A stretch of DNA of 64,000 bases. Source: Nitrosospira sp. GTDB taxonomy: Bacteria; Pseudomonadota; Gammaproteobacteria; Burkholderiales; Nitrosomonadaceae. A program made the position numbers and the translations under genes. Position 1 is the stretch's first letter; every line of letters starts with the position of its first letter. The stretch spans positions 1 to 64,000 of the forward strand of contig JACDGV010000017.1 in NCBI GenBank assembly GCA_013821425.1, written 5' to 3'. This document shows, in pieces, positions 1 through 64,000 of this stretch. The notes under the pieces were generated by a model. The model saw only the letters and a program-made list of their open reading frames with translations. It ran no database searches and was not told the DNA's origin.

Positions 1-192
1 TACCAGCAGTTGTTCGAGCAACATATACCTGAAGAGAGTATTAACGCAATCAGAGAGGCGACAAACAAAGCGTGGGTATTGGGAGATGAACGGTTCAAAC
101 GCGGTATTCGAGAGCAATTAAAGAGGCGGGTAGAGCCAGCGGCCAGGGGTGGGGATAGGAAGTCAGAGCAGTTCAAGATCAATCGAGTCTGA
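1..192 (+). CDS. C-terminal end of a REP-associated transposase-like protein (5' truncated by window edge)
   Basis: The reading frame is open from the first base and ends at 192, so the gene begins outside the window. The visible 63 residues contain a WVLGDERFK segment followed by a basic stretch and a GGDRKS...FKINRV ending. I recognise this as the usual C-terminus of REP-associated tyrosine (Y1/HUH) transposases of proteobacteria, which process REP hairpins rather than classic IS ends. The catalytic HUH and Tyr residues would lie upstream and cannot be checked. A short repeated ATCGATCCCAC motif with a GTGGGA inverted partner follows at about 194-230 and might be a linked palindrome. The family call rests only on the C-terminal pattern. 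Confidence 0.55.
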   Translation, partial: YQQLFEQHIPEESINAIREATNKAWVLGDERFKRGIREQLKRRVEPAARGGDRKSEQFKINRV

Positions 193-260
193 CCCATCGA
201 TCCCACCTCATCGATCCCACCGTGGGACCGGCATCCGCATATTGAAACAGGAGAATCAGC

Positions 261-929
261 ATGATTCAACGAATCTTTCCCATGACTTTTGCCTCTGGAT
301 TCGCGCTATTGATGGTAATGACATCTCTGCCAGCCGCTCATGCCCAGCAAGGCGGGGGTGTCGCGGATGACGGGTGGCGGCTGCATAGGCCTGAAAACCG
401 TACAGTACAGAAAGAGGCCATCTCCGGCGGTACCTGCGTCATCGAAACTGGCGCTTTCCCGATAGGTTTCAATGCATACGTAGTACCGGACGGCGATCAT
501 CCCTCCTTTCCCCCGTTTTGTTCTCCGGTGCCGGCCGGCCCCCTGAATCTGGTGATGGATATACTGGTGCCAGAAGTTCGCGAGATGCCGCTGATGGTAC
601 GGTTGATAAAAGTGGAAGGCGGGGAAGAGCGCGAGGTATTGTCGGTGCCTTCTCAAGCATACACGTCAGGAAACATACCGCTGGCGGTCAACTTGGAACC
701 GCGTGGCAAGTATAATGTGTTGTTGATAGGCGACGATGGCAGCGGCAACGTCGGCAATCTGGTCAGCATTCCGCTGGAAGTAAGAAGAGCCGGGGATTTT
801 GTCCATACAGGCACGGGTACCGGATGGGGCTTTCTGGTTTTGGTGGTGGGCCTGGCGGGACTCACCGGTGGCTTGATCCATTTATGGCGCCCCAAGTCGG
901 CGACTACCAGCAAAACTGGCATGAAATAG
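261..929 (+). CDS. exported protein anchored by a C-terminal membrane helix, unknown function
   Basis: The 222-residue product starts with a clear signal peptide (hydrophobic run, then AHA-Q at about residues 27-30), followed by a periplasmic domain of about 160 residues and one C-terminal transmembrane segment (about 188-208, GWGFLVLVVGLAGLTGG) with a short basic tail. The topology is therefore a periplasmic domain tethered to the inner membrane. Only two cysteines are present (about 54 and 80), which could form a disulphide. I do not recognise the family. The layout resembles AmoD/PmoD-type accessory proteins of ammonia and methane oxidisers, but I see no copper-site motif, so no symbol is given. 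The start has a nearby purine-rich AGGAGAATC ribosome binding site. Confidence 0.7.
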   Translation: MIQRIFPMTFASGFALLMVMTSLPAAHAQQGGGVADDGWRLHRPENRTVQKEAISGGTCVIETGAFPIGFNAYVVPDGDHPSFPPFCSPVPAGPLNLVMDILVPEVREMPLMVRLIKVEGGEEREVLSVPSQAYTSGNIPLAVNLEPRGKYNVLLIGDDGSGNVGNLVSIPLEVRRAGDFVHTGTGTGWGFLVLVVGLAGLTGGLIHLWRPKSATTSKTGMK

Positions 930-1081
930 GTACGGAATGCCCCTTTATCGGGTATTGGATCCGATCAAACGGGCTCATTCCTTACCTCCACCCCGCTTAT
1001 GGTCCGGTCCCCAACTCTGTTTCCTGTCCAGATAAATCTGCCGCATGAACCTCTCCATGCCTTGCTGGTAGCATCAAGGGA

Positions 1082-1942
1082 CTATGCGGCGGAACCTGCG
1101 AACCTCAAATTGGCCGAACGCTGTCTGGTAACGAGGACAATGAGGCCCAGCCCGGCGAGCAGCATGGCGTAGGTTTGAGGTTCCGGAACCGCGGTGGCGA
1201 ACTCTGGTACATCGGTCAACACGACGCGTCCATTCAGTGGCTGTACTGACCGTGAATCTCCCTCTGGAAACAGTTTTTGAAAGGCCTGTACCTGGCCTGA
1301 GGACATATATAGCGGATCAGCGAGGTTTATCCAGCTTACGCCTTCCGCGTATGGCTCGGTTGTGAACGAACCGCTGTAGCGGAAAGATTGCATGTTGCTC
1401 GCCGGCAAAAGGCTATTGAGGTCGAAGGAATTGAGGACAAAAGGGTCGTTGACGGTTTGGGGAAGATTGGAGAAGATCGGGTCAAGAGCCGCATTGGCAG
1501 CGCCGTAGTTAACCCAGCGGCCTACCACGAGGACATCCTCGTCCGTGTCGGTGAATACCAGGTGCATTTCCAGGGGGGTTTGCTCGCTGTTCAGCCGATG
1601 CTCTGAAGGTGTATGGAAGTGGAACTGGGCGAGATCCCATTTTTCGCCGGAAGTGGTAAGGGTTCCCGCTCCCGATGCCGGGGTAGCCATCACGGACTTC
1701 TCATGATCAGGCGACCCGGTATTGATGACAGCGAGCGCGGTATCGGAACTGAAATCAAACTCAAGCCTGGGCAATTGCGGCACATAAGTTGTATTGTCCG
1801 GACGGATATCTATAGGGCTTTGCAGCTCCATTTGCTCCAGTTTGTCATCTATAAAGTTCGCCTGCGCGGAAGAGGCTCCAAACAGGAAGATGGCTGGGAT
1901 AAGCGAAGCGAGGCAGTGAAATGGCGATAGTGATGTGTTCAA
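1082..1942 (-). CDS. alpha-type carbonic anhydrase with PEP-CTERM sorting anchor
   Basis: The 286-residue protein has a signal peptide ending near SAQA (residue 28) and an alpha-carbonic anhydrase core: QSPIDI at 41-46, the zinc histidines in QFHFH (H108, H110) and EMHLVF (H127), the SEH glutamate at about 114, and a late YSGSFTTEP-EGVSW segment equivalent to the family's YSGSLTTPPCSEGV. It should interconvert CO2 and bicarbonate outside the cytoplasm. The C-terminus has a PEP-CTERM signal (VPEPQTYAML, hydrophobic helix, then RQR), so it is predicted to be handled by an exosortase and exported toward the cell surface. The cysteine usual in the TTPPC segment is replaced by Tyr. It stands alone on the minus strand. 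The enzyme call is firm; the location is inferred from the anchor. Confidence 0.92.
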   Translation of the reverse strand: MNTSLSPFHCLASLIPAIFLFGASSAQANFIDDKLEQMELQSPIDIRPDNTTYVPQLPRLEFDFSSDTALAVINTGSPDHEKSVMATPASGAGTLTTSGEKWDLAQFHFHTPSEHRLNSEQTPLEMHLVFTDTDEDVLVVGRWVNYGAANAALDPIFSNLPQTVNDPFVLNSFDLNSLLPASNMQSFRYSGSFTTEPYAEGVSWINLADPLYMSSGQVQAFQKLFPEGDSRSVQPLNGRVVLTDVPEFATAVPEPQTYAMLLAGLGLIVLVTRQRSANLRFAGSAA

Positions 1943-2664
1943 GGTGACAGTCTCCTAAAAGTGATGATTGGCAGAAGAAATTATAAGATAATTTGCATTT
2001 TATTTAAATTGCACAGTTTTCACACCGGCTACTCACACTGGCTAATCTTGGTAGTGATTGATATTTGCGCAAATGTGTGTGCCACTTTTATCGCGTTCTA
2101 CGTGCTAAGGAAGCCCTGAACAAGTCCCACGCGGGCGCGACGGGCTTTGCGGGATGAGATGCGCGAAAGGCGACAACGCGAATGGTGATGCCCTTCGCTA
2201 GGAGCCCGACAAAGCAGACCGCCCGCAAAGCCCGTCCCCTCGGGTTGTGTTGAAATCGGGCGCTCACCGCGTTGCACTCCTTGGCATCGTAGACCCAGCT
2301 ACGACCTGTGTCGCGCGCCTTGTGACCATCCCGATTTTACCGACAACGCGCTCCGCGGAGGACTTGTTCAGGGCTTCCCTAACTCCAAAGCAAGGCAGTC
2401 GGTTGCTCAATATCAGTGTCGCCCCACGCCTCGCAGCGTATCGCATTTCAACTATTTTTTGACCTGTCAGTTTTTACAGGTAGCCATGTATTCCATATCG
2501 TGGCCAGATGCCCCTATTGGGAAAAAAAGAGCATGTTGCGCGGATGTTAAAATTGCAGAAATAGGGGCAATTGTCGGATTGCGTCCAGAAACCTATTAAA
2601 ATAGCCAGGTCTTCTCCGGCAGAAAGAGAAGAACAGGCGGAAAACTTTACGGTAGGGTATTTAA
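1943..2664. other. intergenic region, mostly occupied by a MITE-like repeat
   Basis: This 720-bp gap holds the promoter side of the minus-strand carbonic anhydrase gene (AT-rich around 1975-2010), the 270-bp repeat at 2109-2378, and the leader of the downstream GGDEF-EAL gene. A CCTGT...ACAGG inverted repeat is present near 2464-2481. Short open frames here lie inside the repeat and show no protein-like features. Confidence 0.6.
2109..2378. repeat. MITE-like dispersed repeat, 19-bp perfect terminal inverted repeats (copy 1)
   Basis: The element starts with GGAAGCCCTGAACAAGTCC (2109-2127) and ends with its exact reverse complement (2360-2378). It carries no credible gene. The interior, read in inverted orientation, matches most of a second copy at 7645-8061: the segments around GGTCGTAGCT, GATGCCAAGGAGTG, GCGGGCGGTCTGCTTTGTC and GCATCACCATTCGCG are shared. 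This looks like a non-autonomous, TIR-bounded element or a structured intergenic repeat. No transposase of a matching family is visible in the window. Confidence 0.8.
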
Positions 2665-4845
2665 ATGGATGACAACGAGGAAGAAGCGTTGCTGCGCTCT
2701 GCTGCGATACTGACTTCAGGCGCAATCCTCGAAGCACGCGAGCGTGTGGAGCGCGAGCTCCACCAGGCAAAAAAACTGCTGGAGGAAAGAACCGCCGAAC
2801 TCGATCATTCTGTTTCGATGTTGCGAGCGACCATAGAATCCACGGCCGACGGACTTCTGGTTACAGATGAAAACGGCAGGATTCTTTGCCATAACCAGCT
2901 TTACCTGCGAATGTGGCCCATACCGACCGAATTAATGGAAACCGGAAGCCACCAGGCACTCATCCAGCACTGCGGGAGCCTTTTGAAGGATCCCCGGCAG
3001 TTCGAGCTATCCGTTGATGAAATCTATGCGGAATGGCCCCTGGAGAGCTTTGATGTGCTCCGGTTTAATGATGGGCGGGTGTTTGAACGATATACGAAGG
3101 TCAAGTTTGTAGAAGGGCGGAATGTGGGCCGCGTATGGAGCTTCAGAGACATTACCCAACGTGGGCAGGCCGAAGCTGACAAGGCACAATTGGCGGCAAT
3201 CGTGGAGTCTTCTTACGATGCAATCATTGTTAAAGATCTTGACGGAATTATTACCAACTGGAATGCGGGCGCGGAAAGGATTTTTGGATATCGGGCAGAC
3301 GAAATCATAGGCAGTTCCATATCCAGGCTGATTCCACCCGACCGTGTGGAAGAAGCAGCCAGAATCATGAGCTTCATCAAGCAGGGAAGGCTTACAGAAC
3401 ATTTTGAGACCGTGCGATTGGGAAAAGGCGGCAAGGCGATCGATGTCTCGGTTACGATATCGCCAGTCAAGGACAGCGCAGGGAATATTATCGCCGCGTC
3501 CAAGGTTGCCCGCGATATCACGCAACGCAAGGAGTCACAGGAACGTATCCGGTATCTCGCCCACTATGATTCGCTCACGGGTCTGCCCAATCGTGCGTTG
3601 CTCGCCGACCGCATGAGAATTGCCATCGGAAATGCCGCCCGCTATTCCTATCGGCTGGCACTGCTGTTCGTGGATCTCGATCGTTTCAAGCTCGTCAACG
3701 ACTCGCTTGGGCATGACGTCGGAGACAAGCTGCTAAAGATTGTCGCAGAGCGCATGCAATCCGTGGGACGTCAGACCGATACAATTAGCCGGGTGGGCGG
3801 TGATGAATTTATTGTCCTGCTGAGCCAAATCGCGAACGCAGAGGATGCGGCACGTATCGCCGAGAAGCTCATTGCAGCCTTGTCTCAGCCTTACACTATT
3901 GAGGAGCACGAACTGGTAGTGACTGCAAGCGTCGGAATCAGCATTTATCCGGATAGCGGCAAGGATACAGGCACCTTGCTGCGCAATGCAGATGCATCCA
4001 TGTACTCAGCGAAAGAAGCCGGCCGCAACCGGTATCATTTCTATAGCGAAGATCTGACCTCTGGAGCAAGCGAGCGGCTCAACCTTGAACGGGATCTGCG
4101 TGGGGCTGTTGAGCGAGAGGAAGTCTTCGTTGTCTATCAGCCACAGATAGAGCTTGCAACTGGTCGTGTTATTGGCGCCGAAGCGCTAATGCGATGGCGG
4201 AATCCAAAGCGTGGGCTCGTTTCGCCCGCAAGTTTTATTCCTTTGGCTGAAGACACCGGTTTAATTCTCTCTCTCGGTGAGCACATATTGCGGGAATCGT
4301 GCCTGCAGGCTCGCCAATGGCGAGATAGCGGGGCGAAAGTCATTGTCGCGGTGAATGTCTCCGCCGTGCAATTCCGGCAAAAAAACTTTACCGGCGTTGT
4401 TTTGGGCGTGCTTGCTGATACCGGCCTTCCTCCTAAATGCCTGGAACTCGAGGTAACCGAGAGCGTAGTGATGCAGGGCGTGGAATCGGTCGTGCATAAA
4501 ATGCGTATCCTGGACAACCACGGCATAAAGGTAGCGATCGACGATTTCGGTACCGGCTATTCCAGCCTTTCGTACTTACGCCAGTTTCCCGTTGACCGGC
4601 TGAAAATAGATCAATCCTTCATTCGCGATCTTCCCGACAACACCGACGCCACCGCAATCGTTTGCGCCATTGTGGGAATGGGCCGCAGTCTCGGCTTGCG
4701 TGTAATAGCCGAAGGGGTTGAGACGGAAGCACAGGCAAATTTTCTGCAAAGCATCGGGTGTGAGGAAGGCCAAGGTTACCTTTACGCGAAGCCTATGGAA
4801 GCGAATGACTTTAAAGTGTGGCTGAGGAATTGGAAGTTGCATTAA
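2665..4845 (+). CDS. PAS-PAS-GGDEF-EAL cyclic-di-GMP signalling protein
   Basis: The 726-residue protein has a short N-terminal coiled coil (about 20-55), two PAS domains (about 56-165 and 175-290), a GGDEF domain with intact GGDEF at 378-382, and an EAL domain with EAL at 506-508 plus the DDFGTGYSSLSYL and K-I-D signature segments. An RQTD inhibitory-site motif (RxxD) sits five residues before GGDEF, so a cyclase would be feedback-inhibited by its product. Both catalytic motifs look intact, so the protein could make and degrade cyclic-di-GMP, with the PAS domains as sensors. No membrane segment is seen, so it is probably cytoplasmic. It is transcribed alone and converges on the hemerythrin gene. 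Confidence 0.93.
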   Translation: MDDNEEEALLRSAAILTSGAILEARERVERELHQAKKLLEERTAELDHSVSMLRATIESTADGLLVTDENGRILCHNQLYLRMWPIPTELMETGSHQALIQHCGSLLKDPRQFELSVDEIYAEWPLESFDVLRFNDGRVFERYTKVKFVEGRNVGRVWSFRDITQRGQAEADKAQLAAIVESSYDAIIVKDLDGIITNWNAGAERIFGYRADEIIGSSISRLIPPDRVEEAARIMSFIKQGRLTEHFETVRLGKGGKAIDVSVTISPVKDSAGNIIAASKVARDITQRKESQERIRYLAHYDSLTGLPNRALLADRMRIAIGNAARYSYRLALLFVDLDRFKLVNDSLGHDVGDKLLKIVAERMQSVGRQTDTISRVGGDEFIVLLSQIANAEDAARIAEKLIAALSQPYTIEEHELVVTASVGISIYPDSGKDTGTLLRNADASMYSAKEAGRNRYHFYSEDLTSGASERLNLERDLRGAVEREEVFVVYQPQIELATGRVIGAEALMRWRNPKRGLVSPASFIPLAEDTGLILSLGEHILRESCLQARQWRDSGAKVIVAVNVSAVQFRQKNFTGVVLGVLADTGLPPKCLELEVTESVVMQGVESVVHKMRILDNHGIKVAIDDFGTGYSSLSYLRQFPVDRLKIDQSFIRDLPDNTDATAIVCAIVGMGRSLGLRVIAEGVETEAQANFLQSIGCEEGQGYLYAKPMEANDFKVWLRNWKLH

Positions 4846-4886
4846 CAATTCAGCAGGGCAATCCGTAAAACCCGGTTCCCAACAAT

Positions 4887-4940
4887 GTGCGGCGGTCACC
4901 GGACAACCGAACGGAAGCGTGGAACCCGCAACCGCCGCAC
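4887..4940. terminator. possible bidirectional hairpin between convergent genes
   Basis: GTGCGGCGGT at 4887-4896 and its exact complement ACCGCCGCAC at 4931-4940 can form a 10-bp stem with a 34-base loop. It lies between two convergent genes ending at 4845 and 5020. There is no T-tract, so termination is only a suggestion. Confidence 0.35.
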
Positions 4941-5019
4941 TTATCTCATCAGCAAACTCTCTGCCCAAAGTGGAAAGATGGCCATGGGAGCAAACCATGG
5001 GAAGGGCGGAGGTTCCGTG

Positions 5020-5529
5020 TTATTCCTCCATCAGGGTCTCCTTGCGTTCCGTGATCTCGGAAGCCAGTTCCTCAAGGTCCATTTTGGCTTTCTGCACCTT
5101 GGGAAACATCTGATTTTCCTCTTCTTCTATGTGATGGTTGACGTACTCGCCCAGAACGATCACCTTCGCGTCATACATCGGGTCGGACACATTCATTGCC
5201 TGGATCTGCGCGATCATGTCTTTAGCCGAGGTATGCTCCACCTCCGCCTCATTCATCAGAAGATCGTTGTTTATCGCCTCGCGGACGGCCGGGTAAAATA
5301 ACTCCTCCTCGAGTTGCGCGTGTATGGTGAGTTCCCTGCAAATCTGTGTCGCCAACTCCTGCTTACCTTCCTCTTCATTCTTTTTACATAACTTCTCATA
5401 CTCCTTGAACATTTTCTTGACTTTGGCATGATCCTCGGTCAATAGCTTGATTGCATCTTTTTTGGTTCTCTGTGTCGACGTCTTTTTGGTCGTGCTTCTA
5501 TTAGCCGTGGTGCTTTGTGTGGTTGGCAT
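5020..5529 (-). CDS. hemerythrin HHE-domain protein
   Basis: The 169-residue protein has a Ser/Thr/Lys-rich N-terminal extension (1-27) followed by a four-helix HHE domain. Iron-ligand candidates appear in the expected order: EDHAKV (about H34), TIHAQLEEELFYP (His with HxxxE), VEHTSA, and NHHIEEEENQMFP (HxxxE). Hemerythrin-like proteins bind a di-iron centre and act in oxygen, NO or oxidative-stress handling. There is no signal peptide, so it is likely cytoplasmic. The lysine-rich N-terminus is typical of the stress-associated branch of the family. It is monocistronic; the neighbouring stress protein gene is divergent. The exact ligand or reaction cannot be told from the sequence. Confidence 0.88.
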   Translation of the reverse strand: MPTTQSTTANRSTTKKTSTQRTKKDAIKLLTEDHAKVKKMFKEYEKLCKKNEEEGKQELATQICRELTIHAQLEEELFYPAVREAINNDLLMNEAEVEHTSAKDMIAQIQAMNVSDPMYDAKVIVLGEYVNHHIEEEENQMFPKVQKAKMDLEELASEITERKETLMEE

Positions 5530-5889
5530 GACTATCTCCGGTAATGAAGGGTTGGACGGCTTGTTTTGGTGTTTGCAGCAAGCCTTGGCGAATTCATGAC
5601 ATATCGACTATGCATTCGTAGCCGAAGGTTAACCTCGTGCTACCCGAAGTTCTGTTCGATAACCCACATTTCATTCCCGGGAGCATTATGCCGCCCTTTG
5701 CCGCAGCCCGTGAGCTCCCCGTGCTATGTTTGGTTCCGAACAGAGTGACTTGCCGTAGCCATCTAGGATGCAGCCAATCTCTGGTTTTTAATCCCAACAA
5801 TGGAGATAGGAATTCCGGCGGCAGGACCGTTCCTTTCAGGAAGCACCATGCTGCGGGATTGTTTGAAGCATTCATAGCAGGAGGTAATC
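5530..5889. other. divergent intergenic region upstream of hemerythrin and KGG genes
   Basis: This 360-bp gap should contain the promoters of both flanking stress genes. I see a strong AGGAGGT ribosome binding site just before the KGG gene start at 5890 and no supported gene. No perfect sigma-70 hexamer pair stood out. Confidence 0.5.
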
Positions 5890-6345
5890 ATGGCTCCAGA
5901 TAAAGAAAAAGGTAGGGATGGCCGCAACGGGGAAAGCAAGCGAGGTTTTGCTTCCATGGACAAAGAAAAACAGCGCGCGATAGCAAGCCAGGGCGGCAAG
6001 GCCGCCCACGAGAAAGGAACCGCGCATGAGTTTGATTCCGAGGAAGCCCGCGCGGCTGGCAGGAAGGGCGGCAGGGTGGCTCATCAGAGGGGCACCGCGC
6101 ACGAGTTTGATTCCGAGGAAGCCCGGGCAGCCGGCAGGAAAGGTGGCAAAGCAGCTCACGAAAGGGGAACCGCGCACGAGTTTGATTCCACGGAGGCTCG
6201 CGAGGCTGGGCGAAAAGGCGGAGAATCCCCTGCCAGGGATCGTTCAAAAGGTAAAGACGACGGTCATTTCCCGCCTTCTTCAACGCGGGTCGGAGCTTCC
6301 GCGCGGCCTGCCAAAACGGGGAGCCAAAGCCATAAAAACGGATAA
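5890..6345 (+). CDS. KGG-repeat (con-10/GsiB-type) general stress protein
   Basis: The 151-residue, highly hydrophilic protein starts with a RGFASMD segment and then carries KGG motifs: a GGKAAHEKGTAHEF-type unit repeated with a 25-residue period, each with an EARAAGRKGG segment. Such KGG/con-10 family proteins are small, Gly/Lys-rich, desiccation- or stress-induced proteins believed to be intrinsically disordered. The repeats are also visible in DNA with a 75-bp period (units starting at 6016, 6091 and 6166). The start is fixed by an AGGAGGT site four bases upstream. A Ser/Pro/Lys tail follows the repeats. Other frames across this region are open only because of the repetitive GC-rich coding sequence. 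Confidence 0.9.
   Translation: MAPDKEKGRDGRNGESKRGFASMDKEKQRAIASQGGKAAHEKGTAHEFDSEEARAAGRKGGRVAHQRGTAHEFDSEEARAAGRKGGKAAHERGTAHEFDSTEAREAGRKGGESPARDRSKGKDDGHFPPSSTRVGASARPAKTGSQSHKNG
6016..6222 (+). repeat. 75-bp tandem coding repeats in the KGG gene
   Basis: Three units starting at 6016, 6091 and 6166 encode near-identical GTAHEFDS...AAGRKGG blocks; the third is truncated after about 57 bp. The DNA identity between units is high, including third codon positions, which points to recent unit duplication or gene conversion. Confidence 0.85.
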
Positions 6346-6365
6346 CGGACCGACATAAAGGCGTA

Positions 6366-6391
6366 AAGGGAAGGGCAGTTCCCTTTTTTTT
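6366..6391 (+). terminator. rho-independent terminator of the KGG gene
   Basis: AAGGGAA (6366-6372) pairs with TTCCCTT (6379-6385) around a GGGCAG loop and runs into eight Ts. It lies 20 bases after the KGG stop codon and touches the stop codon of the convergent DUF72 gene. Confidence 0.85.
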
Positions 6392-7263
6392 CAAACTGAA
6401 CCAAGTTTTGCTATCAAGGTCCGGGCGTCGAAGGGCGCCTTCACCTTGACATCGTTATCGAAGTAACAATAGATATCACGGGAATGTGGCTTCAGGGAAA
6501 TTTGCGGCGAGATGAGATGTGCATCCCCTGGTTGGGCACCAGTACGCCAGGCGTGGATTCGTGCCGCCCAGCGGGTGAGAGCCTCATCGGTGTAGCCGCT
6601 TGTATAGATCTCCTTGTCGCCATGCAAGCGCAGATATAGAAAATCCGCAGTAACATCTTCCCGATAAGGCCATTTTCCCGCAGTATCGGCTATGACGAGG
6701 GCGATATTATACTCGCGCAGCATATGCACGAAAGATTCATCGATAAAACTCTCATGCCTGATTTCGATTGCATGACGCAATACCCGTAACGCGTCGACCG
6801 CCAGGCGAACGCGGCCGGTCATTCTTTGTTCGCGACGACGAGCGAGGCGGAGCGCCTGTTCCGTATCGCGCGGTAAAAGTTCGAAGAAATGCTTCATTAA
6901 GTCGGGATCGTAGCGAAAGCTGGGCGGAAACTGCCAAAGGATGGGACCCAGCTTCTCCCTCAGGTTGAATAACCCCGAGGCAAAAAAATTGGCCAGCGGG
7001 CCATCAATATCACGCAGGCGGCGTATATGGGTGATATAACGAGCCCCCTTGATACTGAAGACAAACCCTGGGGGCGTGTCATCGTACCAGTGCTGGTAAT
7101 TTGCCGGTTTCTGAAGCGAGTAGAACGTGCCGTTTATTTCTATGGTCGGCAATGCTCGCGAGGCGTACTCGAGCTCGCGGTGCTGTGGCAGGCCGGGGGG
7201 ATAAAAGATACCGCGCCAAGGCGGATACCGCCAGCCGGAAATTCCGACATATACCGAACTCAC
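6391..7263 (-). CDS. DUF72 (YecE-like) family protein
   Basis: The 290-residue protein opens with VGISGWRYPPWRGIFYP and contains EINGTFYSL, FVFSIKGARYITH, LGPILWQFPPSF, AIEIRHESF, DTAGKWPYREDVTADFLYLRLHGD and a CYFDNDVK ending, all hallmarks of DUF72, a TIM-barrel family of unknown reaction that is widespread in bacteria. Length is typical for the family. Its start lies 5 bases after the end of the upstream cupin gene, so the two are probably one leftward transcript. No signal peptide is seen. Function remains unknown; a role in metal or nucleic-acid metabolism is sometimes guessed from fold similarity, but nothing here supports a choice. Confidence 0.9.
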   Translation of the reverse strand: MSSVYVGISGWRYPPWRGIFYPPGLPQHRELEYASRALPTIEINGTFYSLQKPANYQHWYDDTPPGFVFSIKGARYITHIRRLRDIDGPLANFFASGLFNLREKLGPILWQFPPSFRYDPDLMKHFFELLPRDTEQALRLARRREQRMTGRVRLAVDALRVLRHAIEIRHESFIDESFVHMLREYNIALVIADTAGKWPYREDVTADFLYLRLHGDKEIYTSGYTDEALTRWAARIHAWRTGAQPGDAHLISPQISLKPHSRDIYCYFDNDVKVKAPFDARTLIAKLGSV

Positions 7264-7268
7264 CGGTA

Positions 7269-7610
7269 TCAGCCTCGTCCGCGCGGCAGCTCTTCTCCAT
7301 CGCCGGTATACGCGGGGGGTACGTAGAAATTGAGCGTACGCAGCAGATCATCACCCGTGTTGCGGATTTCATGTTCATCGCCGCGCTCGATAAGCATGAG
7401 TGAACCTTCACCCAGCCGATGACGCTTGCCATTCACCGTCGCGATGCCCGTGCCCGCCAGAACAAACAGCCACTGGTCTGCTCCACGATGACGGTTTTCG
7501 GGGCCACCTTCCGATTGTCCCGGCGTTAAAACCATCTCTGCTGCCTGGGCGGAGCGATTCTCCAGAACCACCCGAAATCCACTTTCGAACTGTAGATTCT
7601 TCCGTTTCAT
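7269..7610 (-). CDS. small cupin-domain protein
   Basis: The 113-residue protein has the two cupin motifs: GADQWLFVLAGTGIATVNG (about 44-62, motif 1 with a partial metal-ligand set) and GSLMLIERGDEHEIRNTG (about 69-86, motif 2 with the conserved His). Cupins form a small beta-barrel that often binds a metal and a small substrate. In motif 1 the usual HxH pair is missing (ADQWLF), so metal binding may be partial. It probably heads a two-gene transcript with the DUF72 gene. No substrate can be named from the sequence. Confidence 0.82.
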   Translation of the reverse strand: MKRKNLQFESGFRVVLENRSAQAAEMVLTPGQSEGGPENRHRGADQWLFVLAGTGIATVNGKRHRLGEGSLMLIERGDEHEIRNTGDDLLRTLNFYVPPAYTGDGEELPRGRG

Positions 7611-7644
7611 TTTTTTACCCCCGTTGCTGTTCAGGCTTCCTCAA

Positions 7645-8061
7645 GGAAGCCCAGAACAAGTCCTCCGCGGAGCGCGTTGCGGTAAAATCGGGATGATCAC
7701 AAGGCGCACGACACAGGTCGTAGCTTGGACTACGATGCCAAGGAGTGTAACGCAGTGGCGCCCCAAAGCGTTGCCCGAGGGGCCCCCGCGTAGCGGGGAT
7801 CGGGCAGCGGCGGGGATGCCCGACCGCGTCCATAGCCCTGGGGCGCCTGCATCCCGCTGGGGGTCGCACCTTCCTGCGGAAGGCACTGCTCCGCCCTTCG
7901 CGGTCGCGCCCGATTCTACCGCAACCCGAAGGGACGGGGCTTTGCGGGCGGTCTGCTTTGTCAGTCTCCTAGCGAAGGGCATCAACCATTCGCGTTGTCG
8001 TCTTTCGCGCATCCCATCCTGCAAAGACTCGTCGCGCCCGTGGGACTTGTTCTGGGCTTCC
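7645..8061. repeat. MITE-like dispersed repeat with internal insertion (copy 2)
   Basis: The element is bounded by GGAAGCCCAGAACAAGTCC (7645-7663) and its exact reverse complement (8043-8061). It is in opposite orientation to the copy at 2109-2378 and shares most of its interior. It is about 150 bp longer because of extra sequence between roughly 7757 and 7905, which itself contains CCCGAGGGGCCCCCGCG-type GC-rich hairpins. The single base difference in the terminal repeat relative to copy 1 (CCTGA versus CCAGA) is present at both ends. Open frames inside it are not credible genes. Confidence 0.8.
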
Positions 8062-8221
8062 TTAGGGTTCCCGGTTGCAAACTCTGACCCCAAAAAAACC
8101 CCAGGGTTCTCTTCGTTGAACTGCGGCGGTTTTCTTTGGAGCGGTCTCTAACCTGAACAATTCGTTGCAGAAGGGTTATGCACCGAGATTTCCGGCGCAC
8201 CATGCCCGCCGCGGCGGAACC

Positions 8222-8852
8222 TCAAAGAAGAAAGGGTTTTGCGAGCATGAGATCCTCAACAAAACGGCTGTATTCGCTGGCCTTGTCTTGCTGTGGCACA
8301 CGCAACAGGAATGAAGGATGGACTGTAATCAGCAACGATATGTCTGTCCCATATTCCTTCAGTTTCCCCCGATTGGCCATGACGGGTGTAGTGCGGCCAA
8401 GAAGTGAGCGCACGGCCGTGGCACCCATTGCGACGAGGAGGCGGGGGGCTACCAGTTCGATTTCGCGCCTTAGCCAATCGGTAACAGGCGTTAATTTCCG
8501 CATCCACAGGCTTCTTGTGCATACGGCGCTTGCCGCGAAGTCCATATTTGAAATGCTTCACGGCGTTGGTGATATAAACAGCCTCACGCGGAATATCGGC
8601 CTTTGCCAATGCGCGTGCCAGAAGCTGACCAGCCGGGCCGACGAATGGCCGGCCTGCAATGTCTTCCTGATCGCCAGGCTGTTCGCCGATGAGCATGATC
8701 GGTGCGCTGCCCGGGCCTTCTCCAAAAACCGTTTGCGTCGCATTCTCCCAGAGGGGACATGCATGGCAATCCGCGGCTGCGTGCCGCAGGGCTTCAATTG
8801 AGTTTCCAGCCTGCTCTGCGGAATGCGGAGAATTGCTTGCTTGAGTTTTCAT
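8222..8852 (-). pseudogene. UdgX-type uracil-DNA glycosylase, split by a +1 frameshift
   Basis: Two minus-strand frames join into one family 4/UdgX-like uracil-DNA glycosylase of about 209 residues. The N-terminal part (from 8852) has the Fe-S cysteine pair CHACPLW, GEQPGDQEDIAGRPFVGPAG and a KRRMH motif. KRRIH is the hallmark of UdgX, whose His crosslinks to the abasic site after uracil removal. The C-terminal part (to 8222) has LVAMGATAVRSLLG and HPSFLLR. The frames meet at 8476-8477: removing one of the two A bases there restores ACYRWLRREIELV. It is therefore either a recent pseudogene or a sequencing error; all motifs are otherwise intact. It acts in base-excision repair in family members. 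Confidence 0.85.
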
Positions 8853-9085
8853 AGGAGTAGGGCGACCGGAGATTACCGAAATTTCTCATGATCCCGAAGC
8901 CGCATGTGAAACATGCGGAGGAAAATGCCCATGTGTTTTCAAGAAGACCAGCGAAAAGGTATGGCGTAGGGGCGTATTGGGGGGCATTCGGCCCATCCCA
9001 TAATGTGACATGGACAGCTGGCATAATCCCTTGCGCTTCCGCAAGTTGCTCCACAGCCCTGCTGGCGCATTCGAGGAGAGCTTGT

Positions 9086-10822
9086 TCAGGATTCCTTGAA
9101 CTGCCGGGGAAGACTCTCCGAATTTTTCTTCCTTCCGGATTTTCCTTCTTTCATCGATGGTTTATACGAAGCGTCCGAGACCAGCTCAAACCAGAATACA
9201 CTACCTTTTCCAACAGTACTTTCAACACCGATTTCTCCTCCCATCAGCTCCACTAATTGCTTTGTCACTACCAGGCCAATGCCTGTGCCTTCAATGGAAC
9301 TTGCTTCCTGCCCGAGCCGATTGAACTGCTGAAAAAGTTGGGTCATTTTCTCCGGTGGCAACCCACTCCCGGTGTCCCTGATGCTGATGCGAACGTGGTC
9401 CGGCGCTATTGCGTTGCAACTCACTTCGACGGTACCGCCCTCCTGGTTATACTTGACAGCGTTGGATAGAAGATTGATAAGAACCTGCTTTATGCGCGTA
9501 CGGTCCGCCTTGACAAACCAACCCGCACCGGGGGGTGGAAAGATCAATCGTATTTTTCGCTCCTGTGCCTGCGGTTCGATCATGGTCCGGCATTCCGTCA
9601 GAACCTCGGTTATACACATGGGTTCTGGCGAGACCACGAGTTTGCCGGCTTCGATTGCAGCGAGATCAAGGATTTTATTGATCAGTTCCAGCAGATACCA
9701 ACCGGCGGCGCTGATTTCCTTGAGCATGGTTATCTGGTTGCATGTGGGCGGCGGCGAACTGGCCTCCATGAGCTGTGCGAATCCCAGCATGACATTCAGA
9801 GGCGAACGCAATTCATGCGTCATGCTGGAGAGGAACTCTGATTTTGCGAGATTGGCTTTCTCCGCGTCGTTCTTGGCTTTCGTCAGTTCGGCTTCAATCA
9901 GTTTGCGCTCGGCGATGTCGCGACGCAATTCGTCATTCAATTTCGCGAGCTCATCCGTGCGCTGTCCCACGAGGTCTTCAAGGCGATAGCGGTGCTGGCG
10001 GAGCTCTGTTTCAGCCTGTTTGCTTTCGGTAATATCCACCAGAATACCTTGAAGAAACAGTGAGCGGCCGGCTTCATCCCGTACTACGCTCGCTTCATCG
10101 CGGAACCATAACACGGTTCCATCACGCGCAAGCAGACGGTATTCGCAGCGTAAGGGAACGCCCGTGGACCGGCTCCTTGCCCGCTCCTCGACTGTGTGCG
10201 CCTTGTCATCAGGATGGGTCTGGGCAAGGAGGATGTCCGGGTTATTGAGCCATTGTTCCAGAGGAAATCCGAGCTTTTCAATCCTGGAGCTGACGTAAAG
10301 CAGGCGATTGGTACCGTCCAGGGCGGCGATATAAACTATTGCCGGGATGGTTTCGACCAGCGACCGGTATTTTGCCTCGGCCTGCGCCAGTTTTTCCTCG
10401 GCCAGCTTCTTTTCCGTGAGTACCCTGCGCTCGCTGAGTACGCGCTGGATAACCGCGGGCAGCAATTCGAGGTATTGCTGCTCCATGTCCTTGATCAGGT
10501 AATCGCCGGCGCCCCGTTTCATGGCTTCCACGGCGATGGTTGCGTTATCAGTACCTGTCAGCATCATAACCGGAATGGAAATGGCCCCCGTATCATCTGT
10601 CAGCGCAGCAAGGAACTCCAAGCCGTTCAGGTCTGGCAGATGGTAGTCGAGCAATACGCAATCCGGCTTTTGCTCATGAGCGAGTTGCAATCCTTCCCGG
10701 CCCGATTCGGCTTCAGATAGCAGGAAGTCGTAGTCCGGGTCGCGCGCGAGCGCGCGCCGGCAGGCCATGCGATCCACCGCATCGTCCTCAACAAGGAGTA
10801 CGCGAATCAGCGGTTTAACCAT
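9086..10822 (-). CDS. receiver-PAS-histidine kinase (response regulator fused to sensor kinase)
   Basis: The 578-residue protein begins with a receiver domain (VLLVEDD at 8-14, phospho-acceptor D59 in LLDYHLP), then a linker helix, a PAS/PAC domain (about 155-275), a coiled coil, a HisKA domain with H336 in MTHELRSPLN, and a HATPase_c domain with GTGIGLVVTKQLVELMGG. No membrane segment is present, so it is a cytoplasmic kinase whose activity is probably set by phosphorylation of its own N-terminal receiver. It is the last gene of a leftward cluster with the Rcp1-type regulator (39-bp gap) and the HAMP kinase. Partners are inferred from this clustering. Confidence 0.93.
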   Translation of the reverse strand: MVKPLIRVLLVEDDAVDRMACRRALARDPDYDFLLSEAESGREGLQLAHEQKPDCVLLDYHLPDLNGLEFLAALTDDTGAISIPVMMLTGTDNATIAVEAMKRGAGDYLIKDMEQQYLELLPAVIQRVLSERRVLTEKKLAEEKLAQAEAKYRSLVETIPAIVYIAALDGTNRLLYVSSRIEKLGFPLEQWLNNPDILLAQTHPDDKAHTVEERARSRSTGVPLRCEYRLLARDGTVLWFRDEASVVRDEAGRSLFLQGILVDITESKQAETELRQHRYRLEDLVGQRTDELAKLNDELRRDIAERKLIEAELTKAKNDAEKANLAKSEFLSSMTHELRSPLNVMLGFAQLMEASSPPPTCNQITMLKEISAAGWYLLELINKILDLAAIEAGKLVVSPEPMCITEVLTECRTMIEPQAQERKIRLIFPPPGAGWFVKADRTRIKQVLINLLSNAVKYNQEGGTVEVSCNAIAPDHVRISIRDTGSGLPPEKMTQLFQQFNRLGQEASSIEGTGIGLVVTKQLVELMGGEIGVESTVGKGSVFWFELVSDASYKPSMKEGKSGRKKNSESLPRQFKES

Positions 10823-10861
10823 ATTCAGCTGTGGCGAGAATCGACAATGGCCCCGACTATT

Positions 10862-11278
10862 TTAGTAAGGCATTTCGCTAATGGTCCAATAAGCGTCGAT
10901 TGAACGCATGACTTCGACGAACTGGCGATAATCGACCGGTTTAGCCATATAACCGGCAACCCCCATGTTGAAGCTGTTCACCTTGTCCTGCTGTTCTTCC
11001 GAGGTGGTCAATACTACTACCGGAATGCGTTTCAACTGCTCGTCATGCTTTATCACCTGTAGGAACTCGATCCCGTTCATGACAGGCATGTTGAGATCAA
11101 GAAGGATAATGCATGGCTTTTCACGTTCCGCATCTTTCAAGTAACGTAACGCTTCCTCTCCGTTTTCCACGTTTACAAGCGGATTTGTCACATGGATTTC
11201 CTTAAGAGCGCGAATGACGGTCATGGTATCCACTTGATCGTCTTCTACCAGGAGAATGGGCTTGTTGGTCACTTTCAC
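10862..11278 (-). CDS. single-domain response regulator (Rcp1/CheY-like)
   Basis: The 138-residue protein is one receiver domain with ILLVEDDQVD (8-17), phospho-acceptor D61 in ILLDLNMPVMNG, the switch Thr in VVLTTSEE, and the conserved Lys in MAKPVD. The LVEDDQVD start and NPLVNVENGEEALRYL segment are typical of Rcp1-type regulators paired with phytochrome-like kinases. It lacks an output domain and should shuttle phosphate between the two kinases on either side: the HAMP-PAS kinase upstream (21-bp gap) and the receiver-PAS kinase downstream. Confidence 0.93.
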   Translation of the reverse strand: MKVTNKPILLVEDDQVDTMTVIRALKEIHVTNPLVNVENGEEALRYLKDAEREKPCIILLDLNMPVMNGIEFLQVIKHDEQLKRIPVVVLTTSEEQQDKVNSFNMGVAGYMAKPVDYRQFVEVMRSIDAYWTISEMPY

Positions 11279-11299
11279 TTTGTTTCTCCTATACTTGAG

Positions 11300-13195
11300 T
11301 TATGGTTGTTGCCGTGTGGGCAGGGTGAAGAAAAAGGTACTGCCTATGCCGGCTTTGGACTCGACCCAGACACGGCCGCCATACATCTCGACAATTTTTT
11401 TCACGAGGGCCAGCCCAACACCGGTGCTCTCTATTCGATCTCGCGGCGCCAAGGTTTGAAACAACTGGAAGATGCGATCGAAATGACGCATCTCGATACC
11501 AGGCCCGTTGTCGGTAACGCTGAACTTCCATTGCTCGCCCTCGGCGCGGCAGGCGATGCGAATTTCACCCCGAGGTTTATCCATGTATTTGATAGAGTTG
11601 GAAAGCAGGTTTTGAAATATCTGCTGAATGCGTGTCGGCTCCGTGACGATGGTAGGCATTGGCTCTTCAACGTCAATGATAACATTTGCCGGAGGTGCGA
11701 TAAGCTCAATCACGTCATGAATCATCTGCCCCACATCCACCGCGACAGGCGCTTCTTTTACACGCCCGACCCGGGAATATTGCAGAATGCCGTCTATCAG
11801 GTTTCCCATACGGTGAACTCTGCTGACAAGCAGGCGTAAGTGTTCTTTGCCCTGGTCATCCAATACATGTGTGTAGTCGGTCGAAAGCCAATCCGCCAAG
11901 GCGCCAATGGCACGAAGGGGCGCCTTTAGATCGTGCGACACCACATAGGCGAAACTCTTCAGTTCCTCATTGGCCGATTCCAGTTCAGTCATCAAACGCG
12001 CCTTTTGTTCCTCCGCCAGCTTGCGTTCGCTAATATCGCGCATGATCACGACGAACATGCGATCTTTTCCGCCATGCATCTCGACCACCGCAAGATCCAT
12101 GGGGAAGGTTGCACCATTCTTGCGCCGCCCGGTTACTTCAAAGGGCGCATCGAATGCTTCGAGGTTTTCTGTCGGGAGATTTCTGAAATAGTCGTCGTGT
12201 TGACCCTGCCCTGGCTCGCGCTCCGGGAAAAGCAGACTGATATTCTGGCCAATGATCTCGCGAGCGTTGTAACCAAAAATATGCTCCGCCGCGGGATTGA
12301 ACGTTTTGATCGCGCCCTGTTCGTTAACCGAGGCGACACCGTCAATGAGGTTATCCAGCAACGCCCGGGTGTGCGCTTCGCTATCGCGCACCTGGCCGAT
12401 GGTATCCACCAGGCTGTCCCGCATTTCCTTCAGGGCCTGCATGAGCTGCCCGATTTCATCCTGCGAGCGCGGCCTGATTTCCTGTGTGAGATTGCCCGCG
12501 GCTACGCCACGAGCGATTTTAACCACGTCCTCCAGGGGCCGAAAAATGGCGTGGGTAATCCCGAAACCGATCAGCAAGGCCAACACCAGGGCAATGAATA
12601 TCGAAGCAACGAGGACAGTGCGGATAGTTTCGAAACGGTCCTGTTCCCTATTATATTCGCGCCCCGCTTCATTCAGTTGCAGCAGGACGAGCGCCTCGAT
12701 GGTCACGCCGATCGGTACATAGAGCGGACGTATCTTTTCGACGAGAATTCGGTTTGCTTCCCCGATTCTATTGGCGCGCAAAGCCTCTACTGCGGGGAGG
12801 ACTCCCTCGGTGACCAGTTTCCGACGCTGGGCAGCAAGTTTCAATGCCAATCGGTGTTCTTCCGCTGTTAGACGGGTGAGCATGTACTGTTCCCAGGTCC
12901 TGCTGATTTGCCGGAGGTTCCTTTCGACCAACTGTGTTTTCTCTTCAATGATCTCCGGTGTCGGCATAATCAAAGCCGAGGTGATTGCAAGCCGGTTTTG
13001 CAGCAGGAGCGACTCGATATGTCCCACCTGATGGAGCGGGATGACGCGATCATGATAAACGGTTTCGAGGCCACGAATTCCCCTGCTCATGCCGAACAGG
13101 CCGAGCATCTGGATGCCCAGCAGATAGGTAACCAGGACGCACAGAACAAAGATCAGGCGGGACTTGATGGTCAGCCTGTTAAGCATGGACTTCAT
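11300..13195 (-). CDS. membrane sensor histidine kinase: 4HB_MCP-like sensor, HAMP, PAS, HisKA, HATPase
   Basis: The 631-residue kinase has a first transmembrane helix (about 14-36), a periplasmic helical sensor of about 155 residues like the four-helix bundle of chemoreceptors (4HB_MCP), a second helix (about 190-212), a HAMP domain (about 213-266), a PAS domain (about 275-395), a phytochrome-type HisKA domain with H421 in VVSHDLKAPLRAI, and a HATPase_c domain with GVGLALVKKIVEMYGG. It heads the leftward operon with the Rcp1-type regulator and the receiver-PAS kinase, and the three together form a plausible phosphorelay. The stimulus is unknown. Confidence 0.93.
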   Translation of the reverse strand: MKSMLNRLTIKSRLIFVLCVLVTYLLGIQMLGLFGMSRGIRGLETVYHDRVIPLHQVGHIESLLLQNRLAITSALIMPTPEIIEEKTQLVERNLRQISRTWEQYMLTRLTAEEHRLALKLAAQRRKLVTEGVLPAVEALRANRIGEANRILVEKIRPLYVPIGVTIEALVLLQLNEAGREYNREQDRFETIRTVLVASIFIALVLALLIGFGITHAIFRPLEDVVKIARGVAAGNLTQEIRPRSQDEIGQLMQALKEMRDSLVDTIGQVRDSEAHTRALLDNLIDGVASVNEQGAIKTFNPAAEHIFGYNAREIIGQNISLLFPEREPGQGQHDDYFRNLPTENLEAFDAPFEVTGRRKNGATFPMDLAVVEMHGGKDRMFVVIMRDISERKLAEEQKARLMTELESANEELKSFAYVVSHDLKAPLRAIGALADWLSTDYTHVLDDQGKEHLRLLVSRVHRMGNLIDGILQYSRVGRVKEAPVAVDVGQMIHDVIELIAPPANVIIDVEEPMPTIVTEPTRIQQIFQNLLSNSIKYMDKPRGEIRIACRAEGEQWKFSVTDNGPGIEMRHFDRIFQLFQTLAPRDRIESTGVGLALVKKIVEMYGGRVWVESKAGIGSTFFFTLPTRQQP

Positions 13196-13753
13196 GAATC
13201 CTTAACTCCCTTAACTCCGTTTTATTTCAGCTGCGAACCTCGGCCAAGTGTTCGTAGAACGCTTATGCCGAAAATCGGGCCATCACGCTTTCACTTGAAA
13301 AGGGATCCCTTCAGATATCCCTTAAAAACCCGGGGCTCGTCAGTGTCAATATTACCTGCATGGAGCGTAGGAGAAAAAGATAGTTTTAGATTAATTATTT
13401 GAAACGCCAGCAGGGTCACATCTGGCGCGCCTGGACAGGTGGCGAGAAGTTCCACGGCGAAACGAGAGAATCCGGGATGCCTGCTGGAATGATACATCTT
13501 CATACGTGCAACCACATGGTCTATTGTAAAACTTGCAATGTGTACTATTCTGTAAAGAACCTCTGAAGTTCCTGAACGAAACGGGTGTTTAGCAAAATCA
13601 GGATGATCATGAGGGGCAGGTGGTAGTTAGGGCTTCCTTAGCCTGATGCGCAATAAGCAAGACACGCCGGGGAGTGCCCACATATGCGAACCGGAAGATG
13701 ATTTGGTGCTTTCCGCTTAGTACCTCAATCAAATAATTTAGGAGAGGACAACC
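13196..13753. other. divergent intergenic region with a decayed repeat
   Basis: This 558-bp gap separates the leftward kinase operon from the rightward CHRD gene. It contains a decayed copy of the dispersed repeat at about 13564-13640 and the CHRD gene's TTTAGGAGAGG ribosome binding region. No supported gene was found. Confidence 0.5.
13564..13640. repeat. decayed fragment of the MITE-like repeat
   Basis: A GAAGTTCCTGAAC end, an AAAATCAGGATGATCA core like the AAAATCGGGATGATCACAAGG of copy 2, and an AGGGCTTCCTTA end are recognisable, but most of the interior is missing and the terminal repeats no longer match. Confidence 0.5.
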
Positions 13754-14341
13754 ATGAAAATCAGTACTCTAGCCGCAGGATCCCTGTTTGTGGCCGTCGC
13801 CATGCCCGCCGCTGCTGTTGAGACAATTTATACGGCCGTACTCAACGGCGCAAGCGAAGCTCCACCAAATGACTCCCCTGCCTACGGCACCGCCACGGTC
13901 ACGATTGATCTGGATAACGGGACGATGCGCGTTCAGGAGAGTTTCAGCGACCTCGTGGCCGGCGTGTCCGCTTCGCACATTCACTGCTGCACGGAAATTC
14001 CCAGGATGGGCGTCGCCGGCGTGGCGACGCCCATCCCAACATTTACCGGTTTTCCATCGGGCGTAATGTCGGGAGTTTATGACCACACGTTTGACATGAC
14101 GCTGGCTTCAAGCTACAACCCCGCATTCGTTGACGATAACGGAGGTACAGTGGATGGCGCATTCGGTACGCTGGTAGCAGGATTGAATAGCGGCACCGCG
14201 TACGCGAATATCCACACCAGCGAGTATCCTGGCGGCGAGATTCGCGGCTTCCTGGCACCCATACCCGAGCCCGAAACCTACGCCATGCTGCTTGCCGGCC
14301 TTGGAATAATAAGTATGGTTGCCCGACGCCGCAGGGCTTGA
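13754..14341 (+). CDS. CHRD-domain exported protein with PEP-CTERM anchor
   Basis: The 195-residue protein has a signal peptide (cleavage near AAAVE, residue 22), a CHRD domain (VLNGASEAPPNDSPAYGTATVTID ... ASHIH ... GTAYANIHTSEYPGGEIRG, about 27-168) and a PEP-CTERM anchor (IPEPETYAMLLAGLG, helix, RRRRA). CHRD domains occur in chordin and in many bacterial exported proteins; their function in bacteria is unknown. The anchor is the same type as that of the carbonic anhydrase at 1082-1942, so both are likely clients of one exosortase. A 14-bp perfect inverted repeat lies inside the coding sequence. Confidence 0.92.
   Translation: MKISTLAAGSLFVAVAMPAAAVETIYTAVLNGASEAPPNDSPAYGTATVTIDLDNGTMRVQESFSDLVAGVSASHIHCCTEIPRMGVAGVATPIPTFTGFPSGVMSGVYDHTFDMTLASSYNPAFVDDNGGTVDGAFGTLVAGLNSGTAYANIHTSEYPGGEIRGFLAPIPEPETYAMLLAGLGIISMVARRRRA
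14004..14036. repeat. 14-bp perfect inverted repeat inside the CHRD gene
   Basis: GGATGGGCGTCGCC (14004-14017) and its exact reverse complement (14023-14036) flank a 5-base spacer. The stem is coding (the MGVAGVATPIP stretch) and could form a strong hairpin in the mRNA. Confidence 0.8.
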
Positions 14342-14662
14342 TACCGGAAGGGTGTTTTTAACCGTGACGGGGAAGGGCGGCACCAAAGGGCCAAGTTAAC
14401 TCTAATGCCTAATGAGGCTGAACGGGCAGGCGTTGGCGTTGCGCCAAGCCTGTCCGCTTTCCTGCACCTATCAGGAGGTGGTTGTGCTCCTGTTTTCGTC
14501 CAGATACTTCAACAGTGAGGTAGTATCATTATACTCATCCAGGCCAGCGTTGGCGTTCCCCGAGAGACGGGATAACCTCTTCCCCTTTCTGCATACTGTA
14601 TCCATGTTCAGTTTCATCGCTTCAGGTTACAATTAAACAGAGCTGCAAGGCTCAATCAAATT
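14342..14662. other. intergenic region between CHRD gene and tRNA-Leu
   Basis: A strong hairpin, CAGGCGTTGGCG (14427-14438) with CGCCAAGCCTG (14442-14452), lies 85 bases after the CHRD stop and may be its terminator although the following T-run is short. An AGGAGGT-like site at 14474-14480 precedes a short frame with no protein-like features. The tRNA promoter should lie in the last 100 bases. Confidence 0.4.
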
Positions 14663-14751
14663 GCCCGGATGGTGAAATTGGTAGACACAAGGGACTTAAA
14701 ATCCCTCGGGCTTAATCGCCCATGCCGGTTCGATTCCGGCTCCGGGCACCA
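14663..14751 (+). tRNA. tRNA-Leu (anticodon UAA), CCA encoded
   Basis: The 89-base sequence folds as a class II tRNA. The acceptor arm is GCCCGGA paired with TCCGGGC. The anticodon loop is CTTAAAA within a GGGA/TCCC stem, giving anticodon UAA. A long variable arm follows (CGGGCTTAATCGCCCA), then a GTTCGATTC T-loop and an encoded CCA end. It corresponds closely to enterobacterial leuZ. The 3' half is duplicated in degenerate form at 19989-20040, which marks it as a likely integration site. Confidence 0.97.
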
Positions 14752-15148
14752 TGCGGCTGTGTCCGCATCAGCCAGCTATGTAAGCAAGCTGGCAGACCCA
14801 AAGGCTCCGACTTGAGCAGCTGAGAAGAGGTATCGCTACGGACTTAGACGCGTCTGTTTGCATCCTATGGGTTGCTACTGATGACGTGGAACTTGGCAGA
14901 ATAAAGACTCGTGTCCGGCGAAGTATTCCCAAGCCTTTCAAATAATCCCGCCTGCTTATTTTTACCCACTTTTGTTAGTAGATTGCCAGAATCGCAAGCA
15001 CACCGGCTTGTAATAATAGTATTTTGGGCAGGTTCTCCGGAGATGGTGAAAACCACCCCGCTGGTAGATGGAGAGAGGTGTGCAGGAACATCAACGTCCG
15101 CTGCATGACCTTATCAGGGCCGGGGGAGCAACGGAACAGTGAATTGAC
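14752..15148. other. gene-poor stretch after tRNA-Leu
   Basis: About 400 bp directly downstream of the tRNA, where an island integrase would be expected, contains no recognisable integrase remnant. A short plus-strand frame at 14911-15108 has no protein-like character. Confidence 0.45.
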
Positions 15149-15707
15149 TTAAGATTGCGTAGAGGCCGGAATCCAGCGATACAGAGTCGGTACGGATACG
15201 CCGAGGTTCTTGGCCACATCCCGCGGCGGCATGCCGTTGGCCAGTAATTTCTTGGCCGACTCGATCTTGCTGTCGGTCATTTGCCGCTTACGTCCTCCCT
15301 TGCGGCCAAGCTGGCGAGCGATTTCCAATCCTGCTTGGGTGCGTTCGACCGTAAGTTCCCGTTCCATTTCTGCCAAGCTAACCATGACGTGGAAAAAGAA
15401 GCGGCCTGAGGGGGTGCCGGTATCGATGGCGTCGGCGAGGCTTTTAAACTGGACACCTTGCTTGTGCAACTCGCCGACCAGGTCGACCAGGTTCTTGACG
15501 CTGCGGCCAAGCCGATCCAGCTTCCACACGACAAGGGTATCCCCCCTCGCGTAGCATTTCCAGGGCCTTGGCAAGCCCCGGCCGATCGGCTCGGCTACCG
15601 CTGATCTTGTCGTCAAAGACCTTTTTGCGGCCCATCTTGTTCGGGGCTTCAAGTTGAAGCTCAAGATTCTGGTCTTGTGTCGAGACGCGCGCGTAACCGA
15701 TCAGCAT
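15149..15707 (-). pseudogene. serine recombinase (resolvase/invertase family), +1 frameshift
   Basis: Two minus-strand frames combine to a complete resolvase of about 186 residues. The N-terminal part has IGYARVSTQDQN with the catalytic Ser, followed by DKISGSRADRPGL. The C-terminal part has VVWKLDRLGRS, FKSLADAIDTGTPSGRFFFHVMVSLAEMERELTVERT and a helix-turn-helix ending VSVPTLYRW. They are separated by a run of six C at 15541-15546; five would restore the frame at LREGDTLVVWKLD. It is either a pseudogene or a homopolymer error. The family performs site-specific DNA inversion or resolution. It follows the DUF433/DUF5615 pair by 5 bases and lies in the putative tRNA island. The best start is ATG at 15707; an in-frame ATG at 15722 also exists. 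Confidence 0.85.
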
Positions 15708-15712
15708 GGCTT

Positions 15713-16086
15713 TTAGCCCCACGACTGGAACGGCAGCACGCGCAAGCGCGTACGGTTCGCATCAACCGTGAGTAACGCGCCTTCCTCCAACTCCGATGCC
15801 ATCTGCCGGAGGGCGGCGATGACGTGTTTGGCGATCACGTCGGGACTGGCATCCTCGGCTCGTATTTGCACGACGCTCGGCTTCTCGCCGTGGGTAGCGG
15901 CAAGGATTGCGCCAAAATCCAGGTCATGCGTGAGCACCACGTAGTCGTAGGTGTTGGCGAAGGCCATGATTCTGAGTCTGGTGCATTGTTCGCTCCAAGC
16001 GTCGACCAGTGCGCTGCCTCGATGCCCGCGTCTGCCAGCACCCCGATCCAGCGTGGGGACAGATTCATATCGACGAGCAGCTTCAT
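15713..16086 (-). pseudogene. DUF5615 PIN-like toxin, frameshifted
   Basis: The frame from 16086 (MKLLVDMNLSPRWIGVLADAGIEAAHW) and the frame ending at 15713 (MAFANTYDYVVLTHDLDFGAIL...) are consecutive parts of one DUF5615 protein of about 124 residues. Inserting one base at about 15966-15968 gives DSEIMAFANTYDYVVLTHDLDF, the expected sequence. The conserved acidic residues (D6, the NAPDSE glutamate, the THDLDF aspartates) fit a PIN-like nuclease toxin. The first four bases overlap the end of the DUF433 gene, the usual layout for this toxin-antitoxin type. It is probably inactive if the indel is real. Confidence 0.82.
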
Positions 16087-16313
16087 GGGGGGCTCAGCAC
16101 GACCTCACGTTCTTCGGCCCGCCAGGCGGCGTAGCGAAGCGCTTGCATAATATCCTCTCGTTCCAGGTAGGGGTAGTCGGCCAGGATTTCATCGATGCTG
16201 TGACCCGTCCCGATCTGGCCTACGATCATGCCCACCGTGACGCGGATTCCACGGATGCACGCCTTACCACCCATCACGCCGGGTTGCTGGGTAATACGAT
16301 TCAGTTGTCCCAT
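16083..16313 (-). CDS. DUF433 antitoxin-like protein
   Basis: The 76-residue product (MGQLNRITQQPGVMGGKACIRG...) has the DUF433 core, including GGKACIRGIRVTVGMIVGQIG and ILADYPYLEREDIMQALRYAA. This is a winged-helix-like domain found as the partner of DUF5615 PIN-like toxins. I choose the ATG at 16313 because an AAGGAG site lies eight bases upstream and family members begin near this point; a frame extension to 16370 has no ribosome site. It overlaps the DUF5615 gene by four bases, so translation is probably coupled. As an antitoxin it would bind and neutralise the toxin and repress the operon. Confidence 0.85.
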   Translation of the reverse strand: MGQLNRITQQPGVMGGKACIRGIRVTVGMIVGQIGTGHSIDEILADYPYLEREDIMQALRYAAWRAEEREVVLSPP

Positions 16314-16589
16314 ACTCTGCTCCTTATCGAAATTCATCATCATGGTAACGGATCGAGAATATAGTTTCATGAACTATTTGTGAGAATGGAAGTGCCTTGA
16401 TTCTGCCTGCCATATCGGTAACAACACTTGGCTTCTCAAAAACCTCCGTTTGGAGCATATCCATGCAATGCCTTCAAATCAAGGGGCGGCTCACACTACC
16501 CCTGCGTTCGCTCCGATGCTAAAATATTCGGTTAGCTTCCTCCGATAGATGCGCGAGCATCGAAACCTCATTTCAAGCAATTCTTCAAC

Positions 16590-17747
16590 ATGGAAAGAAC
16601 ATCTGTAAAGCTAGCTGAGCTTAAGGAAGCTGCGGAGCAAGTCACTGATAAGGATATTGCTTCACTTGCTGCACAGGTAGACCATGACTGTCTTTGGCCG
16701 GAGCATTCGATGAAAGCCCTCGCTGCCGCAGGTCTTCTCGGGCTTCAGGTTCCCCAAGCGCTTGGCGGACACGGCCAGGGTTTGCTCGCATTAAGTATAC
16801 TGACCGAAACCATCGGCAGAGCATGTCCGTCTTCTGCGCTTTGTTTTGGCATGCATTGCGTCGGTACCGCGGTAATCGCGGCTAAAGCAACAAGTTACCA
16901 GATTGAGCATTATCTTCGCCAAATCGCTCAAGGGAAGCACATTACATCGTTGGCGCTTTCAGAAAGTGGCACAGGAGCAAATTTCTACTTGCCTGAGACA
17001 ACCCTTAAGCCCGAAGGAGAACATTTCATCGTTAACGGGACCAAGCAGTTTATAACGAACGGCGGGCATGCGGACTCATACGTGGTTTCAGCTATGAGTG
17101 TGCAATCTGCAGAAGACGGAGATTTCAGTTGCCTGATTATCGACCGGGGAACGGCGGGCATGGAATGGCTCCAGCCTTGGCAAGGCTTTGGTATGCGTGG
17201 GAATTCCTCTCGAGGAATGCAGTGTAAGGACGTTAAAGTTCCGAAAAGAAATCTTCTGGGAGAAGAGGGAGATCAGGTTTGGTATGTCTTCGAAGTCATT
17301 GCGCCATACTTTCTCATAGCAATGGCAGGAACCTACCTCGGCATTGCCCAGTCGGCCGTCGATGCAGCAGGGGAACACTTGCGATCCCGGCGGCACACCC
17401 ATACAGGAGATTCCTTACGGCACATCAGTTCCCTGCAGACGCTATATGCAAACATGTGGACCTCTGTCGAGAAGACAAGGGGCTTATTGTACGAGGCGGC
17501 GCAGCGAGGTGATCGCGGAGACCCCGACGCTCTCCCATTTATACTTGCATGCAAGGCAGATGCAGCTAAAACGGCAATCGACGCCGCAAACGACGCGATG
17601 ACTATTTGCGGAGGAACCGCCTACAGGGAAAATAGCCGGATAAGCCAGATGCTGCGCGATGCTCGCGCGGGGCATGTCATGGCCCCGACGACTGATATGC
17701 TTAACAACTGGACCGGCAGAGCCCTGCTAGGCCTTCCCTTGCTTTGA
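16590..17747 (+). CDS. acyl-CoA dehydrogenase family protein
   Basis: The 385-residue protein has the full acyl-CoA dehydrogenase layout: an N-terminal helical domain with LLGLQVPQALGGHGQG, the FAD-contacting segments LALSESGTGANF and FIVNGTKQFITNGGHAD, a middle beta domain with GFGMRGNSSRGMQCKDVKVP, and a C-terminal four-helix domain with CGGTAYRENSRISQMLRDARAGHVMAPTTDML. It should be an FAD-dependent flavoprotein that oxidises an acyl-CoA or a related substrate. The active-site Glu cannot be placed with certainty. It is an odd gene for a presumed chemolithoautotroph and lies in the tRNA island. The hybrid kinase gene starts 9 bases after its stop codon. Confidence 0.88.
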   Translation: MERTSVKLAELKEAAEQVTDKDIASLAAQVDHDCLWPEHSMKALAAAGLLGLQVPQALGGHGQGLLALSILTETIGRACPSSALCFGMHCVGTAVIAAKATSYQIEHYLRQIAQGKHITSLALSESGTGANFYLPETTLKPEGEHFIVNGTKQFITNGGHADSYVVSAMSVQSAEDGDFSCLIIDRGTAGMEWLQPWQGFGMRGNSSRGMQCKDVKVPKRNLLGEEGDQVWYVFEVIAPYFLIAMAGTYLGIAQSAVDAAGEHLRSRRHTHTGDSLRHISSLQTLYANMWTSVEKTRGLLYEAAQRGDRGDPDALPFILACKADAAKTAIDAANDAMTICGGTAYRENSRISQMLRDARAGHVMAPTTDMLNNWTGRALLGLPLL

Positions 17748-17756
17748 GGTTTGCCG

Positions 17757-19766
17757 GTGAACCATCAGCTTGTTTTGCTAGTTGAACCTGATGCACATCA
17801 AGGTGGGGAGTATTTTCCCGTCATTAAGCAGCATGTCCGTTCAAGCGGGCTGCAGCTTGCGTCTGTTGACGTAAATAATGTAGTCAACCGTCTAACGGAA
17901 TTGACGGCTTCGGGGGCAGAACCTGCAGTCGTACTAATCGGACCAGACGCCGTAAACCCGGTCGCCGTCGGGCGTCGTATCCGTGCGATCTGGCCCGTAG
18001 GGCAGATGCTTTTTGTACCGGGCACGGCGCAGCTTAAAAAATTGCAGCGAGAACTGCGTCATGCTCCGTTGATCGGGCCCAATTGGTCGCTCATCGAGAT
18101 TGACGATCCCAAGCTGCCACAGAAAATACAAAGAGCTGCCCACTCTAGCCAGCAGCGCCTTCGCCTCCGCACCACGCTGGACCGGGCGAATATCAAGCTA
18201 AGAGCCCCGAAACCAGTTGACAGTCTCCAATACCGCCGCCTGACGCTATCCGAGCATTATTTAGCGAACCTTCTTGAGCAGTCGCAAGACGCCATTGTCT
18301 CGTTGGATACCCGTAACACCGTTCTATATTGGAATACGGGCGCAGAACGTATGTTCAAACGAAACGCCGGCGTCGTGTACGGGATGCCCGTCGCGGAACT
18401 TCCGTTCTGGTCATTGCCGCTGAATGCATGTCTGGAGAAAATTCACGGGGGCATAGGGACACTGACGGCCGAGGTAAAGTGCCCGCTTCCAGAGGGCGAC
18501 ATTGACCTCGAAATTTCATTCTCACGAGTTCACGACAATAACGGCAGTTTTATTGGAACTTCACTTACCTTGAGGGATATATCTTTACGCAATCGAATGC
18601 TTCAAGTTGAACGTACCAAGCGCCGTGAAGCGGAGCGCGCGAGCCGAATGAAGGATGAATTTTTAGCTGTCTTATCCCATGAACTACGGACTCCCCTGAG
18701 TGCAGTGATCGGACGAACCCAGCTATTGAAGATGCGTCATCGGAATGATCCTGAACTCCTCCCGGCTTTAAGCGTTATTGAAAGAAACGCTCAGCTGCAG
18801 GCCAAACTGATTGAAGACCTCCTTGATATCTCCTCCGTGGTCGCGGGCAAGCTGCACTTGGAAATGCAGCCGGTTCCGGCACGCCAGCTCATAGAGGCAG
18901 CGGTGGAGTCAATCAGGCCTGCTGCAGACAGCAAGCAAATACAGCTTCTCGAGATTATTCCTCCTGTCGCCGGAGCCATTCATGGCGACCCGCAGCGTCT
19001 GCAACAAGTGTTGTTTAATCTGCTTGCTAATGCCGTCAAATTCACTCCTCAAGGCGGGCACGTCGAGGTAACCTTGAGCAAAAATCATTCCTGCTTCCAA
19101 ATCACGGTATCAGATAGTGGAATAGGCATTGATCAAGATTACTTACCCTTTATCTTTGACAAATTTGGGCAAGAGGATGCTTCCATTACCCGCCGCCATG
19201 GCGGCCTTGGGCTTGGTCTTTCGATTGCCAAGCAGCTTGTCAAACTGCATGGCGGCAATATCCAGGCTTCAAGCGGGGGGCGAGACATGGGTGCCAGCTT
19301 TACGGTCACACTGCCAGTGCACAGTACGGAAGCCGCCGAGACTGAGCAGCTTACTCCCTCCACCCCTGCAGAACAGCAGGGTGCCCCAACGTTAAGCGGA
19401 CGTCGTATTCTGATCGTTGAAGACGTAGCCGATACACGACAGATTGTGACAGAGATCCTTCAGGATTGCGGGGCCGAAGTGGTCGCAGTCGAATCGGGCT
19501 TAGCTGCATTAGCGGCTCTTGACTCGTTTCATCCACAGGTACTTGTGAGTGATATCGGCATGCCCGGCATGGATGGTTACGAATTACTAAAAAGAATTCG
19601 TGCACGGGGCTTTACCGGGGAGAAATTGCCGGCCTTGGCCCTAACGGCCTTTGCTAGTCCCGCCGACCGGGAGTCAGCACTGCTCGCTGGTTATCAGATG
19701 CATCTCGCCAAGCCGCTTATCGTAGCTGAACTCACTGCCGCTGTTGCCCAACTGATCGTTTCGTGA
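17757..19766 (+). CDS. PAS hybrid histidine kinase with C-terminal receiver
   Basis: I choose the GTG at 17757 (GAGG eight bases upstream) over the TTG at 17751; this gives 669 residues. The order is: an N-terminal receiver-like fold without the usual phospho-acceptor motif (LVLLVEPDAHQGG), a PAS domain (about 170-280), a HisKA domain with H308 in LSHELRTPLSAVIG, a HATPase_c domain with GGLGLGLSIAKQLV, and a C-terminal receiver with D599 in LVSDIGMPGMDG. No membrane segment is present. It is probably co-transcribed with the acyl-CoA dehydrogenase gene just upstream, which is unusual. The signal is unknown. Confidence 0.9.
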   Translation: MNHQLVLLVEPDAHQGGEYFPVIKQHVRSSGLQLASVDVNNVVNRLTELTASGAEPAVVLIGPDAVNPVAVGRRIRAIWPVGQMLFVPGTAQLKKLQRELRHAPLIGPNWSLIEIDDPKLPQKIQRAAHSSQQRLRLRTTLDRANIKLRAPKPVDSLQYRRLTLSEHYLANLLEQSQDAIVSLDTRNTVLYWNTGAERMFKRNAGVVYGMPVAELPFWSLPLNACLEKIHGGIGTLTAEVKCPLPEGDIDLEISFSRVHDNNGSFIGTSLTLRDISLRNRMLQVERTKRREAERASRMKDEFLAVLSHELRTPLSAVIGRTQLLKMRHRNDPELLPALSVIERNAQLQAKLIEDLLDISSVVAGKLHLEMQPVPARQLIEAAVESIRPAADSKQIQLLEIIPPVAGAIHGDPQRLQQVLFNLLANAVKFTPQGGHVEVTLSKNHSCFQITVSDSGIGIDQDYLPFIFDKFGQEDASITRRHGGLGLGLSIAKQLVKLHGGNIQASSGGRDMGASFTVTLPVHSTEAAETEQLTPSTPAEQQGAPTLSGRRILIVEDVADTRQIVTEILQDCGAEVVAVESGLAALAALDSFHPQVLVSDIGMPGMDGYELLKRIRARGFTGEKLPALALTAFASPADRESALLAGYQMHLAKPLIVAELTAAVAQLIVS

Positions 19767-20705
19767 AATAAAGAGTGGCGCGCCAGCAATCAAAGGTAAA
19801 GGTCCCGCTTTGCCTATTTTCCGCTCGTGCCCCATGCCTGCCAATCTTAGACTGATGGCATTTTTCGGCACGTCAAGAGATAATAAGAGATAAAACACGG
19901 GAATAAACGACGACAACCAAAGATAGTTAAGTAATTGAACCTTCTGTTGTTCTATATTGTACTTTGCCCTGGTTTCCTCACTCTCTCCGACTTAAAATCC
20001 TTCCGACTTAATCGCCCATGCAGTTCGATTCCGGCTCTGGCTCAAAAAGTCGATATCTTAGGAAGATCCGCCACTGCTTATCCCTCATTATCAGCCTTCT
20101 TGGATGTGTCCGTGAAATCGGGGGAAGCCCAGCGGGACAATTCAAGATAAAGCGGGCAGAGCCGTGGCGATCCGGTAAAACTGATGAAGGTTCCTACACA
20201 ATCGCTCAAGTATGAGAATCCGAGCGAAGTCCAGCACCTCAAGATGTCACGCATATGTCCTCCCCGAGTTAAGCACCGGTAACCAAACAGCAAGAATATT
20301 ATGTGTTCTGGTAGCCAAGGACTGTTGGACTTAAGTACTGCTTGCGCTGCTGGAAAATTTTACTGCCATCTGTTCAACCATTGTTACCTGATCCGGAGTA
20401 CCGGCATCCAGGACAGGTGCAGTGATAAAGGGCTGCGATAAAAGCAGCAGGGGGAGGCAATATTACAAGCCATGTGACGCCCTTACAACCAAAGGGATTG
20501 CAAGTCTCTCGGAGGTTCGCAAGGAAAAGGTGATACGCGCATTGGAGTGGACCGGGGACTCATGGGACTCATGTTGCACCTGTAAAGTTTTACAGCTATT
20601 CAGGCACCAGACTGGATGATTTAATCACCCTTACGTGCTTATGGTAAAACACCTCTGAACGGGGGATCGGTTGCGCCAGTAACCCAAGGCAAGTTGGGAG
20701 GAAAT
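19767..20705. other. long gene-free region at the island's right edge
   Basis: About 940 bp without a supported gene. It contains the degenerate tRNA-Leu fragment (19989-20040), a short frame ending FKIKRA near 20160 that weakly resembles the transposase C-terminus at window position 1-192, and a CTGTAAA-GT-TTTACAG inverted repeat at 20580-20595. The region looks like accumulated insertion debris. Confidence 0.5.
19989..20040 (+). repeat. degenerate copy of the tRNA-Leu 3' region (putative att site)
   Basis: The segment shares with tRNA-Leu the exact blocks GACTTAAAATCC, CTTAATCGCCCATGC and GTTCGATTCCGGCTC in the same order and nearly the same spacing, with a few substitutions and one deletion between them. 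It matches tRNA positions 14693 to about 14744. It is too diverged to be a functional tRNA. Confidence 0.85.
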
Positions 20706-21188
20706 ATGAAAAAGGTAACCGTGGCAATAGCCGATGCCAATCCGGCAAGGCGCGCGAAACTCGAACAATCGCTGCAGGGTGAGCAGGACATCAAGGTACT
20801 CACCGACGTTATGTCTAAGGGGGTTGAGGCGTTCGGCGAGCGTCGACTCAAGCCCCGTAAGGACATTACAGAAACGGAAGATGTGATTGCGCGAATTGCC
20901 CGGCTCAAACCACGTATCTTATTTATCAACCTGGATGAGTCGGCAGAGGGCTTTACCCTCTTGGAGGCTTTGTATCGCAAGTGTCCCGAAACGCTCCTGG
21001 TTGTACTGGCCGATAAATCGACGAAAGAAGGAGAAATATTGCAGGCGCTGGGTACGGGCGCGCGCGGCTACCTTGACCAGGAAGCAGCCCCATCCTGTTT
21101 CTTAAAGGCAGCGCGCGCAGTCGATCGGGGAGAGGCATGGGTGACACGCAAAATGCTCGGCAAAGCCATGGCCGAGGTATTGCATTGA
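20706..21188 (+). CDS. atypical receiver-domain protein lacking the phospho-acceptor Asp
   Basis: The 160-residue product (start ATG 20706, with GGGAGG seven bases upstream) follows the NarL/FixJ receiver pattern: VTVAIADANPARRAKLEQSL at the start, then ILFINLDES, VVLADKS, and RGYLDQEA. It ends with a WVTRKMLGKAM segment that usually links to a LuxR helix-turn-helix, which is missing here. At the position of the phospho-acceptor the residue is N75 (hhhN-L-D rather than hhhD-L). It is therefore probably a pseudo-receiver that acts by protein contact. The next gene, 26 bases downstream, is a LuxR-type regulator with a complete helix-turn-helix, so the pair may work together. Confidence 0.78.
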   Translation: MKKVTVAIADANPARRAKLEQSLQGEQDIKVLTDVMSKGVEAFGERRLKPRKDITETEDVIARIARLKPRILFINLDESAEGFTLLEALYRKCPETLLVVLADKSTKEGEILQALGTGARGYLDQEAAPSCFLKAARAVDRGEAWVTRKMLGKAMAEVLH

Positions 21189-21214
21189 ACCATGAATATC
21201 GATAGGAGGCATTC

Positions 21215-21880
21215 TTGATATTGCTGGCGAGTTCATCCGAGGAAAACCTTTCGCTATGGGAGCATGCCGTAAACGCTCGCGCCCCTGTTCTCTGCTCAAC
21301 CAATCTGGATTCCGTGCGGCAGGAATTGATCCGGACAAAGCCACAAATTCTCCTGCTTGATTACGACCTGCCTCAACTGGATGGTCCGGGTGACATCTCA
21401 GGTTTGATGAGACTGAGTCCAGAGACCAAAATAATCATTTGGGCTTCCCTCATATCTGATGAAGTTGAATGGAGTTTATTTGGAGCCGGCATCAGGGGTT
21501 GTTGCAGAAATGATATTGAACCCGAGCAGCTTGAAATTATTGTCGAGTCTGTTCTACGAGGGGAATTATGGCTCCGGCGGGCGCTCAGCTGGCACCTTCT
21601 GAACGAATTGGTCGTGGTTACGAAGGAGAAGAACAGAATGAAGCAGGCCATTAGCGACTTGCTTGCAAATCTGACCCGGCGAGAATGCGAAATTGCCACG
21701 CTTGTGGGAAACGGCGACTCCAACAAACAAATCGCGCGCCGACTGGACATTACCGAGCGTACAGTCAAGGCGCATTTGACGGAAGTTTTTCGCAAGCTGG
21801 ACGTTGGCGATCGGCTTAAGCTTGCGTTAATCGTGAAAGGCTCGATGACGCCCCTTGATCCGCCGAGAATAGCGCACTAG
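21215..21880 (+). CDS. LuxR/FixJ-type response regulator
   Basis: The 221-residue protein starts at TTG 21215, five bases after AGGAGG. The receiver part has D49 in ILLLDYDLPQLDG, but the usual N-terminal Asp pair is SSEE, so phosphorylation may be atypical. The C-terminal helix-turn-helix (about 150-210) is a full LuxR domain: LTRRECEIATLVGNGDSNKQIARRLDITERTVKAHLTEVFRKLDV. It should bind DNA and regulate transcription. It follows the pseudo-receiver gene and precedes the REC-GGDEF gene, all in the same direction. Confidence 0.88.
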   Translation: MILLASSSEENLSLWEHAVNARAPVLCSTNLDSVRQELIRTKPQILLLDYDLPQLDGPGDISGLMRLSPETKIIIWASLISDEVEWSLFGAGIRGCCRNDIEPEQLEIIVESVLRGELWLRRALSWHLLNELVVVTKEKNRMKQAISDLLANLTRRECEIATLVGNGDSNKQIARRLDITERTVKAHLTEVFRKLDVGDRLKLALIVKGSMTPLDPPRIAH

Positions 21881-22046
21881 CTGCGACTGTATCAGCGTCT
21901 CGTTTGCGGAATGGAATTAGCCATGCCCAATCAGCAAGTAAATTGGCGAGTAACTGTTCCTGCCGGCTATTCCAGCCGTTAAGGTTTGTTCACCTCATCG
22001 AGATCAGGTTACCCCTTGGGTACTCCGAAAAGAACGAGGCCCAATT

Positions 22047-22940
22047 ATGAAGATACTGATGGCGGAAGATGACACGACCTCCCGCCTTGTGTTTGGCGCG
22101 ACGCTCAGGAAACTGGGATATGAAGTCACGGCGGTAGAAAATGGGCAGAAGGCTTGGGAAGCCTGGAAACAGGGCGAGTATGCTCTGCTCATTTCCGATT
22201 GGATGATGCCGGATATCGATGGCTTGCAATTGTGCAAGATGATCCGAGCCGAGTCCAGTCTTCAATATACTTACATAATGCTTCTTACCGCGCTGGACAG
22301 CAAGGGCAGCTATCTTGAAGGCATGGACGCAGGCGCAGATGATTTCATCACCAAGCCTTTCGATGAAGAGCAGCTGGCAGCTCGGCTACGAGTTGCCGAA
22401 CGGATACTTGCGTTGCATAAAAAGCTGCATACGCAGGCGACGTATGACCGCCTTACAGGCGTGTGGAATCGAGCCGCAATCATGGATTCCCTGGCAGTGG
22501 AACTGGAGCGAGCAGCGCGCCAAAGCATCTGCACGGGCGTAATAGTAGCGGACCTCGATCATTTTAAGCAAGTCAACGACACCTACGGACATCACGCTGG
22601 TGACACGGTGTTGCAGGAGGCAGCCCGCCGCATGCGGCTTGCATTGCGTCCTTATGATCAGCTCGGCCGCTATGGCGGCGAAGAATTCCTCATCACGGCA
22701 CCGGACTGCACCTGGCAGGACGCAATAACCCTTGCCGAACGAATCCGGAGTGCTATTAACGCAGAACCTGTGGACAGTCAGTCGGAAAAAATTCCTATCA
22801 CTGTGAGCTTGGGAGTTACGATCGGCGGGGATCGGATAGGTGAAGATGCGGCCATGTTGATTGCAGCCGCTGATGAGGCACTCTACCGAGCAAAAAAGGC
22901 AGGCCGTAACCGGGTTGAATTATCGGATCGGAGAACGTAA
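22047..22940 (+). CDS. REC-GGDEF diguanylate cyclase (PleD/WspR-like)
   Basis: The 297-residue protein has an N-terminal receiver with MAEDD, D51 in LLISDWMMPDIDG and the Lys in FITKPF, joined to a GGDEF domain with GGEEF at 210-214. RPYD, an RxxD inhibitory site, sits five residues before it. It should make cyclic-di-GMP when phosphorylated and be inhibited by its product. The GGEEF form is catalytically competent in WspR-type enzymes. It lies between the LuxR regulator and the BarA-like kinase, which is a plausible phosphodonor. No other domain is present. Confidence 0.94.
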   Translation: MKILMAEDDTTSRLVFGATLRKLGYEVTAVENGQKAWEAWKQGEYALLISDWMMPDIDGLQLCKMIRAESSLQYTYIMLLTALDSKGSYLEGMDAGADDFITKPFDEEQLAARLRVAERILALHKKLHTQATYDRLTGVWNRAAIMDSLAVELERAARQSICTGVIVADLDHFKQVNDTYGHHAGDTVLQEAARRMRLALRPYDQLGRYGGEEFLITAPDCTWQDAITLAERIRSAINAEPVDSQSEKIPITVSLGVTIGGDRIGEDAAMLIAAADEALYRAKKAGRNRVELSDRRT

Positions 22941-23176
22941 ATCCCATATGACCATCCTTGTCATGACTGGGTCTTATGAAACGCCATCCTTCAACCTGCA
23001 TTAATATCCTTATCCACGGCACTTTGTATGTGTTATTTCTCCACAGCTAAAGTAGAAACATTTGCAGGAACAGTTGGCGGCATCGCTAATAGCGACATCC
23101 CATCCGTTCTGGATAATGAAAACATGGCTGCGCCTGGGGACCTTGATGCAATATTGCACATATCCAAAGGGAACCT

Positions 23177-26479
<3,303 letters not shown>

Positions 26480-26498
26480 ATCTGACGGTATAGGTTGA

Positions 26499-26615
26499 CG
26501 AATAGCAAGGCTGCGGCAGCTTACGGCAGTGAAGGATGCACTGGACAAACTCCGGGGTACTAGTCAGTATGAAGCATTCGAAGACAGACTATACCGCTTG
26601 ATCGGGCATGAGTAA
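26499..26615 (+). pseudogene. C-terminal remnant of an unidentified gene
   Basis: An open stretch of 38 codons between two stops reads as a coherent amphipathic helical sequence ending LDKLRGTSQYEAFEDRLYRLIGHE. No good start codon or ribosome site precedes it, so it looks like the tail of a lost gene. It cannot be assigned to a family. Confidence 0.3.
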
Positions 26616-26698
26616 CAAAGAGGTCCGTGCGATCATTCGTCTCTCACAAAAAGGGGGCAATCTGGCGCACTTGAGCGTCGGTCGGTAATGTTGGCACA

Positions 26699-26803
26699 TC
26701 AAACACGCGTAGACCAAGCTGCGCCCTGTGACGCACACCTTGTGATCATCCCGATTCTGCCGCGACGCGCTCTGCGAGGGGCTCGGTCAGGGCTTCCTTA
26801 GGT
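26699..26803. repeat. decayed copy of the MITE-like repeat
   Basis: Segments AAGCTGCGCCCTGTGACG, CACCTTGTGATCATCCCGATT and CTCGGTCAGGGCTTCCTTAG correspond to one end of copies 1 and 2. The other terminal repeat is absent. Confidence 0.6.
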
Positions 26804-26828
26804 TGAAGGGAGGGAAAGAACAAACAAA

Positions 26829-26844
26829 ACCCGCCGAAGCGGGT
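26829..26844 (-). terminator. rho-independent terminator of the PEP-CTERM gene
   Basis: ACCCGC-CGAA-GCGGGT forms a tight hairpin. On the minus strand it is followed by TTTGTTTGTT, and it lies 24 bases after the stop codon of the leftward gene ending at 26868. Confidence 0.8.
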
Positions 26845-26867
26845 CTGTTTGCGCTGTCGTATTGCCT

Positions 26868-28013
26868 TTACGATTTTTGTCTCCAGGATTTCTTCCGGGT
26901 GAAGCTCAGTCCGGCCAGGCCCAGGCCAAGAAGCGCGAGAATGCCGGGCTCGGGGATTTCGCCAACCTGCGCTGGCGGAGCCAGTCGCTCATCTACCCTG
27001 CCAGTCAGGTTAAGGGCGAGGGTGTAGGCAAAGCGGCTGGAGGCAGCCCCGACATCCGCATCGGACATTCCGAATAAGTAACTGGCACTGAAAACCCCGG
27101 CTGCCGAGGTGTCAAGCATGGCGGCCCAGCTATTGCCTGAACCCTGGGACAGGCCGCTGAACTGACTCAAGCTGGTTAGCAAAGTACTGATGTCGCCGGT
27201 ACCGGAGATGCTATCCAGATCAAGGCCAATCCGGTTGGCATTAGCCAGATTAAAGAGGTCAAATCCAAGGGTGGCGGTATCGCCCACGTAGAACGTGCCG
27301 AAGTTCAGGTCGAGGGTTAGCAGGGACGATGAGCTGTCGAAGGAGGGCGCTGCGTGCAGCAGGTATTCGTAGGTAGCGTCCACATCGCCAGTCCAGGTGA
27401 CCGTATACCCCGTCGTCTCCACGCCGGTAAATTGCATACTTGTTTGTGTTGCCGTTAGCGTCGGTGCGGTGAGTGCCAGTATTACATCTCCGCCACCAAC
27501 ATAGCTGTCAAGACTGGTTGACGACACGCCTGAGTTGGCGTTCGTTGGCGTAGCCGCGCTAACGGTGGAGGTTCCGGCACAGCCTTCCAGACGAGCTCCC
27601 GTGCAGGAGTCGGTGTTGTTGATGGCGGATGAGAACGTATGGGTCAGGCCCGGCCCGGAGATGCTGGCGGTACTGCTACCGGTCCCGCTTGAAGTAACTT
27701 GATTATTATTGCCATTATCAGGGCCATCGCTGGATTGAACCCAGGTACTCTGCGTGCGTGTCGAAGTGAGGTTGATTGTGGCGCCGGTTAACACACCCTG
27801 ATTCGGGTCGAACTGGCTGATCGTGCTGGTTCCAAAGCTCGCGCCCTCATTATTACTGACACCTCCCCCCTCGGCATCGGCAACACTTGCAGAGTTGGTA
27901 AAGCCGACCGAGGATGTACTGATCAAGAGGGCGCTGGCGGGCAGCGGGGTTAGTGCAAGAACGCCTAATGCCAAAGCCACTTTATGGTTCAAGTTTCTGT
28001 ATGCGAAGTTCAT
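26868..28013 (-). CDS. PEP-CTERM exported protein, possible choice-of-anchor E family
   Basis: The 381-residue protein has a signal peptide (helix about 10-28, ending PASA), a Ser/Thr/Asn/Gly-rich beta-strand body and a C-terminal PEP-CTERM anchor (IPEPGILALLGLGLAGLSFTRKK). The ISQFDPNQGVLTGATINL start of the mature part resembles choice-of-anchor E proteins. Two cysteines (CTGARLEGC) may form a disulphide. It should be exported and processed by an exosortase. The anchor differs in type from the TYAMLLAGLG anchors of the two other PEP-CTERM proteins here. The specific role is unknown. Confidence 0.85.
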   Translation of the reverse strand: MNFAYRNLNHKVALALGVLALTPLPASALLISTSSVGFTNSASVADAEGGGVSNNEGASFGTSTISQFDPNQGVLTGATINLTSTRTQSTWVQSSDGPDNGNNNQVTSSGTGSSTASISGPGLTHTFSSAINNTDSCTGARLEGCAGTSTVSAATPTNANSGVSSTSLDSYVGGGDVILALTAPTLTATQTSMQFTGVETTGYTVTWTGDVDATYEYLLHAAPSFDSSSSLLTLDLNFGTFYVGDTATLGFDLFNLANANRIGLDLDSISGTGDISTLLTSLSQFSGLSQGSGNSWAAMLDTSAAGVFSASYLFGMSDADVGAASSRFAYTLALNLTGRVDERLAPPAQVGEIPEPGILALLGLGLAGLSFTRKKSWRQKS

Positions 28014-28810
28014 TTCATTTCCTGGGGTAAAGTTACACGTGGAGCAGCTCTAAAGGAATGTAATTGCCTTCCTCTCGGGTTTCATGTAAGCATTAATCGT
28101 GCCAGATTATATTAGTGCTCTATATCCTTGACTTATCCTTTTCCAATGACGCGGAAGCACCGGCTTGTAAATATTTACGGCAGTACGAGCGGGAATATTG
28201 AGATGAAGTTGTAAAAATCCTGCCTATTGTTTCGGTTGCAACGGAACTGGAAGGTAGTTTCGAATTGTCCGCATCGGAAGCATACGGTCTCGTTAACGTA
28301 ATCCATAACTTGATCGAGCGCATTGAAAAAGCAAACGCTCTTCTGGAAGAAACAATGAGGACAAGACAATGAGGAGAAGACAAGGGGGTGCAATCATGGC
28401 TCATGCGCAAAAATGCAATACTCCCTCTCTACCGCCTGTTCCAAAATGTTGCTACAGGTACAGGGCCATCAAGACAAAATGCTTGACTCCGTTCCACTTC
28501 CATTTGAGCGAGCGCCGAAGTATTTTGGAGACATGGAAAAGGGGCCGTTTTGCTCTTGGGCATGTTCTGAATCCCACCACTTGCGGAACCCCACCACCTT
28601 TAGGTCCAACGTCTGCAACTAGCCCCTCTTTCCATGCTGCTCCAGTACTGATGGGCATAGCCTTAAGAGGCAAGTCCTTTCAACCTGACGGCGTTAAAAG
28701 CTAGGCAGCCTCTAGTGCTAGCCAATCAGGCGGGATTCAGATAACCTCACGACCGCAATACTAAAAAGCATCATGTTGCCGGCCCACCTAACTTCTTAAT
28801 CGCGCGCAAA
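28014..28810. other. gene-poor region upstream of the stressosome operon
   Basis: Nearly 800 bp. The left part contains the upstream region of the leftward PEP-CTERM gene and a TGA-interrupted coding stretch (28115-28372). The right part (28373-28810) has short frames in several phases with no protein-like character and should hold the promoter of the rsbR operon; no clear hexamers were seen. Confidence 0.45.
28115..28372 (+). pseudogene. small helical coding remnant interrupted by TGA
   Basis: From GTG 28115 the frame reads through LSFSNDAEAPACKYLRQYEREY, meets TGA at 28199-28201, and continues in the same frame for 56 codons with a strongly protein-like, helical sequence (SASEAYGLVNVIHNLIERIEKANALLEE) to TGA at 28370-28372. 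The two halves read as one short protein of about 85 residues with a nonsense change. I do not recognise a family. It may be a pseudogene, or the second half alone may be expressed from a weak start. Confidence 0.35.
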
Positions 28811-29677
28811 ATGAATCTAAATACTCAAGCAATTGACGTCAGTAAATTTATAAAAAAGTATCAGTATCCAATACTACAGGACTGGATGCAGAATCTAAAA
28901 GCGCAGTCAGTCAGGGCGGATCCGGCCGGCGACGAGCAGCTGCGCGAACATTGCAACCAGTTTCTTGATTCTTTAGCCGAAGCACTGCGATCAGGTAAAG
29001 CAAACGACATTACAAGTGAATCGTGGGACGAAGTACGTAATTTGTTGACTGAAATCTCGCAGGCTCGTGCAAAGTACGGTTATACACCCAACGAAACCGC
29101 GCTCTTTATTTTTTCGTTGAAGCAGTCTCTTTTTACCAGAATGCTAACTGAGTTTGCCCAGGACGCGGCAACGTTAGTCTCGATCATGTGGATGTTGAGT
29201 ACACTGCTCGACGGACTCGGGCTGTTTACCATAGAAGTTTTCCAGAAAAGCCGTGACCAGATTATTCTGCGTCAGCAACAAGAACTGCTGGAATTATCGA
29301 CACCAGTAGTAAAACTGTGGAAGAACATCCTCGCCTTGCCTTTAATCGGTACCCTCGATAGCGACCGCACACAGATTGTGATGGAAAGTCTGCTACAGAA
29401 AATAGTTGATACTGGGGCGGAGATAGCAATTATCGATATCACCGGCGTGCCCACCGTAGACACACTCGTTGCCCAGCATTTATTAAAGACAATTGCCGCC
29501 GCCCGGCTCATGGGTGCGGATTGCATAATCAGTGGTATTCGACCACAGATTGCTCAAACGATAGTCCATCTGGGCGTCAATCTGGAGGATGTCATTACCA
29601 AGGCAACCCTCGCCGATGCTTTCGTCGTAGCCCTCGAACGCACAGGCTCCTCAATTACAAATCGCCCGCTGGCCTGA
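28811..29677 (+). CDS. rsbR: RsbR-type stressosome sensor (RsbRD N-terminal domain plus STAS)
   Basis: The 288-residue protein has an N-terminal helical RsbRD-type domain (about 10-160) and a C-terminal STAS domain (about 170-280) with IAIIDITGVPTVDTLVAQHLLKTI. The Thr residues of DITG and PTVDT sit where RsbR-type paralogues are phosphorylated by RsbT. RsbR forms the stressosome core with RsbS. It is the first gene of a tight six-gene operon; rsbS begins four bases after its stop codon. No recognisable ribosome site precedes the chosen ATG, so the exact start is less certain. Confidence 0.92.
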   Translation: MNLNTQAIDVSKFIKKYQYPILQDWMQNLKAQSVRADPAGDEQLREHCNQFLDSLAEALRSGKANDITSESWDEVRNLLTEISQARAKYGYTPNETALFIFSLKQSLFTRMLTEFAQDAATLVSIMWMLSTLLDGLGLFTIEVFQKSRDQIILRQQQELLELSTPVVKLWKNILALPLIGTLDSDRTQIVMESLLQKIVDTGAEIAIIDITGVPTVDTLVAQHLLKTIAAARLMGADCIISGIRPQIAQTIVHLGVNLEDVITKATLADAFVVALERTGSSITNRPLA

Positions 29678-29681
29678 GTAT

Positions 29682-30041
29682 ATGGATCGTATTCCAATTC
29701 TTAGCATGGGAAATCTTCTGCTCGTCATCATTCAATTTGATATGCATGACCGGTTGGCCCTGGCTTTGCAAGATGACCTGACGGAACAGATCGTTAAGGA
29801 GCAGGCCAAAGGCGTGTTAATCGATATATCCGCGCTTGACGTCGTAGACTCTTTCATCGGGCGAGTGATAAACAACACGGCGTCAATGGCCCGTTTGCTG
29901 GCTGCAGAGACGGTGGTGGTTGGTATGCAGCCCGCGGTGGCAATTACTCTTGTAGAGCTTGGTCTGGCTTTAACCGGGGTTAAGACCGCGCTAAACGTTG
30001 AAAAAGGAATGGCTCTACTAGGCAAGAGCTCAGGCAGATGA
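29682..30041 (+). CDS. rsbS: RsbS stressosome scaffold (STAS domain)
   Basis: The 119-residue protein is one STAS domain: IPILSMGNLLLVIIQFDMHD at the start, GVLIDISALDVVDSFIGRVI (phosphorylatable Ser of the family in DIS/VVDS), and VVVGMQPAVAITLVELG. RsbS holds RsbT in the stressosome until RsbT phosphorylates it. It lies between rsbR (4-bp gap) and rsbT (36-bp gap), the canonical R-S-T order. Confidence 0.93.
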   Translation: MDRIPILSMGNLLLVIIQFDMHDRLALALQDDLTEQIVKEQAKGVLIDISALDVVDSFIGRVINNTASMARLLAAETVVVGMQPAVAITLVELGLALTGVKTALNVEKGMALLGKSSGR

Positions 30042-30077
30042 TTATCGTTAATTGCGCCCGGCTTCTCTTCCCTCAGA

Positions 30078-30506
30078 ATGATTTCGATTGCGCCTAAATT
30101 GGGGTCTCCCGAATTCCAGACACTTCCGCTCAAGACGGATGAGAACGTGGTAGCGTTGCGGAAGCTGGTTAGAGAGCAGTTAGTCGCGATCAACTTTTCG
30201 CTCGTGGATCAAACCAAATGCGTCACCGCGGCAAGCGAGCTGGCGCGCAATACATTGAAATACGGCGGCGGTGGTCAAGTCCGTTTTTCAGTCCTCGCGG
30301 CTGATGGTTCCCTCGGCCTGTGCCTGGTATTCATCGACGCCGGCCCCGGAATTAAAGACGTGCCACAGGCATTAACGGACGGTTTTACGACCCAGGGTGG
30401 TTTAGGGCTGGGACTTGGAGGCGCCAGGCGGCTTGTGGATGAGTTTGATATAGAAAGCGAGCCCGGAAAAGGCACCACGGTGAGAATCGTAAAATGGAAG
30501 AAATGA
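30078..30506 (+). CDS. rsbT: RsbT serine/threonine kinase of the stressosome
   Basis: The 142-residue protein is a GHKL-type kinase with the N-box ASELARNTLKYG, the G1 box IDAGPGIKDV and the G2 segment GGLGLGLGGARRLVDEF. In known systems RsbT phosphorylates RsbR and RsbS and is then released to act on a downstream partner. Here the downstream partner is probably the next gene's product or the kinases that follow, because Proteobacteria lack sigma-B. It overlaps the next gene by 13 bases. Confidence 0.93.
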   Translation: MISIAPKLGSPEFQTLPLKTDENVVALRKLVREQLVAINFSLVDQTKCVTAASELARNTLKYGGGGQVRFSVLAADGSLGLCLVFIDAGPGIKDVPQALTDGFTTQGGLGLGLGGARRLVDEFDIESEPGKGTTVRIVKWKK

Positions 30507-31516
30507 TTAACCTTGAGGATACGCAAAGAGCGTGGCCGATTTGTCATCCAACCGACGTTGCTGCAGCGCGACGTTGGGGACTGCGATTGTCCCAATCCTT
30601 GGGATTCAATGAAACAATGTCGGGAAGAGTTTCTCTAGTTATCACTGAAGCTGCGACAAATATCCTGAAACATGCAACCGAAGGGCAACTTTTTCTAACT
30701 CGCGTACGCAACGGTGAATCAAATGGAATTGAAATTCTGGCCTTGGATAACGGGCCGGGAATCCAGAATCTAGCATATAGCCTTAATGACGGGGTTACTA
30801 CGACCAGCACGCCGGGCAGTGGGCTCGGGGCGCTCCGCCGGCTTTCTGATAGTTTCGATGCATATTCCGCAGCTGGCAAAGGATCGGCATTCTATATGTG
30901 CCTCTGGGCAGCGGAAGCGGGATATTCCAGAAACGGTTTTGAAATAGGTACGGTATGCGTCCCGATGATCCATGAAGAAGTGTGTGGAGACGGATGGGCC
31001 GTTGCGTCGGATGGCGGCTTTGCAACGTTTTTGCTGGCTGACGGACTAGGGCATGGAATGCACGCTGCCCACGCGTCCCGTACAGCCCGGGAATTGCTTA
31101 TCAGCAGAGCTGGATTGCAACCTCAGGCGTTAATGGAAGTAGCGCATAGCGAATTACGGGGCACGAGAGGAGCAGCAATTGCTGTGGCGCAAACGCAACC
31201 CAATAGCGAACAACTTGACTTTGCAGGTATAGGCAACATCAGCGCTTGCGTAGTCAACGCTATCTCGAGAAAGCAACTGGTTTCCCACAACGGTATCGTT
31301 GGGCATAATATGCGAAAGGTTCAGCAATTCACCGTCCCATTTCCACCCGGCTCGCTGTACATAGCCCATTCCGACGGCATCAGCACCCGCTGGGATATCA
31401 ACGCTTATCCAGGGCTCTATCTTTGTCATCCGGCACTGATAGCCGGAATCATTTTCCGGGATTTTGTTCGTGGCCGTGACGATGCCTCGATACTGGTCGC
31501 GCGCCATCGTTTGTAG
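30494..31516 (+). CDS. RsbX-like phosphatase with an N-terminal anti-sigma-type ATPase domain
   Basis: The 340-residue protein joins an N-terminal HATPase domain of the RsbW/RsbT type (about 10-135: VSLVITEAATNILKHA, LDNGPGI, GSGLGALRRLSDSFD) to a C-terminal SpoIIE/PP2C-type phosphatase (about 145-338: FATFLLADGLGHGMHAAHASRTARE, FAGIGNISACV, HSDGIS, GRDDASILV). It should reset phosphorylated RsbR and RsbS, as RsbX does, and the ATPase domain may add a second kinase or binding function. Its start overlaps rsbT, suggesting translational coupling. Confidence 0.9.
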   Translation: MEEMINLEDTQRAWPICHPTDVAAARRWGLRLSQSLGFNETMSGRVSLVITEAATNILKHATEGQLFLTRVRNGESNGIEILALDNGPGIQNLAYSLNDGVTTTSTPGSGLGALRRLSDSFDAYSAAGKGSAFYMCLWAAEAGYSRNGFEIGTVCVPMIHEEVCGDGWAVASDGGFATFLLADGLGHGMHAAHASRTARELLISRAGLQPQALMEVAHSELRGTRGAAIAVAQTQPNSEQLDFAGIGNISACVVNAISRKQLVSHNGIVGHNMRKVQQFTVPFPPGSLYIAHSDGISTRWDINAYPGLYLCHPALIAGIIFRDFVRGRDDASILVARHRL

Positions 31517-31526
31517 TGTTGGAAAA

Positions 31527-32954
31527 ATGAATTTTCGCATACTTAACGTGGGCATCAACAGCGCGCAAGACATCGTGACCGTTCGTCAACGAGCACGTCA
31601 AATTTCTCACTTGCTTCGATTTGGAATGCAGGACCAGGTACGAATCGCGACAGCAGTATCCGAGATAAGCCGCCATGCGTTTAGCTATGCTTCAGGCGGC
31701 AGAGCTGTATTCGAATATGACGGTTCAAGTCCAACCGGATGCCTGGTCATCCGCATCAACGAAAACGGGGGCAAATTACGTGAGTCCAGGCAAAATTCAC
31801 CTGAAGAACTCACGCGAACTCATGACTTGGAAAGCGCAATCAAAAACGTGGGTCGCCTGATGAGCGCTTGCGTAGTTGAATCAGGGGAAGATCACGGCAA
31901 CAGTATCACAGTGCGCAAATTATTACCCGATTCAACAAGCTTCACAGGTGCCGAACTGGCGGATATCAGTTCCAAGCTCGCTACGAGTCCCCTCGCCAAT
32001 AGCTTCTCTGAAGTGCAGCAGCAGAATCAGGAACTAATGGAGACACTTGCTGAGTTAAGGGAAAGGCAGGACGATTTACTGTCCCTCACGAGGGAATTGG
32101 AAGACACAAACCGCGGTGTTTTGGCGCTCTACGCGGAAATCGAAGAAAAGGCCAAGCGCCTGCAGCATGCGGATCAAATGAAATCCCGGTTTCTTTCAAA
32201 CACGAGCCATGAACTACGGACCCCGCTCAGTTCCATTAGGGCATTGTCCAAATTGCTGCTCGAAAGAATGGACGGTGAATTGACCTATGAGCAGGAAAAG
32301 CAAGTGCGATTCATCGAAGGAGCTGCTAGTGATCTTTCCAAGTTGGTGAACGGTCTCCTTGATCTCGCAAAAATCGAGGCCGGAAAGATATACGTCGACC
32401 TGTCCCCCTTTTCAGTTGAAAACCTCTTTAGTGGACTAAAAGGAATGTTGCGTCCGCTCGCGACCAACCCATCTGTCGAACTGGTTTTCCAGGATCCCAT
32501 AGAGACGCTAGAGATATATTCCGACGAAAACAAAGTTATCCAGATCTTGCGGAATTTGGTCGCCAACGCACTAAAGTTTACGGAGCTTGGCCAAGTAACG
32601 GTCTCGGTCGCCGTACACATAAATACAGTGCGATTTACAGTATCTGACACGGGAATCGGAATTGCGCCCGAGAATCTTGAATTTATATTTGAAGAATTCA
32701 GCCAGATAGAAAATCCCCTGCAGCGAATGTATAAAGGTACGGGGTTGGGCCTCCCTTTATGCAGAAAGCTTGGCCAACTGCTGAAAGGAGATGTTGGGGT
32801 CAGCAGCAAACCGGGCTTTGGCTCTATTTTTTTTCTCGACTTGCCACGACACTACGCGGGGAAGAGGGCAGGCGCTCCGGTTGATTTGCCTATTGCGGAA
32901 ATGACCCGGGACCACGCGGGGATGAGCACGAAGTTTAATCAAGAGACCGGATAA
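31527..32954 (+). CDS. histidine kinase with N-terminal RsbT-like ATPase domain
   Basis: The 475-residue protein starts at ATG 31527, 10 bases after the previous stop. An N-terminal domain (about 5-130) resembles a degenerate HATPase of the RsbT/RsbW type (RIATAVSEISRHAFSYASGG). A long coiled coil follows (about 155-215), then HisKA with H228 in SNTSHELRTPLSSI and HATPase_c with GTGLGLPLCRKLG. There is no membrane segment. Having an anti-sigma-like ATPase domain on a histidine kinase, inside an rsb operon, suggests that this is where the stressosome signal enters a phosphorelay. The next gene, 18 bases on, encodes a receiver-kinase hybrid that could be its partner. Confidence 0.88.
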   Translation: MNFRILNVGINSAQDIVTVRQRARQISHLLRFGMQDQVRIATAVSEISRHAFSYASGGRAVFEYDGSSPTGCLVIRINENGGKLRESRQNSPEELTRTHDLESAIKNVGRLMSACVVESGEDHGNSITVRKLLPDSTSFTGAELADISSKLATSPLANSFSEVQQQNQELMETLAELRERQDDLLSLTRELEDTNRGVLALYAEIEEKAKRLQHADQMKSRFLSNTSHELRTPLSSIRALSKLLLERMDGELTYEQEKQVRFIEGAASDLSKLVNGLLDLAKIEAGKIYVDLSPFSVENLFSGLKGMLRPLATNPSVELVFQDPIETLEIYSDENKVIQILRNLVANALKFTELGQVTVSVAVHINTVRFTVSDTGIGIAPENLEFIFEEFSQIENPLQRMYKGTGLGLPLCRKLGQLLKGDVGVSSKPGFGSIFFLDLPRHYAGKRAGAPVDLPIAEMTRDHAGMSTKFNQETG

Positions 32955-32972
32955 TCCTGCGAGTGATATTAA

Positions 32973-34892
32973 GTGTCAATTAACCATATTAACGAAATGG
33001 AAGCCTCGAAAACCCTGATCTTGAACGTTGATGATAATGAAGGCGCTCGCTATGCAAAAACCAGGGTTTTGCGGAAAGCTGGATTCCAGGTAGCAGAAGC
33101 AGCGAATGGGACTGACACAATTGCATTCGTGGAACAAAACAAGCCAGACCTTGTACTGCTTGACGTCAAATTGCCTGATATCAATGGTATTGAGGTATGT
33201 CGTCATATCAAAGGGAAGCCTTCCTCCGCCTCGGTTTTAGTATTACAGACTTCCGCTGCGCTAACGGACCGGGAGGACCGGATAAAGGGCTTGGATGGGG
33301 GTGCAGATAACTATCTGGTGGCTCCAATCGAAGCCGACGAGCTGGTGGCGAACGTCAGGGCGCTTTTACGTTTGCGAAGTACGCAGGCGGATTTAAGGGA
33401 TAGCGAGGAGCGTTTCAGGGAGCTCGCGGAGAATATAGAGGATGTTTTTTGGGTTGTTTCAAATCTCAGTCAAGTACTTTATATCAGCCCCTCGTACGAA
33501 AAAATGTGGCAACGAAGCATCCAGCATCTGACAGGGTCCCCGGACGATTGGCTAAATGGCGTGCATGTGGAGGACCAGCATGGCATTAGGGAAAAATTCC
33601 ATGGCGCCCTCATGGGTGATGAATATGATGAAGAATACCGGATTGTTCAGCCAGCAGGGGCGGACAAATGGGTGCGCGACAGGGCATACCCGGTAAAAAA
33701 CCCGCAAGGCGAGATTTACAGAGTAGTCCGCATCACGAACGATATATCCGTAAGAAAGAATGCAGAGCAATTATTAAGGGAAGCTGATAATAATAAGAAC
33801 GTATTTTTGGCGACCCTGGCGCATGAGCTTCGCAATCCGCTCGCACCCATTCGGAATGCTGTTGCCCTTATGCAGCGGGCGGACGAATCGTCCGTCGAGG
33901 TTCAAAAAAAAGCTCGTGATGTAATCATTCGCCAAGTCGACCACCTTGCGCATTTGGTGGACGATTTGCTTGACGTGGCACGTATTTCTGAAGACAAGAT
34001 AGTCCTGAGAAAAACCAGGGCGGAGCTGCACACAATTGTCCAGGTAGCTGTGGAAGCAGTCGCTCCACTCCTCAGTGCACGGGAGCAAGCATTTGAACTT
34101 TACATGCCCAGTGAGACAATCTGGCTGGAAGTCGACCCTGTCCGGTTGAGCCAATGTATTGGCAATCTTCTGCATAACGCGGCAAAATTTACTCCCCAGG
34201 CGGGGCGTATAGCTCTGAGAATTATAGTATCAGACGATATTGCGAAAATAGTCGTTGAAGATAACGGAATAGGCATAAGCGCAGATAAAATGGAGCAGGT
34301 TTTCGGCTTGTTCCAACAAGGAGAAATTTCAACGGATCAGGTGCAGGACGGCCTCGGGATTGGTTTGTCACTGACAAAACGGTTAATTGAACTGCACGGT
34401 GGGTACCTTAATGGACAAAGTGGAGGAACCGGCCTGGGAAGTCGTTTTACAATTGAGCTTCCCGCAGCCGTAGTGTCAACAAGCGAACCTGTGGAGGACG
34501 CTGTCAGAGCCACTCCCCCCCCAAGGAACCGCGAAAACCTCAATATTCTCATCGTCGACGATAATAAGGATTCGAGGGAAATAATGGCATTGCTGCTCTC
34601 AACCATGGGGCACAGGGTACTCCAGGCTCCTGATGCCTTATCCGCGATAGATACCGCAAAACGTCACCCGCTCGACGCAGTAATCTCGGATATCGGTTTA
34701 CCCGGTCTGGATGGGTACTACATTGCGCGAACCTTGCGAAGTGATCCAGATTTTGCTGAACTGCCGCTCATTGCGCTAACGGGTTATGGACGTCCGGAAG
34801 ATAGGCGGAAAACAGAGGAAGCAGGTTTTGACCACCATTTCGTAAAACCGCTGGATGTAAGTGAGTTGATCTCTTTTCTGAATAATTTTTGA
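32973..34892 (+). CDS. REC-PAS-histidine kinase-REC hybrid
   Basis: The 639-residue protein (GTG start at 32973; an in-frame ATG lies at 32997) has an N-terminal receiver with D64 in LVLLDVKLPDING, a PAS domain (about 145-270), HisKA with H284 in LAHELRNPLAPI, HATPase_c with GLGIGLSLTKRLIELHGG, and a C-terminal receiver with D573 in AVISDIGLPGLDG. In the first receiver the usual KP pair is AP (LVAPIEAD), so its conserved Lys is missing and its switching may be altered. It is the last gene of the stressosome operon and probably carries the signal onward. No DNA-binding or GGDEF output is fused to it. Confidence 0.92.
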   Translation: MSINHINEMEASKTLILNVDDNEGARYAKTRVLRKAGFQVAEAANGTDTIAFVEQNKPDLVLLDVKLPDINGIEVCRHIKGKPSSASVLVLQTSAALTDREDRIKGLDGGADNYLVAPIEADELVANVRALLRLRSTQADLRDSEERFRELAENIEDVFWVVSNLSQVLYISPSYEKMWQRSIQHLTGSPDDWLNGVHVEDQHGIREKFHGALMGDEYDEEYRIVQPAGADKWVRDRAYPVKNPQGEIYRVVRITNDISVRKNAEQLLREADNNKNVFLATLAHELRNPLAPIRNAVALMQRADESSVEVQKKARDVIIRQVDHLAHLVDDLLDVARISEDKIVLRKTRAELHTIVQVAVEAVAPLLSAREQAFELYMPSETIWLEVDPVRLSQCIGNLLHNAAKFTPQAGRIALRIIVSDDIAKIVVEDNGIGISADKMEQVFGLFQQGEISTDQVQDGLGIGLSLTKRLIELHGGYLNGQSGGTGLGSRFTIELPAAVVSTSEPVEDAVRATPPPRNRENLNILIVDDNKDSREIMALLLSTMGHRVLQAPDALSAIDTAKRHPLDAVISDIGLPGLDGYYIARTLRSDPDFAELPLIALTGYGRPEDRRKTEEAGFDHHFVKPLDVSELISFLNNF

Positions 34893-35316
34893 CTCCGGCG
34901 TTTCCTTTGCCCTCGTCAGTCGGATTGTCCGCCGCTGAAAACCGCACCTAAGATGTTATGGCACGACGGTTATGCAAGGGCCCAGAGCGGGCGGGCAATC
35001 GCCCGCGGAAGCGGAAGAAAGGTTTGCCTGCTGCACTTTAAAGGTGGACCCCCCCACATCTGCCCTCTCAGGGCGTGCCTGCTTCAGCCAGGGCATACGC
35101 GATACTGGTATCCAGGAATGTCGCTCCGCTACCGGGCTTCCGAGCCCGACCGTTGTTTCTCAGCGGTAAAGAGCGATTAATCAAAGGGGGGGATGGGAAT
35201 GTCAAGGGGAATAGCGGTCGTTTTTCGTGTTGAGAGGAACCGCGTCAGGATTGATAAGTCACACCTTTTACAAGAGGTCATTCCAGTGCTGCACTAATCT
35301 TGCAGGAGATTGAGAA
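34893..35316. other. intergenic region after the stressosome operon
   Basis: A GCGGGC-AATC-GCCCGC hairpin (34991-35006) about 100 bases after the last operon gene could be a weak terminator, but no T-run follows. The rest contains no supported gene. Confidence 0.4.
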
Positions 35317-35436
35317 ATGACTGATGAAGAGAAGAAGCAACCTGAAGGTGGCTATTGGCCCGGGATGATTGCAATCAGGGTACTGATTTGGGTTTTCGTG
35401 TTCAGCTTTTTGGGAATTTTCCTGATGGGAAATTGA
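35317..35436 (+). CDS. 39-residue single-helix membrane protein
   Basis: ATG 35317 lies eight bases after AGGAG. The product begins with a hydrophilic MTDEEKKQPEGG segment followed by one predicted transmembrane helix (MIAIRVLIWVFVFSFLGIFLM) and ends at GN. The codon pattern, ribosome site and topology all fit a real small inner-membrane protein with its N-terminus in the cytoplasm. I know no family for it. It lies 256 bases upstream of a microprotein gene in the same direction. Confidence 0.6.
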   Translation: MTDEEKKQPEGGYWPGMIAIRVLIWVFVFSFLGIFLMGN

Positions 35437-35692
35437 CTGAGGGGCACAAAACATAACCCGAAGCAGTCTTGTCGTTTGACGTCTTTCGACATCCGACATT
35501 TCTCCGTTCTGCTCAATCTAGCGGGTTAGGAGGAGGGGAAGGGAGGGTTGCCCTTTCTATACAAACTGTAGTACGAGTTTTATGAGTTGCAGCGCCTTCT
35601 TTCCAAGACCCGTGGTCCATGCCTGAACAAATGTAACAAATAGTGCTCAAAATAACTGGAGGATAATTAACTAACGCCCACGGAGGTTAGCC

Positions 35693-35770
35693 ATGAACCC
35701 TATATTAATGTTTTGGGCAACGTATATTCTAGTCGTCATGGGAGGGTTGGGCCTTTTAGTGACAAACTAG
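35693..35770 (+). CDS. 25-residue hydrophobic microprotein (family copy 1)
   Basis: MNPILMFWATYILVVMGGLG and five further residues form one predicted transmembrane helix. GGAGG lies six bases before the ATG and a hairpin follows 27 bases after the stop. The protein is clearly related to those at 51311-51394 and 60799-60879: all start MN, have an aromatic residue near 8-10, a YI(L/V) motif and a G-L-G-hydrophobic-L end. Conservation of the protein between scattered loci, each with a strong ribosome site, argues that it is translated. Function is unknown; single-helix proteins of this size often bind and tune larger membrane complexes. Confidence 0.72.
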   Translation: MNPILMFWATYILVVMGGLGLLVTN

Positions 35771-35797
35771 GGTCACCTTTACAGCGTGAAATAAAAA

Positions 35798-35832
35798 ATG
35801 GCCCAGGGCAGTTTGCTGGGCCATAATTGTTT
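35798..35832 (+). terminator. hairpin terminator after microprotein copy 1
   Basis: ATGGCCCAG (35798-35806) pairs with CTGGGCCAT (35816-35824), followed by the weak T-rich AATTGTTTT. A similar TGGCCC/GGGCCA hairpin follows microprotein copy 2. Confidence 0.7.
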
Positions 35833-36653
35833 TCTAAATAATCAGGAAGTGCGCGACTTAATGTCAAACCAGCTGGCAAGCTCATCAACTGCTGAGGACG
35901 GTTCATGCCTTTGTTCGGTCTTCAGCTTTTCTGCCTTGATAGTGTACAAGCCTCGAGCTGCTGGGTCTTTTAATCCCAACGGTTCAGTTCCTTAAGCTTC
36001 GTTAGCAGTCGGCGAGCGTGATCGTCGAGGCCAGCGGGCTCTATTTTTGCTTATGCCGAAAGACCACTCGGCGAAAACGCCCTGTTCGCTATCCTCCGTC
36101 GGAGATAGCTACATTTAAACGGCTGGCAACGGCGATGTCCTTGGCTGCCGGAAATTTCCTTCGCCGAAAGTGAGGAAGGCCTACCACCCATACGATCACG
36201 TTGCCGTGGGGCTCTCAGCCCCGCCGTAGTCCGTTCACGAATTACGCCACGTTCGAATTCAGCCTTTGTAACACAGGTGTCGAAGCCAGCCCTCCACCAG
36301 GCGAACTGGCCCTGTCGCGTCCTGCCGCGATTTTAGCCCTATTCCCCAGTCCTGAAATGATTCAACGGTTTCAACCAGCTGCTCCATTGCGGGCAAGCCG
36401 GTCAAGCTCAAAAAAATTAATTTGTGCCCCTTCTGCATGTACGAAAGGGCGGGGGTTTTTTAATTGGCAGACCAACTTGCATCGGAGTTGGCATATTTAC
36501 GCGGACGACGTACAGCTAGTACCCAAGTACAGTCTGTACCAAGGTCCAATATTCAGGACGCTTAAAGGCGTTCAGAATAGCTCAGCACTACCAGAAAGAG
36601 CCCCGCGACATACCAGCGGATTTTAATTTAAATGAAAAAAATGAGGAGAAACG
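35833..36653. other. long leader region of the flp pilin gene
   Basis: About 820 bp with no credible gene. The middle part (36055-36223) has a series of potential hairpins. The last 50 bases before the pilin gene are AT-rich and end in a GAGGAGAAACG ribosome site. The pilin promoter is expected here but no unambiguous hexamers were identified. Confidence 0.5.
36055..36223 (+). other. candidate structured RNA leader upstream of the Tad locus
   Basis: Successive hairpins can be drawn: GCCGA/TCGGC (36055-36073), GCTATC...TCCG-GTC-CGGA-like GATAGC (36088-36109), CTGGCA/TGCCGG with one G-U pair (about 36123-36150), CCTTC/GAAGG, and GGGGCT-CTC-AGCCCC (36207-36222). GCCGAAAG occurs twice. The sequence does not match the GEMM c-di-GMP consensus or other riboswitches that I can recall. 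Confidence 0.3.
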
Positions 36654-36836
36654 ATGAACAAAATTATACATGAGATGAAACGGTTTCTGAACGACGAAGA
36701 AGGGGTAACTGCCATCGAATATGGTCTTATCGCAGCCCTGATCGCCGTATTTATTATCGGTTCAGTGACATTGGTTGGGGGTCAGCTAGCCGCCGTATTT
36801 GCTGCTGTTAGCACTGCACTTACTACCGCGCTGTAA
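36654..36836 (+). CDS. flp: Flp/Fap-type pilin
   Basis: The 60-residue prepilin has a short charged leader (MNKIIHEMKRFLNDEEGVTAIEYG) and a hydrophobic helix (LIAALIAVFIIGSVTLVG). The G-V-T-A-I-E-Y processing site with E5 and Y6 after cleavage is the Flp signature. The mature pilin of about 43 residues should polymerise into a Tad pilus after cleavage by the TadV peptidase encoded next. GAGGAG precedes the start. It is the first gene of the Tad locus, and an imperfect GCCGGG...CCTGGC hairpin after its stop may limit read-through. Confidence 0.95.
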   Translation: MNKIIHEMKRFLNDEEGVTAIEYGLIAALIAVFIIGSVTLVGGQLAAVFAAVSTALTTAL

Positions 36837-36862
36837 GAAGAAATCATTAATAAAACTGCCGG

Positions 36863-37480
36863 GTGATGATTGTTGTGATCATCCCTGGCGCAGGTGTGTT
36901 TTTGATGCGTCGTTCGCCGTTCATCCGGAAATGGTTGAATCAAATGTTGGTTATCGGGTTTCTATTGTTGCTGCTACTTGCCGCGGCCTGGCACGATTCC
37001 CTCAGCCGCCGTATACCGAATGCTTTAGTTTTCCCCGGAGCGGCCGTTGGTGTGCTGTCAAATGGCTTGCTGCCGGCGGAGATGGGAGGCTTGGGAATAT
37101 TGGATTCCCTGGGAGGGATGGGAGTTGGGCTGGTGGCGCTGCTGCCACTTTATCTCCTGCGCGCCATGGCGGCTGGAGACGTGAAGCTCATGGCCATGAC
37201 TGGTGCCTTCTTGGGGATTGAAGGCGCAATGGGCGCATTGTTGTGCGTCCTCCTTGCCGGCGGTGTCCTGGCGTTGTGGGCGGCGTGGTGCCAGGGAAAG
37301 CTGCGCAGGTTGCTTCATAACCTCCGGGTGCTGTTCGTTTGCACGACAAGTGGGAGCCGAAATTTTCCTGCGACAGGGGACCCCACACTATCCGCTGAGG
37401 CTTCTGTCGGCAAGCTGCCTTACGGCGTTGCGATCGCGGCTGGAACAGTGTTGCACCTGGCGGTTGTGCAGTGGAGTTGA
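36863..37480 (+). CDS. tadV: TadV/CpaA prepilin peptidase
   Basis: The 205-residue frame has several membrane helices and the two catalytic aspartates of A24 peptidases: WHDSLSRRIPN and the AAGDVKLM form of the GxGD motif. It should cleave the Flp leader at the inner membrane. The start is uncertain: the frame opens at GTG 36863, but ATG 36905 or ATG 36944 (MLVIGFLLLLLLAAAWHD) would give a more typical N-terminus. The C-terminal tail after the GDVKL region is longer and more hydrophilic than usual. Confidence 0.9.
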   Translation: MMIVVIIPGAGVFLMRRSPFIRKWLNQMLVIGFLLLLLLAAAWHDSLSRRIPNALVFPGAAVGVLSNGLLPAEMGGLGILDSLGGMGVGLVALLPLYLLRAMAAGDVKLMAMTGAFLGIEGAMGALLCVLLAGGVLALWAAWCQGKLRRLLHNLRVLFVCTTSGSRNFPATGDPTLSAEASVGKLPYGVAIAAGTVLHLAVVQWS

Positions 37481-37627
37481 CTGCGGGAGTAAGTAAAAAC
37501 AAAGTGCCAGGTCCGTGGTTCTTGCCGTATAGCGGTCCGTACACGCTCGTAAACGGGGTTATTGGGCTGTGAAGAAATACTCAAAGGTCGGCCAGCGGAA
37601 TGACTGTCGGCAAAAAGGGATGGTTAA

Positions 37628-38446
37628 ATGAAGAACGTCAGGGCCATATGGATGATCGCGATCTCGCTTCTGCTGGGTTTGGCTGCAGTGGTGGTCGCGG
37701 GAAAATGGGTTATCGAGCGAACGAGCATAGATGCGTCCGGGGTAATCATCGCCTCCCGCGATATTGATGTGGGCACGCGGCTGACGCCGGATATGTTGCA
37801 GTTGACAGACTGGCCGCGCGCCAACATGCCTGTAGGATCTTTCCAGGACCCGAAGCTGCTCGGTTCCCGTGTAGTCAAGGTTAACCTGGTGCGCGGAGAA
37901 CCGCTGCTGGAATCGAAGCTGGCACCGGAAGGCTCCACTGGAGGATTGTCCGGAGTGATAGCGGAGGGTAAGCGAGCCATCACCGTACGAGTGAACGATG
38001 TTGTGGGGGTCGCAGGATTCGCGCTTCCGGGAAACAAAGTGGACATCCTGGTGAATACTAGAGATGAAAGCGACAAGCCAATCTCTAAAATCGTGCTTGA
38101 ACAGATTCTGGTGCTGGCAGTCGCCCAGGATCTCGGCCGAGATGAAACCAAGGCCAAGGTGGTAAACGCCGTAACTCTGGAAGTGACCCCTGAGCAGGCT
38201 GAAGAACTCGACCTGGCGCGCAGCGTAGGTACCTTGTCGCTGGTTCTACGGAACCAGATGGATAGGAGCGTGGGAACGACGGAAGGCGTGCGGACGCAAG
38301 ATCTGCTTCGGCTGCGTGTCGCAACCACACTCGGGACCCCCGCACCAGTGTACCGAAGTAAGCCCCCCGCACGAAAGGAAACGGTTGAAATCATCAGAGG
38401 TATTCAGAAAACCGAGGCAACACTGTCCGGAAAGGAAATCAGATGA
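37628..38446 (+). CDS. cpaB: CpaB/RcpC pilus assembly protein
   Basis: The 272-residue protein has an N-terminal membrane helix (about 7-25), a SAF domain (VIIASRDIDVGTRLTPDMLQLTDWP), and a VVKVNLVRGEPLLESKLAPEG and RAITVRVNDVVGVAGFALPGNKVDIL core, all typical of CpaB/RcpC. It is a periplasmic protein thought to work with the secretin. Its end overlaps the start of the secretin gene by four bases (ATGA), so the two are translationally coupled. Confidence 0.94.
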   Translation: MKNVRAIWMIAISLLLGLAAVVVAGKWVIERTSIDASGVIIASRDIDVGTRLTPDMLQLTDWPRANMPVGSFQDPKLLGSRVVKVNLVRGEPLLESKLAPEGSTGGLSGVIAEGKRAITVRVNDVVGVAGFALPGNKVDILVNTRDESDKPISKIVLEQILVLAVAQDLGRDETKAKVVNAVTLEVTPEQAEELDLARSVGTLSLVLRNQMDRSVGTTEGVRTQDLLRLRVATTLGTPAPVYRSKPPARKETVEIIRGIQKTEATLSGKEIR

Positions 38447-40059
38447 AGCTGCAACATCCCATGGACAGGAGTTCTGTCTTCCCTTCGGGAAGGGTCCCTT
38501 TTCCGCGAACCGTCAATGTGCATCTGTTCCCGGCTGGTGGTTCGTCCCCGTCGTATTCGCTCCGGCTGTTCGCTGCGGCGCTGTGCGCCGCTGTCATACT
38601 GGGCGGGGGCGTCTCTAATGCGAGAGCACAGGTGATCGCTGCAGCCAAGCCGGCCGATGCGCTGATGGCGGCCACCAGCATGAATGTAACGCTGGGTAAA
38701 TCAGCTCTGCTCAGAATGCCAGCACCGGTCGCGCGCCTATCGGTAGGTAATCCGGAAGTGGCCGACATGATGCTGATTAGCCCGACTGAGATCTATGTGC
38801 TGGGCAAGACCATCGGAACGACCAATATCATTCTCTGGACCAAGGACGGGTCCACTGTTGTAATCGACGTGACTGTCCTCATGGATGCGGCTGCGCTACA
38901 AAGCAAGTTGCAGGAACTCATGCCTGACGAGAAAAACATAAGGGTTAGTGCGGCAGGCGACTCTCTTGCAATTTCAGGCACTATATCCGATACCCTCAAG
39001 GCGGACCGGGCAATGGCGCTTGCCGATGCTTATGTGCGAGCCTCCGCCGGCACTCAGGGCGGTACCCAACGCGCTGGGGCACAGGGCGGTGGTCAAGGCG
39101 GGGAATCACAGGGCGCCGGTCAGGGACTAGGGAGCATTCAAGTGATCAACCTGCTTCAGGTCGGGAGCAACCAGCAAGTGATGCTGGAAGTGAAAATAGT
39201 AGAGATCAACCGAACGGTTGCTGAAAAGCTTGGTTTTGATTTCCAGCGAGCAACCAGAAAGGCTGGAAGCGCGTTCACGCAGATCATGACGGGAATCGTA
39301 GGCGGCGCGCCCGGGCAGCTGTTCCAGTCCCTGGGTACGCCAAGTACAGGCGATTCCTTTCTCATCGACGCCGAGAGAAAGGACGAGCTGATACAGATTC
39401 TCGCCGAGCCCAATATCGTGGCGATCAGTGGCCAGGAAGCAAGCTTCCTCGTGGGCGGCGAAGTCATGATTCCCGTTCCCCAGTTTGCCGGCGTAGTTAC
39501 TCTCCAGTCAAGGCAGTTTGGCGTGGGCCTCAAGTTTACGCCCACAGTGCTGGAGGAAGGCCGGATCAATCTCGTGGTGTCGCCGGAAGTGACGGAACTG
39601 GTCAGCTTCAATACCATCGCCACTACCGGGCTTGGCGGGGTGCTGGCGGTGCCGACCTTCACGACTCGCCGCATATCGACGACAGTACAGCTGCGCGAAG
39701 GCCAGTCGCTCGCCATCGGTGGATTGCTACAGGACAACATCAAGGAACACGTCAGGCGTTTCCCCATATTGGGGGAGCTTCCGGTACTTGGCGCGCTATT
39801 CCGTAGCAGTGATTTCCAGAAGGACAAGACGGAGCTCATGATTGTGGTTACGCCGCATCTGATAAAACCGCTGGAACCTGTTTATAAACTTCCGACAGAC
39901 GCCTTCACTCGGCCCACTCGGTCGGAGTTCCTGCTGGAAGGAAAAATGGAAGGTTCACCCGAGGAATTGCCGGCAAAAGAAATTCCCGGTTCGACGGCTC
40001 AGCCCCCGGCAGAGCCTCTGCCCAATCCCGCCGATGCCGGTGGATTTCAAATGAGATGA
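38443..40059 (+). CDS. rcpA: RcpA/CpaC secretin of the Tad system
   Basis: The 538-residue protein has a signal peptide (helix about 40-62, ending ARAQ), a pilus-formation N domain (SALLRMPAPVARLSVGNPEVADMMLISPTEIYVLGKTIGTTNIILW), a BON-like region, a Gly/Gln-rich linker (about 205-228) and the secretin domain with VMLEVKIVEINR, GEVMIPVPQ and LAIGGLLQDN segments. It forms the outer-membrane channel for the pilus. The Gly/Gln linker and the Pro-rich tail are low-complexity. The N-terminus is longer than usual before the signal helix; a later in-frame start is possible. Confidence 0.95.
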   Translation: MKLQHPMDRSSVFPSGRVPFPRTVNVHLFPAGGSSPSYSLRLFAAALCAAVILGGGVSNARAQVIAAAKPADALMAATSMNVTLGKSALLRMPAPVARLSVGNPEVADMMLISPTEIYVLGKTIGTTNIILWTKDGSTVVIDVTVLMDAAALQSKLQELMPDEKNIRVSAAGDSLAISGTISDTLKADRAMALADAYVRASAGTQGGTQRAGAQGGGQGGESQGAGQGLGSIQVINLLQVGSNQQVMLEVKIVEINRTVAEKLGFDFQRATRKAGSAFTQIMTGIVGGAPGQLFQSLGTPSTGDSFLIDAERKDELIQILAEPNIVAISGQEASFLVGGEVMIPVPQFAGVVTLQSRQFGVGLKFTPTVLEEGRINLVVSPEVTELVSFNTIATTGLGGVLAVPTFTTRRISTTVQLREGQSLAIGGLLQDNIKEHVRRFPILGELPVLGALFRSSDFQKDKTELMIVVTPHLIKPLEPVYKLPTDAFTRPTRSEFLLEGKMEGSPEELPAKEIPGSTAQPPAEPLPNPADAGGFQMR

Positions 40060-40072
40060 GGAGATGGCAAGT

Positions 40073-40408
40073 ATGAGAACGGCATCGATAAAAGATAATC
40101 CTGCCTGGCTGTCTGCAGCTCTTGGGGCAGTTTTGCTATCGGCATTAACGGCCTGTGTACCGATCAGCCCCAGGTGGGATGCAGGATTCGGCACAGCTGT
40201 AAACATCGCTAAAACCCAGCAGATTGCCAACCCTAATGCTTTGCACAAGGATCCTGTCAAGGGAATCGACGGCCAGGCAGGTGATGCTGCCCTGGACAAC
40301 TACCGAGAATCATTCGTGAATCCGCGGCCGGCCCTAACAGGTGGCGTGGTTAACGTCGGTAGTGGCAGGGCGGGAAGCGGCGGCGGGGGCGGGGTGGGGG
40401 GCAGGTAG
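40073..40408 (+). CDS. CpaD-like pilus assembly lipoprotein
   Basis: The start is ATG 40073, nine bases after GAGGAG; an in-frame ATG at 40064 has no room for a ribosome site. The 111-residue product has a signal helix and lipobox (LSALTAC), followed by RWDAGFGTAVNIAKTQQIANPNA, a segment shared with CpaD/RcpB lipoproteins of Tad loci, and a Gly-rich tail. It should sit at the outer membrane and assist the secretin. It is shorter than classic CpaD proteins, keeping only the C-terminal conserved part. Confidence 0.8.
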   Translation: MRTASIKDNPAWLSAALGAVLLSALTACVPISPRWDAGFGTAVNIAKTQQIANPNALHKDPVKGIDGQAGDAALDNYRESFVNPRPALTGGVVNVGSGRAGSGGGGGVGGR

Positions 40409-40446
40409 CCACTACCCTGCCTAGATTAGAACAAGGACCACAGCGA

Positions 40447-41742
40447 ATGAGACGCCTCCCGAGCATGCTTCCCAATCACCGGAGCCGCACAAGCCGCAGA
40501 AAAGAAGGTGGGGCGGTCGCTATTATCGTGGCACTGTCGATGGTTGTTCTGACGGGTTTTGTCGGCTTGGCGATCGATCTGGGCAGGCTCTACGTTGCAA
40601 AATCCGAACTGCAAAACAGTTCCGACTCGTGTGCGCTTGCAGCGGTACGCGAATTGACCGGCGCCAATACTAATCAACTTGTTCTCGCGGAAGCCGCGGG
40701 CATCATGGCGGGCATGCGTCATGACGTCCTCTTTCAAGGCGAAACGATTCTTCTTACTGCTGACAGCGTAACATTCAGTCAAACCCTTGATGGCGTTTAT
40801 CAGACAAGGCCCGCCATTAGCTCAGCCGACGCACTTTTGATGCAGTTTGTGCGTTGCACGGCGGAACGAGCCGGGATTGCCAACTGGTTCATTCAGGCAC
40901 TGGATATCCTGCCGGGAGTTGCAATCGGCACCCAGACGGTTTCCGCTGCTGCGGTAGCCGCGCGTTCGCCGTCACAAAACGTTTCCTGTGCCCTCCCTGT
41001 AGGTATCTGTAGCAGTGCGCTCAACCCCGTCCCTGCAATTGGAACATGGTTGCAAAGCGTGATCGGCCCTGGTGGATCAGGCGGAAACGGCGACCTGACA
41101 GGAAATTTCATGTGGGTGGATTACTCCCCCCCCGGTGGAGGGGCTTCCGAGATTGGAGAAAATCTGACCAGTCCAGGTATCTGCAACCTCCCTGCTACCG
41201 GCTCTCAAGTGGGCCAATCCGGGGTCATATCCTCCCTGGCGGCCAGCTGGAACAGCCGTTTTGGCATATACAAAGGCAGCGTCAAGGCGGGAGAGTCCGT
41301 CCCCGACTACACCGGTTACGCCTATACCGAGGCACCGGGAAGCTGGCCCTCCAAGTTCAACGCTTTTGCTGATTTCAGGAGCAAAAGGGGAGCCTATGCA
41401 ATGTATCAGGGGGATGCATCAACCGGCCTGAGCACAAGCGGCACGATCGAGAATGCCGGCTATCTCCAGACAAGCGGGGGTGATCGCAGGGTAGCAACCG
41501 CAGCAGTTGTGGATTGCGCCGGTTTCACCGGCGGGTCGACTGTAGCTCCCGTCCAGTCATGGGCTTGCGTTCTGATGCTGCACCCTATCAATAACAACGC
41601 TGGTGGCAGCGGAACGGGCGCAAACAGGATGTACCTTGAATACCTTGGCTGGTCTGACGATCCAGGCAGTCCATGCGTGACGTCCGGTTTACCAGGAGGA
41701 CCTGCCAGCGGAGGACCGCTTGTTCCGGCCCTTGTGCGATGA
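40447..41742 (+). CDS. tadG: TadG-like pilus-associated protein
   Basis: The 431-residue protein has an N-terminal Tad motif with a membrane helix (GGAVAIIVALSMVVLTGFVGLAIDLGRLYVAKSELQNSSDSCALAA), typical of TadG, and a long Gly/Ser-rich extracytoplasmic region. It is a minor pseudopilin-like component. Its end overlaps the next gene by four bases. The body is poorly conserved in the family, so only the N-terminus supports the call. Confidence 0.88.
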   Translation: MRRLPSMLPNHRSRTSRRKEGGAVAIIVALSMVVLTGFVGLAIDLGRLYVAKSELQNSSDSCALAAVRELTGANTNQLVLAEAAGIMAGMRHDVLFQGETILLTADSVTFSQTLDGVYQTRPAISSADALLMQFVRCTAERAGIANWFIQALDILPGVAIGTQTVSAAAVAARSPSQNVSCALPVGICSSALNPVPAIGTWLQSVIGPGGSGGNGDLTGNFMWVDYSPPGGGASEIGENLTSPGICNLPATGSQVGQSGVISSLAASWNSRFGIYKGSVKAGESVPDYTGYAYTEAPGSWPSKFNAFADFRSKRGAYAMYQGDASTGLSTSGTIENAGYLQTSGGDRRVATAAVVDCAGFTGGSTVAPVQSWACVLMLHPINNNAGGSGTGANRMYLEYLGWSDDPGSPCVTSGLPGGPASGGPLVPALVR

Positions 41743-42257
41743 GGGTTGCCGTGCGCAAGCAAAAATACGTGATGGAGACATTCTCCGGTTTGAAGGAAGG
41801 CCGGGCGCGAGGCGCGATACGTGGAGCGGCCGCTGTGGAATTTGCCCTGCTGTTGATACCCCTGCTGCTGCTGGCGCTGGGCGTAGCCGAATACGGGCGA
41901 GCGCTCTATCAATACAACTCGCTCGTCAAGACAGTGCGCGATTCGGCGCGGCTCATATCGCAATATAACCCCGCGGATGCAGCTTCCTACCAGACCGCGC
42001 TAGACGATGCACGATGCCTCGCAGTTCACGGCAATACAGCTTGTACCGGCCCGTCGCTTGCGCCAGGGCTCACAGCTGACATGGTAGGGATTGCCTCTGC
42101 AACAACCGCTACCGCTGCTGGAACGCCAATTACGCTGGTTGAGGTCAGTATCACAGGTTATGTATTCAACTTTGTGTTTAATCCTGGCCGTCTCCTGGGA
42201 AATGCCGTGGATAGCCTCACCTTCGGTGACATTCGGGCAACGATGAGGCAGCTATGA
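41739..42257 (+). CDS. tadE: TadE-family pseudopilin
   Basis: I start the gene at ATG 41739, overlapping the tadG stop by four bases; the frame is open further upstream but without a ribosome site. The 172-residue product has the TadE motif GAAAVEFALLLIPLLLLALGVAEYGRALYQYN with the E-F-A pattern at the start of the helix. It is a minor pilin of the Tad apparatus, processed by TadV in known systems. It overlaps the next gene by four bases. Confidence 0.92.
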   Translation: MRVAVRKQKYVMETFSGLKEGRARGAIRGAAAVEFALLLIPLLLLALGVAEYGRALYQYNSLVKTVRDSARLISQYNPADAASYQTALDDARCLAVHGNTACTGPSLAPGLTADMVGIASATTATAAGTPITLVEVSITGYVFNFVFNPGRLLGNAVDSLTFGDIRATMRQL

Positions 42258-42703
42258 TAGCGAGGCATCCTTCCACGGTATCTCACTCCCCGGACCGGTT
42301 CAAACAGCGCGGAGCCGCCGCAGTGGAGTTCGCGTTGGTTTCTTCGCTCCTTTTTACGCTGTTGTTCGGCATCATGGAGATGAGCCGTGTCCTGTTCTAC
42401 TTTAATACTGCAACCGAGGCCACGCGCCTGGGCGCGCGGCTGGCTGTAGTGTGCAATAAAGACGCCTCAATCATCAAGACCAGGATGAGTAACATGCTGA
42501 CCATCCTGGCTCCCGGCAACATTGATGTCACTTATGTGCCTGGCGGATGCGATATCAATTCGTGTCAATCCGTTACTGTAAGCATTACAGGGTTGGATAT
42601 CTCAACTTTTATTCCGTTTGTGCCTTTAAATCTTAGCATGCCGTCATTTTCGACAACACTGCCGCGCGAGAGCATGAATAGCGTCAATCCAGATTGCAGT
42701 TGA
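42254..42703 (+). CDS. tadF: TadE/TadF-family pseudopilin
   Basis: The 149-residue protein has the motif RGAAAVEFALVSSLLFTLLFGIMEMSRVLFYFNTATEATRLGARLAVVC, the same family as TadE; by position it corresponds to TadF. Three cysteines in the extracytoplasmic part could form a disulphide. It is translationally coupled to tadE through an ATGA overlap. Confidence 0.9.
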   Translation: MIARHPSTVSHSPDRFKQRGAAAVEFALVSSLLFTLLFGIMEMSRVLFYFNTATEATRLGARLAVVCNKDASIIKTRMSNMLTILAPGNIDVTYVPGGCDINSCQSVTVSITGLDISTFIPFVPLNLSMPSFSTTLPRESMNSVNPDCS

Positions 42704-42754
42704 GCCGAATTGCCCTGGAAAAAGTTAACTAGCAACGAATAAGAGAACGGAAAA

Positions 42755-43915
42755 TTGAAGATCGCCCTGATTGCGCAAGACCCGCAAGGCCCGGACAATA
42801 TTCGGAAGCTCCTCGCAGAGGCCGATAAGCCTTACCTGCTTTGCTCGATGATTGGCGGCGTGCGACAGATCGCCGCTATGGCGGAGCAGGAGAAACCCGA
42901 CCTGCTGCTGCTGGAAGGGCAGCACTTCAGCCCAGTGGAACTACAGGTTGTCAACGAGGTAACTTCCCGCTTTCCCGATCTCGGGATGGTTATGCTTTGC
43001 CCCACCCAACCTCTAGAGGTTCTCATCGACGTCATGCGTGCCGGCATTCGCGAAGTGCTGCCGACGCCATTGACCCGTAATGTGCTGGTCGACGCTTTGG
43101 AGCGCTTTCAGCAACGCTACATATTGTCCCGGACGCCCGCAAATCAATGCACCGTGCTTGCATTCCTTCCCTGTAAAGGCGGTAGCGGAGCGACATTCCT
43201 GGCTACCAATATCGCGTATGCACTGGCTGCCGCAGAGAATAAGCGCGTTGCCCTATTCGATTTTAATCTCCAGTTCGGCGACGCGTCGCTGTTCGTCTCC
43301 GATAGTCCGCCAACGACTTCGATTGCCGATGTCGCTCGCCAGATCCAACGGCTGGACGGGTCATTCCTGGCTTCCAGCATGGTCCAGGTATTGCCAAATT
43401 TTGGTGTTCTAGCTGCCCCGGAGGCGCCGGAAATGGCTGCGGAGATAAAAGCGGAGCATATCAACCCACTGTTTCAGGTAGCGATGAAACATTATGATTT
43501 TCTGATTCTGGACATCGGGCGCGAGCTGAATGAAATTTCCATACAGGCGCTGGATCGGGCCGACCTGATTTTCCCCGTGCTACAGCAAACCCTGCCTTCC
43601 ATCCGGGATGCTAAACGTATGTGGAACACATTTCGCGCCCTTAACTATTCAGACGATAAGCTTCGGCTGATCTTGAATCGCTACATGAAAAACGCGGAAA
43701 TTACGCTTGCCGACTTGGAAAACACATTGAATTTGAAGATTTCTAAAGTGATACCCAACGATTATGACACGGTCACCTCATCGGTGAATCAGGGCGTGCC
43801 CGCCATCAAGCTGAACCGGCGTAGCCCGGTGGCGAAATCAATTCAGGAGATCGCGCACGAACTATCTCACGGTGCCGTTAGGGGAAGCCTGCTTCGGAAA
43901 TTGTTTACATTTTAG
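42755..43915 (+). CDS. tadZ: TadZ/CpaE pilus localisation ATPase
   Basis: The 386-residue protein starts at TTG 42755. An N-terminal atypical receiver-like domain (about 1-115) precedes a ParA/MinD-like ATPase with FLPCKGGSGATFLATNIAYALA (deviant Walker A), VALFDFNLQFGDASLF, and FLILDIGRELNEI. TadZ proteins mark the pole or site where the Tad machine assembles. The ribosome site is weak (AGAGAACGG), and the TTG start agrees with family length. Confidence 0.93.
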   Translation: MKIALIAQDPQGPDNIRKLLAEADKPYLLCSMIGGVRQIAAMAEQEKPDLLLLEGQHFSPVELQVVNEVTSRFPDLGMVMLCPTQPLEVLIDVMRAGIREVLPTPLTRNVLVDALERFQQRYILSRTPANQCTVLAFLPCKGGSGATFLATNIAYALAAAENKRVALFDFNLQFGDASLFVSDSPPTTSIADVARQIQRLDGSFLASSMVQVLPNFGVLAAPEAPEMAAEIKAEHINPLFQVAMKHYDFLILDIGRELNEISIQALDRADLIFPVLQQTLPSIRDAKRMWNTFRALNYSDDKLRLILNRYMKNAEITLADLENTLNLKISKVIPNDYDTVTSSVNQGVPAIKLNRRSPVAKSIQEIAHELSHGAVRGSLLRKLFTF

Positions 43916-44106
43916 GAAGAGCCTGGAAGCCGCAGGAAACGATTTTGCAATAAGACCATGAAGTATCGGAAACCGAACAACGTTCAATCGTTACGACCTC
44001 GTGAACGGGCCCATTGCCGAGCAGTGCGGGTGCACGGAATTTGTTTCCGGGCAGTGAATGCACTGAACCCCAAAACCATGAAACCCCATACTCTACGGAT
44101 GCCACC

Positions 44107-45465
44107 ATGTCAATTCGAGACCGTCTTCAAAGCGTAAGCAGAACTGGAACCGCGGGGCAGAACGCGGCGTCACTTGTCGCCATGCACGATATTCCGGCCT
44201 ACCAGGAACTGAAGACATACGTCCATCAGAAGTTGCTCGACCGCATGGATTTGACGGTCATGGAAAGCCTTTCGCCCGAACGTCTTATGACGGAAATCAA
44301 GAACCTTGTGGAACGGTTGCTGACCGAAGAAACGACGCCCATTAACGACGCGGAGCGGCAGTGCATTGTCCGTGACATTCAGAACGAAGTTCTCGGCCTG
44401 GGCCCCCTTGAGCCCCTGCTGGCAGATCCCAGTATCTCTGACATCCTGGTAAATACTTACCGACAGGTATATGTCGAGCGCCGGGGCAAGCTTGAAATGA
44501 CCGACACCCATTTCGCCAGCGAAGCCCATTTAAGGAAAATCATAGACAGGATTGTTTCGCGTGTCGGACGCCGCGTGGACGAATCGAGCCCCATGGTGGA
44601 CGCACGCTTGCCCGATGGCTCCCGAATCAATGCCATCATTCCCCCTTTGGCAATAGACGGATCGATGCTTTCGATTCGGCGTTTTTCCGTCAAGCCGCTC
44701 AAGGTAAACGATCTGGTTGGTTTCAGGTCAATGACGCCGGAAATGGGTGAGATCATCGGCGCGCTGGTCAAGGGCAAGTGCAGCATACTTATTTCCGGCG
44801 GGACCGGTAGCGGAAAAACTACGTTGCTCAACATGTTGTCTGGTTTCATTCCCCCCTCGGAACGCATTGTTACCATCGAGGATGCGGCCGAATTGCAGTT
44901 GCAGCAGCCTCACGTAGTGCGCCTCGAAACACGTCCTCCCAACGTTGAAGGCAAGGGCGAAGTATCGCAGCGCGCACTGGTTAGAAACAGCCTGCGGATG
45001 CGCCCTGACAGGGTGGTTATAGGTGAGGTGCGGGGCGCCGAGGCGCTGGATATGTTGCAGGCCATGAATACCGGGCACGAAGGGTCCATGGCAACTGTAC
45101 ATGCCAATACGCCAAGGGATGCTCTTGGCAGGATCGAGAATATGGTGAACATGGTCGGGCTTAATTTGCCGATCAAGGCAGTCCGGCAGCAGATCAGCTC
45201 GGCCATTGCGGTGGTGATTCAGGTTTCGCGACAAACCGACGGCAAGCGCAAGCTGACCAGCATTCAGGAAATCACCGGGATGGAAGGCGATATCATTACC
45301 ATGCAGGAAATCTACACTTTCGCACAGACAGGCGTGTCGGCGGACGGCACGGTTGAGGGGCATTTCCGCGCAACCGGCATCCGTCCAAAGTTTGCCGAGC
45401 GGCTACGAATACACGGCATTCCATTGCGGGAGGAGTTATTTGATCCCTCCCGCCGGTACGCGTAA
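44107..45465 (+). CDS. tadA: TadA/CpaF secretion ATPase
   Basis: I choose ATG 44107, giving 452 residues; the frame is open upstream to 44014 but that part is not protein-like. It has the helical N-terminal domain, then LGPLEPLLADPSISDILVN, RRVDESSPMVDARLPDGSRINAI, Walker A GGTGSGKTT, VTIEDAAELQL, the Asp-box region RPDRVVIGEVRGAEALDMLQAMNTGHEGSMATVHAN and the family's C-terminus. It is the hexameric cytoplasmic motor for Tad pilus assembly. It lies about 190 bases after tadZ and 14 before tadB. Confidence 0.96.
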   Translation: MSIRDRLQSVSRTGTAGQNAASLVAMHDIPAYQELKTYVHQKLLDRMDLTVMESLSPERLMTEIKNLVERLLTEETTPINDAERQCIVRDIQNEVLGLGPLEPLLADPSISDILVNTYRQVYVERRGKLEMTDTHFASEAHLRKIIDRIVSRVGRRVDESSPMVDARLPDGSRINAIIPPLAIDGSMLSIRRFSVKPLKVNDLVGFRSMTPEMGEIIGALVKGKCSILISGGTGSGKTTLLNMLSGFIPPSERIVTIEDAAELQLQQPHVVRLETRPPNVEGKGEVSQRALVRNSLRMRPDRVVIGEVRGAEALDMLQAMNTGHEGSMATVHANTPRDALGRIENMVNMVGLNLPIKAVRQQISSAIAVVIQVSRQTDGKRKLTSIQEITGMEGDIITMQEIYTFAQTGVSADGTVEGHFRATGIRPKFAERLRIHGIPLREELFDPSRRYA

Positions 45466-45479
45466 ACGGAGAAGAGACT

Positions 45480-46451
45480 ATGGATCCCCTCTATTACCTG
45501 TTCCTCGTATTTTTCTTCCTTGCTGTGGTGCTGTTCCTGGAAGGAGGCTACCTGGCCTGGAACGCTTACAAGGGACCGGAAGCCAAACGCATCCGGGAAC
45601 GCTTGCAGGCCGTTTCGGCCGGATGGAGCGGCGCGGAGACGTCGTTGCTGAAACAACGGCTGCTCAGTAATTCGCCCCCGCTGGAACGCTTTCTCCTTCA
45701 GATTCCACGCATTCATACCCTCGACCGGCTGCTGCAACAATCCGGAATGGCGCTCATGGTGACACAATTCCTTGGCTACACCGCTATGGCTGGGGTGGGA
45801 GGGATGGCGAGCGCCGCGTTGCTGGGCCTGCCGTTTGGCATCACGCTGCTTTGCGGCGCGTTGGGAGGCGCACTGCCCGTGTTCTTTGTGTTCAGCGCGA
45901 AACGCAAGCGCCTGCAAAAAATCGAACAGCAGTTGCCGGAAGTAATCGATCTGTTGGCCCGTGCCTTGAAGGCCGGCCATGCGTTTTCCAGCGCCTTGCA
46001 GATGGCGGCCATTGATGGCCCTAGCCCGACGGCTGGGGAGTTCCGTCTGACGTTCGATGAAATCAACTTTGGCGTCTCGGTGCAGGACGCGTTGGTTAGC
46101 CTTGCCGCTCGCGTTCCCATCACCGATCTGCGTTACTTTATTATCGCTGTCCTGATCCAGCGCGAGAGTGGCGGCAATCTGGCGGAGCTGCTAGATAAAA
46201 TCAGCGGCCTTATCCGTGCCCGCCTGGCGCTGCTAGGGAAAATTCGGGTGCTTTCGGCTGAGGGACGGCTGTCGGCATGGATTCTTTCCTGCCTACCATT
46301 TGCGGCCGCATTAATGATCAATTTCGTCAATCCCGGATTTCTCGACGTGTTTTGGACAGATCCTGCAGGACCCGCAATGGTTGGCACTGCCCTGGGGATG
46401 ATGATGACCGGCATTTTCTTCATGTCGCGCATCATCAAGATTCGGGTATGA
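45480..46451 (+). CDS. tadB: TadB inner-membrane platform protein
   Basis: The 323-residue protein has an N-terminal helix, two helices near 90-145, a T2SF/GspF-type cytoplasmic domain with ARALKAGHAFSSALQMAA and VPITDLRYFIIAVLIQRESGGNLAELLDKIS, and two C-terminal helices. It anchors the TadA motor together with TadC. Neighbour spacing is 14 bp from tadA and 35 bp to tadC. Confidence 0.95.
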   Translation: MDPLYYLFLVFFFLAVVLFLEGGYLAWNAYKGPEAKRIRERLQAVSAGWSGAETSLLKQRLLSNSPPLERFLLQIPRIHTLDRLLQQSGMALMVTQFLGYTAMAGVGGMASAALLGLPFGITLLCGALGGALPVFFVFSAKRKRLQKIEQQLPEVIDLLARALKAGHAFSSALQMAAIDGPSPTAGEFRLTFDEINFGVSVQDALVSLAARVPITDLRYFIIAVLIQRESGGNLAELLDKISGLIRARLALLGKIRVLSAEGRLSAWILSCLPFAAALMINFVNPGFLDVFWTDPAGPAMVGTALGMMMTGIFFMSRIIKIRV

Positions 46452-46486
46452 AGCAGTTTTAACCAAACCATGGAAGAGGCCCAAGC

Positions 46487-47422
46487 ATGACACCTGTTCA
46501 AATTGCCTACCTGGCGGTAATTTTCATCTTCGTGGCGGGAGCTGCTCTAGGGGTGATGCGAGCCTTTGCTCCACGTCCTACCAAGGCCCGGCTTGAACAA
46601 GTTGCTGCAGATGCCTCGCCCAAGGAGGGAGCGGCAGACCAGTGGTCGCAGACGATTGTGAATATGTCTGGTCCATTGGCTCATCTATCGCTGCCAAGCG
46701 AAGGCTGGGAAAAATCTATTTTACGAACTCGCTTCATGCACGCGGGCTGCGGTGTCCGGTCCGTGCCCATGATTTACTTTGCCTTGAAGACTTTACTGGC
46801 GCTGGTTTTGCCCGGTTTTTTCCTGATCTACGCGGGCCTTGGCGATCTGGAACCAGGCACGAACACCGTGATGGCAGCCGTTGTAGTGCTTTCGGCGCTC
46901 GGCTACTACCTTCCGAATTTTGTGCTGGCGCGTATGATTGCGCTACGCCAGCGCGAACTGTTTGAGAGTTTCCCCGATGCCATCGATCTCATGACGGTTT
47001 GCATCGAGGCGGGTTTGGGGCTGGATGCCGCAATGGTACGAGTGGGAGAAGAAATGCGCCTGAGAAGTAAGACCTTGGCGGACGAGCTTCATCTGGTAAG
47101 CCTTGAGCTGCGCGCCGGCAGAACGCGGGAGCAGGCCTTGCGTAACCTTGGTTTGAGAACGGGCGTCGAAGAAATTGAAGCTCTGGTGTCAATGCTGATT
47201 CAGGCCGATCGCTTTGGCACCAGCATCGCCGCATCCCTGCGCGTCCATTCAGACACGCTGCGGACCACACGCCGGTTGCGAGCGGAAGAGGCTGCCGCAA
47301 AAATAGCGCTGAAACTGCTTTTCCCCCTAATTTTCTGCATCTTTCCTTCACTTATGCTCGTGCTGTTGGGGCCGGCGGTCATTAATATTTATCGTGTGCT
47401 GCTACCGACAATGGCAGGCTAA
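46487..47422 (+). CDS. tadC: TadC inner-membrane platform protein
   Basis: The 311-residue protein has the same architecture as TadB: an N-terminal helix, central helices (about 90-145), a T2SF domain with FPDAIDLMTVCIEAGLGLDAAMVRVGEEM and EIEALVSMLIQADRFGTSIAASLRVHSDTLR, and C-terminal helices (IALKLLFPLIFCIFPSLMLVLLGPA). It is the second platform subunit of the Tad machine. Confidence 0.95.
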   Translation: MTPVQIAYLAVIFIFVAGAALGVMRAFAPRPTKARLEQVAADASPKEGAADQWSQTIVNMSGPLAHLSLPSEGWEKSILRTRFMHAGCGVRSVPMIYFALKTLLALVLPGFFLIYAGLGDLEPGTNTVMAAVVVLSALGYYLPNFVLARMIALRQRELFESFPDAIDLMTVCIEAGLGLDAAMVRVGEEMRLRSKTLADELHLVSLELRAGRTREQALRNLGLRTGVEEIEALVSMLIQADRFGTSIAASLRVHSDTLRTTRRLRAEEAAAKIALKLLFPLIFCIFPSLMLVLLGPAVINIYRVLLPTMAG

Positions 47423-47436
47423 TCATTAGGGGATCC

Positions 47437-48573
47437 ATGTTTAAAGTAAAACGGCTTGTATGGGTAGGGGTCTGCGTATCCGTCATGGGCGGATGTGCCT
47501 TGTACCAAAACAAGAATAAACAGGCCTTGAGCGTCAAGGGGGTGACTGATATAAAACACACCGCGGGCGCTTTCGGGGCAATGTACTGGCTGGGCCGGTA
47601 CTACCAGGGAAGGGGTAAGTATGCGGAAGCAATCGCAGCATATGAAAAAGCGCTGGATGCAAACCCGAGCCATGTCGAAGCGCACAACGGGCTGGGCATC
47701 TCCCACTTTATGCAGGGAGGCCACCAACCGGCGCTGCACCATCTGCGGAAGGCAATCGAACTGCTACCGGTGGCGACACACTTGCACAATAATCTCGGCT
47801 ATGCCCATATGATGGTGCGAGGACACGATGGCGAGGCCGCTGCCGCATTCGAGGAGGCGCTGCGGCTGGATCCGGAGAATATTCAGGCCCATGACAGCCT
47901 CATGGTCGTTTACGAAAGGATGGGGCTGCACGACAAGACCGCAATGCTGGCAATGGCAAGACCCCGACTCGCGGCCGCTCGTCCTGCGATGCCCGGCATA
48001 GCACCTGGCCCAACCGGGATTTTCATCGATTCCGCCACCGTACGGGAAACTGCAATGTCAAGCCAACACGAGATGCAATATAGTACCGATGCCCGGATGG
48101 TGCAGGTGAACCCCAATCTGTTCGAGCTCAAGTTAAACCAGGCTGATCCGGTGGTGGCAATCCTTGCTGCCAATCCCCCCGTCAAACCGCAGAGTCTCGT
48201 TAACCCCGAGAGCAAGGATGGCCTTGAAGTTTCGAACGGCAGTGGCATGACGGGTATCGCTTCACATGTATCCACCTTTCTGCAGAAGAGAGGGTACACC
48301 AAGGTGCGGCTGACTGATCGCCCGCCATTCCAGCAGGCACGCACGGAGATACACTACCGGACTGGCAATCACGTCCTGGCCGACAGGATTAACCAGATGA
48401 TGCCAAAGCAAGTTCCCCTGGTGGAAAGCTACAATCTTCGTACCGATATTCGGGTACGAGTACTGCTGGGCAAGGATGTCGACGGGGAGGTTGGCTATTT
48501 CGGCAAGCCGGCGAAGATGCAGATTGCGCAAAGAACCGGCGCGGCTGCAACCAGGAAACAGCCTTGGGAATGA
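47437..48573 (+). CDS. tadD: TadD-like TPR lipoprotein with LytR C-terminal domain
   Basis: The 378-residue protein has a signal helix and lipobox (VMGGC), three TPR repeats (about 48-155; YWLGRYYQGRGKYAEAIAAYEKALDANPSHVEAHNGLGI and following), a linker, and a C-terminal LytR_C-type domain (LEVSNGSGMTGIASHVSTFLQKRGY ... DIRVRVLLGKD, about 265-355). TadD lipoproteins assist secretin assembly. The extra LytR_C domain is seen in some Tad loci and may contact the cell envelope. It is the last rightward gene of the locus. Confidence 0.9.
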   Translation: MFKVKRLVWVGVCVSVMGGCALYQNKNKQALSVKGVTDIKHTAGAFGAMYWLGRYYQGRGKYAEAIAAYEKALDANPSHVEAHNGLGISHFMQGGHQPALHHLRKAIELLPVATHLHNNLGYAHMMVRGHDGEAAAAFEEALRLDPENIQAHDSLMVVYERMGLHDKTAMLAMARPRLAAARPAMPGIAPGPTGIFIDSATVRETAMSSQHEMQYSTDARMVQVNPNLFELKLNQADPVVAILAANPPVKPQSLVNPESKDGLEVSNGSGMTGIASHVSTFLQKRGYTKVRLTDRPPFQQARTEIHYRTGNHVLADRINQMMPKQVPLVESYNLRTDIRVRVLLGKDVDGEVGYFGKPAKMQIAQRTGAAATRKQPWE

Positions 48574-48598
48574 TCCAGGCCGGAACGCTGCAGATGCA

Positions 48599-50035
48599 TC
48601 ACATTTCTACGAAATAGCTGGCAGCGGCAATGTTTACCGTCTCGGCTGTGAACTCGGGTCGCCGCTTCATGAAACGTGCGCGATCCACGATATGCTCTAC
48701 CAGATCCCGGGGGTGACTTCCTGCGAGCGGCCGCCTTGCTTTGCGATAATAATTATCCAGCAGATATTCGGTTACTGCCGCATCGTAGGCGATTCCCTGT
48801 GTAGCACAAACACGGCGCAGGATTTCCGTGAACTCGCCCTCGGTTTGGTGTTGCACCTGTATCTTGTGGCGGATACGACGCAGGAATGCCTCATCAACCA
48901 GATCCCGGGGGCGCAAGTTGGTACAAAAAACGGTGATCTGATCAAAGGGTATCTCGAACTTAAGCCCGGTATGGAGTGTTGGGAAGTCGGTACCACGTTC
49001 CAGGGGAATGATCCAGCGATTGAGCAACTGACGGGGTTCCATTTTCTGGCGGCCAAAGTCGTCGAGAATAAAAACCCCGTTTCCGGCTTTCATGTGTATC
49101 GGCGCCTCGTAGAACTTGCTATCGTGATCGTAGCGCAGATCAAGCATATCCAGGGTGAGTTCCCCTCCAACCATTACCACCGGGCGGCGGCATTTTTTCC
49201 AGCGGGGATCGTGCTTCAGATTCATTCTCAGATCAAGCTGGGGGCTTCCCGAAGTTTTGTCTTCGACAGAGAAATGAATTGCGGGATCAAATAGGCGAAT
49301 GACCTGGCCACTGACCTCGATTGCTTGCGGGATGTAAATATTTCCCGGCAATGCGCGTCCCAATGTTTCGGCAATGCTCGTTTTCCCTGTTCCAGGCGGG
49401 CCGTAAAAAAAGATGGAACGTCCCGATCCAAACGCAGGCCCTAACTGGTTGAGCATCTTTTCCCCGATGACCATATGCTTGAGGGATTGGCGTACCCAGT
49501 CATCATCCACTTCAATCTGTCGGATGCCCTGCCGTGCCAGAGCCCGCGTATAAGCTTGCAACGGCACGGGAGCCGCGCCCACGTAGCGACTACTGCCAAG
49601 CGCCGCTTCTGCTCTTTCTCGCCCGCGCTTGGTTAATTCAAAAACATGGGAAACCCGGCTATAGCCGTCGGCTGAGCGGATGGAGGCCAATTGATCGGAT
49701 TTGACCAGCTCTGCCAGTTCATCGACCACACTGAACGGGAGCGAGAGTGCGTCGGAAATATGCTGTAAAGAGAATGTGCCGGCCTCGAGATACGCGGCCT
49801 TAAGCAGCAAGTCGGTGAGAAAAGCTTCGCTTAGGCCGGTGTCGGCTACTTTAAGCGGCGCTCTGGGTACAGGGTGGAAGAACTCGTCAATCTGGCTTGT
49901 CGTGAGGAAACCAAGAGAGACGAGGGCATCCCCCAGACGTCCATTGATTTCCTGCTGGCGGCATAATGCTTGCCCCAATTGTACGGAAGACACCAAACCC
50001 TCGCGAACCAACAGTCCGCCAATTGCGTCTGACAT
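48599..50035 (-). CDS. AAA+ ATPase with N-terminal MshEN/GspE-N-like domain
   Basis: The 478-residue protein starts with two GspE-N/MshEN-like half motifs (GGLLVREGLVSSVQLGQALCRQQ and RLGDALVSLGFLTTSQIDEFF). In PilB/MshE ATPases such motifs bind cyclic-di-GMP, but the leading R-L of the first motif is A-I here. A middle winged-helix-like region follows (about 65-150), then an AAA+ module with Walker A GPPGTGKTS, Walker B GVFILDDFG and FCTNLRPRDLVDEAFLRRIRHKI (sensor and Arg residues). No transmembrane segment is present. It converges on the Tad operon from the other strand. A pilus or secretion role is plausible from the N-terminal domain and position but is unproven. Confidence 0.85.
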   Translation of the reverse strand: MSDAIGGLLVREGLVSSVQLGQALCRQQEINGRLGDALVSLGFLTTSQIDEFFHPVPRAPLKVADTGLSEAFLTDLLLKAAYLEAGTFSLQHISDALSLPFSVVDELAELVKSDQLASIRSADGYSRVSHVFELTKRGRERAEAALGSSRYVGAAPVPLQAYTRALARQGIRQIEVDDDWVRQSLKHMVIGEKMLNQLGPAFGSGRSIFFYGPPGTGKTSIAETLGRALPGNIYIPQAIEVSGQVIRLFDPAIHFSVEDKTSGSPQLDLRMNLKHDPRWKKCRRPVVMVGGELTLDMLDLRYDHDSKFYEAPIHMKAGNGVFILDDFGRQKMEPRQLLNRWIIPLERGTDFPTLHTGLKFEIPFDQITVFCTNLRPRDLVDEAFLRRIRHKIQVQHQTEGEFTEILRRVCATQGIAYDAAVTEYLLDNYYRKARRPLAGSHPRDLVEHIVDRARFMKRRPEFTAETVNIAAASYFVEM

Positions 50036-50191
50036 AATGCATCCTTTGAATGCGTGTATGGCGGTGGATCACTTTTATTTCAAGTGTCGTTTTACATTAA
50101 TGATTCGTTGAGGCTGGAAGAATGGGTTGGAAAGTTTTTCACTCATTACAAGAGTCGTCATGAATAGTTAGCGAACACCAGTACTGCTTGG

Positions 50192-50845
50192 CTAAAATAT
50201 TAATGGAACAAGCCGGTACCGTACTTCAAGCATGTAAGCGCGGTACGCTGGGTCAAGGGCAAGGTGTTTTTCTTCGCTAAAGATTCGCATATAGAGAAAC
50301 CCCAGAGTTACCGCATAGACAATCAGGTTTGAAGCCGTCGTATGCACCAGCACGTAGCCACCAAATATCAGGAAATAGCTGGCATAGAGAGGATGACGCA
50401 CGACGCGATACATCCATGCCGTTTTGATTTCTCGCCGTGCCGCCACTATTGCGAAACTGCGATTGAGGGATAGCAGGCCGACTATCTGAAGCATTGTCCC
50501 GAGGGCAATCGCAATGTCGGCCGCAGGGAATATTCCCCATGTCGCGGGGCGGAGAAACATTGGAGCGAATGAACCCCCGATCGCCACTAGCCAGTCAAAT
50601 GGCGCCAGCGAAATGCTCTTCGGATTGCTGCGGAAGATAAAAAATCCTGCCGTCAGGGTTTCGGAAAAAACCACCAGCAACAACGCCCATTCCCCTGTCT
50701 CCTGGAATTTGCTGAAATGCGCATAGGCAAAAAAGCTTAATATGACTGCAAGCAGCATCCCACTATAAACGTGGGCTCGCCTGGATTGCAATATTCCCGA
50801 TAGTGAGGCCGTGATTTCATTGCGAGAAGGCGGGGAGTTATTCAT
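50192..50845 (-). CDS. isoprenylcysteine/phospholipid methyltransferase-like membrane protein
   Basis: The 217-residue protein has five or six membrane helices and the C-terminal signature of the ICMT/PEMT-like family: YRVVRHPLYASYFLIFGGY followed by RIFSEEKHLALDPAYRAYMLEVRYRLVP, which includes the SAM-binding RHP-Y and the E-E-L-Y pattern. The enzyme should methylate a lipid or another small membrane substrate using SAM; which one cannot be told. It is monocistronic. Length is normal for the family. Confidence 0.85.
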   Translation of the reverse strand: MNNSPPSRNEITASLSGILQSRRAHVYSGMLLAVILSFFAYAHFSKFQETGEWALLLVVFSETLTAGFFIFRSNPKSISLAPFDWLVAIGGSFAPMFLRPATWGIFPAADIAIALGTMLQIVGLLSLNRSFAIVAARREIKTAWMYRVVRHPLYASYFLIFGGYVLVHTTASNLIVYAVTLGFLYMRIFSEEKHLALDPAYRAYMLEVRYRLVPLIF

Positions 50846-51310
50846 ATCATTCTTAAGGAATTTTTTTAAAAGCTCTAATACCTTAATGCTACGTTATCCG
50901 CCATTATTGTCCATCGTACTAAAGTACATGAAGCTATTTTTTTCAAACCTTGATCCACGGGCTCGCTGCCAAGCTTGATGCAACCGCCCGACGAAGACAG
51001 GATTGCGGCCAGGTATCGCATCCGAGAATAACCAGAGGAACCTTTGAACAAGCATTTGGCTCATACAGAATAGCCGTCGGCAGCAGCGGCTTGACCTGTT
51101 CCTTTTCGTTGGCACCAAGGGTTAAATGCACCCCCAATCGGCATCGTGTGACATCCACCGTCGCTCGGGCATATTTGTCGCTTTTTGCCAAGCCCGAGCA
51201 TACAACCCAACCTTGCCCCCCATGTCTCTTATGCGGGGTACCGCACTGATTCCGGGAGCCAGAAAGGGAATGATATAGACGTCGCAAACCTGCACACAAG
51301 GAGGTGCGCC
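50846..51310. other. intergenic region before microprotein copy 2
   Basis: About 465 bp. Open frames on both strands (for example 50943-51299 on the minus strand) overlap each other and have no ribosome sites or family features, so none is called. The right end carries a perfect AAGGAGGT ribosome site for the microprotein at 51311. Confidence 0.45.
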
Positions 51311-51394
51311 ATGAACAGCATGTTATTGTTTTGGGGTGCGTATATTCTTGTACTTCTGGCTGGGCTGGGAATTCTAGGAGTAAGTTGGAGCTGA
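51311..51394 (+). CDS. 27-residue hydrophobic microprotein (family copy 2)
   Basis: MNSMLLFWGAYILVLLAGLG plus seven further residues (ILGVSWS) form a single helix. A perfect AAGGAGGT lies five bases before the ATG, and a terminator hairpin follows the stop by 22 bases. It aligns without gaps to copy 1 (35693-35770) along almost its full length and shares ...GLG-hydrophobic-LG with copy 3 (60799-60879). Conserved protein sequence, a strong ribosome site and its own terminator indicate a self-contained expressed gene. Function is unknown. Confidence 0.78.
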   Translation: MNSMLLFWGAYILVLLAGLGILGVSWS

Positions 51395-51416
51395 TCTCGA
51401 AGGTCGCGATGAATGA

Positions 51417-51450
51417 TGGCCCGGAGCATATCGCTACCGGGCCAAGTTTT
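51417..51450 (+). terminator. terminator of microprotein copy 2
   Basis: TGGCCCGG (51417-51424) pairs exactly with CCGGGCCA (51437-51444) and is followed by AGTTTT. Confidence 0.8.
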
Positions 51451-51493
51451 GCCCTGTTTAAAATACGGAAAGCGGCACTATCATGGGGTTTAG

Positions 51494-51537
51494 GGAAGCC
51501 CGAACAAGTCCTCTGCGGGACTTTTGTTCAGGGCTTT
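51494..51537. repeat. minimal copy of the MITE-like repeat (terminal repeats only)
   Basis: GGAAGCCCGAACAAGTCC is followed after a few bases by GGGACTTTTGTTCAGGGCTTTTT, so only the two ends of the element remain, nearly back to back, forming a hairpin with a T-run. It may now act as a terminator. Confidence 0.65.
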
Positions 51538-51540
51538 TTC

Positions 51541-51703
51541 GTTGAGCGCAAGGTGGGTGGAAAATGGCGGGGTGTACTTCGGTACAATAGGCAATCTGCT
51601 GAAAGCCTGTAGGATGGCACCTGGGGTAGCTACTCATCCTCCAGGGTAGTGGATCCCCACATCCCGGCCCGACGGCAATGTCCCTGCTGTCGGGCTTTTT
51701 ATT
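51541..51703 (+). ncRNA. candidate small RNA ending at a strong terminator
   Basis: The segment contains no open frame of note but has a TGTAC-TTCG-GTACA hairpin with a stable UUCG tetraloop (51573-51586), a GGGG...GTAGCTAC...CCCC region (about 51620-51656), and a strong terminator at its end (51667-51703). No protein gene ends just before this terminator, so an independent transcript is a reasonable explanation. It could also be the leader of the DUF4142 gene 267 bases downstream. Confidence 0.35.
51667..51703 (+). terminator. strong rho-independent terminator without an obvious gene
   Basis: GCCCGAC (51667-51673) pairs with GTCGGGC (51689-51695), followed immediately by TTTTTATT. Confidence 0.85.
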
Positions 51704-51969
51704 GCGGTTTGCTCCTGCTGCGCAGTTGAGCAGGACCGGTTCGCCAAGTATGTTTCCCATTACTCCGTTGGCGCCACCGGCTATTATTTTTGCCGGGCTT
51801 ACGCTGCGCAAGCCCACCCCTTATACTGACGGGTTATCGGGCCTTTTAATCGATCACCGAAGCGCCGCCCTGCAATACTGGCTGGTAGATCTTTCAAGAA
51901 CGAGCCAGGTTTTTACCCTGATGCATAGCGGAGGGACGCACTCCCATCCTGAAAACAAGGAGTATTTTC
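51704..51969. other. upstream region of the DUF4142 gene
   Basis: About 265 bp with no supported gene. The end carries an AACAAGGAG ribosome site for the gene at 51970. A plus-strand frame through this region has no protein-like features. Confidence 0.4.
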
Positions 51970-52497
51970 ATGAAAAGCTTGCTCATCCTCGCCATTGCTC
52001 TCATAGCCCCGGTTTTTATCGCACACGCTGACCCAAAAGGGCTCGACGATGCCGAGATTGTCGCCATCGCCATGACCTTGAGCCAGGCCGAGATCAACGC
52101 CGGCAATCTTGCCCAGTCGGTGTCATCTCATCCGGAAATCAAGAAATTCGGCCAGCGCGTGGCTGCCGAGCATGACGATTTCCATTCTTCGTTGCGCGAT
52201 TGGGTAAACAAGCAAAATATCGCGCCACAGCGCAACTCAATCAGCGATAGCTTGAAAGCCAGCGAGGAAAAATACCTGGAAAAGCTCAAGGGGTTGAGCG
52301 GCATACTGTTCAACCTGGACTATATGAGCCACAAAGTAGTATCGCATCAGCAAGCGCTCGACATGTGGGACAAGAAGCTGATTCCTGAGGCCGAGGACGA
52401 AGAACTGAAAAGCTTGTTGAGGGCGATGCGGAAACGGCTTGCAGATAATCTTGAAGATGCCAGGCTGATCAAATCATCGTTGGGCCGAAAGAAGTAG
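51970..52497 (+). CDS. exported DUF4142 (ferritin-like fold) protein
   Basis: The 175-residue protein has a signal peptide (cleavage near AHADP, residue 20) and a DUF4142 domain: EINAGNLAQSVSSHPEIKKFGQRVAAEHDDFHSSLRDW, YMSHKVVSHQQALDMWDKKLIPEAEDEELKSLLRAM. DUF4142 proteins are periplasmic four-helix bundles, usually stress-linked, without a known reaction. The His and Glu residues in EHDDFH and SHQQALDM are where ferritin-like ligands could lie. It is preceded by AAGGAG and is monocistronic. Confidence 0.88.
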   Translation: MKSLLILAIALIAPVFIAHADPKGLDDAEIVAIAMTLSQAEINAGNLAQSVSSHPEIKKFGQRVAAEHDDFHSSLRDWVNKQNIAPQRNSISDSLKASEEKYLEKLKGLSGILFNLDYMSHKVVSHQQALDMWDKKLIPEAEDEELKSLLRAMRKRLADNLEDARLIKSSLGRKK

Positions 52498-52641
52498 TGG
52501 TAGGGGGATTATCGGTTGCGCCTGGCTAACCGCCTGATTGCTGGATTCCGGGTTGGGCCCCGAATGACGAAATTCATGGTATTCGTGGTATTTCCTGCCG
52601 GATCGAATCAATAATAAAGTGTAACGAAAAAATTTTTGCCA

Positions 52642-52899
52642 CTACTCATTCGCTTCCTTCCATTTTGCCGCTGCCAGGCAAACAGCATCGCGCAAGGTCG
52701 AACCACTGGTTTTGATGTCCTCGCAATATAAGGTGAAGCCGCCGCGGTATTGTGGCGTAGAGCGATTATAAACCGCCTGTTCGCAGTATTCGCTTAGCCA
52801 GTCGAGTATTTCGGTATCCGAGAGGTTAAGGGGGACCGGGCGATGTTCGGTCCATGATGCTTTCATCCAGTTCATCCAGCGCCCAGCCCCGTTTTCCAT
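52642..52899 (-). CDS. small acidic hypothetical protein of the prophage remnant
   Basis: The 85-residue protein is preceded by GGGAGAG and has a coherent soluble sequence (LNLSDTEILDWLSEYCEQAVYNRSTPQYRGGFTLYCEDIKTSGSTLRDAVCLAAAKWKEANE). I recognise no family; the style is that of small phage early proteins. It lies about 225 bases downstream of the leftward promoter at 53126-53154 and would be its first good gene, the position of lambda N-operon genes. Function is unknown. Confidence 0.65.
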   Translation of the reverse strand: MENGAGRWMNWMKASWTEHRPVPLNLSDTEILDWLSEYCEQAVYNRSTPQYRGGFTLYCEDIKTSGSTLRDAVCLAAAKWKEANE

Positions 52900-53125
52900 G
52901 ACGTTTCTCTCCCGAGTCTATGTCTGCCCTTTCAAGTCGGGCCCAGTTCCGCGCCAGGCACAGCCTGGACATTTCTTTGCGCCTTTCCCTTCCCTGACCG
53001 CTTGTCTTTCCACGCCACGGGGGGGCTTACTGGATCGAGGCTATGCCGGGTCGGGCTGCGCGTCGGTTTCGCGGGTGCTGCAAACAACCTGGACCGATCA
53101 AACTACGTTGTTGCAGCATGGAGAG

Positions 53126-53154
53126 ATATTACAAGTAAAACTTGTAATTGTCAA
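53126..53154 (-). promoter_or_regulatory. leftward sigma-70 promoter of the prophage remnant (PL-like)
   Basis: On the minus strand TTGACA (53154-53149), a 17-base spacer and TAATAT (53131-53126) form a near-consensus sigma-70 promoter. One operator covers the spacer and a second overlaps the -35 box. It would drive leftward transcription into the gene at 52642-52899. Confidence 0.75.
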
Positions 53155-53165
53155 GGTGAACTTGT
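53131..53165. promoter_or_regulatory. two operators at the leftward prophage promoter
   Basis: ACAAGTAAAACTTGT (53131-53145) is a perfect ACAAG-N5-CTTGT palindrome, and TCAAGGTGAACTTGT (53151-53165) matches except for one base forced by the overlapping -35 box. Their centres are 20 bp apart, i.e. two helical turns. The same sites occur upstream of the repressor gene. Confidence 0.75.
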
Positions 53166-53266
53166 AGTGCAAGAAAAATACAGTGGCGGCTATTAGCTGC
53201 CGCAGCTCAACGGCCCGATGGGAAGATGCCCGGCAGTTTTCGGTAGGCTGATTTGTCCAGGGTGAG

Positions 53267-53593
53267 TTACCGGCTCGGCATTCTCACGAAAGGCACCTTG
53301 GAGTCGCGCTGATGGGTTCTTCCGGGACCATACTCCACTACATGGTCATCCCTCAGGATTACGGAATAATCGGGCACGTCGCGGTATGAGCCGCTGAACC
53401 AGGACCAGTTATTGCGCCGGTCGACGTAGAGCAGCGCTTCGTAATTGCCGCTGCGCTGATAGCCGTCGGGGCTGCCGGCGGCGTTTATAACCTGCGTCTT
53501 TGTCATGCCGTAACGGACGCCGCTCATCTTTCCAGTGGTGACGCAGGAAGAAAGGATCAGTACGCCGAGCAGGGCGAAAACAGTAGTTTTCAT
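53267..53593 (-). CDS. small SmpA/OmlA-like lipoprotein
   Basis: The 108-residue protein has a signal helix with lipobox (VLILSSC, Cys about 17) and a short BamE/SmpA-like fold hint: VRYGMTKTQVINAAGSP, then a YVDRRNNWSWFSGSYRDVPDYSVILRDDHVVEYGPG segment. It should be an outer-membrane or periplasmic lipoprotein. It lies between the repressor and the leftward promoter, co-oriented with the repressor, a place where temperate phages often carry exclusion genes; that role is only a suggestion. Confidence 0.78.
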   Translation of the reverse strand: MKTTVFALLGVLILSSCVTTGKMSGVRYGMTKTQVINAAGSPDGYQRSGNYEALLYVDRRNNWSWFSGSYRDVPDYSVILRDDHVVEYGPGRTHQRDSKVPFVRMPSR

Positions 53594-53733
53594 AAATGGA
53601 CTCCCAATAACAAGTTGAAAAGCCGGTCTTACCCAGGGGCAGGGAAGACTGGGGCGAGCAACCGGATTCCTCGCCGATGTCCAGCCTGGTGAAGGCCAGC
53701 CGTCGAACGACGCTTGGCTGAGGTTGATCCGAG

Positions 53734-53964
53734 TCAGCGAGTTCCGAATTCCAGCTCCTTGATAAGTACTGCTACTTCAGCCACTTCCGCAAGTACTTCC
53801 GTTACCGCCCGCTCAAGAGTGTACCTGCGCCTTTCCGCTTCGCGCAGGTGCTCGGGTAACTCCATGAGGCGTGCCTCCAGTTTTGATCGCGCCTTCTCGG
53901 AAACATGAAAAGCGAACAGCATCTCCAGGCTGTCGTAGGGAAAACTGCTCGTGGCGGTTTTCAT
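53734..53964 (-). CDS. small helical protein of the prophage remnant
   Basis: The 76-residue protein is mostly helical (MLFAFHVSEKARSKLEARLMELPEHLREAERRRYTLERAVTEVLAEVAEVAVLIKELEF) and is preceded by GGGAGA. It is likely cytoplasmic and may form a coiled coil. No family is recognised. It lies between the repressor and the lipoprotein gene in the same orientation, so it may be expressed with them in the lysogenic state. Confidence 0.6.
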   Translation of the reverse strand: MKTATSSFPYDSLEMLFAFHVSEKARSKLEARLMELPEHLREAERRRYTLERAVTEVLAEVAEVAVLIKELEFGTR

Positions 53965-54179
53965 GGCCGAGGGTCTCCCTTGGATACCGGTTCTGCCGCT
54001 GCTGCCACTGCGCCCCCCCCATTCGTTCCGGTTTGCGTAGTACGGGGACTATAAGGGGTTCGAATCTTAGGTTTCATCTTTCACTCCCGTTTCTGATTTA
54101 CATCGAACCTGCTAAAGCCGGCGGTTAGTTTCGCCTGTCGGATTTCCGGCGGTCCTGCCAGTGCCGCGGGAATTTCCGC

Positions 54180-54674
54180 CTATCTGATTGCCGTCTTTCT
54201 ACGAGTCTTTGTTCTACCCTCGGACATCCGACGCGGAGGAAATGCTGGCGCCGGGTGGGCGGCCATATCGGGCACAGGCAACGGCTTCAAGTCTATCTCG
54301 ACAGCCTTGTCCGCCCCTTCGCCAATCAGAGCCTTGCTTATTGTCACTAGGCGGGCGGCATCTTCTTTTGACATGCGCCGCATTGCTTCCACTACCTGAG
54401 CGATAAGGGGGTCTTGATCGGCTACAGTTGCTCCGGCGCCAGTCACGGCAGTCCCCTTTCGGCCCCTGCGCTCGCCCGCGGGTATGAAATGCGTGGCCGC
54501 CGGCGCCAGTCTGAGCACTTCCGCGATTTTGTTCAATCTTTTTCCACGAGGCTGGGTGGCGCCCGATTCCCATTGCTGGACAGCTTGTGGAGACACACCA
54601 ACAAGCGCTGCCAACTGGGACTGGTTCAAGTTGAGCTTTTCACGCCCCTCGCGGATGATTCTCGCAATGTCCAT
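54180..54674 (-). CDS. phage-type XRE-family repressor
   Basis: I choose ATG 54674 (MDIARIIREGREKL), since the upstream ATG at 54689 would overlap an operator. The 164-residue protein has an HTH_3 domain (about 3-58: KLNLNQSQLAALVGVSPQAVQQWESGATQPRGKRLNKIAEVL) and a low-complexity C-terminal part without the S24/LexA peptidase segment of CI repressors, so it is not expected to self-cleave after DNA damage. It is divergent from the replication genes, and three ACAAG-N5-CTTGT operators lie immediately upstream. It probably represses the rightward and leftward promoters and controls its own gene. Confidence 0.88.
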   Translation of the reverse strand: MDIARIIREGREKLNLNQSQLAALVGVSPQAVQQWESGATQPRGKRLNKIAEVLRLAPAATHFIPAGERRGRKGTAVTGAGATVADQDPLIAQVVEAMRRMSKEDAARLVTISKALIGEGADKAVEIDLKPLPVPDMAAHPAPAFPPRRMSEGRTKTRRKTAIR

Positions 54675-54685
54675 GCATTTATAGT

Positions 54686-54744
54686 ACAAGCAATGCTTGT
54701 GATCCGCTTACAAGATTTACTTGACAACTACAAGAATTACTTGT
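54686..54744. promoter_or_regulatory. three operators between the repressor and the replication genes
   Basis: ACAAGCAATGCTTGT (54686-54700), ACAAGATTTACTTGA (54710-54724) and ACAAGAATTACTTGT (54730-54744) share an ACAAG-N5-CTTGT pattern. The first lies just upstream of the repressor start, the second overlaps the -35 box of the rightward promoter, and the third fills its spacer. Two further sites lie at the leftward promoter. Confidence 0.8.
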
Positions 54745-54749
54745 AATAA
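54721..54749 (+). promoter_or_regulatory. rightward sigma-70 promoter of the prophage remnant (PR-like)
   Basis: TTGACA (54721-54726), a 17-base spacer and TAATAA (54744-54749) form a near-consensus promoter that reads toward the DUF1376 gene at 54865. One operator lies in the spacer and one overlaps the -35 box, so repressor binding should block it. Confidence 0.75.
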
Positions 54750-54864
54750 TGTCCTCATTGACAGTACACGAATCAAAAAAAGTTTCAATTCAAGGTGGAA
54801 CACGCGAACTAGCCGCGCTAATGCTCCCGTGTCTGCTAAATACGCCTGATAAATGGAGTTATGC

Positions 54865-55830
54865 GTGAATTACTACGAACGATACTGCGGCGACTATCAA
54901 CGCGATACCGCACATCTTTCTCTTGCCGAGCACGGCGTCTATACGATGTTGCTGGATACCTATTTTAGCGTGGAAAAGCCGTTGCCCACTGATTTCTCCA
55001 GCCTCTACAGGGTTTGCAGGGCGATGACGCGGCTTGAGCAGCAGGCCGTAAAGGCTGTTGCCGAGCAGTTTTTCCCTGTCTCGGAGGTGGACGGACTGCG
55101 CCACAATCACCGTGCGGACCGCGAGATCGCCAAAGCGCGGCCAAAAATAGAGGCCGCGAGGCTCAATGGTAGAAAAGGCGGGCGCCCCTCCGCAGGAGAT
55201 ACACGAAAGAAACTCAGGCAGGAAACAGAAATACCCGGCGGGTTAACCGCGGGTTCCGGCATCGCAACCCAGCGAACGGATCCCGGGGAGCCCGGCGGGA
55301 AAACTCCCCAGCACCAGCACCAGCACCAGTTCAGTAAAAACATGGAGTGTGGCGAGACAAGGAATATTTATATTCAGGAAGGGCAGGGGGGCGCACCAGC
55401 TCCCGCGCCTGAATCCGTTTCCTTCAATCCCGGCAATGTTGCTCTCCAGCCCGAATCTCACAAAACCGAAACGTCGAGTCAGTTACAGCCGGGCGTTGCC
55501 GGCGCGTGCTGCAAGGTCCTGACCCGGCTCGGGGTGCAAGGCTGTAACCCGCACCATCCCACATTGGTCGCGCTGTTGCAGGCAGGGGCGCTGGAGGATG
55601 AGTTCGTGCAGGCCGCAAGGAACGCGGCAGCCAGGGGTAAACAGAGTTTTGCCTATGTTGTCGGCACAGTAAAACGGCAGAGGGAAGAAGCTGCAGGACT
55701 CGTTCTGCACTGCGGCCGGATGCCCAACAGCCAGGAATTGCTGGAGTCATCCAACCAGGCCGCGGCCGAGGGATGGACGCCACCGGAACTGCGAGAGCCG
55801 GATTCAAAGGAAACCTGGCATGCAAACTGA
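54865..55830 (+). CDS. DUF1376 (YdaU-like) phage replication protein
   Basis: I choose the GTG at 54865 because GGAG lies six bases upstream and the product then begins MNYYERYCGDYQRDTAHLSLAEHGVYTMLLDTYF, the standard start of DUF1376 proteins. The 321-residue protein has this N-terminal winged-helix-like domain (about 1-90), a Gly/Arg/Gln-rich linker with repeated HQHQHQ, and a C-terminal part (about 215-300) that resembles the DnaT/O-type C-terminal domain. It probably takes part in phage replication initiation. It overlaps the next gene by 11 bases and is the first gene after the rightward promoter. Confidence 0.85.
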   Translation: MNYYERYCGDYQRDTAHLSLAEHGVYTMLLDTYFSVEKPLPTDFSSLYRVCRAMTRLEQQAVKAVAEQFFPVSEVDGLRHNHRADREIAKARPKIEAARLNGRKGGRPSAGDTRKKLRQETEIPGGLTAGSGIATQRTDPGEPGGKTPQHQHQHQFSKNMECGETRNIYIQEGQGGAPAPAPESVSFNPGNVALQPESHKTETSSQLQPGVAGACCKVLTRLGVQGCNPHHPTLVALLQAGALEDEFVQAARNAAARGKQSFAYVVGTVKRQREEAAGLVLHCGRMPNSQELLESSNQAAAEGWTPPELREPDSKETWHAN

Positions 55831-56536
55831 CGATTTCCAGAAATTCCATGACGGGGTCGCGGGCGTGATGAGTTTCTATGGCAAAAGCGTTTCCAGGTTT
55901 GCGCTGGATGTCTGGTGGACCGCCCTCAAAGGATTCGACCTGCCGGCGATCGTGGATGCTTTTAATCGCCATCTCGCTAATCCGGATGCGGGGCAATTCG
56001 CGCCCAAGCCCGCCGACATCATACGTATGTTGCAAGGCTCGACGCAGGATGCCGCCTTGAGAGCGTGGGCCAAGGTCGACCGGGCGGTGCGCAGCGTGGG
56101 AACCTATTGCGACGTGGTATTCGACGATGCACTGATCCACCGGGTGATCCAGGACATGGGCGGCTGGATCGCCCTCGGTACCAGGGCCGAGGACGAGTGG
56201 CCGTTCGTGGGCAAGGAGTTTGAGAACCGTTATCGCGGGTTCCGTATCCGCAGTGAACGGCCGCAATACCCGGCCGTGCTCACCGGACTTGTGAGCGCGC
56301 ACAACCACCGGCAGGGTTTCAAGCCCGACATGCCGGTGCTGATCGGAAATGAGCAGGCGGCACGCCAGGTGTTAAGCGGCGGATCGGATCAACCGGTGCT
56401 CGGTTTTAAACGCATGGGTGCCGATGCGTGGGAATTGCCCGGCGAAGCGCACGCGATCAGCGACACGGACGGAGAACGGCCGGCCGGTGGGGTTAATGCA
56501 AAGGATAGAGCCGGCAGGCGGGAGGGAATGGGTTGA
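55820..56536 (+). CDS. phage P-like replication or helicase-loader protein
   Basis: The 238-residue protein begins with a segment (FHDGVAGVMSFYGKSVSRFALDVWWTALKGFDLPAIVDAFNRHLANPDAGQFAPKPADIIRML) typical of small prophage proteins that follow DUF1376 genes and are thought to help load the replicative helicase. The middle has KVDRAVRSVGTYCDVVFDDALIHRVIQDMGGW. No ATP-binding motif is present. The gene overlaps the DUF1376 gene, which fits a coupled initiator-loader pair. The function is inferred from position and style. Confidence 0.75.
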   Translation: MQTDDFQKFHDGVAGVMSFYGKSVSRFALDVWWTALKGFDLPAIVDAFNRHLANPDAGQFAPKPADIIRMLQGSTQDAALRAWAKVDRAVRSVGTYCDVVFDDALIHRVIQDMGGWIALGTRAEDEWPFVGKEFENRYRGFRIRSERPQYPAVLTGLVSAHNHRQGFKPDMPVLIGNEQAARQVLSGGSDQPVLGFKRMGADAWELPGEAHAISDTDGERPAGGVNAKDRAGRREGMG

Positions 56537-56549
56537 TATAGGTGAGAAA

Positions 56550-56584
56550 GGATTAAGGACAAAGGACAAAGGACAAAGGACAAA
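56550..56584 (+). repeat. heptanucleotide tandem repeat (GGACAAA)
   Basis: Four perfect copies of GGACAAA (56557-56584) follow one imperfect copy (GGATTAA, 56550-56556). The array ends two bases before a possible start codon at 56586, so each unit resembles a ribosome site. Confidence 0.85.
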
Positions 56585-56585
56585 T

Positions 56586-56663
56586 ATGAGAAGCAGCGGT
56601 AAATCACTACAGGGTATCCCGGATACATCGGACCAGGCTCATGGGGGCGGTAAATGGGAATGA
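56586..56663 (+). CDS. possible 25-residue peptide after the heptamer repeat
   Basis: ATG 56586 follows AAAGGA by five bases and opens a 25-codon frame ending at 56663, overlapping the start of the next gene. The product is hydrophilic (MRSSGKSLQGIPDTSDQAHG...). It may be only a translational coupler or a chance frame. Confidence 0.3.
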   Translation: MRSSGKSLQGIPDTSDQAHGGGKWE

Positions 56664-56887
56664 ATGGAAGCGTCAGGTCAGTGAATAAAGGAGGCGGCGG
56701 CAGTGTGCATCTGGAGCGCTGGGAGTACGGAAACCCGGAGGAGGTGGCCGCCCGCAGGCAGGCGCAATCGTGCCATGGCTGCCTGCATGAGGAAACAATC
56801 CGCATCGCCGAGCAATACATGAAGTATTGCGCGAAGGGTCGAAAACACGGGAAGCATTGTGCTTTATATCAACCAGCCGGAGTATGA
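56654..56887 (+). CDS. small cysteine-motif phage protein
   Basis: The 77-residue protein has a CHGC...C...C arrangement (CHGCLHEETIRIAEQYMKYCAKGRKHGKHCALY), which suggests a small zinc-binding domain of a kind common in prophage hypothetical proteins. It lies between the replication genes and the next hypothetical gene, with 3 bases to the next start. No specific role can be given. Confidence 0.72.
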   Translation: MGMNGSVRSVNKGGGGSVHLERWEYGNPEEVAARRQAQSCHGCLHEETIRIAEQYMKYCAKGRKHGKHCALYQPAGV

Positions 56888-56890
56888 CAA

Positions 56891-57454
56891 ATGAAATTCA
56901 ATGATCCGCAGCATGCCCTCAGATGGGCTTATGAAACCACCAACAGGCCCATCGTGAAAATCTCATCCGTCAACGCGATGCGCGGCGCGGACAGGGCAGG
57001 GGGGGTGCGCGCCGACGGCGAACTGACCGCGTACGACTATCACGCGCAGGCGGCCTTGATCCTGAGCCTGTGCGCGCGCGTCCTGCCTGATCTGCACATG
57101 GCTTATGTAAGCGTGCAGTTTGGCAGGGAAGCAGGGGGGTTCGACTTGCTTGCGCGCCATCTCGCGGCGAGTTTTGGCACGGGCGTGCACAGCCGCAGGG
57201 GCATCGAGCAAATAATCCGGGCCTACTGCGGAGAAAAAACGGGACTACGCGAGATTCGCAAAACCATGGCCTGCGGGATGCTCAGGGCGGCTTCTTTGCG
57301 TAACGGGGGATACGACGTTCTGGACTTTCTCCATGCGCAAACCCTGGACATCTTGCACAGGGAGATGGAGAGGCGGGGGTTTATTGTGGGGCGCAACAAG
57401 ACGACACGCGATGTTTCGATGGACGACGGCACGCCGGCCGAGTCCCCGGGCTGA
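56891..57454 (+). CDS. prophage hypothetical protein
   Basis: The 187-residue protein shows a coherent soluble sequence with SVNAMRGADR, TAYDYHAQAALILSLCARVL, a GTGVHSRRGIEQIIRAYCGEK middle and a helical RREMERRGFIVG-like end. I do not recognise a family. It might be a late regulator or antiterminator by position (end of the early operon), but no motif proves this. It is the last gene of the rightward prophage cluster. Confidence 0.7.
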   Translation: MKFNDPQHALRWAYETTNRPIVKISSVNAMRGADRAGGVRADGELTAYDYHAQAALILSLCARVLPDLHMAYVSVQFGREAGGFDLLARHLAASFGTGVHSRRGIEQIIRAYCGEKTGLREIRKTMACGMLRAASLRNGGYDVLDFLHAQTLDILHREMERRGFIVGRNKTTRDVSMDDGTPAESPG

Positions 57455-57784
57455 CAGGCATGGCTACGGGCTACTTCGCGGCCTGGAGTATACGCGGAGG
57501 GCATCGTTCAGGAACGCGCGGCCAAGTCCTTTGCCTTTCCATTCAGTGCCGACGGGAAGTATGGGGGAAAGGGAAATGGAAATGGGGAGGGCCGGATTGC
57601 CGTCCCGCGATGCCCAGTTGCCGTCCCTGCAGAGACGCGGACGATGCTCGGTTCGCAAGCGCACAGAACAACGGCGCGTTGTCGTGCAATAGTGAGGAGA
57701 AACAACGCCAAAAAATACCATGACCGGGGTACGCTTCCCGGTCTTCGATAGACAATAGTTGCTTTACACTTGGGGGTTAACGTG
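57455..57784. other. gene-free region between the prophage cluster and the EexN gene
   Basis: 330 bp; contains a purine-rich GGGGGAAAGGGAAATGG stretch near 57564 and no supported gene. Confidence 0.45.
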
Positions 57785-58075
57785 ATGGAGAAAACGCTTA
57801 TTGTCCCCGCTGTGGCAACGCTGCTATTGATAGCGATGCTGTCCGGTTGCGATACCCGCGATGTCGCAGAAGAGGTTCGAACGGCGGAATGGTACGAATC
57901 CCATGAAACGGAACGAGCCCAACAACTGGCCGAATGCAGGACCGACCCTCTGCTTGATGCGACGCCCAATTGCATCAACGCCAGCCGGGCCGAGAACAAT
58001 GCAAAAGCTTCTACAAAGTGGGCTACAGAGCGTGATGACGTTAGAACCGCGCCGCCACCCGTTCCGTATCCGTAG
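57785..58075 (+). CDS. EexN-family lipoprotein
   Basis: The 96-residue product (MEKTLIVPAV...) has a signal helix with lipobox (MLSGC) followed by a EWYESHETERAQQLAECRTDPLLDATPNCINASRAE segment. This WY...H...ER...L..C...P......CINA pattern is the hallmark of EexN lipoproteins, small proteins of conjugative plasmids and integrative elements linked to entry exclusion. I take ATG 57785 as start; GTG 57782 is also possible. It suggests that conjugative or phage-derived DNA once occupied this region. The link to actual exclusion here is inferred. Confidence 0.82.
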   Translation: MEKTLIVPAVATLLLIAMLSGCDTRDVAEEVRTAEWYESHETERAQQLAECRTDPLLDATPNCINASRAENNAKASTKWATERDDVRTAPPPVPYP

Positions 58076-58190
58076 CTGGCGCGTTTGCGCCGGACTCGTT
58101 ACCGCCTGAGCCGCCTGTGCCGCCCAAGCAGGCTTGATCGTGTTTGCGCCTCCATCCCTTCGAGTCAAAAGCTGCTGGCCCGGGCTTTGA

Positions 58191-59534
58191 CTATTCTTCA
58201 GTGGCTTCCGTAGCTTCCGTAGCTGTAGGGAGCACTTCGCCTGGGGGGGTCTCCGGTTTTCGCGAACGGCGGCGGCGCGTCGCTGTTTTCGGCGCCGTTT
58301 TAGCTGCTGCTTTTGCCGGGGTTCCAGGAGCATCGAGGACATCGCGGGCATCGGGGCCATCAGAGGGGGTGGGGGATGCGGGTGCCGGTTCGGTGGGCGG
58401 CTCGGTAGTAATCTGCGCCGCTGGTGTTGCTTTTCCCTTTGGTGCCGCTTGTGCCGCTGCTGCTCCGGGCGCTGCTTCCCCAGGCTGCTGCGGGGCCTGC
58501 TTCTCCCCCTGGGGTAAGGCCGTTTCGGCTTTCTCTGTTCTGGCTTTCTTTGGCGGCGCCTTGCGGAGCCCGCGTCTCCGCCGCGTTTCGCCCCCGCCGC
58601 TCGTCTCCTCAGCCGTTGCGGGTCCTGCGCCGGCTTCGACTTCTACTTGAGGCAACGCCGACACCAGCGCCGGGTTTGTTGATGGCTCCCCAGCCGCCGC
58701 GCTCTCGAGCGCTCCGCCGTTGCGAAAAACGTAGGTTCCGGATTTCTCGTCGCGGCCCAATTCGAGCAGCCCACGTGCCTGTGCCTCTTCCAAAAGATTG
58801 CCAAAGGCGCGGAAACCATAATAGGATTCATTGAAATCGGGCTTGCGGCGCTTGATCGCCTGTTTCAGCGCGGATGCCCAGATTTTTCCGCTATCGCCCC
58901 GTTCGGATACCAGCGCCTCGAACGTTTCCAGCGTCATGTCAATCGCCTGGCTCTTGCGTGCTTCCAGTTCCTCTTTGGGGCGTTTTTCCCCATCCGGCAG
59001 GCGCTTGGCCGCGGGCTGGGCTTCCCGCGTATCCCGCTTCGCCGCCGCACGCTGAATCTCTCGCACGAGGTCGTCGTAAAAGATGAATTCGTCGCAGTTG
59101 GCAATCAGCAGGTCGGAAGTGGACTTCTTGACGCCGACGCCGATCACCTGCTTGGCATTCTCGCGCAGCTTGGAGACCAGCGGCGAGAAGTCGGAGTCGC
59201 CGCTGATGATGACAAACGTATTGACGTGCGATTTCGTGTAGCAGAGGTCCAGCGCATCCACGACGAGGCGGATGTCGGCCGAGTTCTTGCCCGACTGGCG
59301 AATATGCGGGATTTCGATCAGTTCGAAATTGGCTTCGTGCATCGTGGATTTGAAAGCCTTGTAACGATCCCAGTCGCAGTACGCCTTTTTGATGACAATG
59401 CTGCCCTTGAGCAGCAGGCGCTCGAGGACCAGCTTGATATCGAACCTCTCGTATTGCGCGTCGCGCACGCCGAGTGCGACGTTTTCAAAATCGCAGAATA
59501 CCGCCATGCTGATATTTTCGGGGGGTGAAGCCAT
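58191..59534 (-). CDS. NYN-domain nuclease-like protein with LOTUS/OST-HTH domain and Ala/Pro tail
   Basis: The 447-residue protein has an N-terminal NYN (LabA/DUF88-type PIN-fold) domain (about 8-155) with the acidic residues FCDFENVALG, KNSADIRLVVDALDL and IISGDSDFSPLV, a charged linker (about 165-195), an OST-HTH/LOTUS domain (about 200-272), and a long low-complexity Ala/Pro/Thr/Lys tail (about 275-447) with RRRRG and RRRRSRK clusters. NYN domains are metal-dependent RNases; LOTUS domains bind RNA. The protein is probably a cytoplasmic RNA-processing or regulatory factor. The GC-rich tail explains the many open frames on the opposite strand. Confidence 0.9.
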   Translation of the reverse strand: MASPPENISMAVFCDFENVALGVRDAQYERFDIKLVLERLLLKGSIVIKKAYCDWDRYKAFKSTMHEANFELIEIPHIRQSGKNSADIRLVVDALDLCYTKSHVNTFVIISGDSDFSPLVSKLRENAKQVIGVGVKKSTSDLLIANCDEFIFYDDLVREIQRAAAKRDTREAQPAAKRLPDGEKRPKEELEARKSQAIDMTLETFEALVSERGDSGKIWASALKQAIKRRKPDFNESYYGFRAFGNLLEEAQARGLLELGRDEKSGTYVFRNGGALESAAAGEPSTNPALVSALPQVEVEAGAGPATAEETSGGGETRRRRGLRKAPPKKARTEKAETALPQGEKQAPQQPGEAAPGAAAAQAAPKGKATPAAQITTEPPTEPAPASPTPSDGPDARDVLDAPGTPAKAAAKTAPKTATRRRRSRKPETPPGEVLPTATEATEATEE

Positions 59535-59549
59535 ATCTTAATTGTTCTC

Positions 59550-59744
59550 CTATGATAGGCTGCCGTGCAAATTGAGGATCTCAGGCAAGATCGAGGATCG
59601 ATCAAGCGACATGTGCATCGCGACAAGCACGGAAGCGTTAAAATCCTCTCCCCGGCCCCCAGTCAGTTTCTTTAGTGCCTCGATTCTGCCCGAAGACGCT
59701 CCAACGACTACAACATCACGCATATCAGATACCCCGCTTGACAC
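59550..59744 (-). pseudogene. N-terminal fragment of a CheB-type methylesterase domain
   Basis: The 64-residue frame reads RDVVVVGASSGRIEALKKLTGG ... SVLVAMHMSLDRSSILPEILNLHG, which is the N-terminal part of a CheB catalytic domain (GASSGG with active-site Ser). It then stops, so about two thirds of the domain is missing and the second Gly of GASSGG is Arg. It lies 15 bases upstream of the NYN gene in the same orientation. Because the remainder is absent, it should not be active. Confidence 0.65.
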
Positions 59745-59822
59745 TATGTCACCATTACATGATCGCTGATTCTACTCGTTCAGCAAGAAAATAATTGCGA
59801 TTTACCGCTGTTGCTCCTCCAG

Positions 59823-60503
59823 CTAGATTTTCGGGATACGCAGCGTTTTGCTGATCATCAATGTTCCGGAGAGCATGAACAGCAGAGCCAGAGGATGCAA
59901 TTCCCAAGGGCCGATCCTCCATATTCCCCAGTATAGATTCTCACCGATCTGCCCGGTCCAGGCCGCGAGGACCAACACGGCGACAAGGACAATACTGGTG
60001 GGAATGGGTGTTCCCTCGAAATACGCAACTTTGTCCGCCCCTGTCGAGAGGCTCTCCGCGGTAATATTGAATCGCGCCAGCCGGCTTACTCCGCAGCATA
60101 CGAAATAAATCAGCGCTATCCAATCCCAGCCGCCGCGCAGCCCGGCAGCAAAACCGAGAGCGGCAGGGGCAATGCCGAAGGAGAGTATGTCCGCGAGAGA
60201 ATCGAGTTCGCGGCCCAAAGGGGAATGCTGGTGCCGCCATCGCGCGATGCGTCCATCGAGAACGTCAAATATGAAAGCAGCCGCGATCATTGCGGCAGAA
60301 GCGAAAAAATCAATCGCCAGGCGGCTTTCAATGTGGAGCATGGCGAAGAACACGGCGGCTACACCGCAGGCAGCATTGCCCAGTGTAAAGAAATCCGCGA
60401 GGTGGAATCCGCGAATCATGGAGAAATGCCTGGGGCGATCGGGGGAGGAGGGCATCGGTTTTCGTGTTTCTTCCAGGGAGATTCGTTTATAGCTACGGCT
60501 CAT
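59823..60503 (-). CDS. pssA: CDP-diacylglycerol-serine O-phosphatidyltransferase
   Basis: The 226-residue membrane protein has the CDP-alcohol phosphotransferase motif DG-x2-AR-x8-G-x3-D-x3-D in DVLDGRIARWRHQHSPLGRELDSLAD, preceded by FFTLGNAACGVAAV and followed by several membrane helices and SRLARFNI. This pattern is that of the multi-pass PssA, which makes phosphatidylserine from CDP-diacylglycerol and serine. The annotated start includes about 28 residues before the first conserved segment; ATG at MPSSPDRP is an alternative. It is monocistronic here. Confidence 0.9.
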   Translation of the reverse strand: MSRSYKRISLEETRKPMPSSPDRPRHFSMIRGFHLADFFTLGNAACGVAAVFFAMLHIESRLAIDFFASAAMIAAAFIFDVLDGRIARWRHQHSPLGRELDSLADILSFGIAPAALGFAAGLRGGWDWIALIYFVCCGVSRLARFNITAESLSTGADKVAYFEGTPIPTSIVLVAVLVLAAWTGQIGENLYWGIWRIGPWELHPLALLFMLSGTLMISKTLRIPKI

Positions 60504-60798
60504 CAGCCGGCGAGTATCTGTTCATTCCAACGAGATTGTGCAGTCAATCGAAGTGTAGTCAATCGAGGGGCGCCTGACTTTCCAAGGAAGCCCTGAAGCA
60601 TAAGAAAACCCGGGACCCGGGAGCGGTTACCAGCTTGCGCAACAGGGACTGTATTGCTGGAAATTTCCGCCAGCCCCGTCATGTTCCCTTCACAGTTTAA
60701 GCGCTCTTCCCCGCTTCCTATGTGACGTAACGCACGGATGGGATAAATCAAAAGCGAAATGATATGCGGGAATACCGGCTCTTTAGAAGGAGGACGCC
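60504..60798. other. intergenic region with half of a MITE-like repeat end
   Basis: AAGGAAGCCCTGAA at 60584-60597 matches one terminal repeat of the dispersed element; the partner end is absent. No gene is supported in this stretch of 295 bp. A strong AAGGAGG precedes the microprotein at 60799. Confidence 0.5.
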
Positions 60799-60879
60799 AT
60801 GAATAGCATCACTTCCTGGGTTGTTTACATTGTAATTCTTGTTTCGGGTTTGGGAGTTCTAGGAATAGGCTGGGTATGA
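60799..60879 (+). CDS. 26-residue hydrophobic microprotein (family copy 3)
   Basis: MNSITSWVVYIVILVSGLGV plus six residues (LGIGWV) form one helix. AAGGAGG lies five bases upstream. It shares MNS, a Trp, YI(V/L), a GLG-hydrophobic-LG block and a terminal W with copy 2 (51311-51394) and is also related to copy 1 (35693-35770), while the DNA differs strongly outside the gene. No terminator hairpin follows; the YtxH-like gene starts 55 bases downstream and may be co-transcribed. Function is unknown. Confidence 0.75.
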   Translation: MNSITSWVVYIVILVSGLGVLGIGWV

Positions 60880-60934
60880 ATTCACAGCTTCACGCCGATA
60901 CTTGAAGTTGCAATTGCGAAAAAAGGAGATAAAG

Positions 60935-61171
60935 ATGAATCAGGATTCAACAGATGTATCTCACCTTACGTGCCTGCTCTGGGGGGTGGCGGTTGGTGCC
61001 CTTGCGATGTTTCTCCTGGACCCTGAAAAAGGAAATCGGCGCCGCGCATTGGCGAGGGACAAGATGTACAGCGCGATGATCAGGACAGGTAAACGCGTGG
61101 ATGCGAAATCGCGCGACCTTGCCAACCGGGCAAAAGGACTCCGTGCGGAAGTGCGCCACGTGCTGCCCTAG
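60935..61171 (+). CDS. YtxH-like small membrane protein
   Basis: I start at ATG 60935, six bases after AAGGAG. The 78-residue product has one membrane helix (CLLWGVAVGALAMFLLDPEKG, about 11-31) followed by the basic helical GNRRRALARDK segment and a coiled tail. This short helix plus a positively charged amphipathic tail is typical of YtxH-like stress-related proteins. It lies 55 bases after a microprotein gene, and both may belong to one transcript. The role is unknown. Confidence 0.78.
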   Translation: MNQDSTDVSHLTCLLWGVAVGALAMFLLDPEKGNRRRALARDKMYSAMIRTGKRVDAKSRDLANRAKGLRAEVRHVLP

Positions 61172-61651
61172 CAAAGGTTCAAGTCATAGGCACGGGTATA
61201 GACGGGGCACGCATTGATGAAGGTGGACTGATAATAGATTTCGCTCTCGGGTTCGAACCCGCCTCAACGCCAAAACATGACCCAAACTTGACCGGTTGCG
61301 TCACTTGTGGTCCTGTGGGCGGCGGCAAAGCTACCCGCCTTTTTCGACTCCGACCTTGGCTGATCGCAGTCCGTGTCGCCCTTCAGCCACCTTGGGCAGA
61401 TAGCCCCATGTTTTATATTCGAAACGGCCTGCACATTCCGTGCGCTGGTGCATCAACTTTCCAATACCGCTGTACGCAAAAGGCTGCCAAAACGATCCCG
61501 CGAAGGGTAAGTAGCCCCGGCGCCTGAACTACCCCAGTGTGCAGGAAGAAAAGCAACGGATGGCGGAACGCAACTGTTAGGGAGAAGAATGAGTTTGAGT
61601 TGGCCTGGGGGGGGAAGACCGGATTTCCCCGGTCTTCAGGGGGAGGAGCGG
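61172..61651. other. intergenic region with a tRNA-like 3' fragment
   Basis: CTCGGGTTCGAACCCGCC followed by TCAACGCCA (61246-61272) resembles a T-arm and CCA end but does not fold into a full tRNA. The rest holds a low-quality frame (61288-61527) that lacks protein-like features, and a GAAGACCGG/CCGGTCTTC hairpin (61614-61637) just beyond the leftward gene, probably its terminator. Confidence 0.4.
61614..61637 (-). terminator. hairpin after the exported-protein gene
   Basis: GAAGACCGG (61614-61622) pairs exactly with CCGGTCTTC (61629-61637). It lies 14 bases after the stop codon of the leftward gene; no T-run follows, so the terminator role is tentative. Confidence 0.5.
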
Positions 61652-61980
61652 TTACTGTTGTCCAGTACCCTTTATTTGTCGCTGTACAATCTGGTTGAGA
61701 GCATCAGATGTCGTTTCGGCAGTGCAACTTCCAGTGCCGCTTCTAGCTTGCTCTCCTAAAACATTCGCCCCAACGTTACACACATTGGCAGCCACGCCGA
61801 TCGGGGCCTGAACCGTTACGGGAATCTGGCTCACATCAACGTTGATATTCTTGGCGATTTCAGTGTTGACGTTGCTGATATCGACATTAACCAGACCCTC
61901 TTGCTGAGCAAACGCTGGGGATCCAATAGTAAGCGCCGCAGCTGAGCCGATTACAGCCAATATAGTTTAATATGTTTCAT
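61652..61980 (-). pseudogene. exported protein of unknown function, frameshifted in the signal peptide
   Basis: A ribosome site (AAGGAG) and ATG 61980 open a frame (MKHIKLYWL then stop) that looks like the first residues of a signal peptide. The main frame (LAVIGSAAALTIGSPAFAQQ...) supplies the hydrophobic core and AFA-Q cleavage site but has no proper start. One lost base near 61963-61966 would join them. The mature part (about 85 residues; VNVDISNVNTEIAKNINVDVSQIPVTVQAPIGVAANVCNVGANVL...) is Asn/Val-rich with two cysteines. I recognise no family. It could be a pseudogene or a sequencing error; a TTG at 61960 would give a defective signal. Confidence 0.7.
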
Positions 61981-62495
61981 TTTCATTCTCCTTTAATCGA
62001 TCGAAGGGCGGGATAGCCCTTATTATCGGTATTTTCATACTTCGGTCCTGTCTCTGGCACAACCGTGCCAGGGTTCTACTTATACTTGGGGCGTACACTG
62101 CGTTCTGTGCGCTGGCACACGCAATCTTCTGTTTATGCAACCCTATTTGCGCCAACTACCGCTTGGGGATGCTTCCTTTGACCTGGAGGGGGTGGGGAAA
62201 CCACCATGTGCAATTCCATCATTGAGGCCGCGGGCGACCGAAAGCAGCTTGCGGTTTTCTGTCGCCTGAAGTGAGCAGAGGAGATGACATCCGGGCTAAC
62301 CCCTCTCTCAGTTCGTCTCCTCATAATAAGAGCCCCATTTTTCATTGCGGCCGTTTCCGCTTGACACGTCCGAGTTCATGACCTAGGTTGATAACAGGGC
62401 CTTCATTACCTTTGGCGGTTGCAAATCCACCATTCGGTCGGGCTCGAAGGGTTTGAGTTCATATGCGCCTTCAGTAATTCTTATAGGAGAACAAT
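61981..62495. other. intergenic region before the SDR gene
   Basis: About 515 bp between divergent genes with no supported coding frame. The end carries a TAGGAGAACAAT ribosome site for the SDR gene at 62496. Confidence 0.45.
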
Positions 62496-63455
62496 ATGAA
62501 AATAAAAGACGATCTCATTGCCCAGGGCCGCAAGTTGGCTTGCGGAGATAATTCTTCGGAGATGCCTCCGCAGCCTGGCAAACAGGACCCCACAACCCAA
62601 TATCCCCGCCCCCCCTTTCCTCCCCAGCGGCAGGAGCCGCCGGGCCTCGCCAGCAAGATGAACCCACGACCGGATCATGGCGAAAAAAGCTACCGGGGCT
62701 TCGGTCGGCTAGTAGGAAGAAAGGCGCTCGTGACTGGTGGCGATTCCGGCATCGGCCGTGCCGCCGCCATTGCCTTCGCCCGGGAAGGCGCCGATGTCGC
62801 AATCAATTATCTGCCGGTCGAGGAATCGGACGCGCGGGAGGTCGTTGATCTGATCCAGGCCGAAGGACGCAAGGCGGTCACGATTCCCGGCGATATCCGG
62901 GACGAGGGGTTCTGCAAGAAGCTCGTTGCCGACGCTGTCCGGGAGCTGGGAGGACTGGATATTCTCGTCAATAACGCGGCCATGCAGACCTCGCAGCCAT
63001 CGATTGCGGAGCTCACCACGGAGCAGTTCGACTCGACGTTCAAGGCCAACGTGTATGCCATGTTCTGGATCACCAAGGCCGCCCTGCCGCACCTTGAGCC
63101 CGGGGCGTCGATCATCAATACGTCTTCGGTCCAGGCTTATGATCCGTCCCCGCATCTGCTGGATTATGCGCAGACAAAAGCGTGCCAGGTTATTTTTACC
63201 AAATCGCTCGCGAAGCAGCTTGGAGAAAAGGGCATAAGGGTAAACGCGGTAGCGCCGGGCCCCTACTGGACGCCGCTGCAACCGAGCGGTGGATCTTCCC
63301 CCGAGAAGGTCCAGGCGTTTGGGGAAGACACGCCTCTGGGCCGTCCCGGCCAACCGGCGGAACTGGGAGCCCTGTACGTCCTGCTTGCCTCGCAGGAGTC
63401 GAGCTATGCAACGGGACAGGTGTATGGGTCGTCGGGCGGGGAGGGAGAGCCATAG
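62496..63455 (+). CDS. SDR-family oxidoreductase (YghA-like)
   Basis: The 319-residue protein has a Pro-rich N-terminal extension (about 20-70; [27 protein letters not shown]) typical of YghA-type SDRs, then a classical Rossmann domain: nucleotide-binding [19 protein letters not shown] (about 80-98), [13 protein letters not shown], catalytic Ser in INTSSVQAY and YAQTK as YxxxK, and [10 protein letters not shown]. It should be an NAD(P)-dependent dehydrogenase or reductase of an unknown substrate; relatives are stress-associated. It ends in a [10 protein letters not shown] tail. Confidence 0.92.
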
Positions 63456-63759
63456 AACGAAGGAAATCGCCAGAAGCAACAGCTCTGGCGTGGACCGGGT
63501 CCAATGCAAGCGTGCGCCGCAGGGTGCTCTTCCACGCAAGCTCATCCCTGGGGCTGGGACGAGCTTGATCTCGTCGAGAAAAAACGTCAGGTTGTACTCT
63601 CCGTCAAATGCCGAAAAGCTGGTTCAGCGGACATTGAGAAAAAAATAAATGTCCTTGAGGCAAAGAATTGACAGCTGGCTTCCCACCTCGGCTGGAGTCT
63701 CATCCGGCTTCTTCTTTGCCCTCATGAACATAATCGTTTCTGCGAAGCTGGGTGCCGTA
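63456..63759. other. intergenic region after the SDR gene
   Basis: About 300 bp with overlapping short frames in several phases and none supported. Confidence 0.4.
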
Positions 63760-64000
63760 TCACCCTTCGTCCTGCTTTTCACGCGCGGAATTTTGAGCCT
63801 TCTGGTCCTTCTCCCTTTTGTAAGCAGGGAAATACCTTTCCTCTTCCACAAAAGATCTCTTTCCCTTCATTTCCGTTGTCTTATCGGCGCCTTGGCAGCG
63901 ATGTGTCTTTATTGGACCCTGGGACACACCAGCGCCACTCATGGGTCTTTCATGAACAGCCTTGCCCCGTTCTTTATGACCCTTCTTGCCTTCAAGTTTT
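63760..64000 (-). CDS. basic hypothetical protein (5' end outside the window)
   Basis: A minus-strand frame is open from the right edge to its stop at 63760. The visible 79 residues are very hydrophilic and Lys/Arg/Glu-rich, with KLEGKKGHKERGKAVHERP near the edge and MKGKRSFVEEERYFPAYKREKD later on. The composition suggests a small disordered or nucleic-acid-associated protein; KKGHKERGKAVHER faintly recalls KGG-type stress motifs. No family can be named. A possible internal start is the ATG at 63942. Confidence 0.4.
   Translation of the reverse strand, partial: KLEGKKGHKERGKAVHERPMSGAGVSQGPIKTHRCQGADKTTEMKGKRSFVEEERYFPAYKREKDQKAQNSAREKQDEG

Follow-up and report, generated by a model that had tools for sequence, protein, structure and literature searches.

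Soil ammonia-oxidising bacteria have multiplied an unannotated family of one-helix membrane microproteins, whose 24-residue cousins, widespread in Proteobacteria, are apparently switched on in a general stress response

The window, by which we mean the whole stretch of 64,000 nucleotides of Nitrosospira sp. that was analysed, contains three small genes for related hydrophobic peptides, each with a GGAGG ribosome site close to its start codon, just as the initial annotation had described them:

35693..35770, + strand: subfamily A microprotein gene, 25 aa, MNPILMFWATYILVVMGGLGLLVTN; GGAGG 6 nt 5' of the ATG
51311..51394, + strand: subfamily A microprotein gene, 27 aa, MNSMLLFWGAYILVLLAGLGILGVSWS; GGAGG 6 nt 5' of the ATG
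60799..60879, + strand: subfamily B microprotein gene, 26 aa, MNSITSWVVYIVILVSGLGVLGIGWV; GGAGG 5 nt 5' of the ATG

Their similarity is above chance in the whole genome: a search with the 51311 peptide finds the two further copies of the window at E = 2.4e-4 and 2.6e-3 (9.2e-10 and 1.1e-9 with a genus profile, which includes them). The initial annotation spoke of a family of three; the three are indeed related, but this count is too low, the family being much wider and the genome alone having six members, namely the three in the window, a fourth A-like copy (C35:305283) and two members of a sister subfamily, D, of 24 aa (C25:4942 and C31:13784). All six have a best 19-residue mean hydropathy of 2.14-2.87 and at most one charged residue.

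Profile searches recovered 45 matches of subfamilies A-C at E<=1e-5 in 20 of the 23 Nitrosospira genomes, with up to six copies in one genome; profiles A2 and A4 include part of the sequences they recovered, and near-identical strains (e.g. G105 and G106) are each counted. In a sample of 398 further genomes of the order, these subfamilies were found in none. Subfamily D, which is mostly single-copy, occurs in 20 of the 23 Nitrosospira genomes and, in a phylum-wide sample of 398 genomes (own genome counted), in 46, non-nitrifying ones among them. Two of the 23 genus genomes lack every subfamily. Accepted members are stand-alone ORFs of 20-27 aa with one hydrophobic helix and the conserved positions W8/Y11/G18/G20 (A-C) or I4/G9/V12/L18/G22 (D). 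The order-wide search gave matches in 20 of 399 genomes, but the match in G170, part of a frame of 512 aa, probably does not belong to the family. Two candidates from outside the genus (G006 and G026, E 0.07-0.09) were rejected, their start codon not being in the right place, and G107:C181, whose frame continues beyond the motif, was left out of the counts together with L147. Profiles of A-C and D are related with an hhalign probability of 92.9 (score 26.2; D reversed scores 10.4, and 40 column shuffles never exceed 14.9). We think that A-C are likely genus-specific expansions, and the widespread D the ancestral form.

The initial annotation argued for translation and proposed a search for homologues and an analysis of substitutions. 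Both speak in its favour: homologues that keep frame and length are present in the 20 Nitrosospira genomes mentioned above, the ribosome site is conserved too, and substitutions are purifying, with pN/pS of 0.095 (D), 0.19 (D2), 0.21 (B), 0.38 (A) and 0.44 (C) at pS of about 0.45-0.61. That the three genes belong to a real microprotein family and are translated is, in our opinion, nearly certain.

Three elements lie downstream of the genes:

35798..35824, + strand: terminator-like hairpin ATGGCCCAGGGC...CTGGGCCAT, GGCCC type, not called by the strict scan
51417..51444, + strand: terminator-like hairpin TGGCCCGG...CCGGGCCA, GGCCC type, not called by the strict scan
60936..61171, + strand: YtxH-like ORF directly 3' of the 60799 gene, ATG at 60936 with AAAGGAG

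The claim that two of the genes have their own terminators holds for the presence of similar GGCCC hairpins; a strict scan for terminators, with a requirement of 5 T within 8 bases past the stem, found none in the regions of these two copies. The pattern GGCCC...GGG[CT]C follows 10 of 21 A-type copies in the genus, and we therefore consider it an inherited feature of many units. It is absent after the third copy, where the YtxH-like ORF stands instead (25.2 bits against PF12732, under the cut-off of 37.5; a longer version begins with TTG at 60902), probably on one transcript with the microprotein gene. The YtxH-like ORF, recognised by a Shine-Dalgarno sequence plus ATGAATC, occurs 3' of five of the 12 B genes, and is the sole exception to an otherwise unconserved neighbourhood: 418 ORFs around 73 loci, chosen by length without a gene model, include 273 singletons, and the largest family has five members. 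Because neighbours are not conserved, the neighbourhood was rejected as a clue to function. The Nitrosospira copies appear to be small stand-alone transcription units, B being at times accompanied by the YtxH-like gene. A short ORF with a strong ribosome site and a hairpin behind it might also be a leader peptide or RNA element, in which the act of translation matters and the product does not. We hold this to be most improbable, given that amino acids are conserved despite near-saturated synonymous sites (pS 0.61 and pN 0.058 in D), that most loci have no close same-strand gene downstream, and that the only Rfam match in the window is a tRNA.

The statement that no described family is recognisable was borne out, for the peptides fit none of the families in Pfam, NCBIfam or PDB. 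In scans of Pfam and NCBIfam, 27 A-C members and D reached no cut-off (PsbT, DUF2619, CoV_E, YohP and others came up below it), and a PDB profile search returned a single PsbT chain for A-C (E 0.057) and no match for D. A tblastn search of plasmids (7.3 Gb) gave no match for D or A, queries of 24-27 aa being weak ones, and six D peptide fragments had no match in PMC main texts. The similarity to PsbT (PF01405; best Pfam E 0.03, 13 of 27 members, curated cut-off not reached) is what speaks for small structural subunits, PsbT/CydX-like helices in a membrane complex for respiration or ammonia oxidation. Both are indeed hydrophobic helices with YILVL; the match, however, stays under every cut-off and spans only 14 residues of hydrophobic helix, without the Trp/Gly register. 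Such a role is quite improbable in view of the stand-alone genes and of the occurrence of D, itself without a PDB match, in non-nitrifying genomes throughout the phylum.

Upstream of the genes we find the following:

35632..35639, + strand: TGTAACAA, core of a second upstream motif (CGAACAGNTGTAACAATT type), 61 nt ahead of the gene start at 35693
51228..51249, + strand: 22-bp dyad CTTATGCG-GGGTAC-CGCACTGA, 15/16 consensus positions, upstream of the 51311 gene
51269..51274, + strand: -10-like box AATGAT, 19 nt 3' of the dyad, putative promoter element
60717..60738, + strand: 22-bp dyad CCTATGTG-ACGTAA-CGCACGGA, 16/16, upstream of the 60799 gene
60758..60763, + strand: -10-like box AATGAT, 19 nt 3' of the dyad, putative promoter element

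Of 61 A, B and D genes, 43 have the palindrome TCTRTGYG-N6-CGYACAGA (22 bp) upstream at 13/16 or better, the remaining 18 scoring lower; none of ten C genes has it. At 14/16 or better it is found before 11/24 A, 9/12 B, 11/18 D and 5/7 D2 genes (shuffled means 0.00-0.03), although, the dyad having been derived from these same upstream regions, the counts for family genes within the genus are not independent. Closer to independent are other genera of the order, with 7/17 at this threshold (shuffled means again within 0.00-0.03), and whole-genome counts: 15 sites in the own genome, where the reversed pattern has 2, and 302 against 39 in the 23 Nitrosospira genomes. Speaking rather against the case, ten other genomes gave 61 sites with 20 for the control, and three of the ten had only 2 versus 5 (G134), 1 versus 1 (G387) and 1 versus 0 (G152). 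A -10-like box is recognised by pattern in just 20 of the 43 dyad promoters, 15 of these at 19-20 nt. The window copy at 35693 has no dyad. Of the 28 upstream regions that lack the dyad, 12 carry the second motif as TGTAAYAA, and of the 43 that have it, none does; shuffling gives a mean of 0.25 and a maximum of 3.

The palindrome stands before genes of oxidative, heat and envelope stress as well as before most family members. In the own genome it is followed by genes for EgtB (matching the EgtB model TIGR03440), catalase, PRC-barrel and DUF3309, in other Nitrosospira by DUF4142, Hsp20, Lon and three PRC-barrel genes, and in other genera by PRC-barrel and BON; some of these lie 190-320 nt from the dyad, so that their control is unsure. 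DUF3309 (PF11752; L215) is likewise a small hydrophobic protein with the same dyad in this genome, but of about 50 aa and different in sequence. A CRP/FNR-type regulator was suggested by the 22-bp length and the position; since the half-site TGYG differs from the CRP core, we name no regulator.

TisB, Ldr, Ibs and ShoB are type I toxins, short hydrophobic peptides, and our peptides could be of this kind, depolarising the membrane, silenced by antisense RNA and multiplied like the TisB/Ldr/Ibs genes. Size, hydrophobicity and several copies per genome would agree, as would an in-frame stop in one copy (L111) and sites resembling promoters on the minus strand, at 51400-51371 (9/12) and 35867-35838 (10/12). 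These sites are near shuffled expectation (means 0.3 and 0.6), and there is none at 60799. Moreover, D is mostly single-copy, under strong purifying selection and conserved phylum-wide, unlike typical toxins, no tandem repeats of units were seen, promoters are shared with housekeeping stress genes, and ribosome sites are perhaps not strongly sequestered in predicted transcripts (unpaired 0.35-0.50). We find toxins unlikely.

A second promoter type was found before D genes outside the betaproteobacteria. EcfG general-stress promoters (GGAAC-N17/18-GTT, sought no more than 150 bp from the start) precede 15 of 38 such genes and are absent before the other 23, against a shuffled mean of 0.3 (maximum 3) and 3 in the opposite orientation; three of 41 loci were unparsed and dropped, and six weaker matches are outside the count. 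EcfG mutants exist for Alphaproteobacteria, and stress control of D is consequently testable at once. The S. melonis study (PMC6599016) gives the motif as GGAAC-N17-20-GTT and lists PRC-barrel, catalase and a TIGR03440 protein among the top EcfG-dependent genes. These are like the kinds of genes that follow the Nitrosospira dyad, which is itself a palindrome and not an EcfG box; EcfG itself is, according to PMC3892343, exclusive to Alphaproteobacteria.

Judged by sequence, stress control of the microprotein genes is likely, their promoters being shared with stress genes as would be expected of stress-regulated microproteins, and the initial annotation's guess of a stress response gains support from these upstream sites. 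Our favoured reading, which we consider fairly probable, is that of stress-induced single-helix microproteins of the inner membrane that act through the packing of their helices. Among the small membrane proteins of E. coli, YohP, YnhF and similar ones are single-helix and stress-induced; the family resembles them in size, in its one helix, in stand-alone genes and in predicted stress-linked expression, and differs in taxa, in control by EcfG or the new dyad, and in having no significant sequence match to them (NCBIfam YohP matched once, E 0.38). A putative activator would bind the palindrome, whose centre is some 44 nt upstream of the start point that the -10-like box implies, and would switch the peptides on together with a general stress regulon. 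Each peptide would insert in the inner membrane as one helix, whose small-residue face (G9, A16, S19 and G22 in D; G18 and G20 in A and B) may pack with itself or with a partner helix, thereby tuning a membrane protein or stabilising the membrane.

More tentatively, and with rather less than even confidence, we suggest that D is an unannotated microprotein of the core stress equipment of Pseudomonadota, wired to class-specific switches, EcfG on the one hand and a putative palindrome activator in Burkholderiales on the other, the palindrome marking an undescribed regulon. A 24-residue protein under strong selection throughout a phylum, yet in neither Pfam nor NCBIfam, illustrates what is lost below annotation cut-offs. 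Nitrosospira and its order include organisms that drive soil nitrification, and the palindrome offers a route to their general stress regulator. If our suggestion is true, the regulon behind the palindrome would be a general stress regulon of the betaproteobacterial order, with these microproteins among its commonest targets.

The initial annotation placed three very small genes in the window, each behind a GGAGG-type ribosome site, and we find them there, encoding peptides of 25, 27 and 26 aa (genes at 35693, 51311 and 60799, respectively) with GGAGG 6, 6 and 5 nt 5' of the ATG. Terminator hairpins of similar sequence had also been attributed to two of these genes: similar GGCCC hairpins do lie 3' of two of them, but a strict terminator scan does not call them. 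Across the genus (Nitrosospira, 23 genomes), 10 of 21 A-type copies have a GGCCC-like hairpin pattern on their 3' side.

Features of the window
35632-35639: second upstream motif CGAACAGNTGTAACAATT, also found 5' of most C genes
35693-35770: microprotein gene, subfamily A
36201-48573: Flp/Tad-type pilus region between two microprotein copies, with an RcpC/CpaB-like protein at 37628-38446
51228-51249: dyad (22-bp palindrome), score 15, 5' of the 51311 copy
51311-51394: microprotein gene, subfamily A
51970-52497: DUF4142 protein, 3' of the 51311 copy (in another Nitrosospira, at locus L240, a DUF4142 gene also lies behind a dyad)
60717-60738: dyad, score 16, 5' of the 60799 copy
60799-60879: microprotein gene, subfamily B
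60902-61171 (ATG 60936): YtxH-like ORF after the B gene, a pair found at 5 of 12 B loci

Used alone as a query, the 51311 peptide has four matches in the whole genome (the three window copies and C35:305292) and 29 at E<=1 in 125 family genomes, nearly all the good ones in Nitrosospira. With a 41-row genus profile of subfamilies A-C, 20 of the 23 Nitrosospira genomes have between 1 and 6 matches each at E<=1e-5, 45 in total. The profile has no credible match in the 102 non-genus genomes of the family (two weak ones were rejected after inspection), nor in a sample of 398 further genomes of the order. One of the 45, an A-like copy in Nitrosovibrio tenuis (L111, G115 C13:58249), carries an in-frame TAG and is one of six A-C matches in that genome: A-C copies are both gained and lost. 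It is possible that the expanded A-C copies are type I toxins; minus-strand promoter-like sites occur at two window copies, at about the frequency expected from shuffled sequences.

Subfamilies, with peptide pattern, members and uncorrected Nei-Gojobori proportions (start and stop codons excluded; groups were defined by peptide motif, with a slight lowering of pN as a result, and both A and C contain paralogues)
A: MN..L.FWGTYILVLVAGLG; window copies 35693 and 51311, A-like own-genome member outside the window at C35:305283; pS 0.575, pN 0.221, ratio 0.38 (18 genes)
B: MNSI.SWIAYIVILVAGLGVLGIGWV; window copy 60799; pS 0.582, pN 0.122, ratio 0.21 (11 genes)
C: MDN.IYWGTFILILLAGSG; pS 0.448, pN 0.199, ratio 0.44 (8 genes)
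D: MNNIIWWVGFIVILLAVLSFLGLR; own-genome member C25:4942; pS 0.610, pN 0.058, ratio 0.095 (17 distinct genes)
D2: MNNIIYIVGLIVIVVAIL.F.G; own-genome member C31:13784; pS 0.603, pN 0.113, ratio 0.19 (5 genes)

Neither motif grouping nor the mixing of paralogues can account for the D ratio. Translation, as first proposed, is borne out: reading frames are kept in relatives and the substitutions are clearly not those of non-coding DNA, and the family is almost certainly real and translated. That the genes encode leader peptides is unlikely in view of the amino-acid conservation. For the six own-genome members the best 19-residue hydropathy lies between 2.14 and 2.87, no peptide has more than one charged residue (the C-terminal Arg of D), and the natural reading of such peptides would be a single inner-membrane helix.

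Subfamily D first surfaced as a faint match to the A-C profile (E 0.014, several genomes). Three D sequences used as queries reach 20 of 399 order genomes and 15 of 158 genera (own genome counted, one doubtful), and a 17-row D profile, which includes three order genomes, matches 20 of 125 family genomes, every one of them among the 23 of Nitrosospira. Of 398 genomes sampled across the phylum it matches 46, which belong to 28 of the 213 genera covered (own genome and the three order genomes included). This spread is patchy, since the same profile does not find D in the 102 other family genomes. In hhalign, A-C and D align with probability 92.9 and score 26.2, against 10.4 for reversed D and at most 14.9 in 40 column shuffles (first two columns kept); judged from these profiles, they are kin. 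A constitutive subunit of some complex is a less likely identity for these peptides, because the genes stand alone and the family is spread over the phylum.

A 22-bp palindrome, TCTRTGYG-N6-CGYACAGA, recurs 5' of genes in subfamilies A, B and D. Scored over 16 positions, it reaches at least 14 before 11/24 A, 9/12 B, 11/18 D and 5/7 D2 genes, before 7/17 D genes in other genera of the order and before 0/10 C genes (means in dinucleotide shuffles, 0.00-0.03); of the 61 genes in A, B, D and D2 taken together, 43 score at least 13. With one mismatch allowed, the window holds four matches against 1.56 expected, so that only the two exact ones count. An [AG]AT[AG]A pattern resembling a -10 box follows 20 of 43 dyads, 15 of them at 19-20 nt, a spacing that would put the dyad centre near -44, a position used by activators. 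The 35693 copy (dyad score 11) and most C genes carry a different motif, CGAACAGNTGTAAYAA, mutually exclusive with the dyad: TGTAAYAA occurs in 12 of 28 dyad-less regions against 0 of 43 with a dyad (shuffled mean 0.25, max 3). The second motif retains CGAACAG, resembling a half-site of the dyad.

The pattern YNTDTGYK-N6-CGNACNGA has 15 sites in the own genome (besides the window, on contigs C22, C24, C25, C31, C35, C41, C45, C46 and C51), whereas its reversed form has 2; over all 23 Nitrosospira genomes the totals are 302 and 39. Microprotein genes follow four of the 15. Other sites lie 5' of EgtB (TIGR03440, above cut-off, with the called start 321 nt distant), catalase, PRC-barrel protein, DUF3309, beta/gamma-crystallin protein, DUF1207 and pyridine-nucleotide oxidoreductase genes (the last with an unsure start), and the remaining four of unassigned or weak ORFs. 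At 29 loci from the 302 sites, in other Nitrosospira, the genes behind the dyad include PRC-barrel (three times), DUF4142, Hsp20, Lon, D and D2, along with several unassigned ORFs. The two genus genomes without any subfamily (G102, G112) have 16 and 4 sites (controls 2 and 0). Ten other order genomes give 61 sites against 20 in the control, with a clear excess in G212 (18 vs 1), G476 (8 vs 1) and G092 (7 vs 0) and no clear one in G134 (2 vs 5), G387 (1 vs 1) or G152 (1 vs 0); PRC-barrel (L287, L291) and BON (L286, L290) genes lie after such sites. In Nitrosospira, the palindrome marks a putative general stress regulon.

Outside the class, we looked for EcfG-type general-stress promoter boxes before 38 D genes of the same phylum, probably Alphaproteobacteria (loci were available for 41 of the 47 matches, and 3 of these did not parse). 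Fifteen of the 38 have GGAAC-N15-18-GTT no more than 150 bp away, and the spacing is always 17 or 18 (shuffles mean 0.3, max 3; opposite orientation 3). The EcfG motif described for Sphingomonas melonis is GGAAC-N17-20-GTT, mostly less than 100 bp from the start, and PRC-barrel, catalase and TIGR03440 genes are among the top EcfG-dependent ones named there (PMC6599016). As these gene kinds, as far as named in that source, recur behind the Nitrosospira dyad, dyad and EcfG seem to be two unrelated switches over a similar stress set that includes the microprotein.

Our model is built on the family, the selection on it, its common upstream sites and the company of stress genes. Under stress, an activator would bind the dyad, the peptide would insert into the inner membrane, and a face of small residues would pack on a partner helix or on itself. 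We hold this explanation (stress-induced inner-membrane helix-packing microproteins) to be fairly probable as a whole, because translation is close to certain, membership of a stress regulon is likely and the packing effector step stands at about even chances.

As first stated, no described family is recognisable: A-C and D fit no Pfam, NCBIfam or PDB family, and six D peptide fragments do not occur in the main texts of PMC articles; the family may sit unnamed in smORF catalogues. Stress-linked single-helix microproteins are a known kind, and for one of them the spread of this family is unusually wide.
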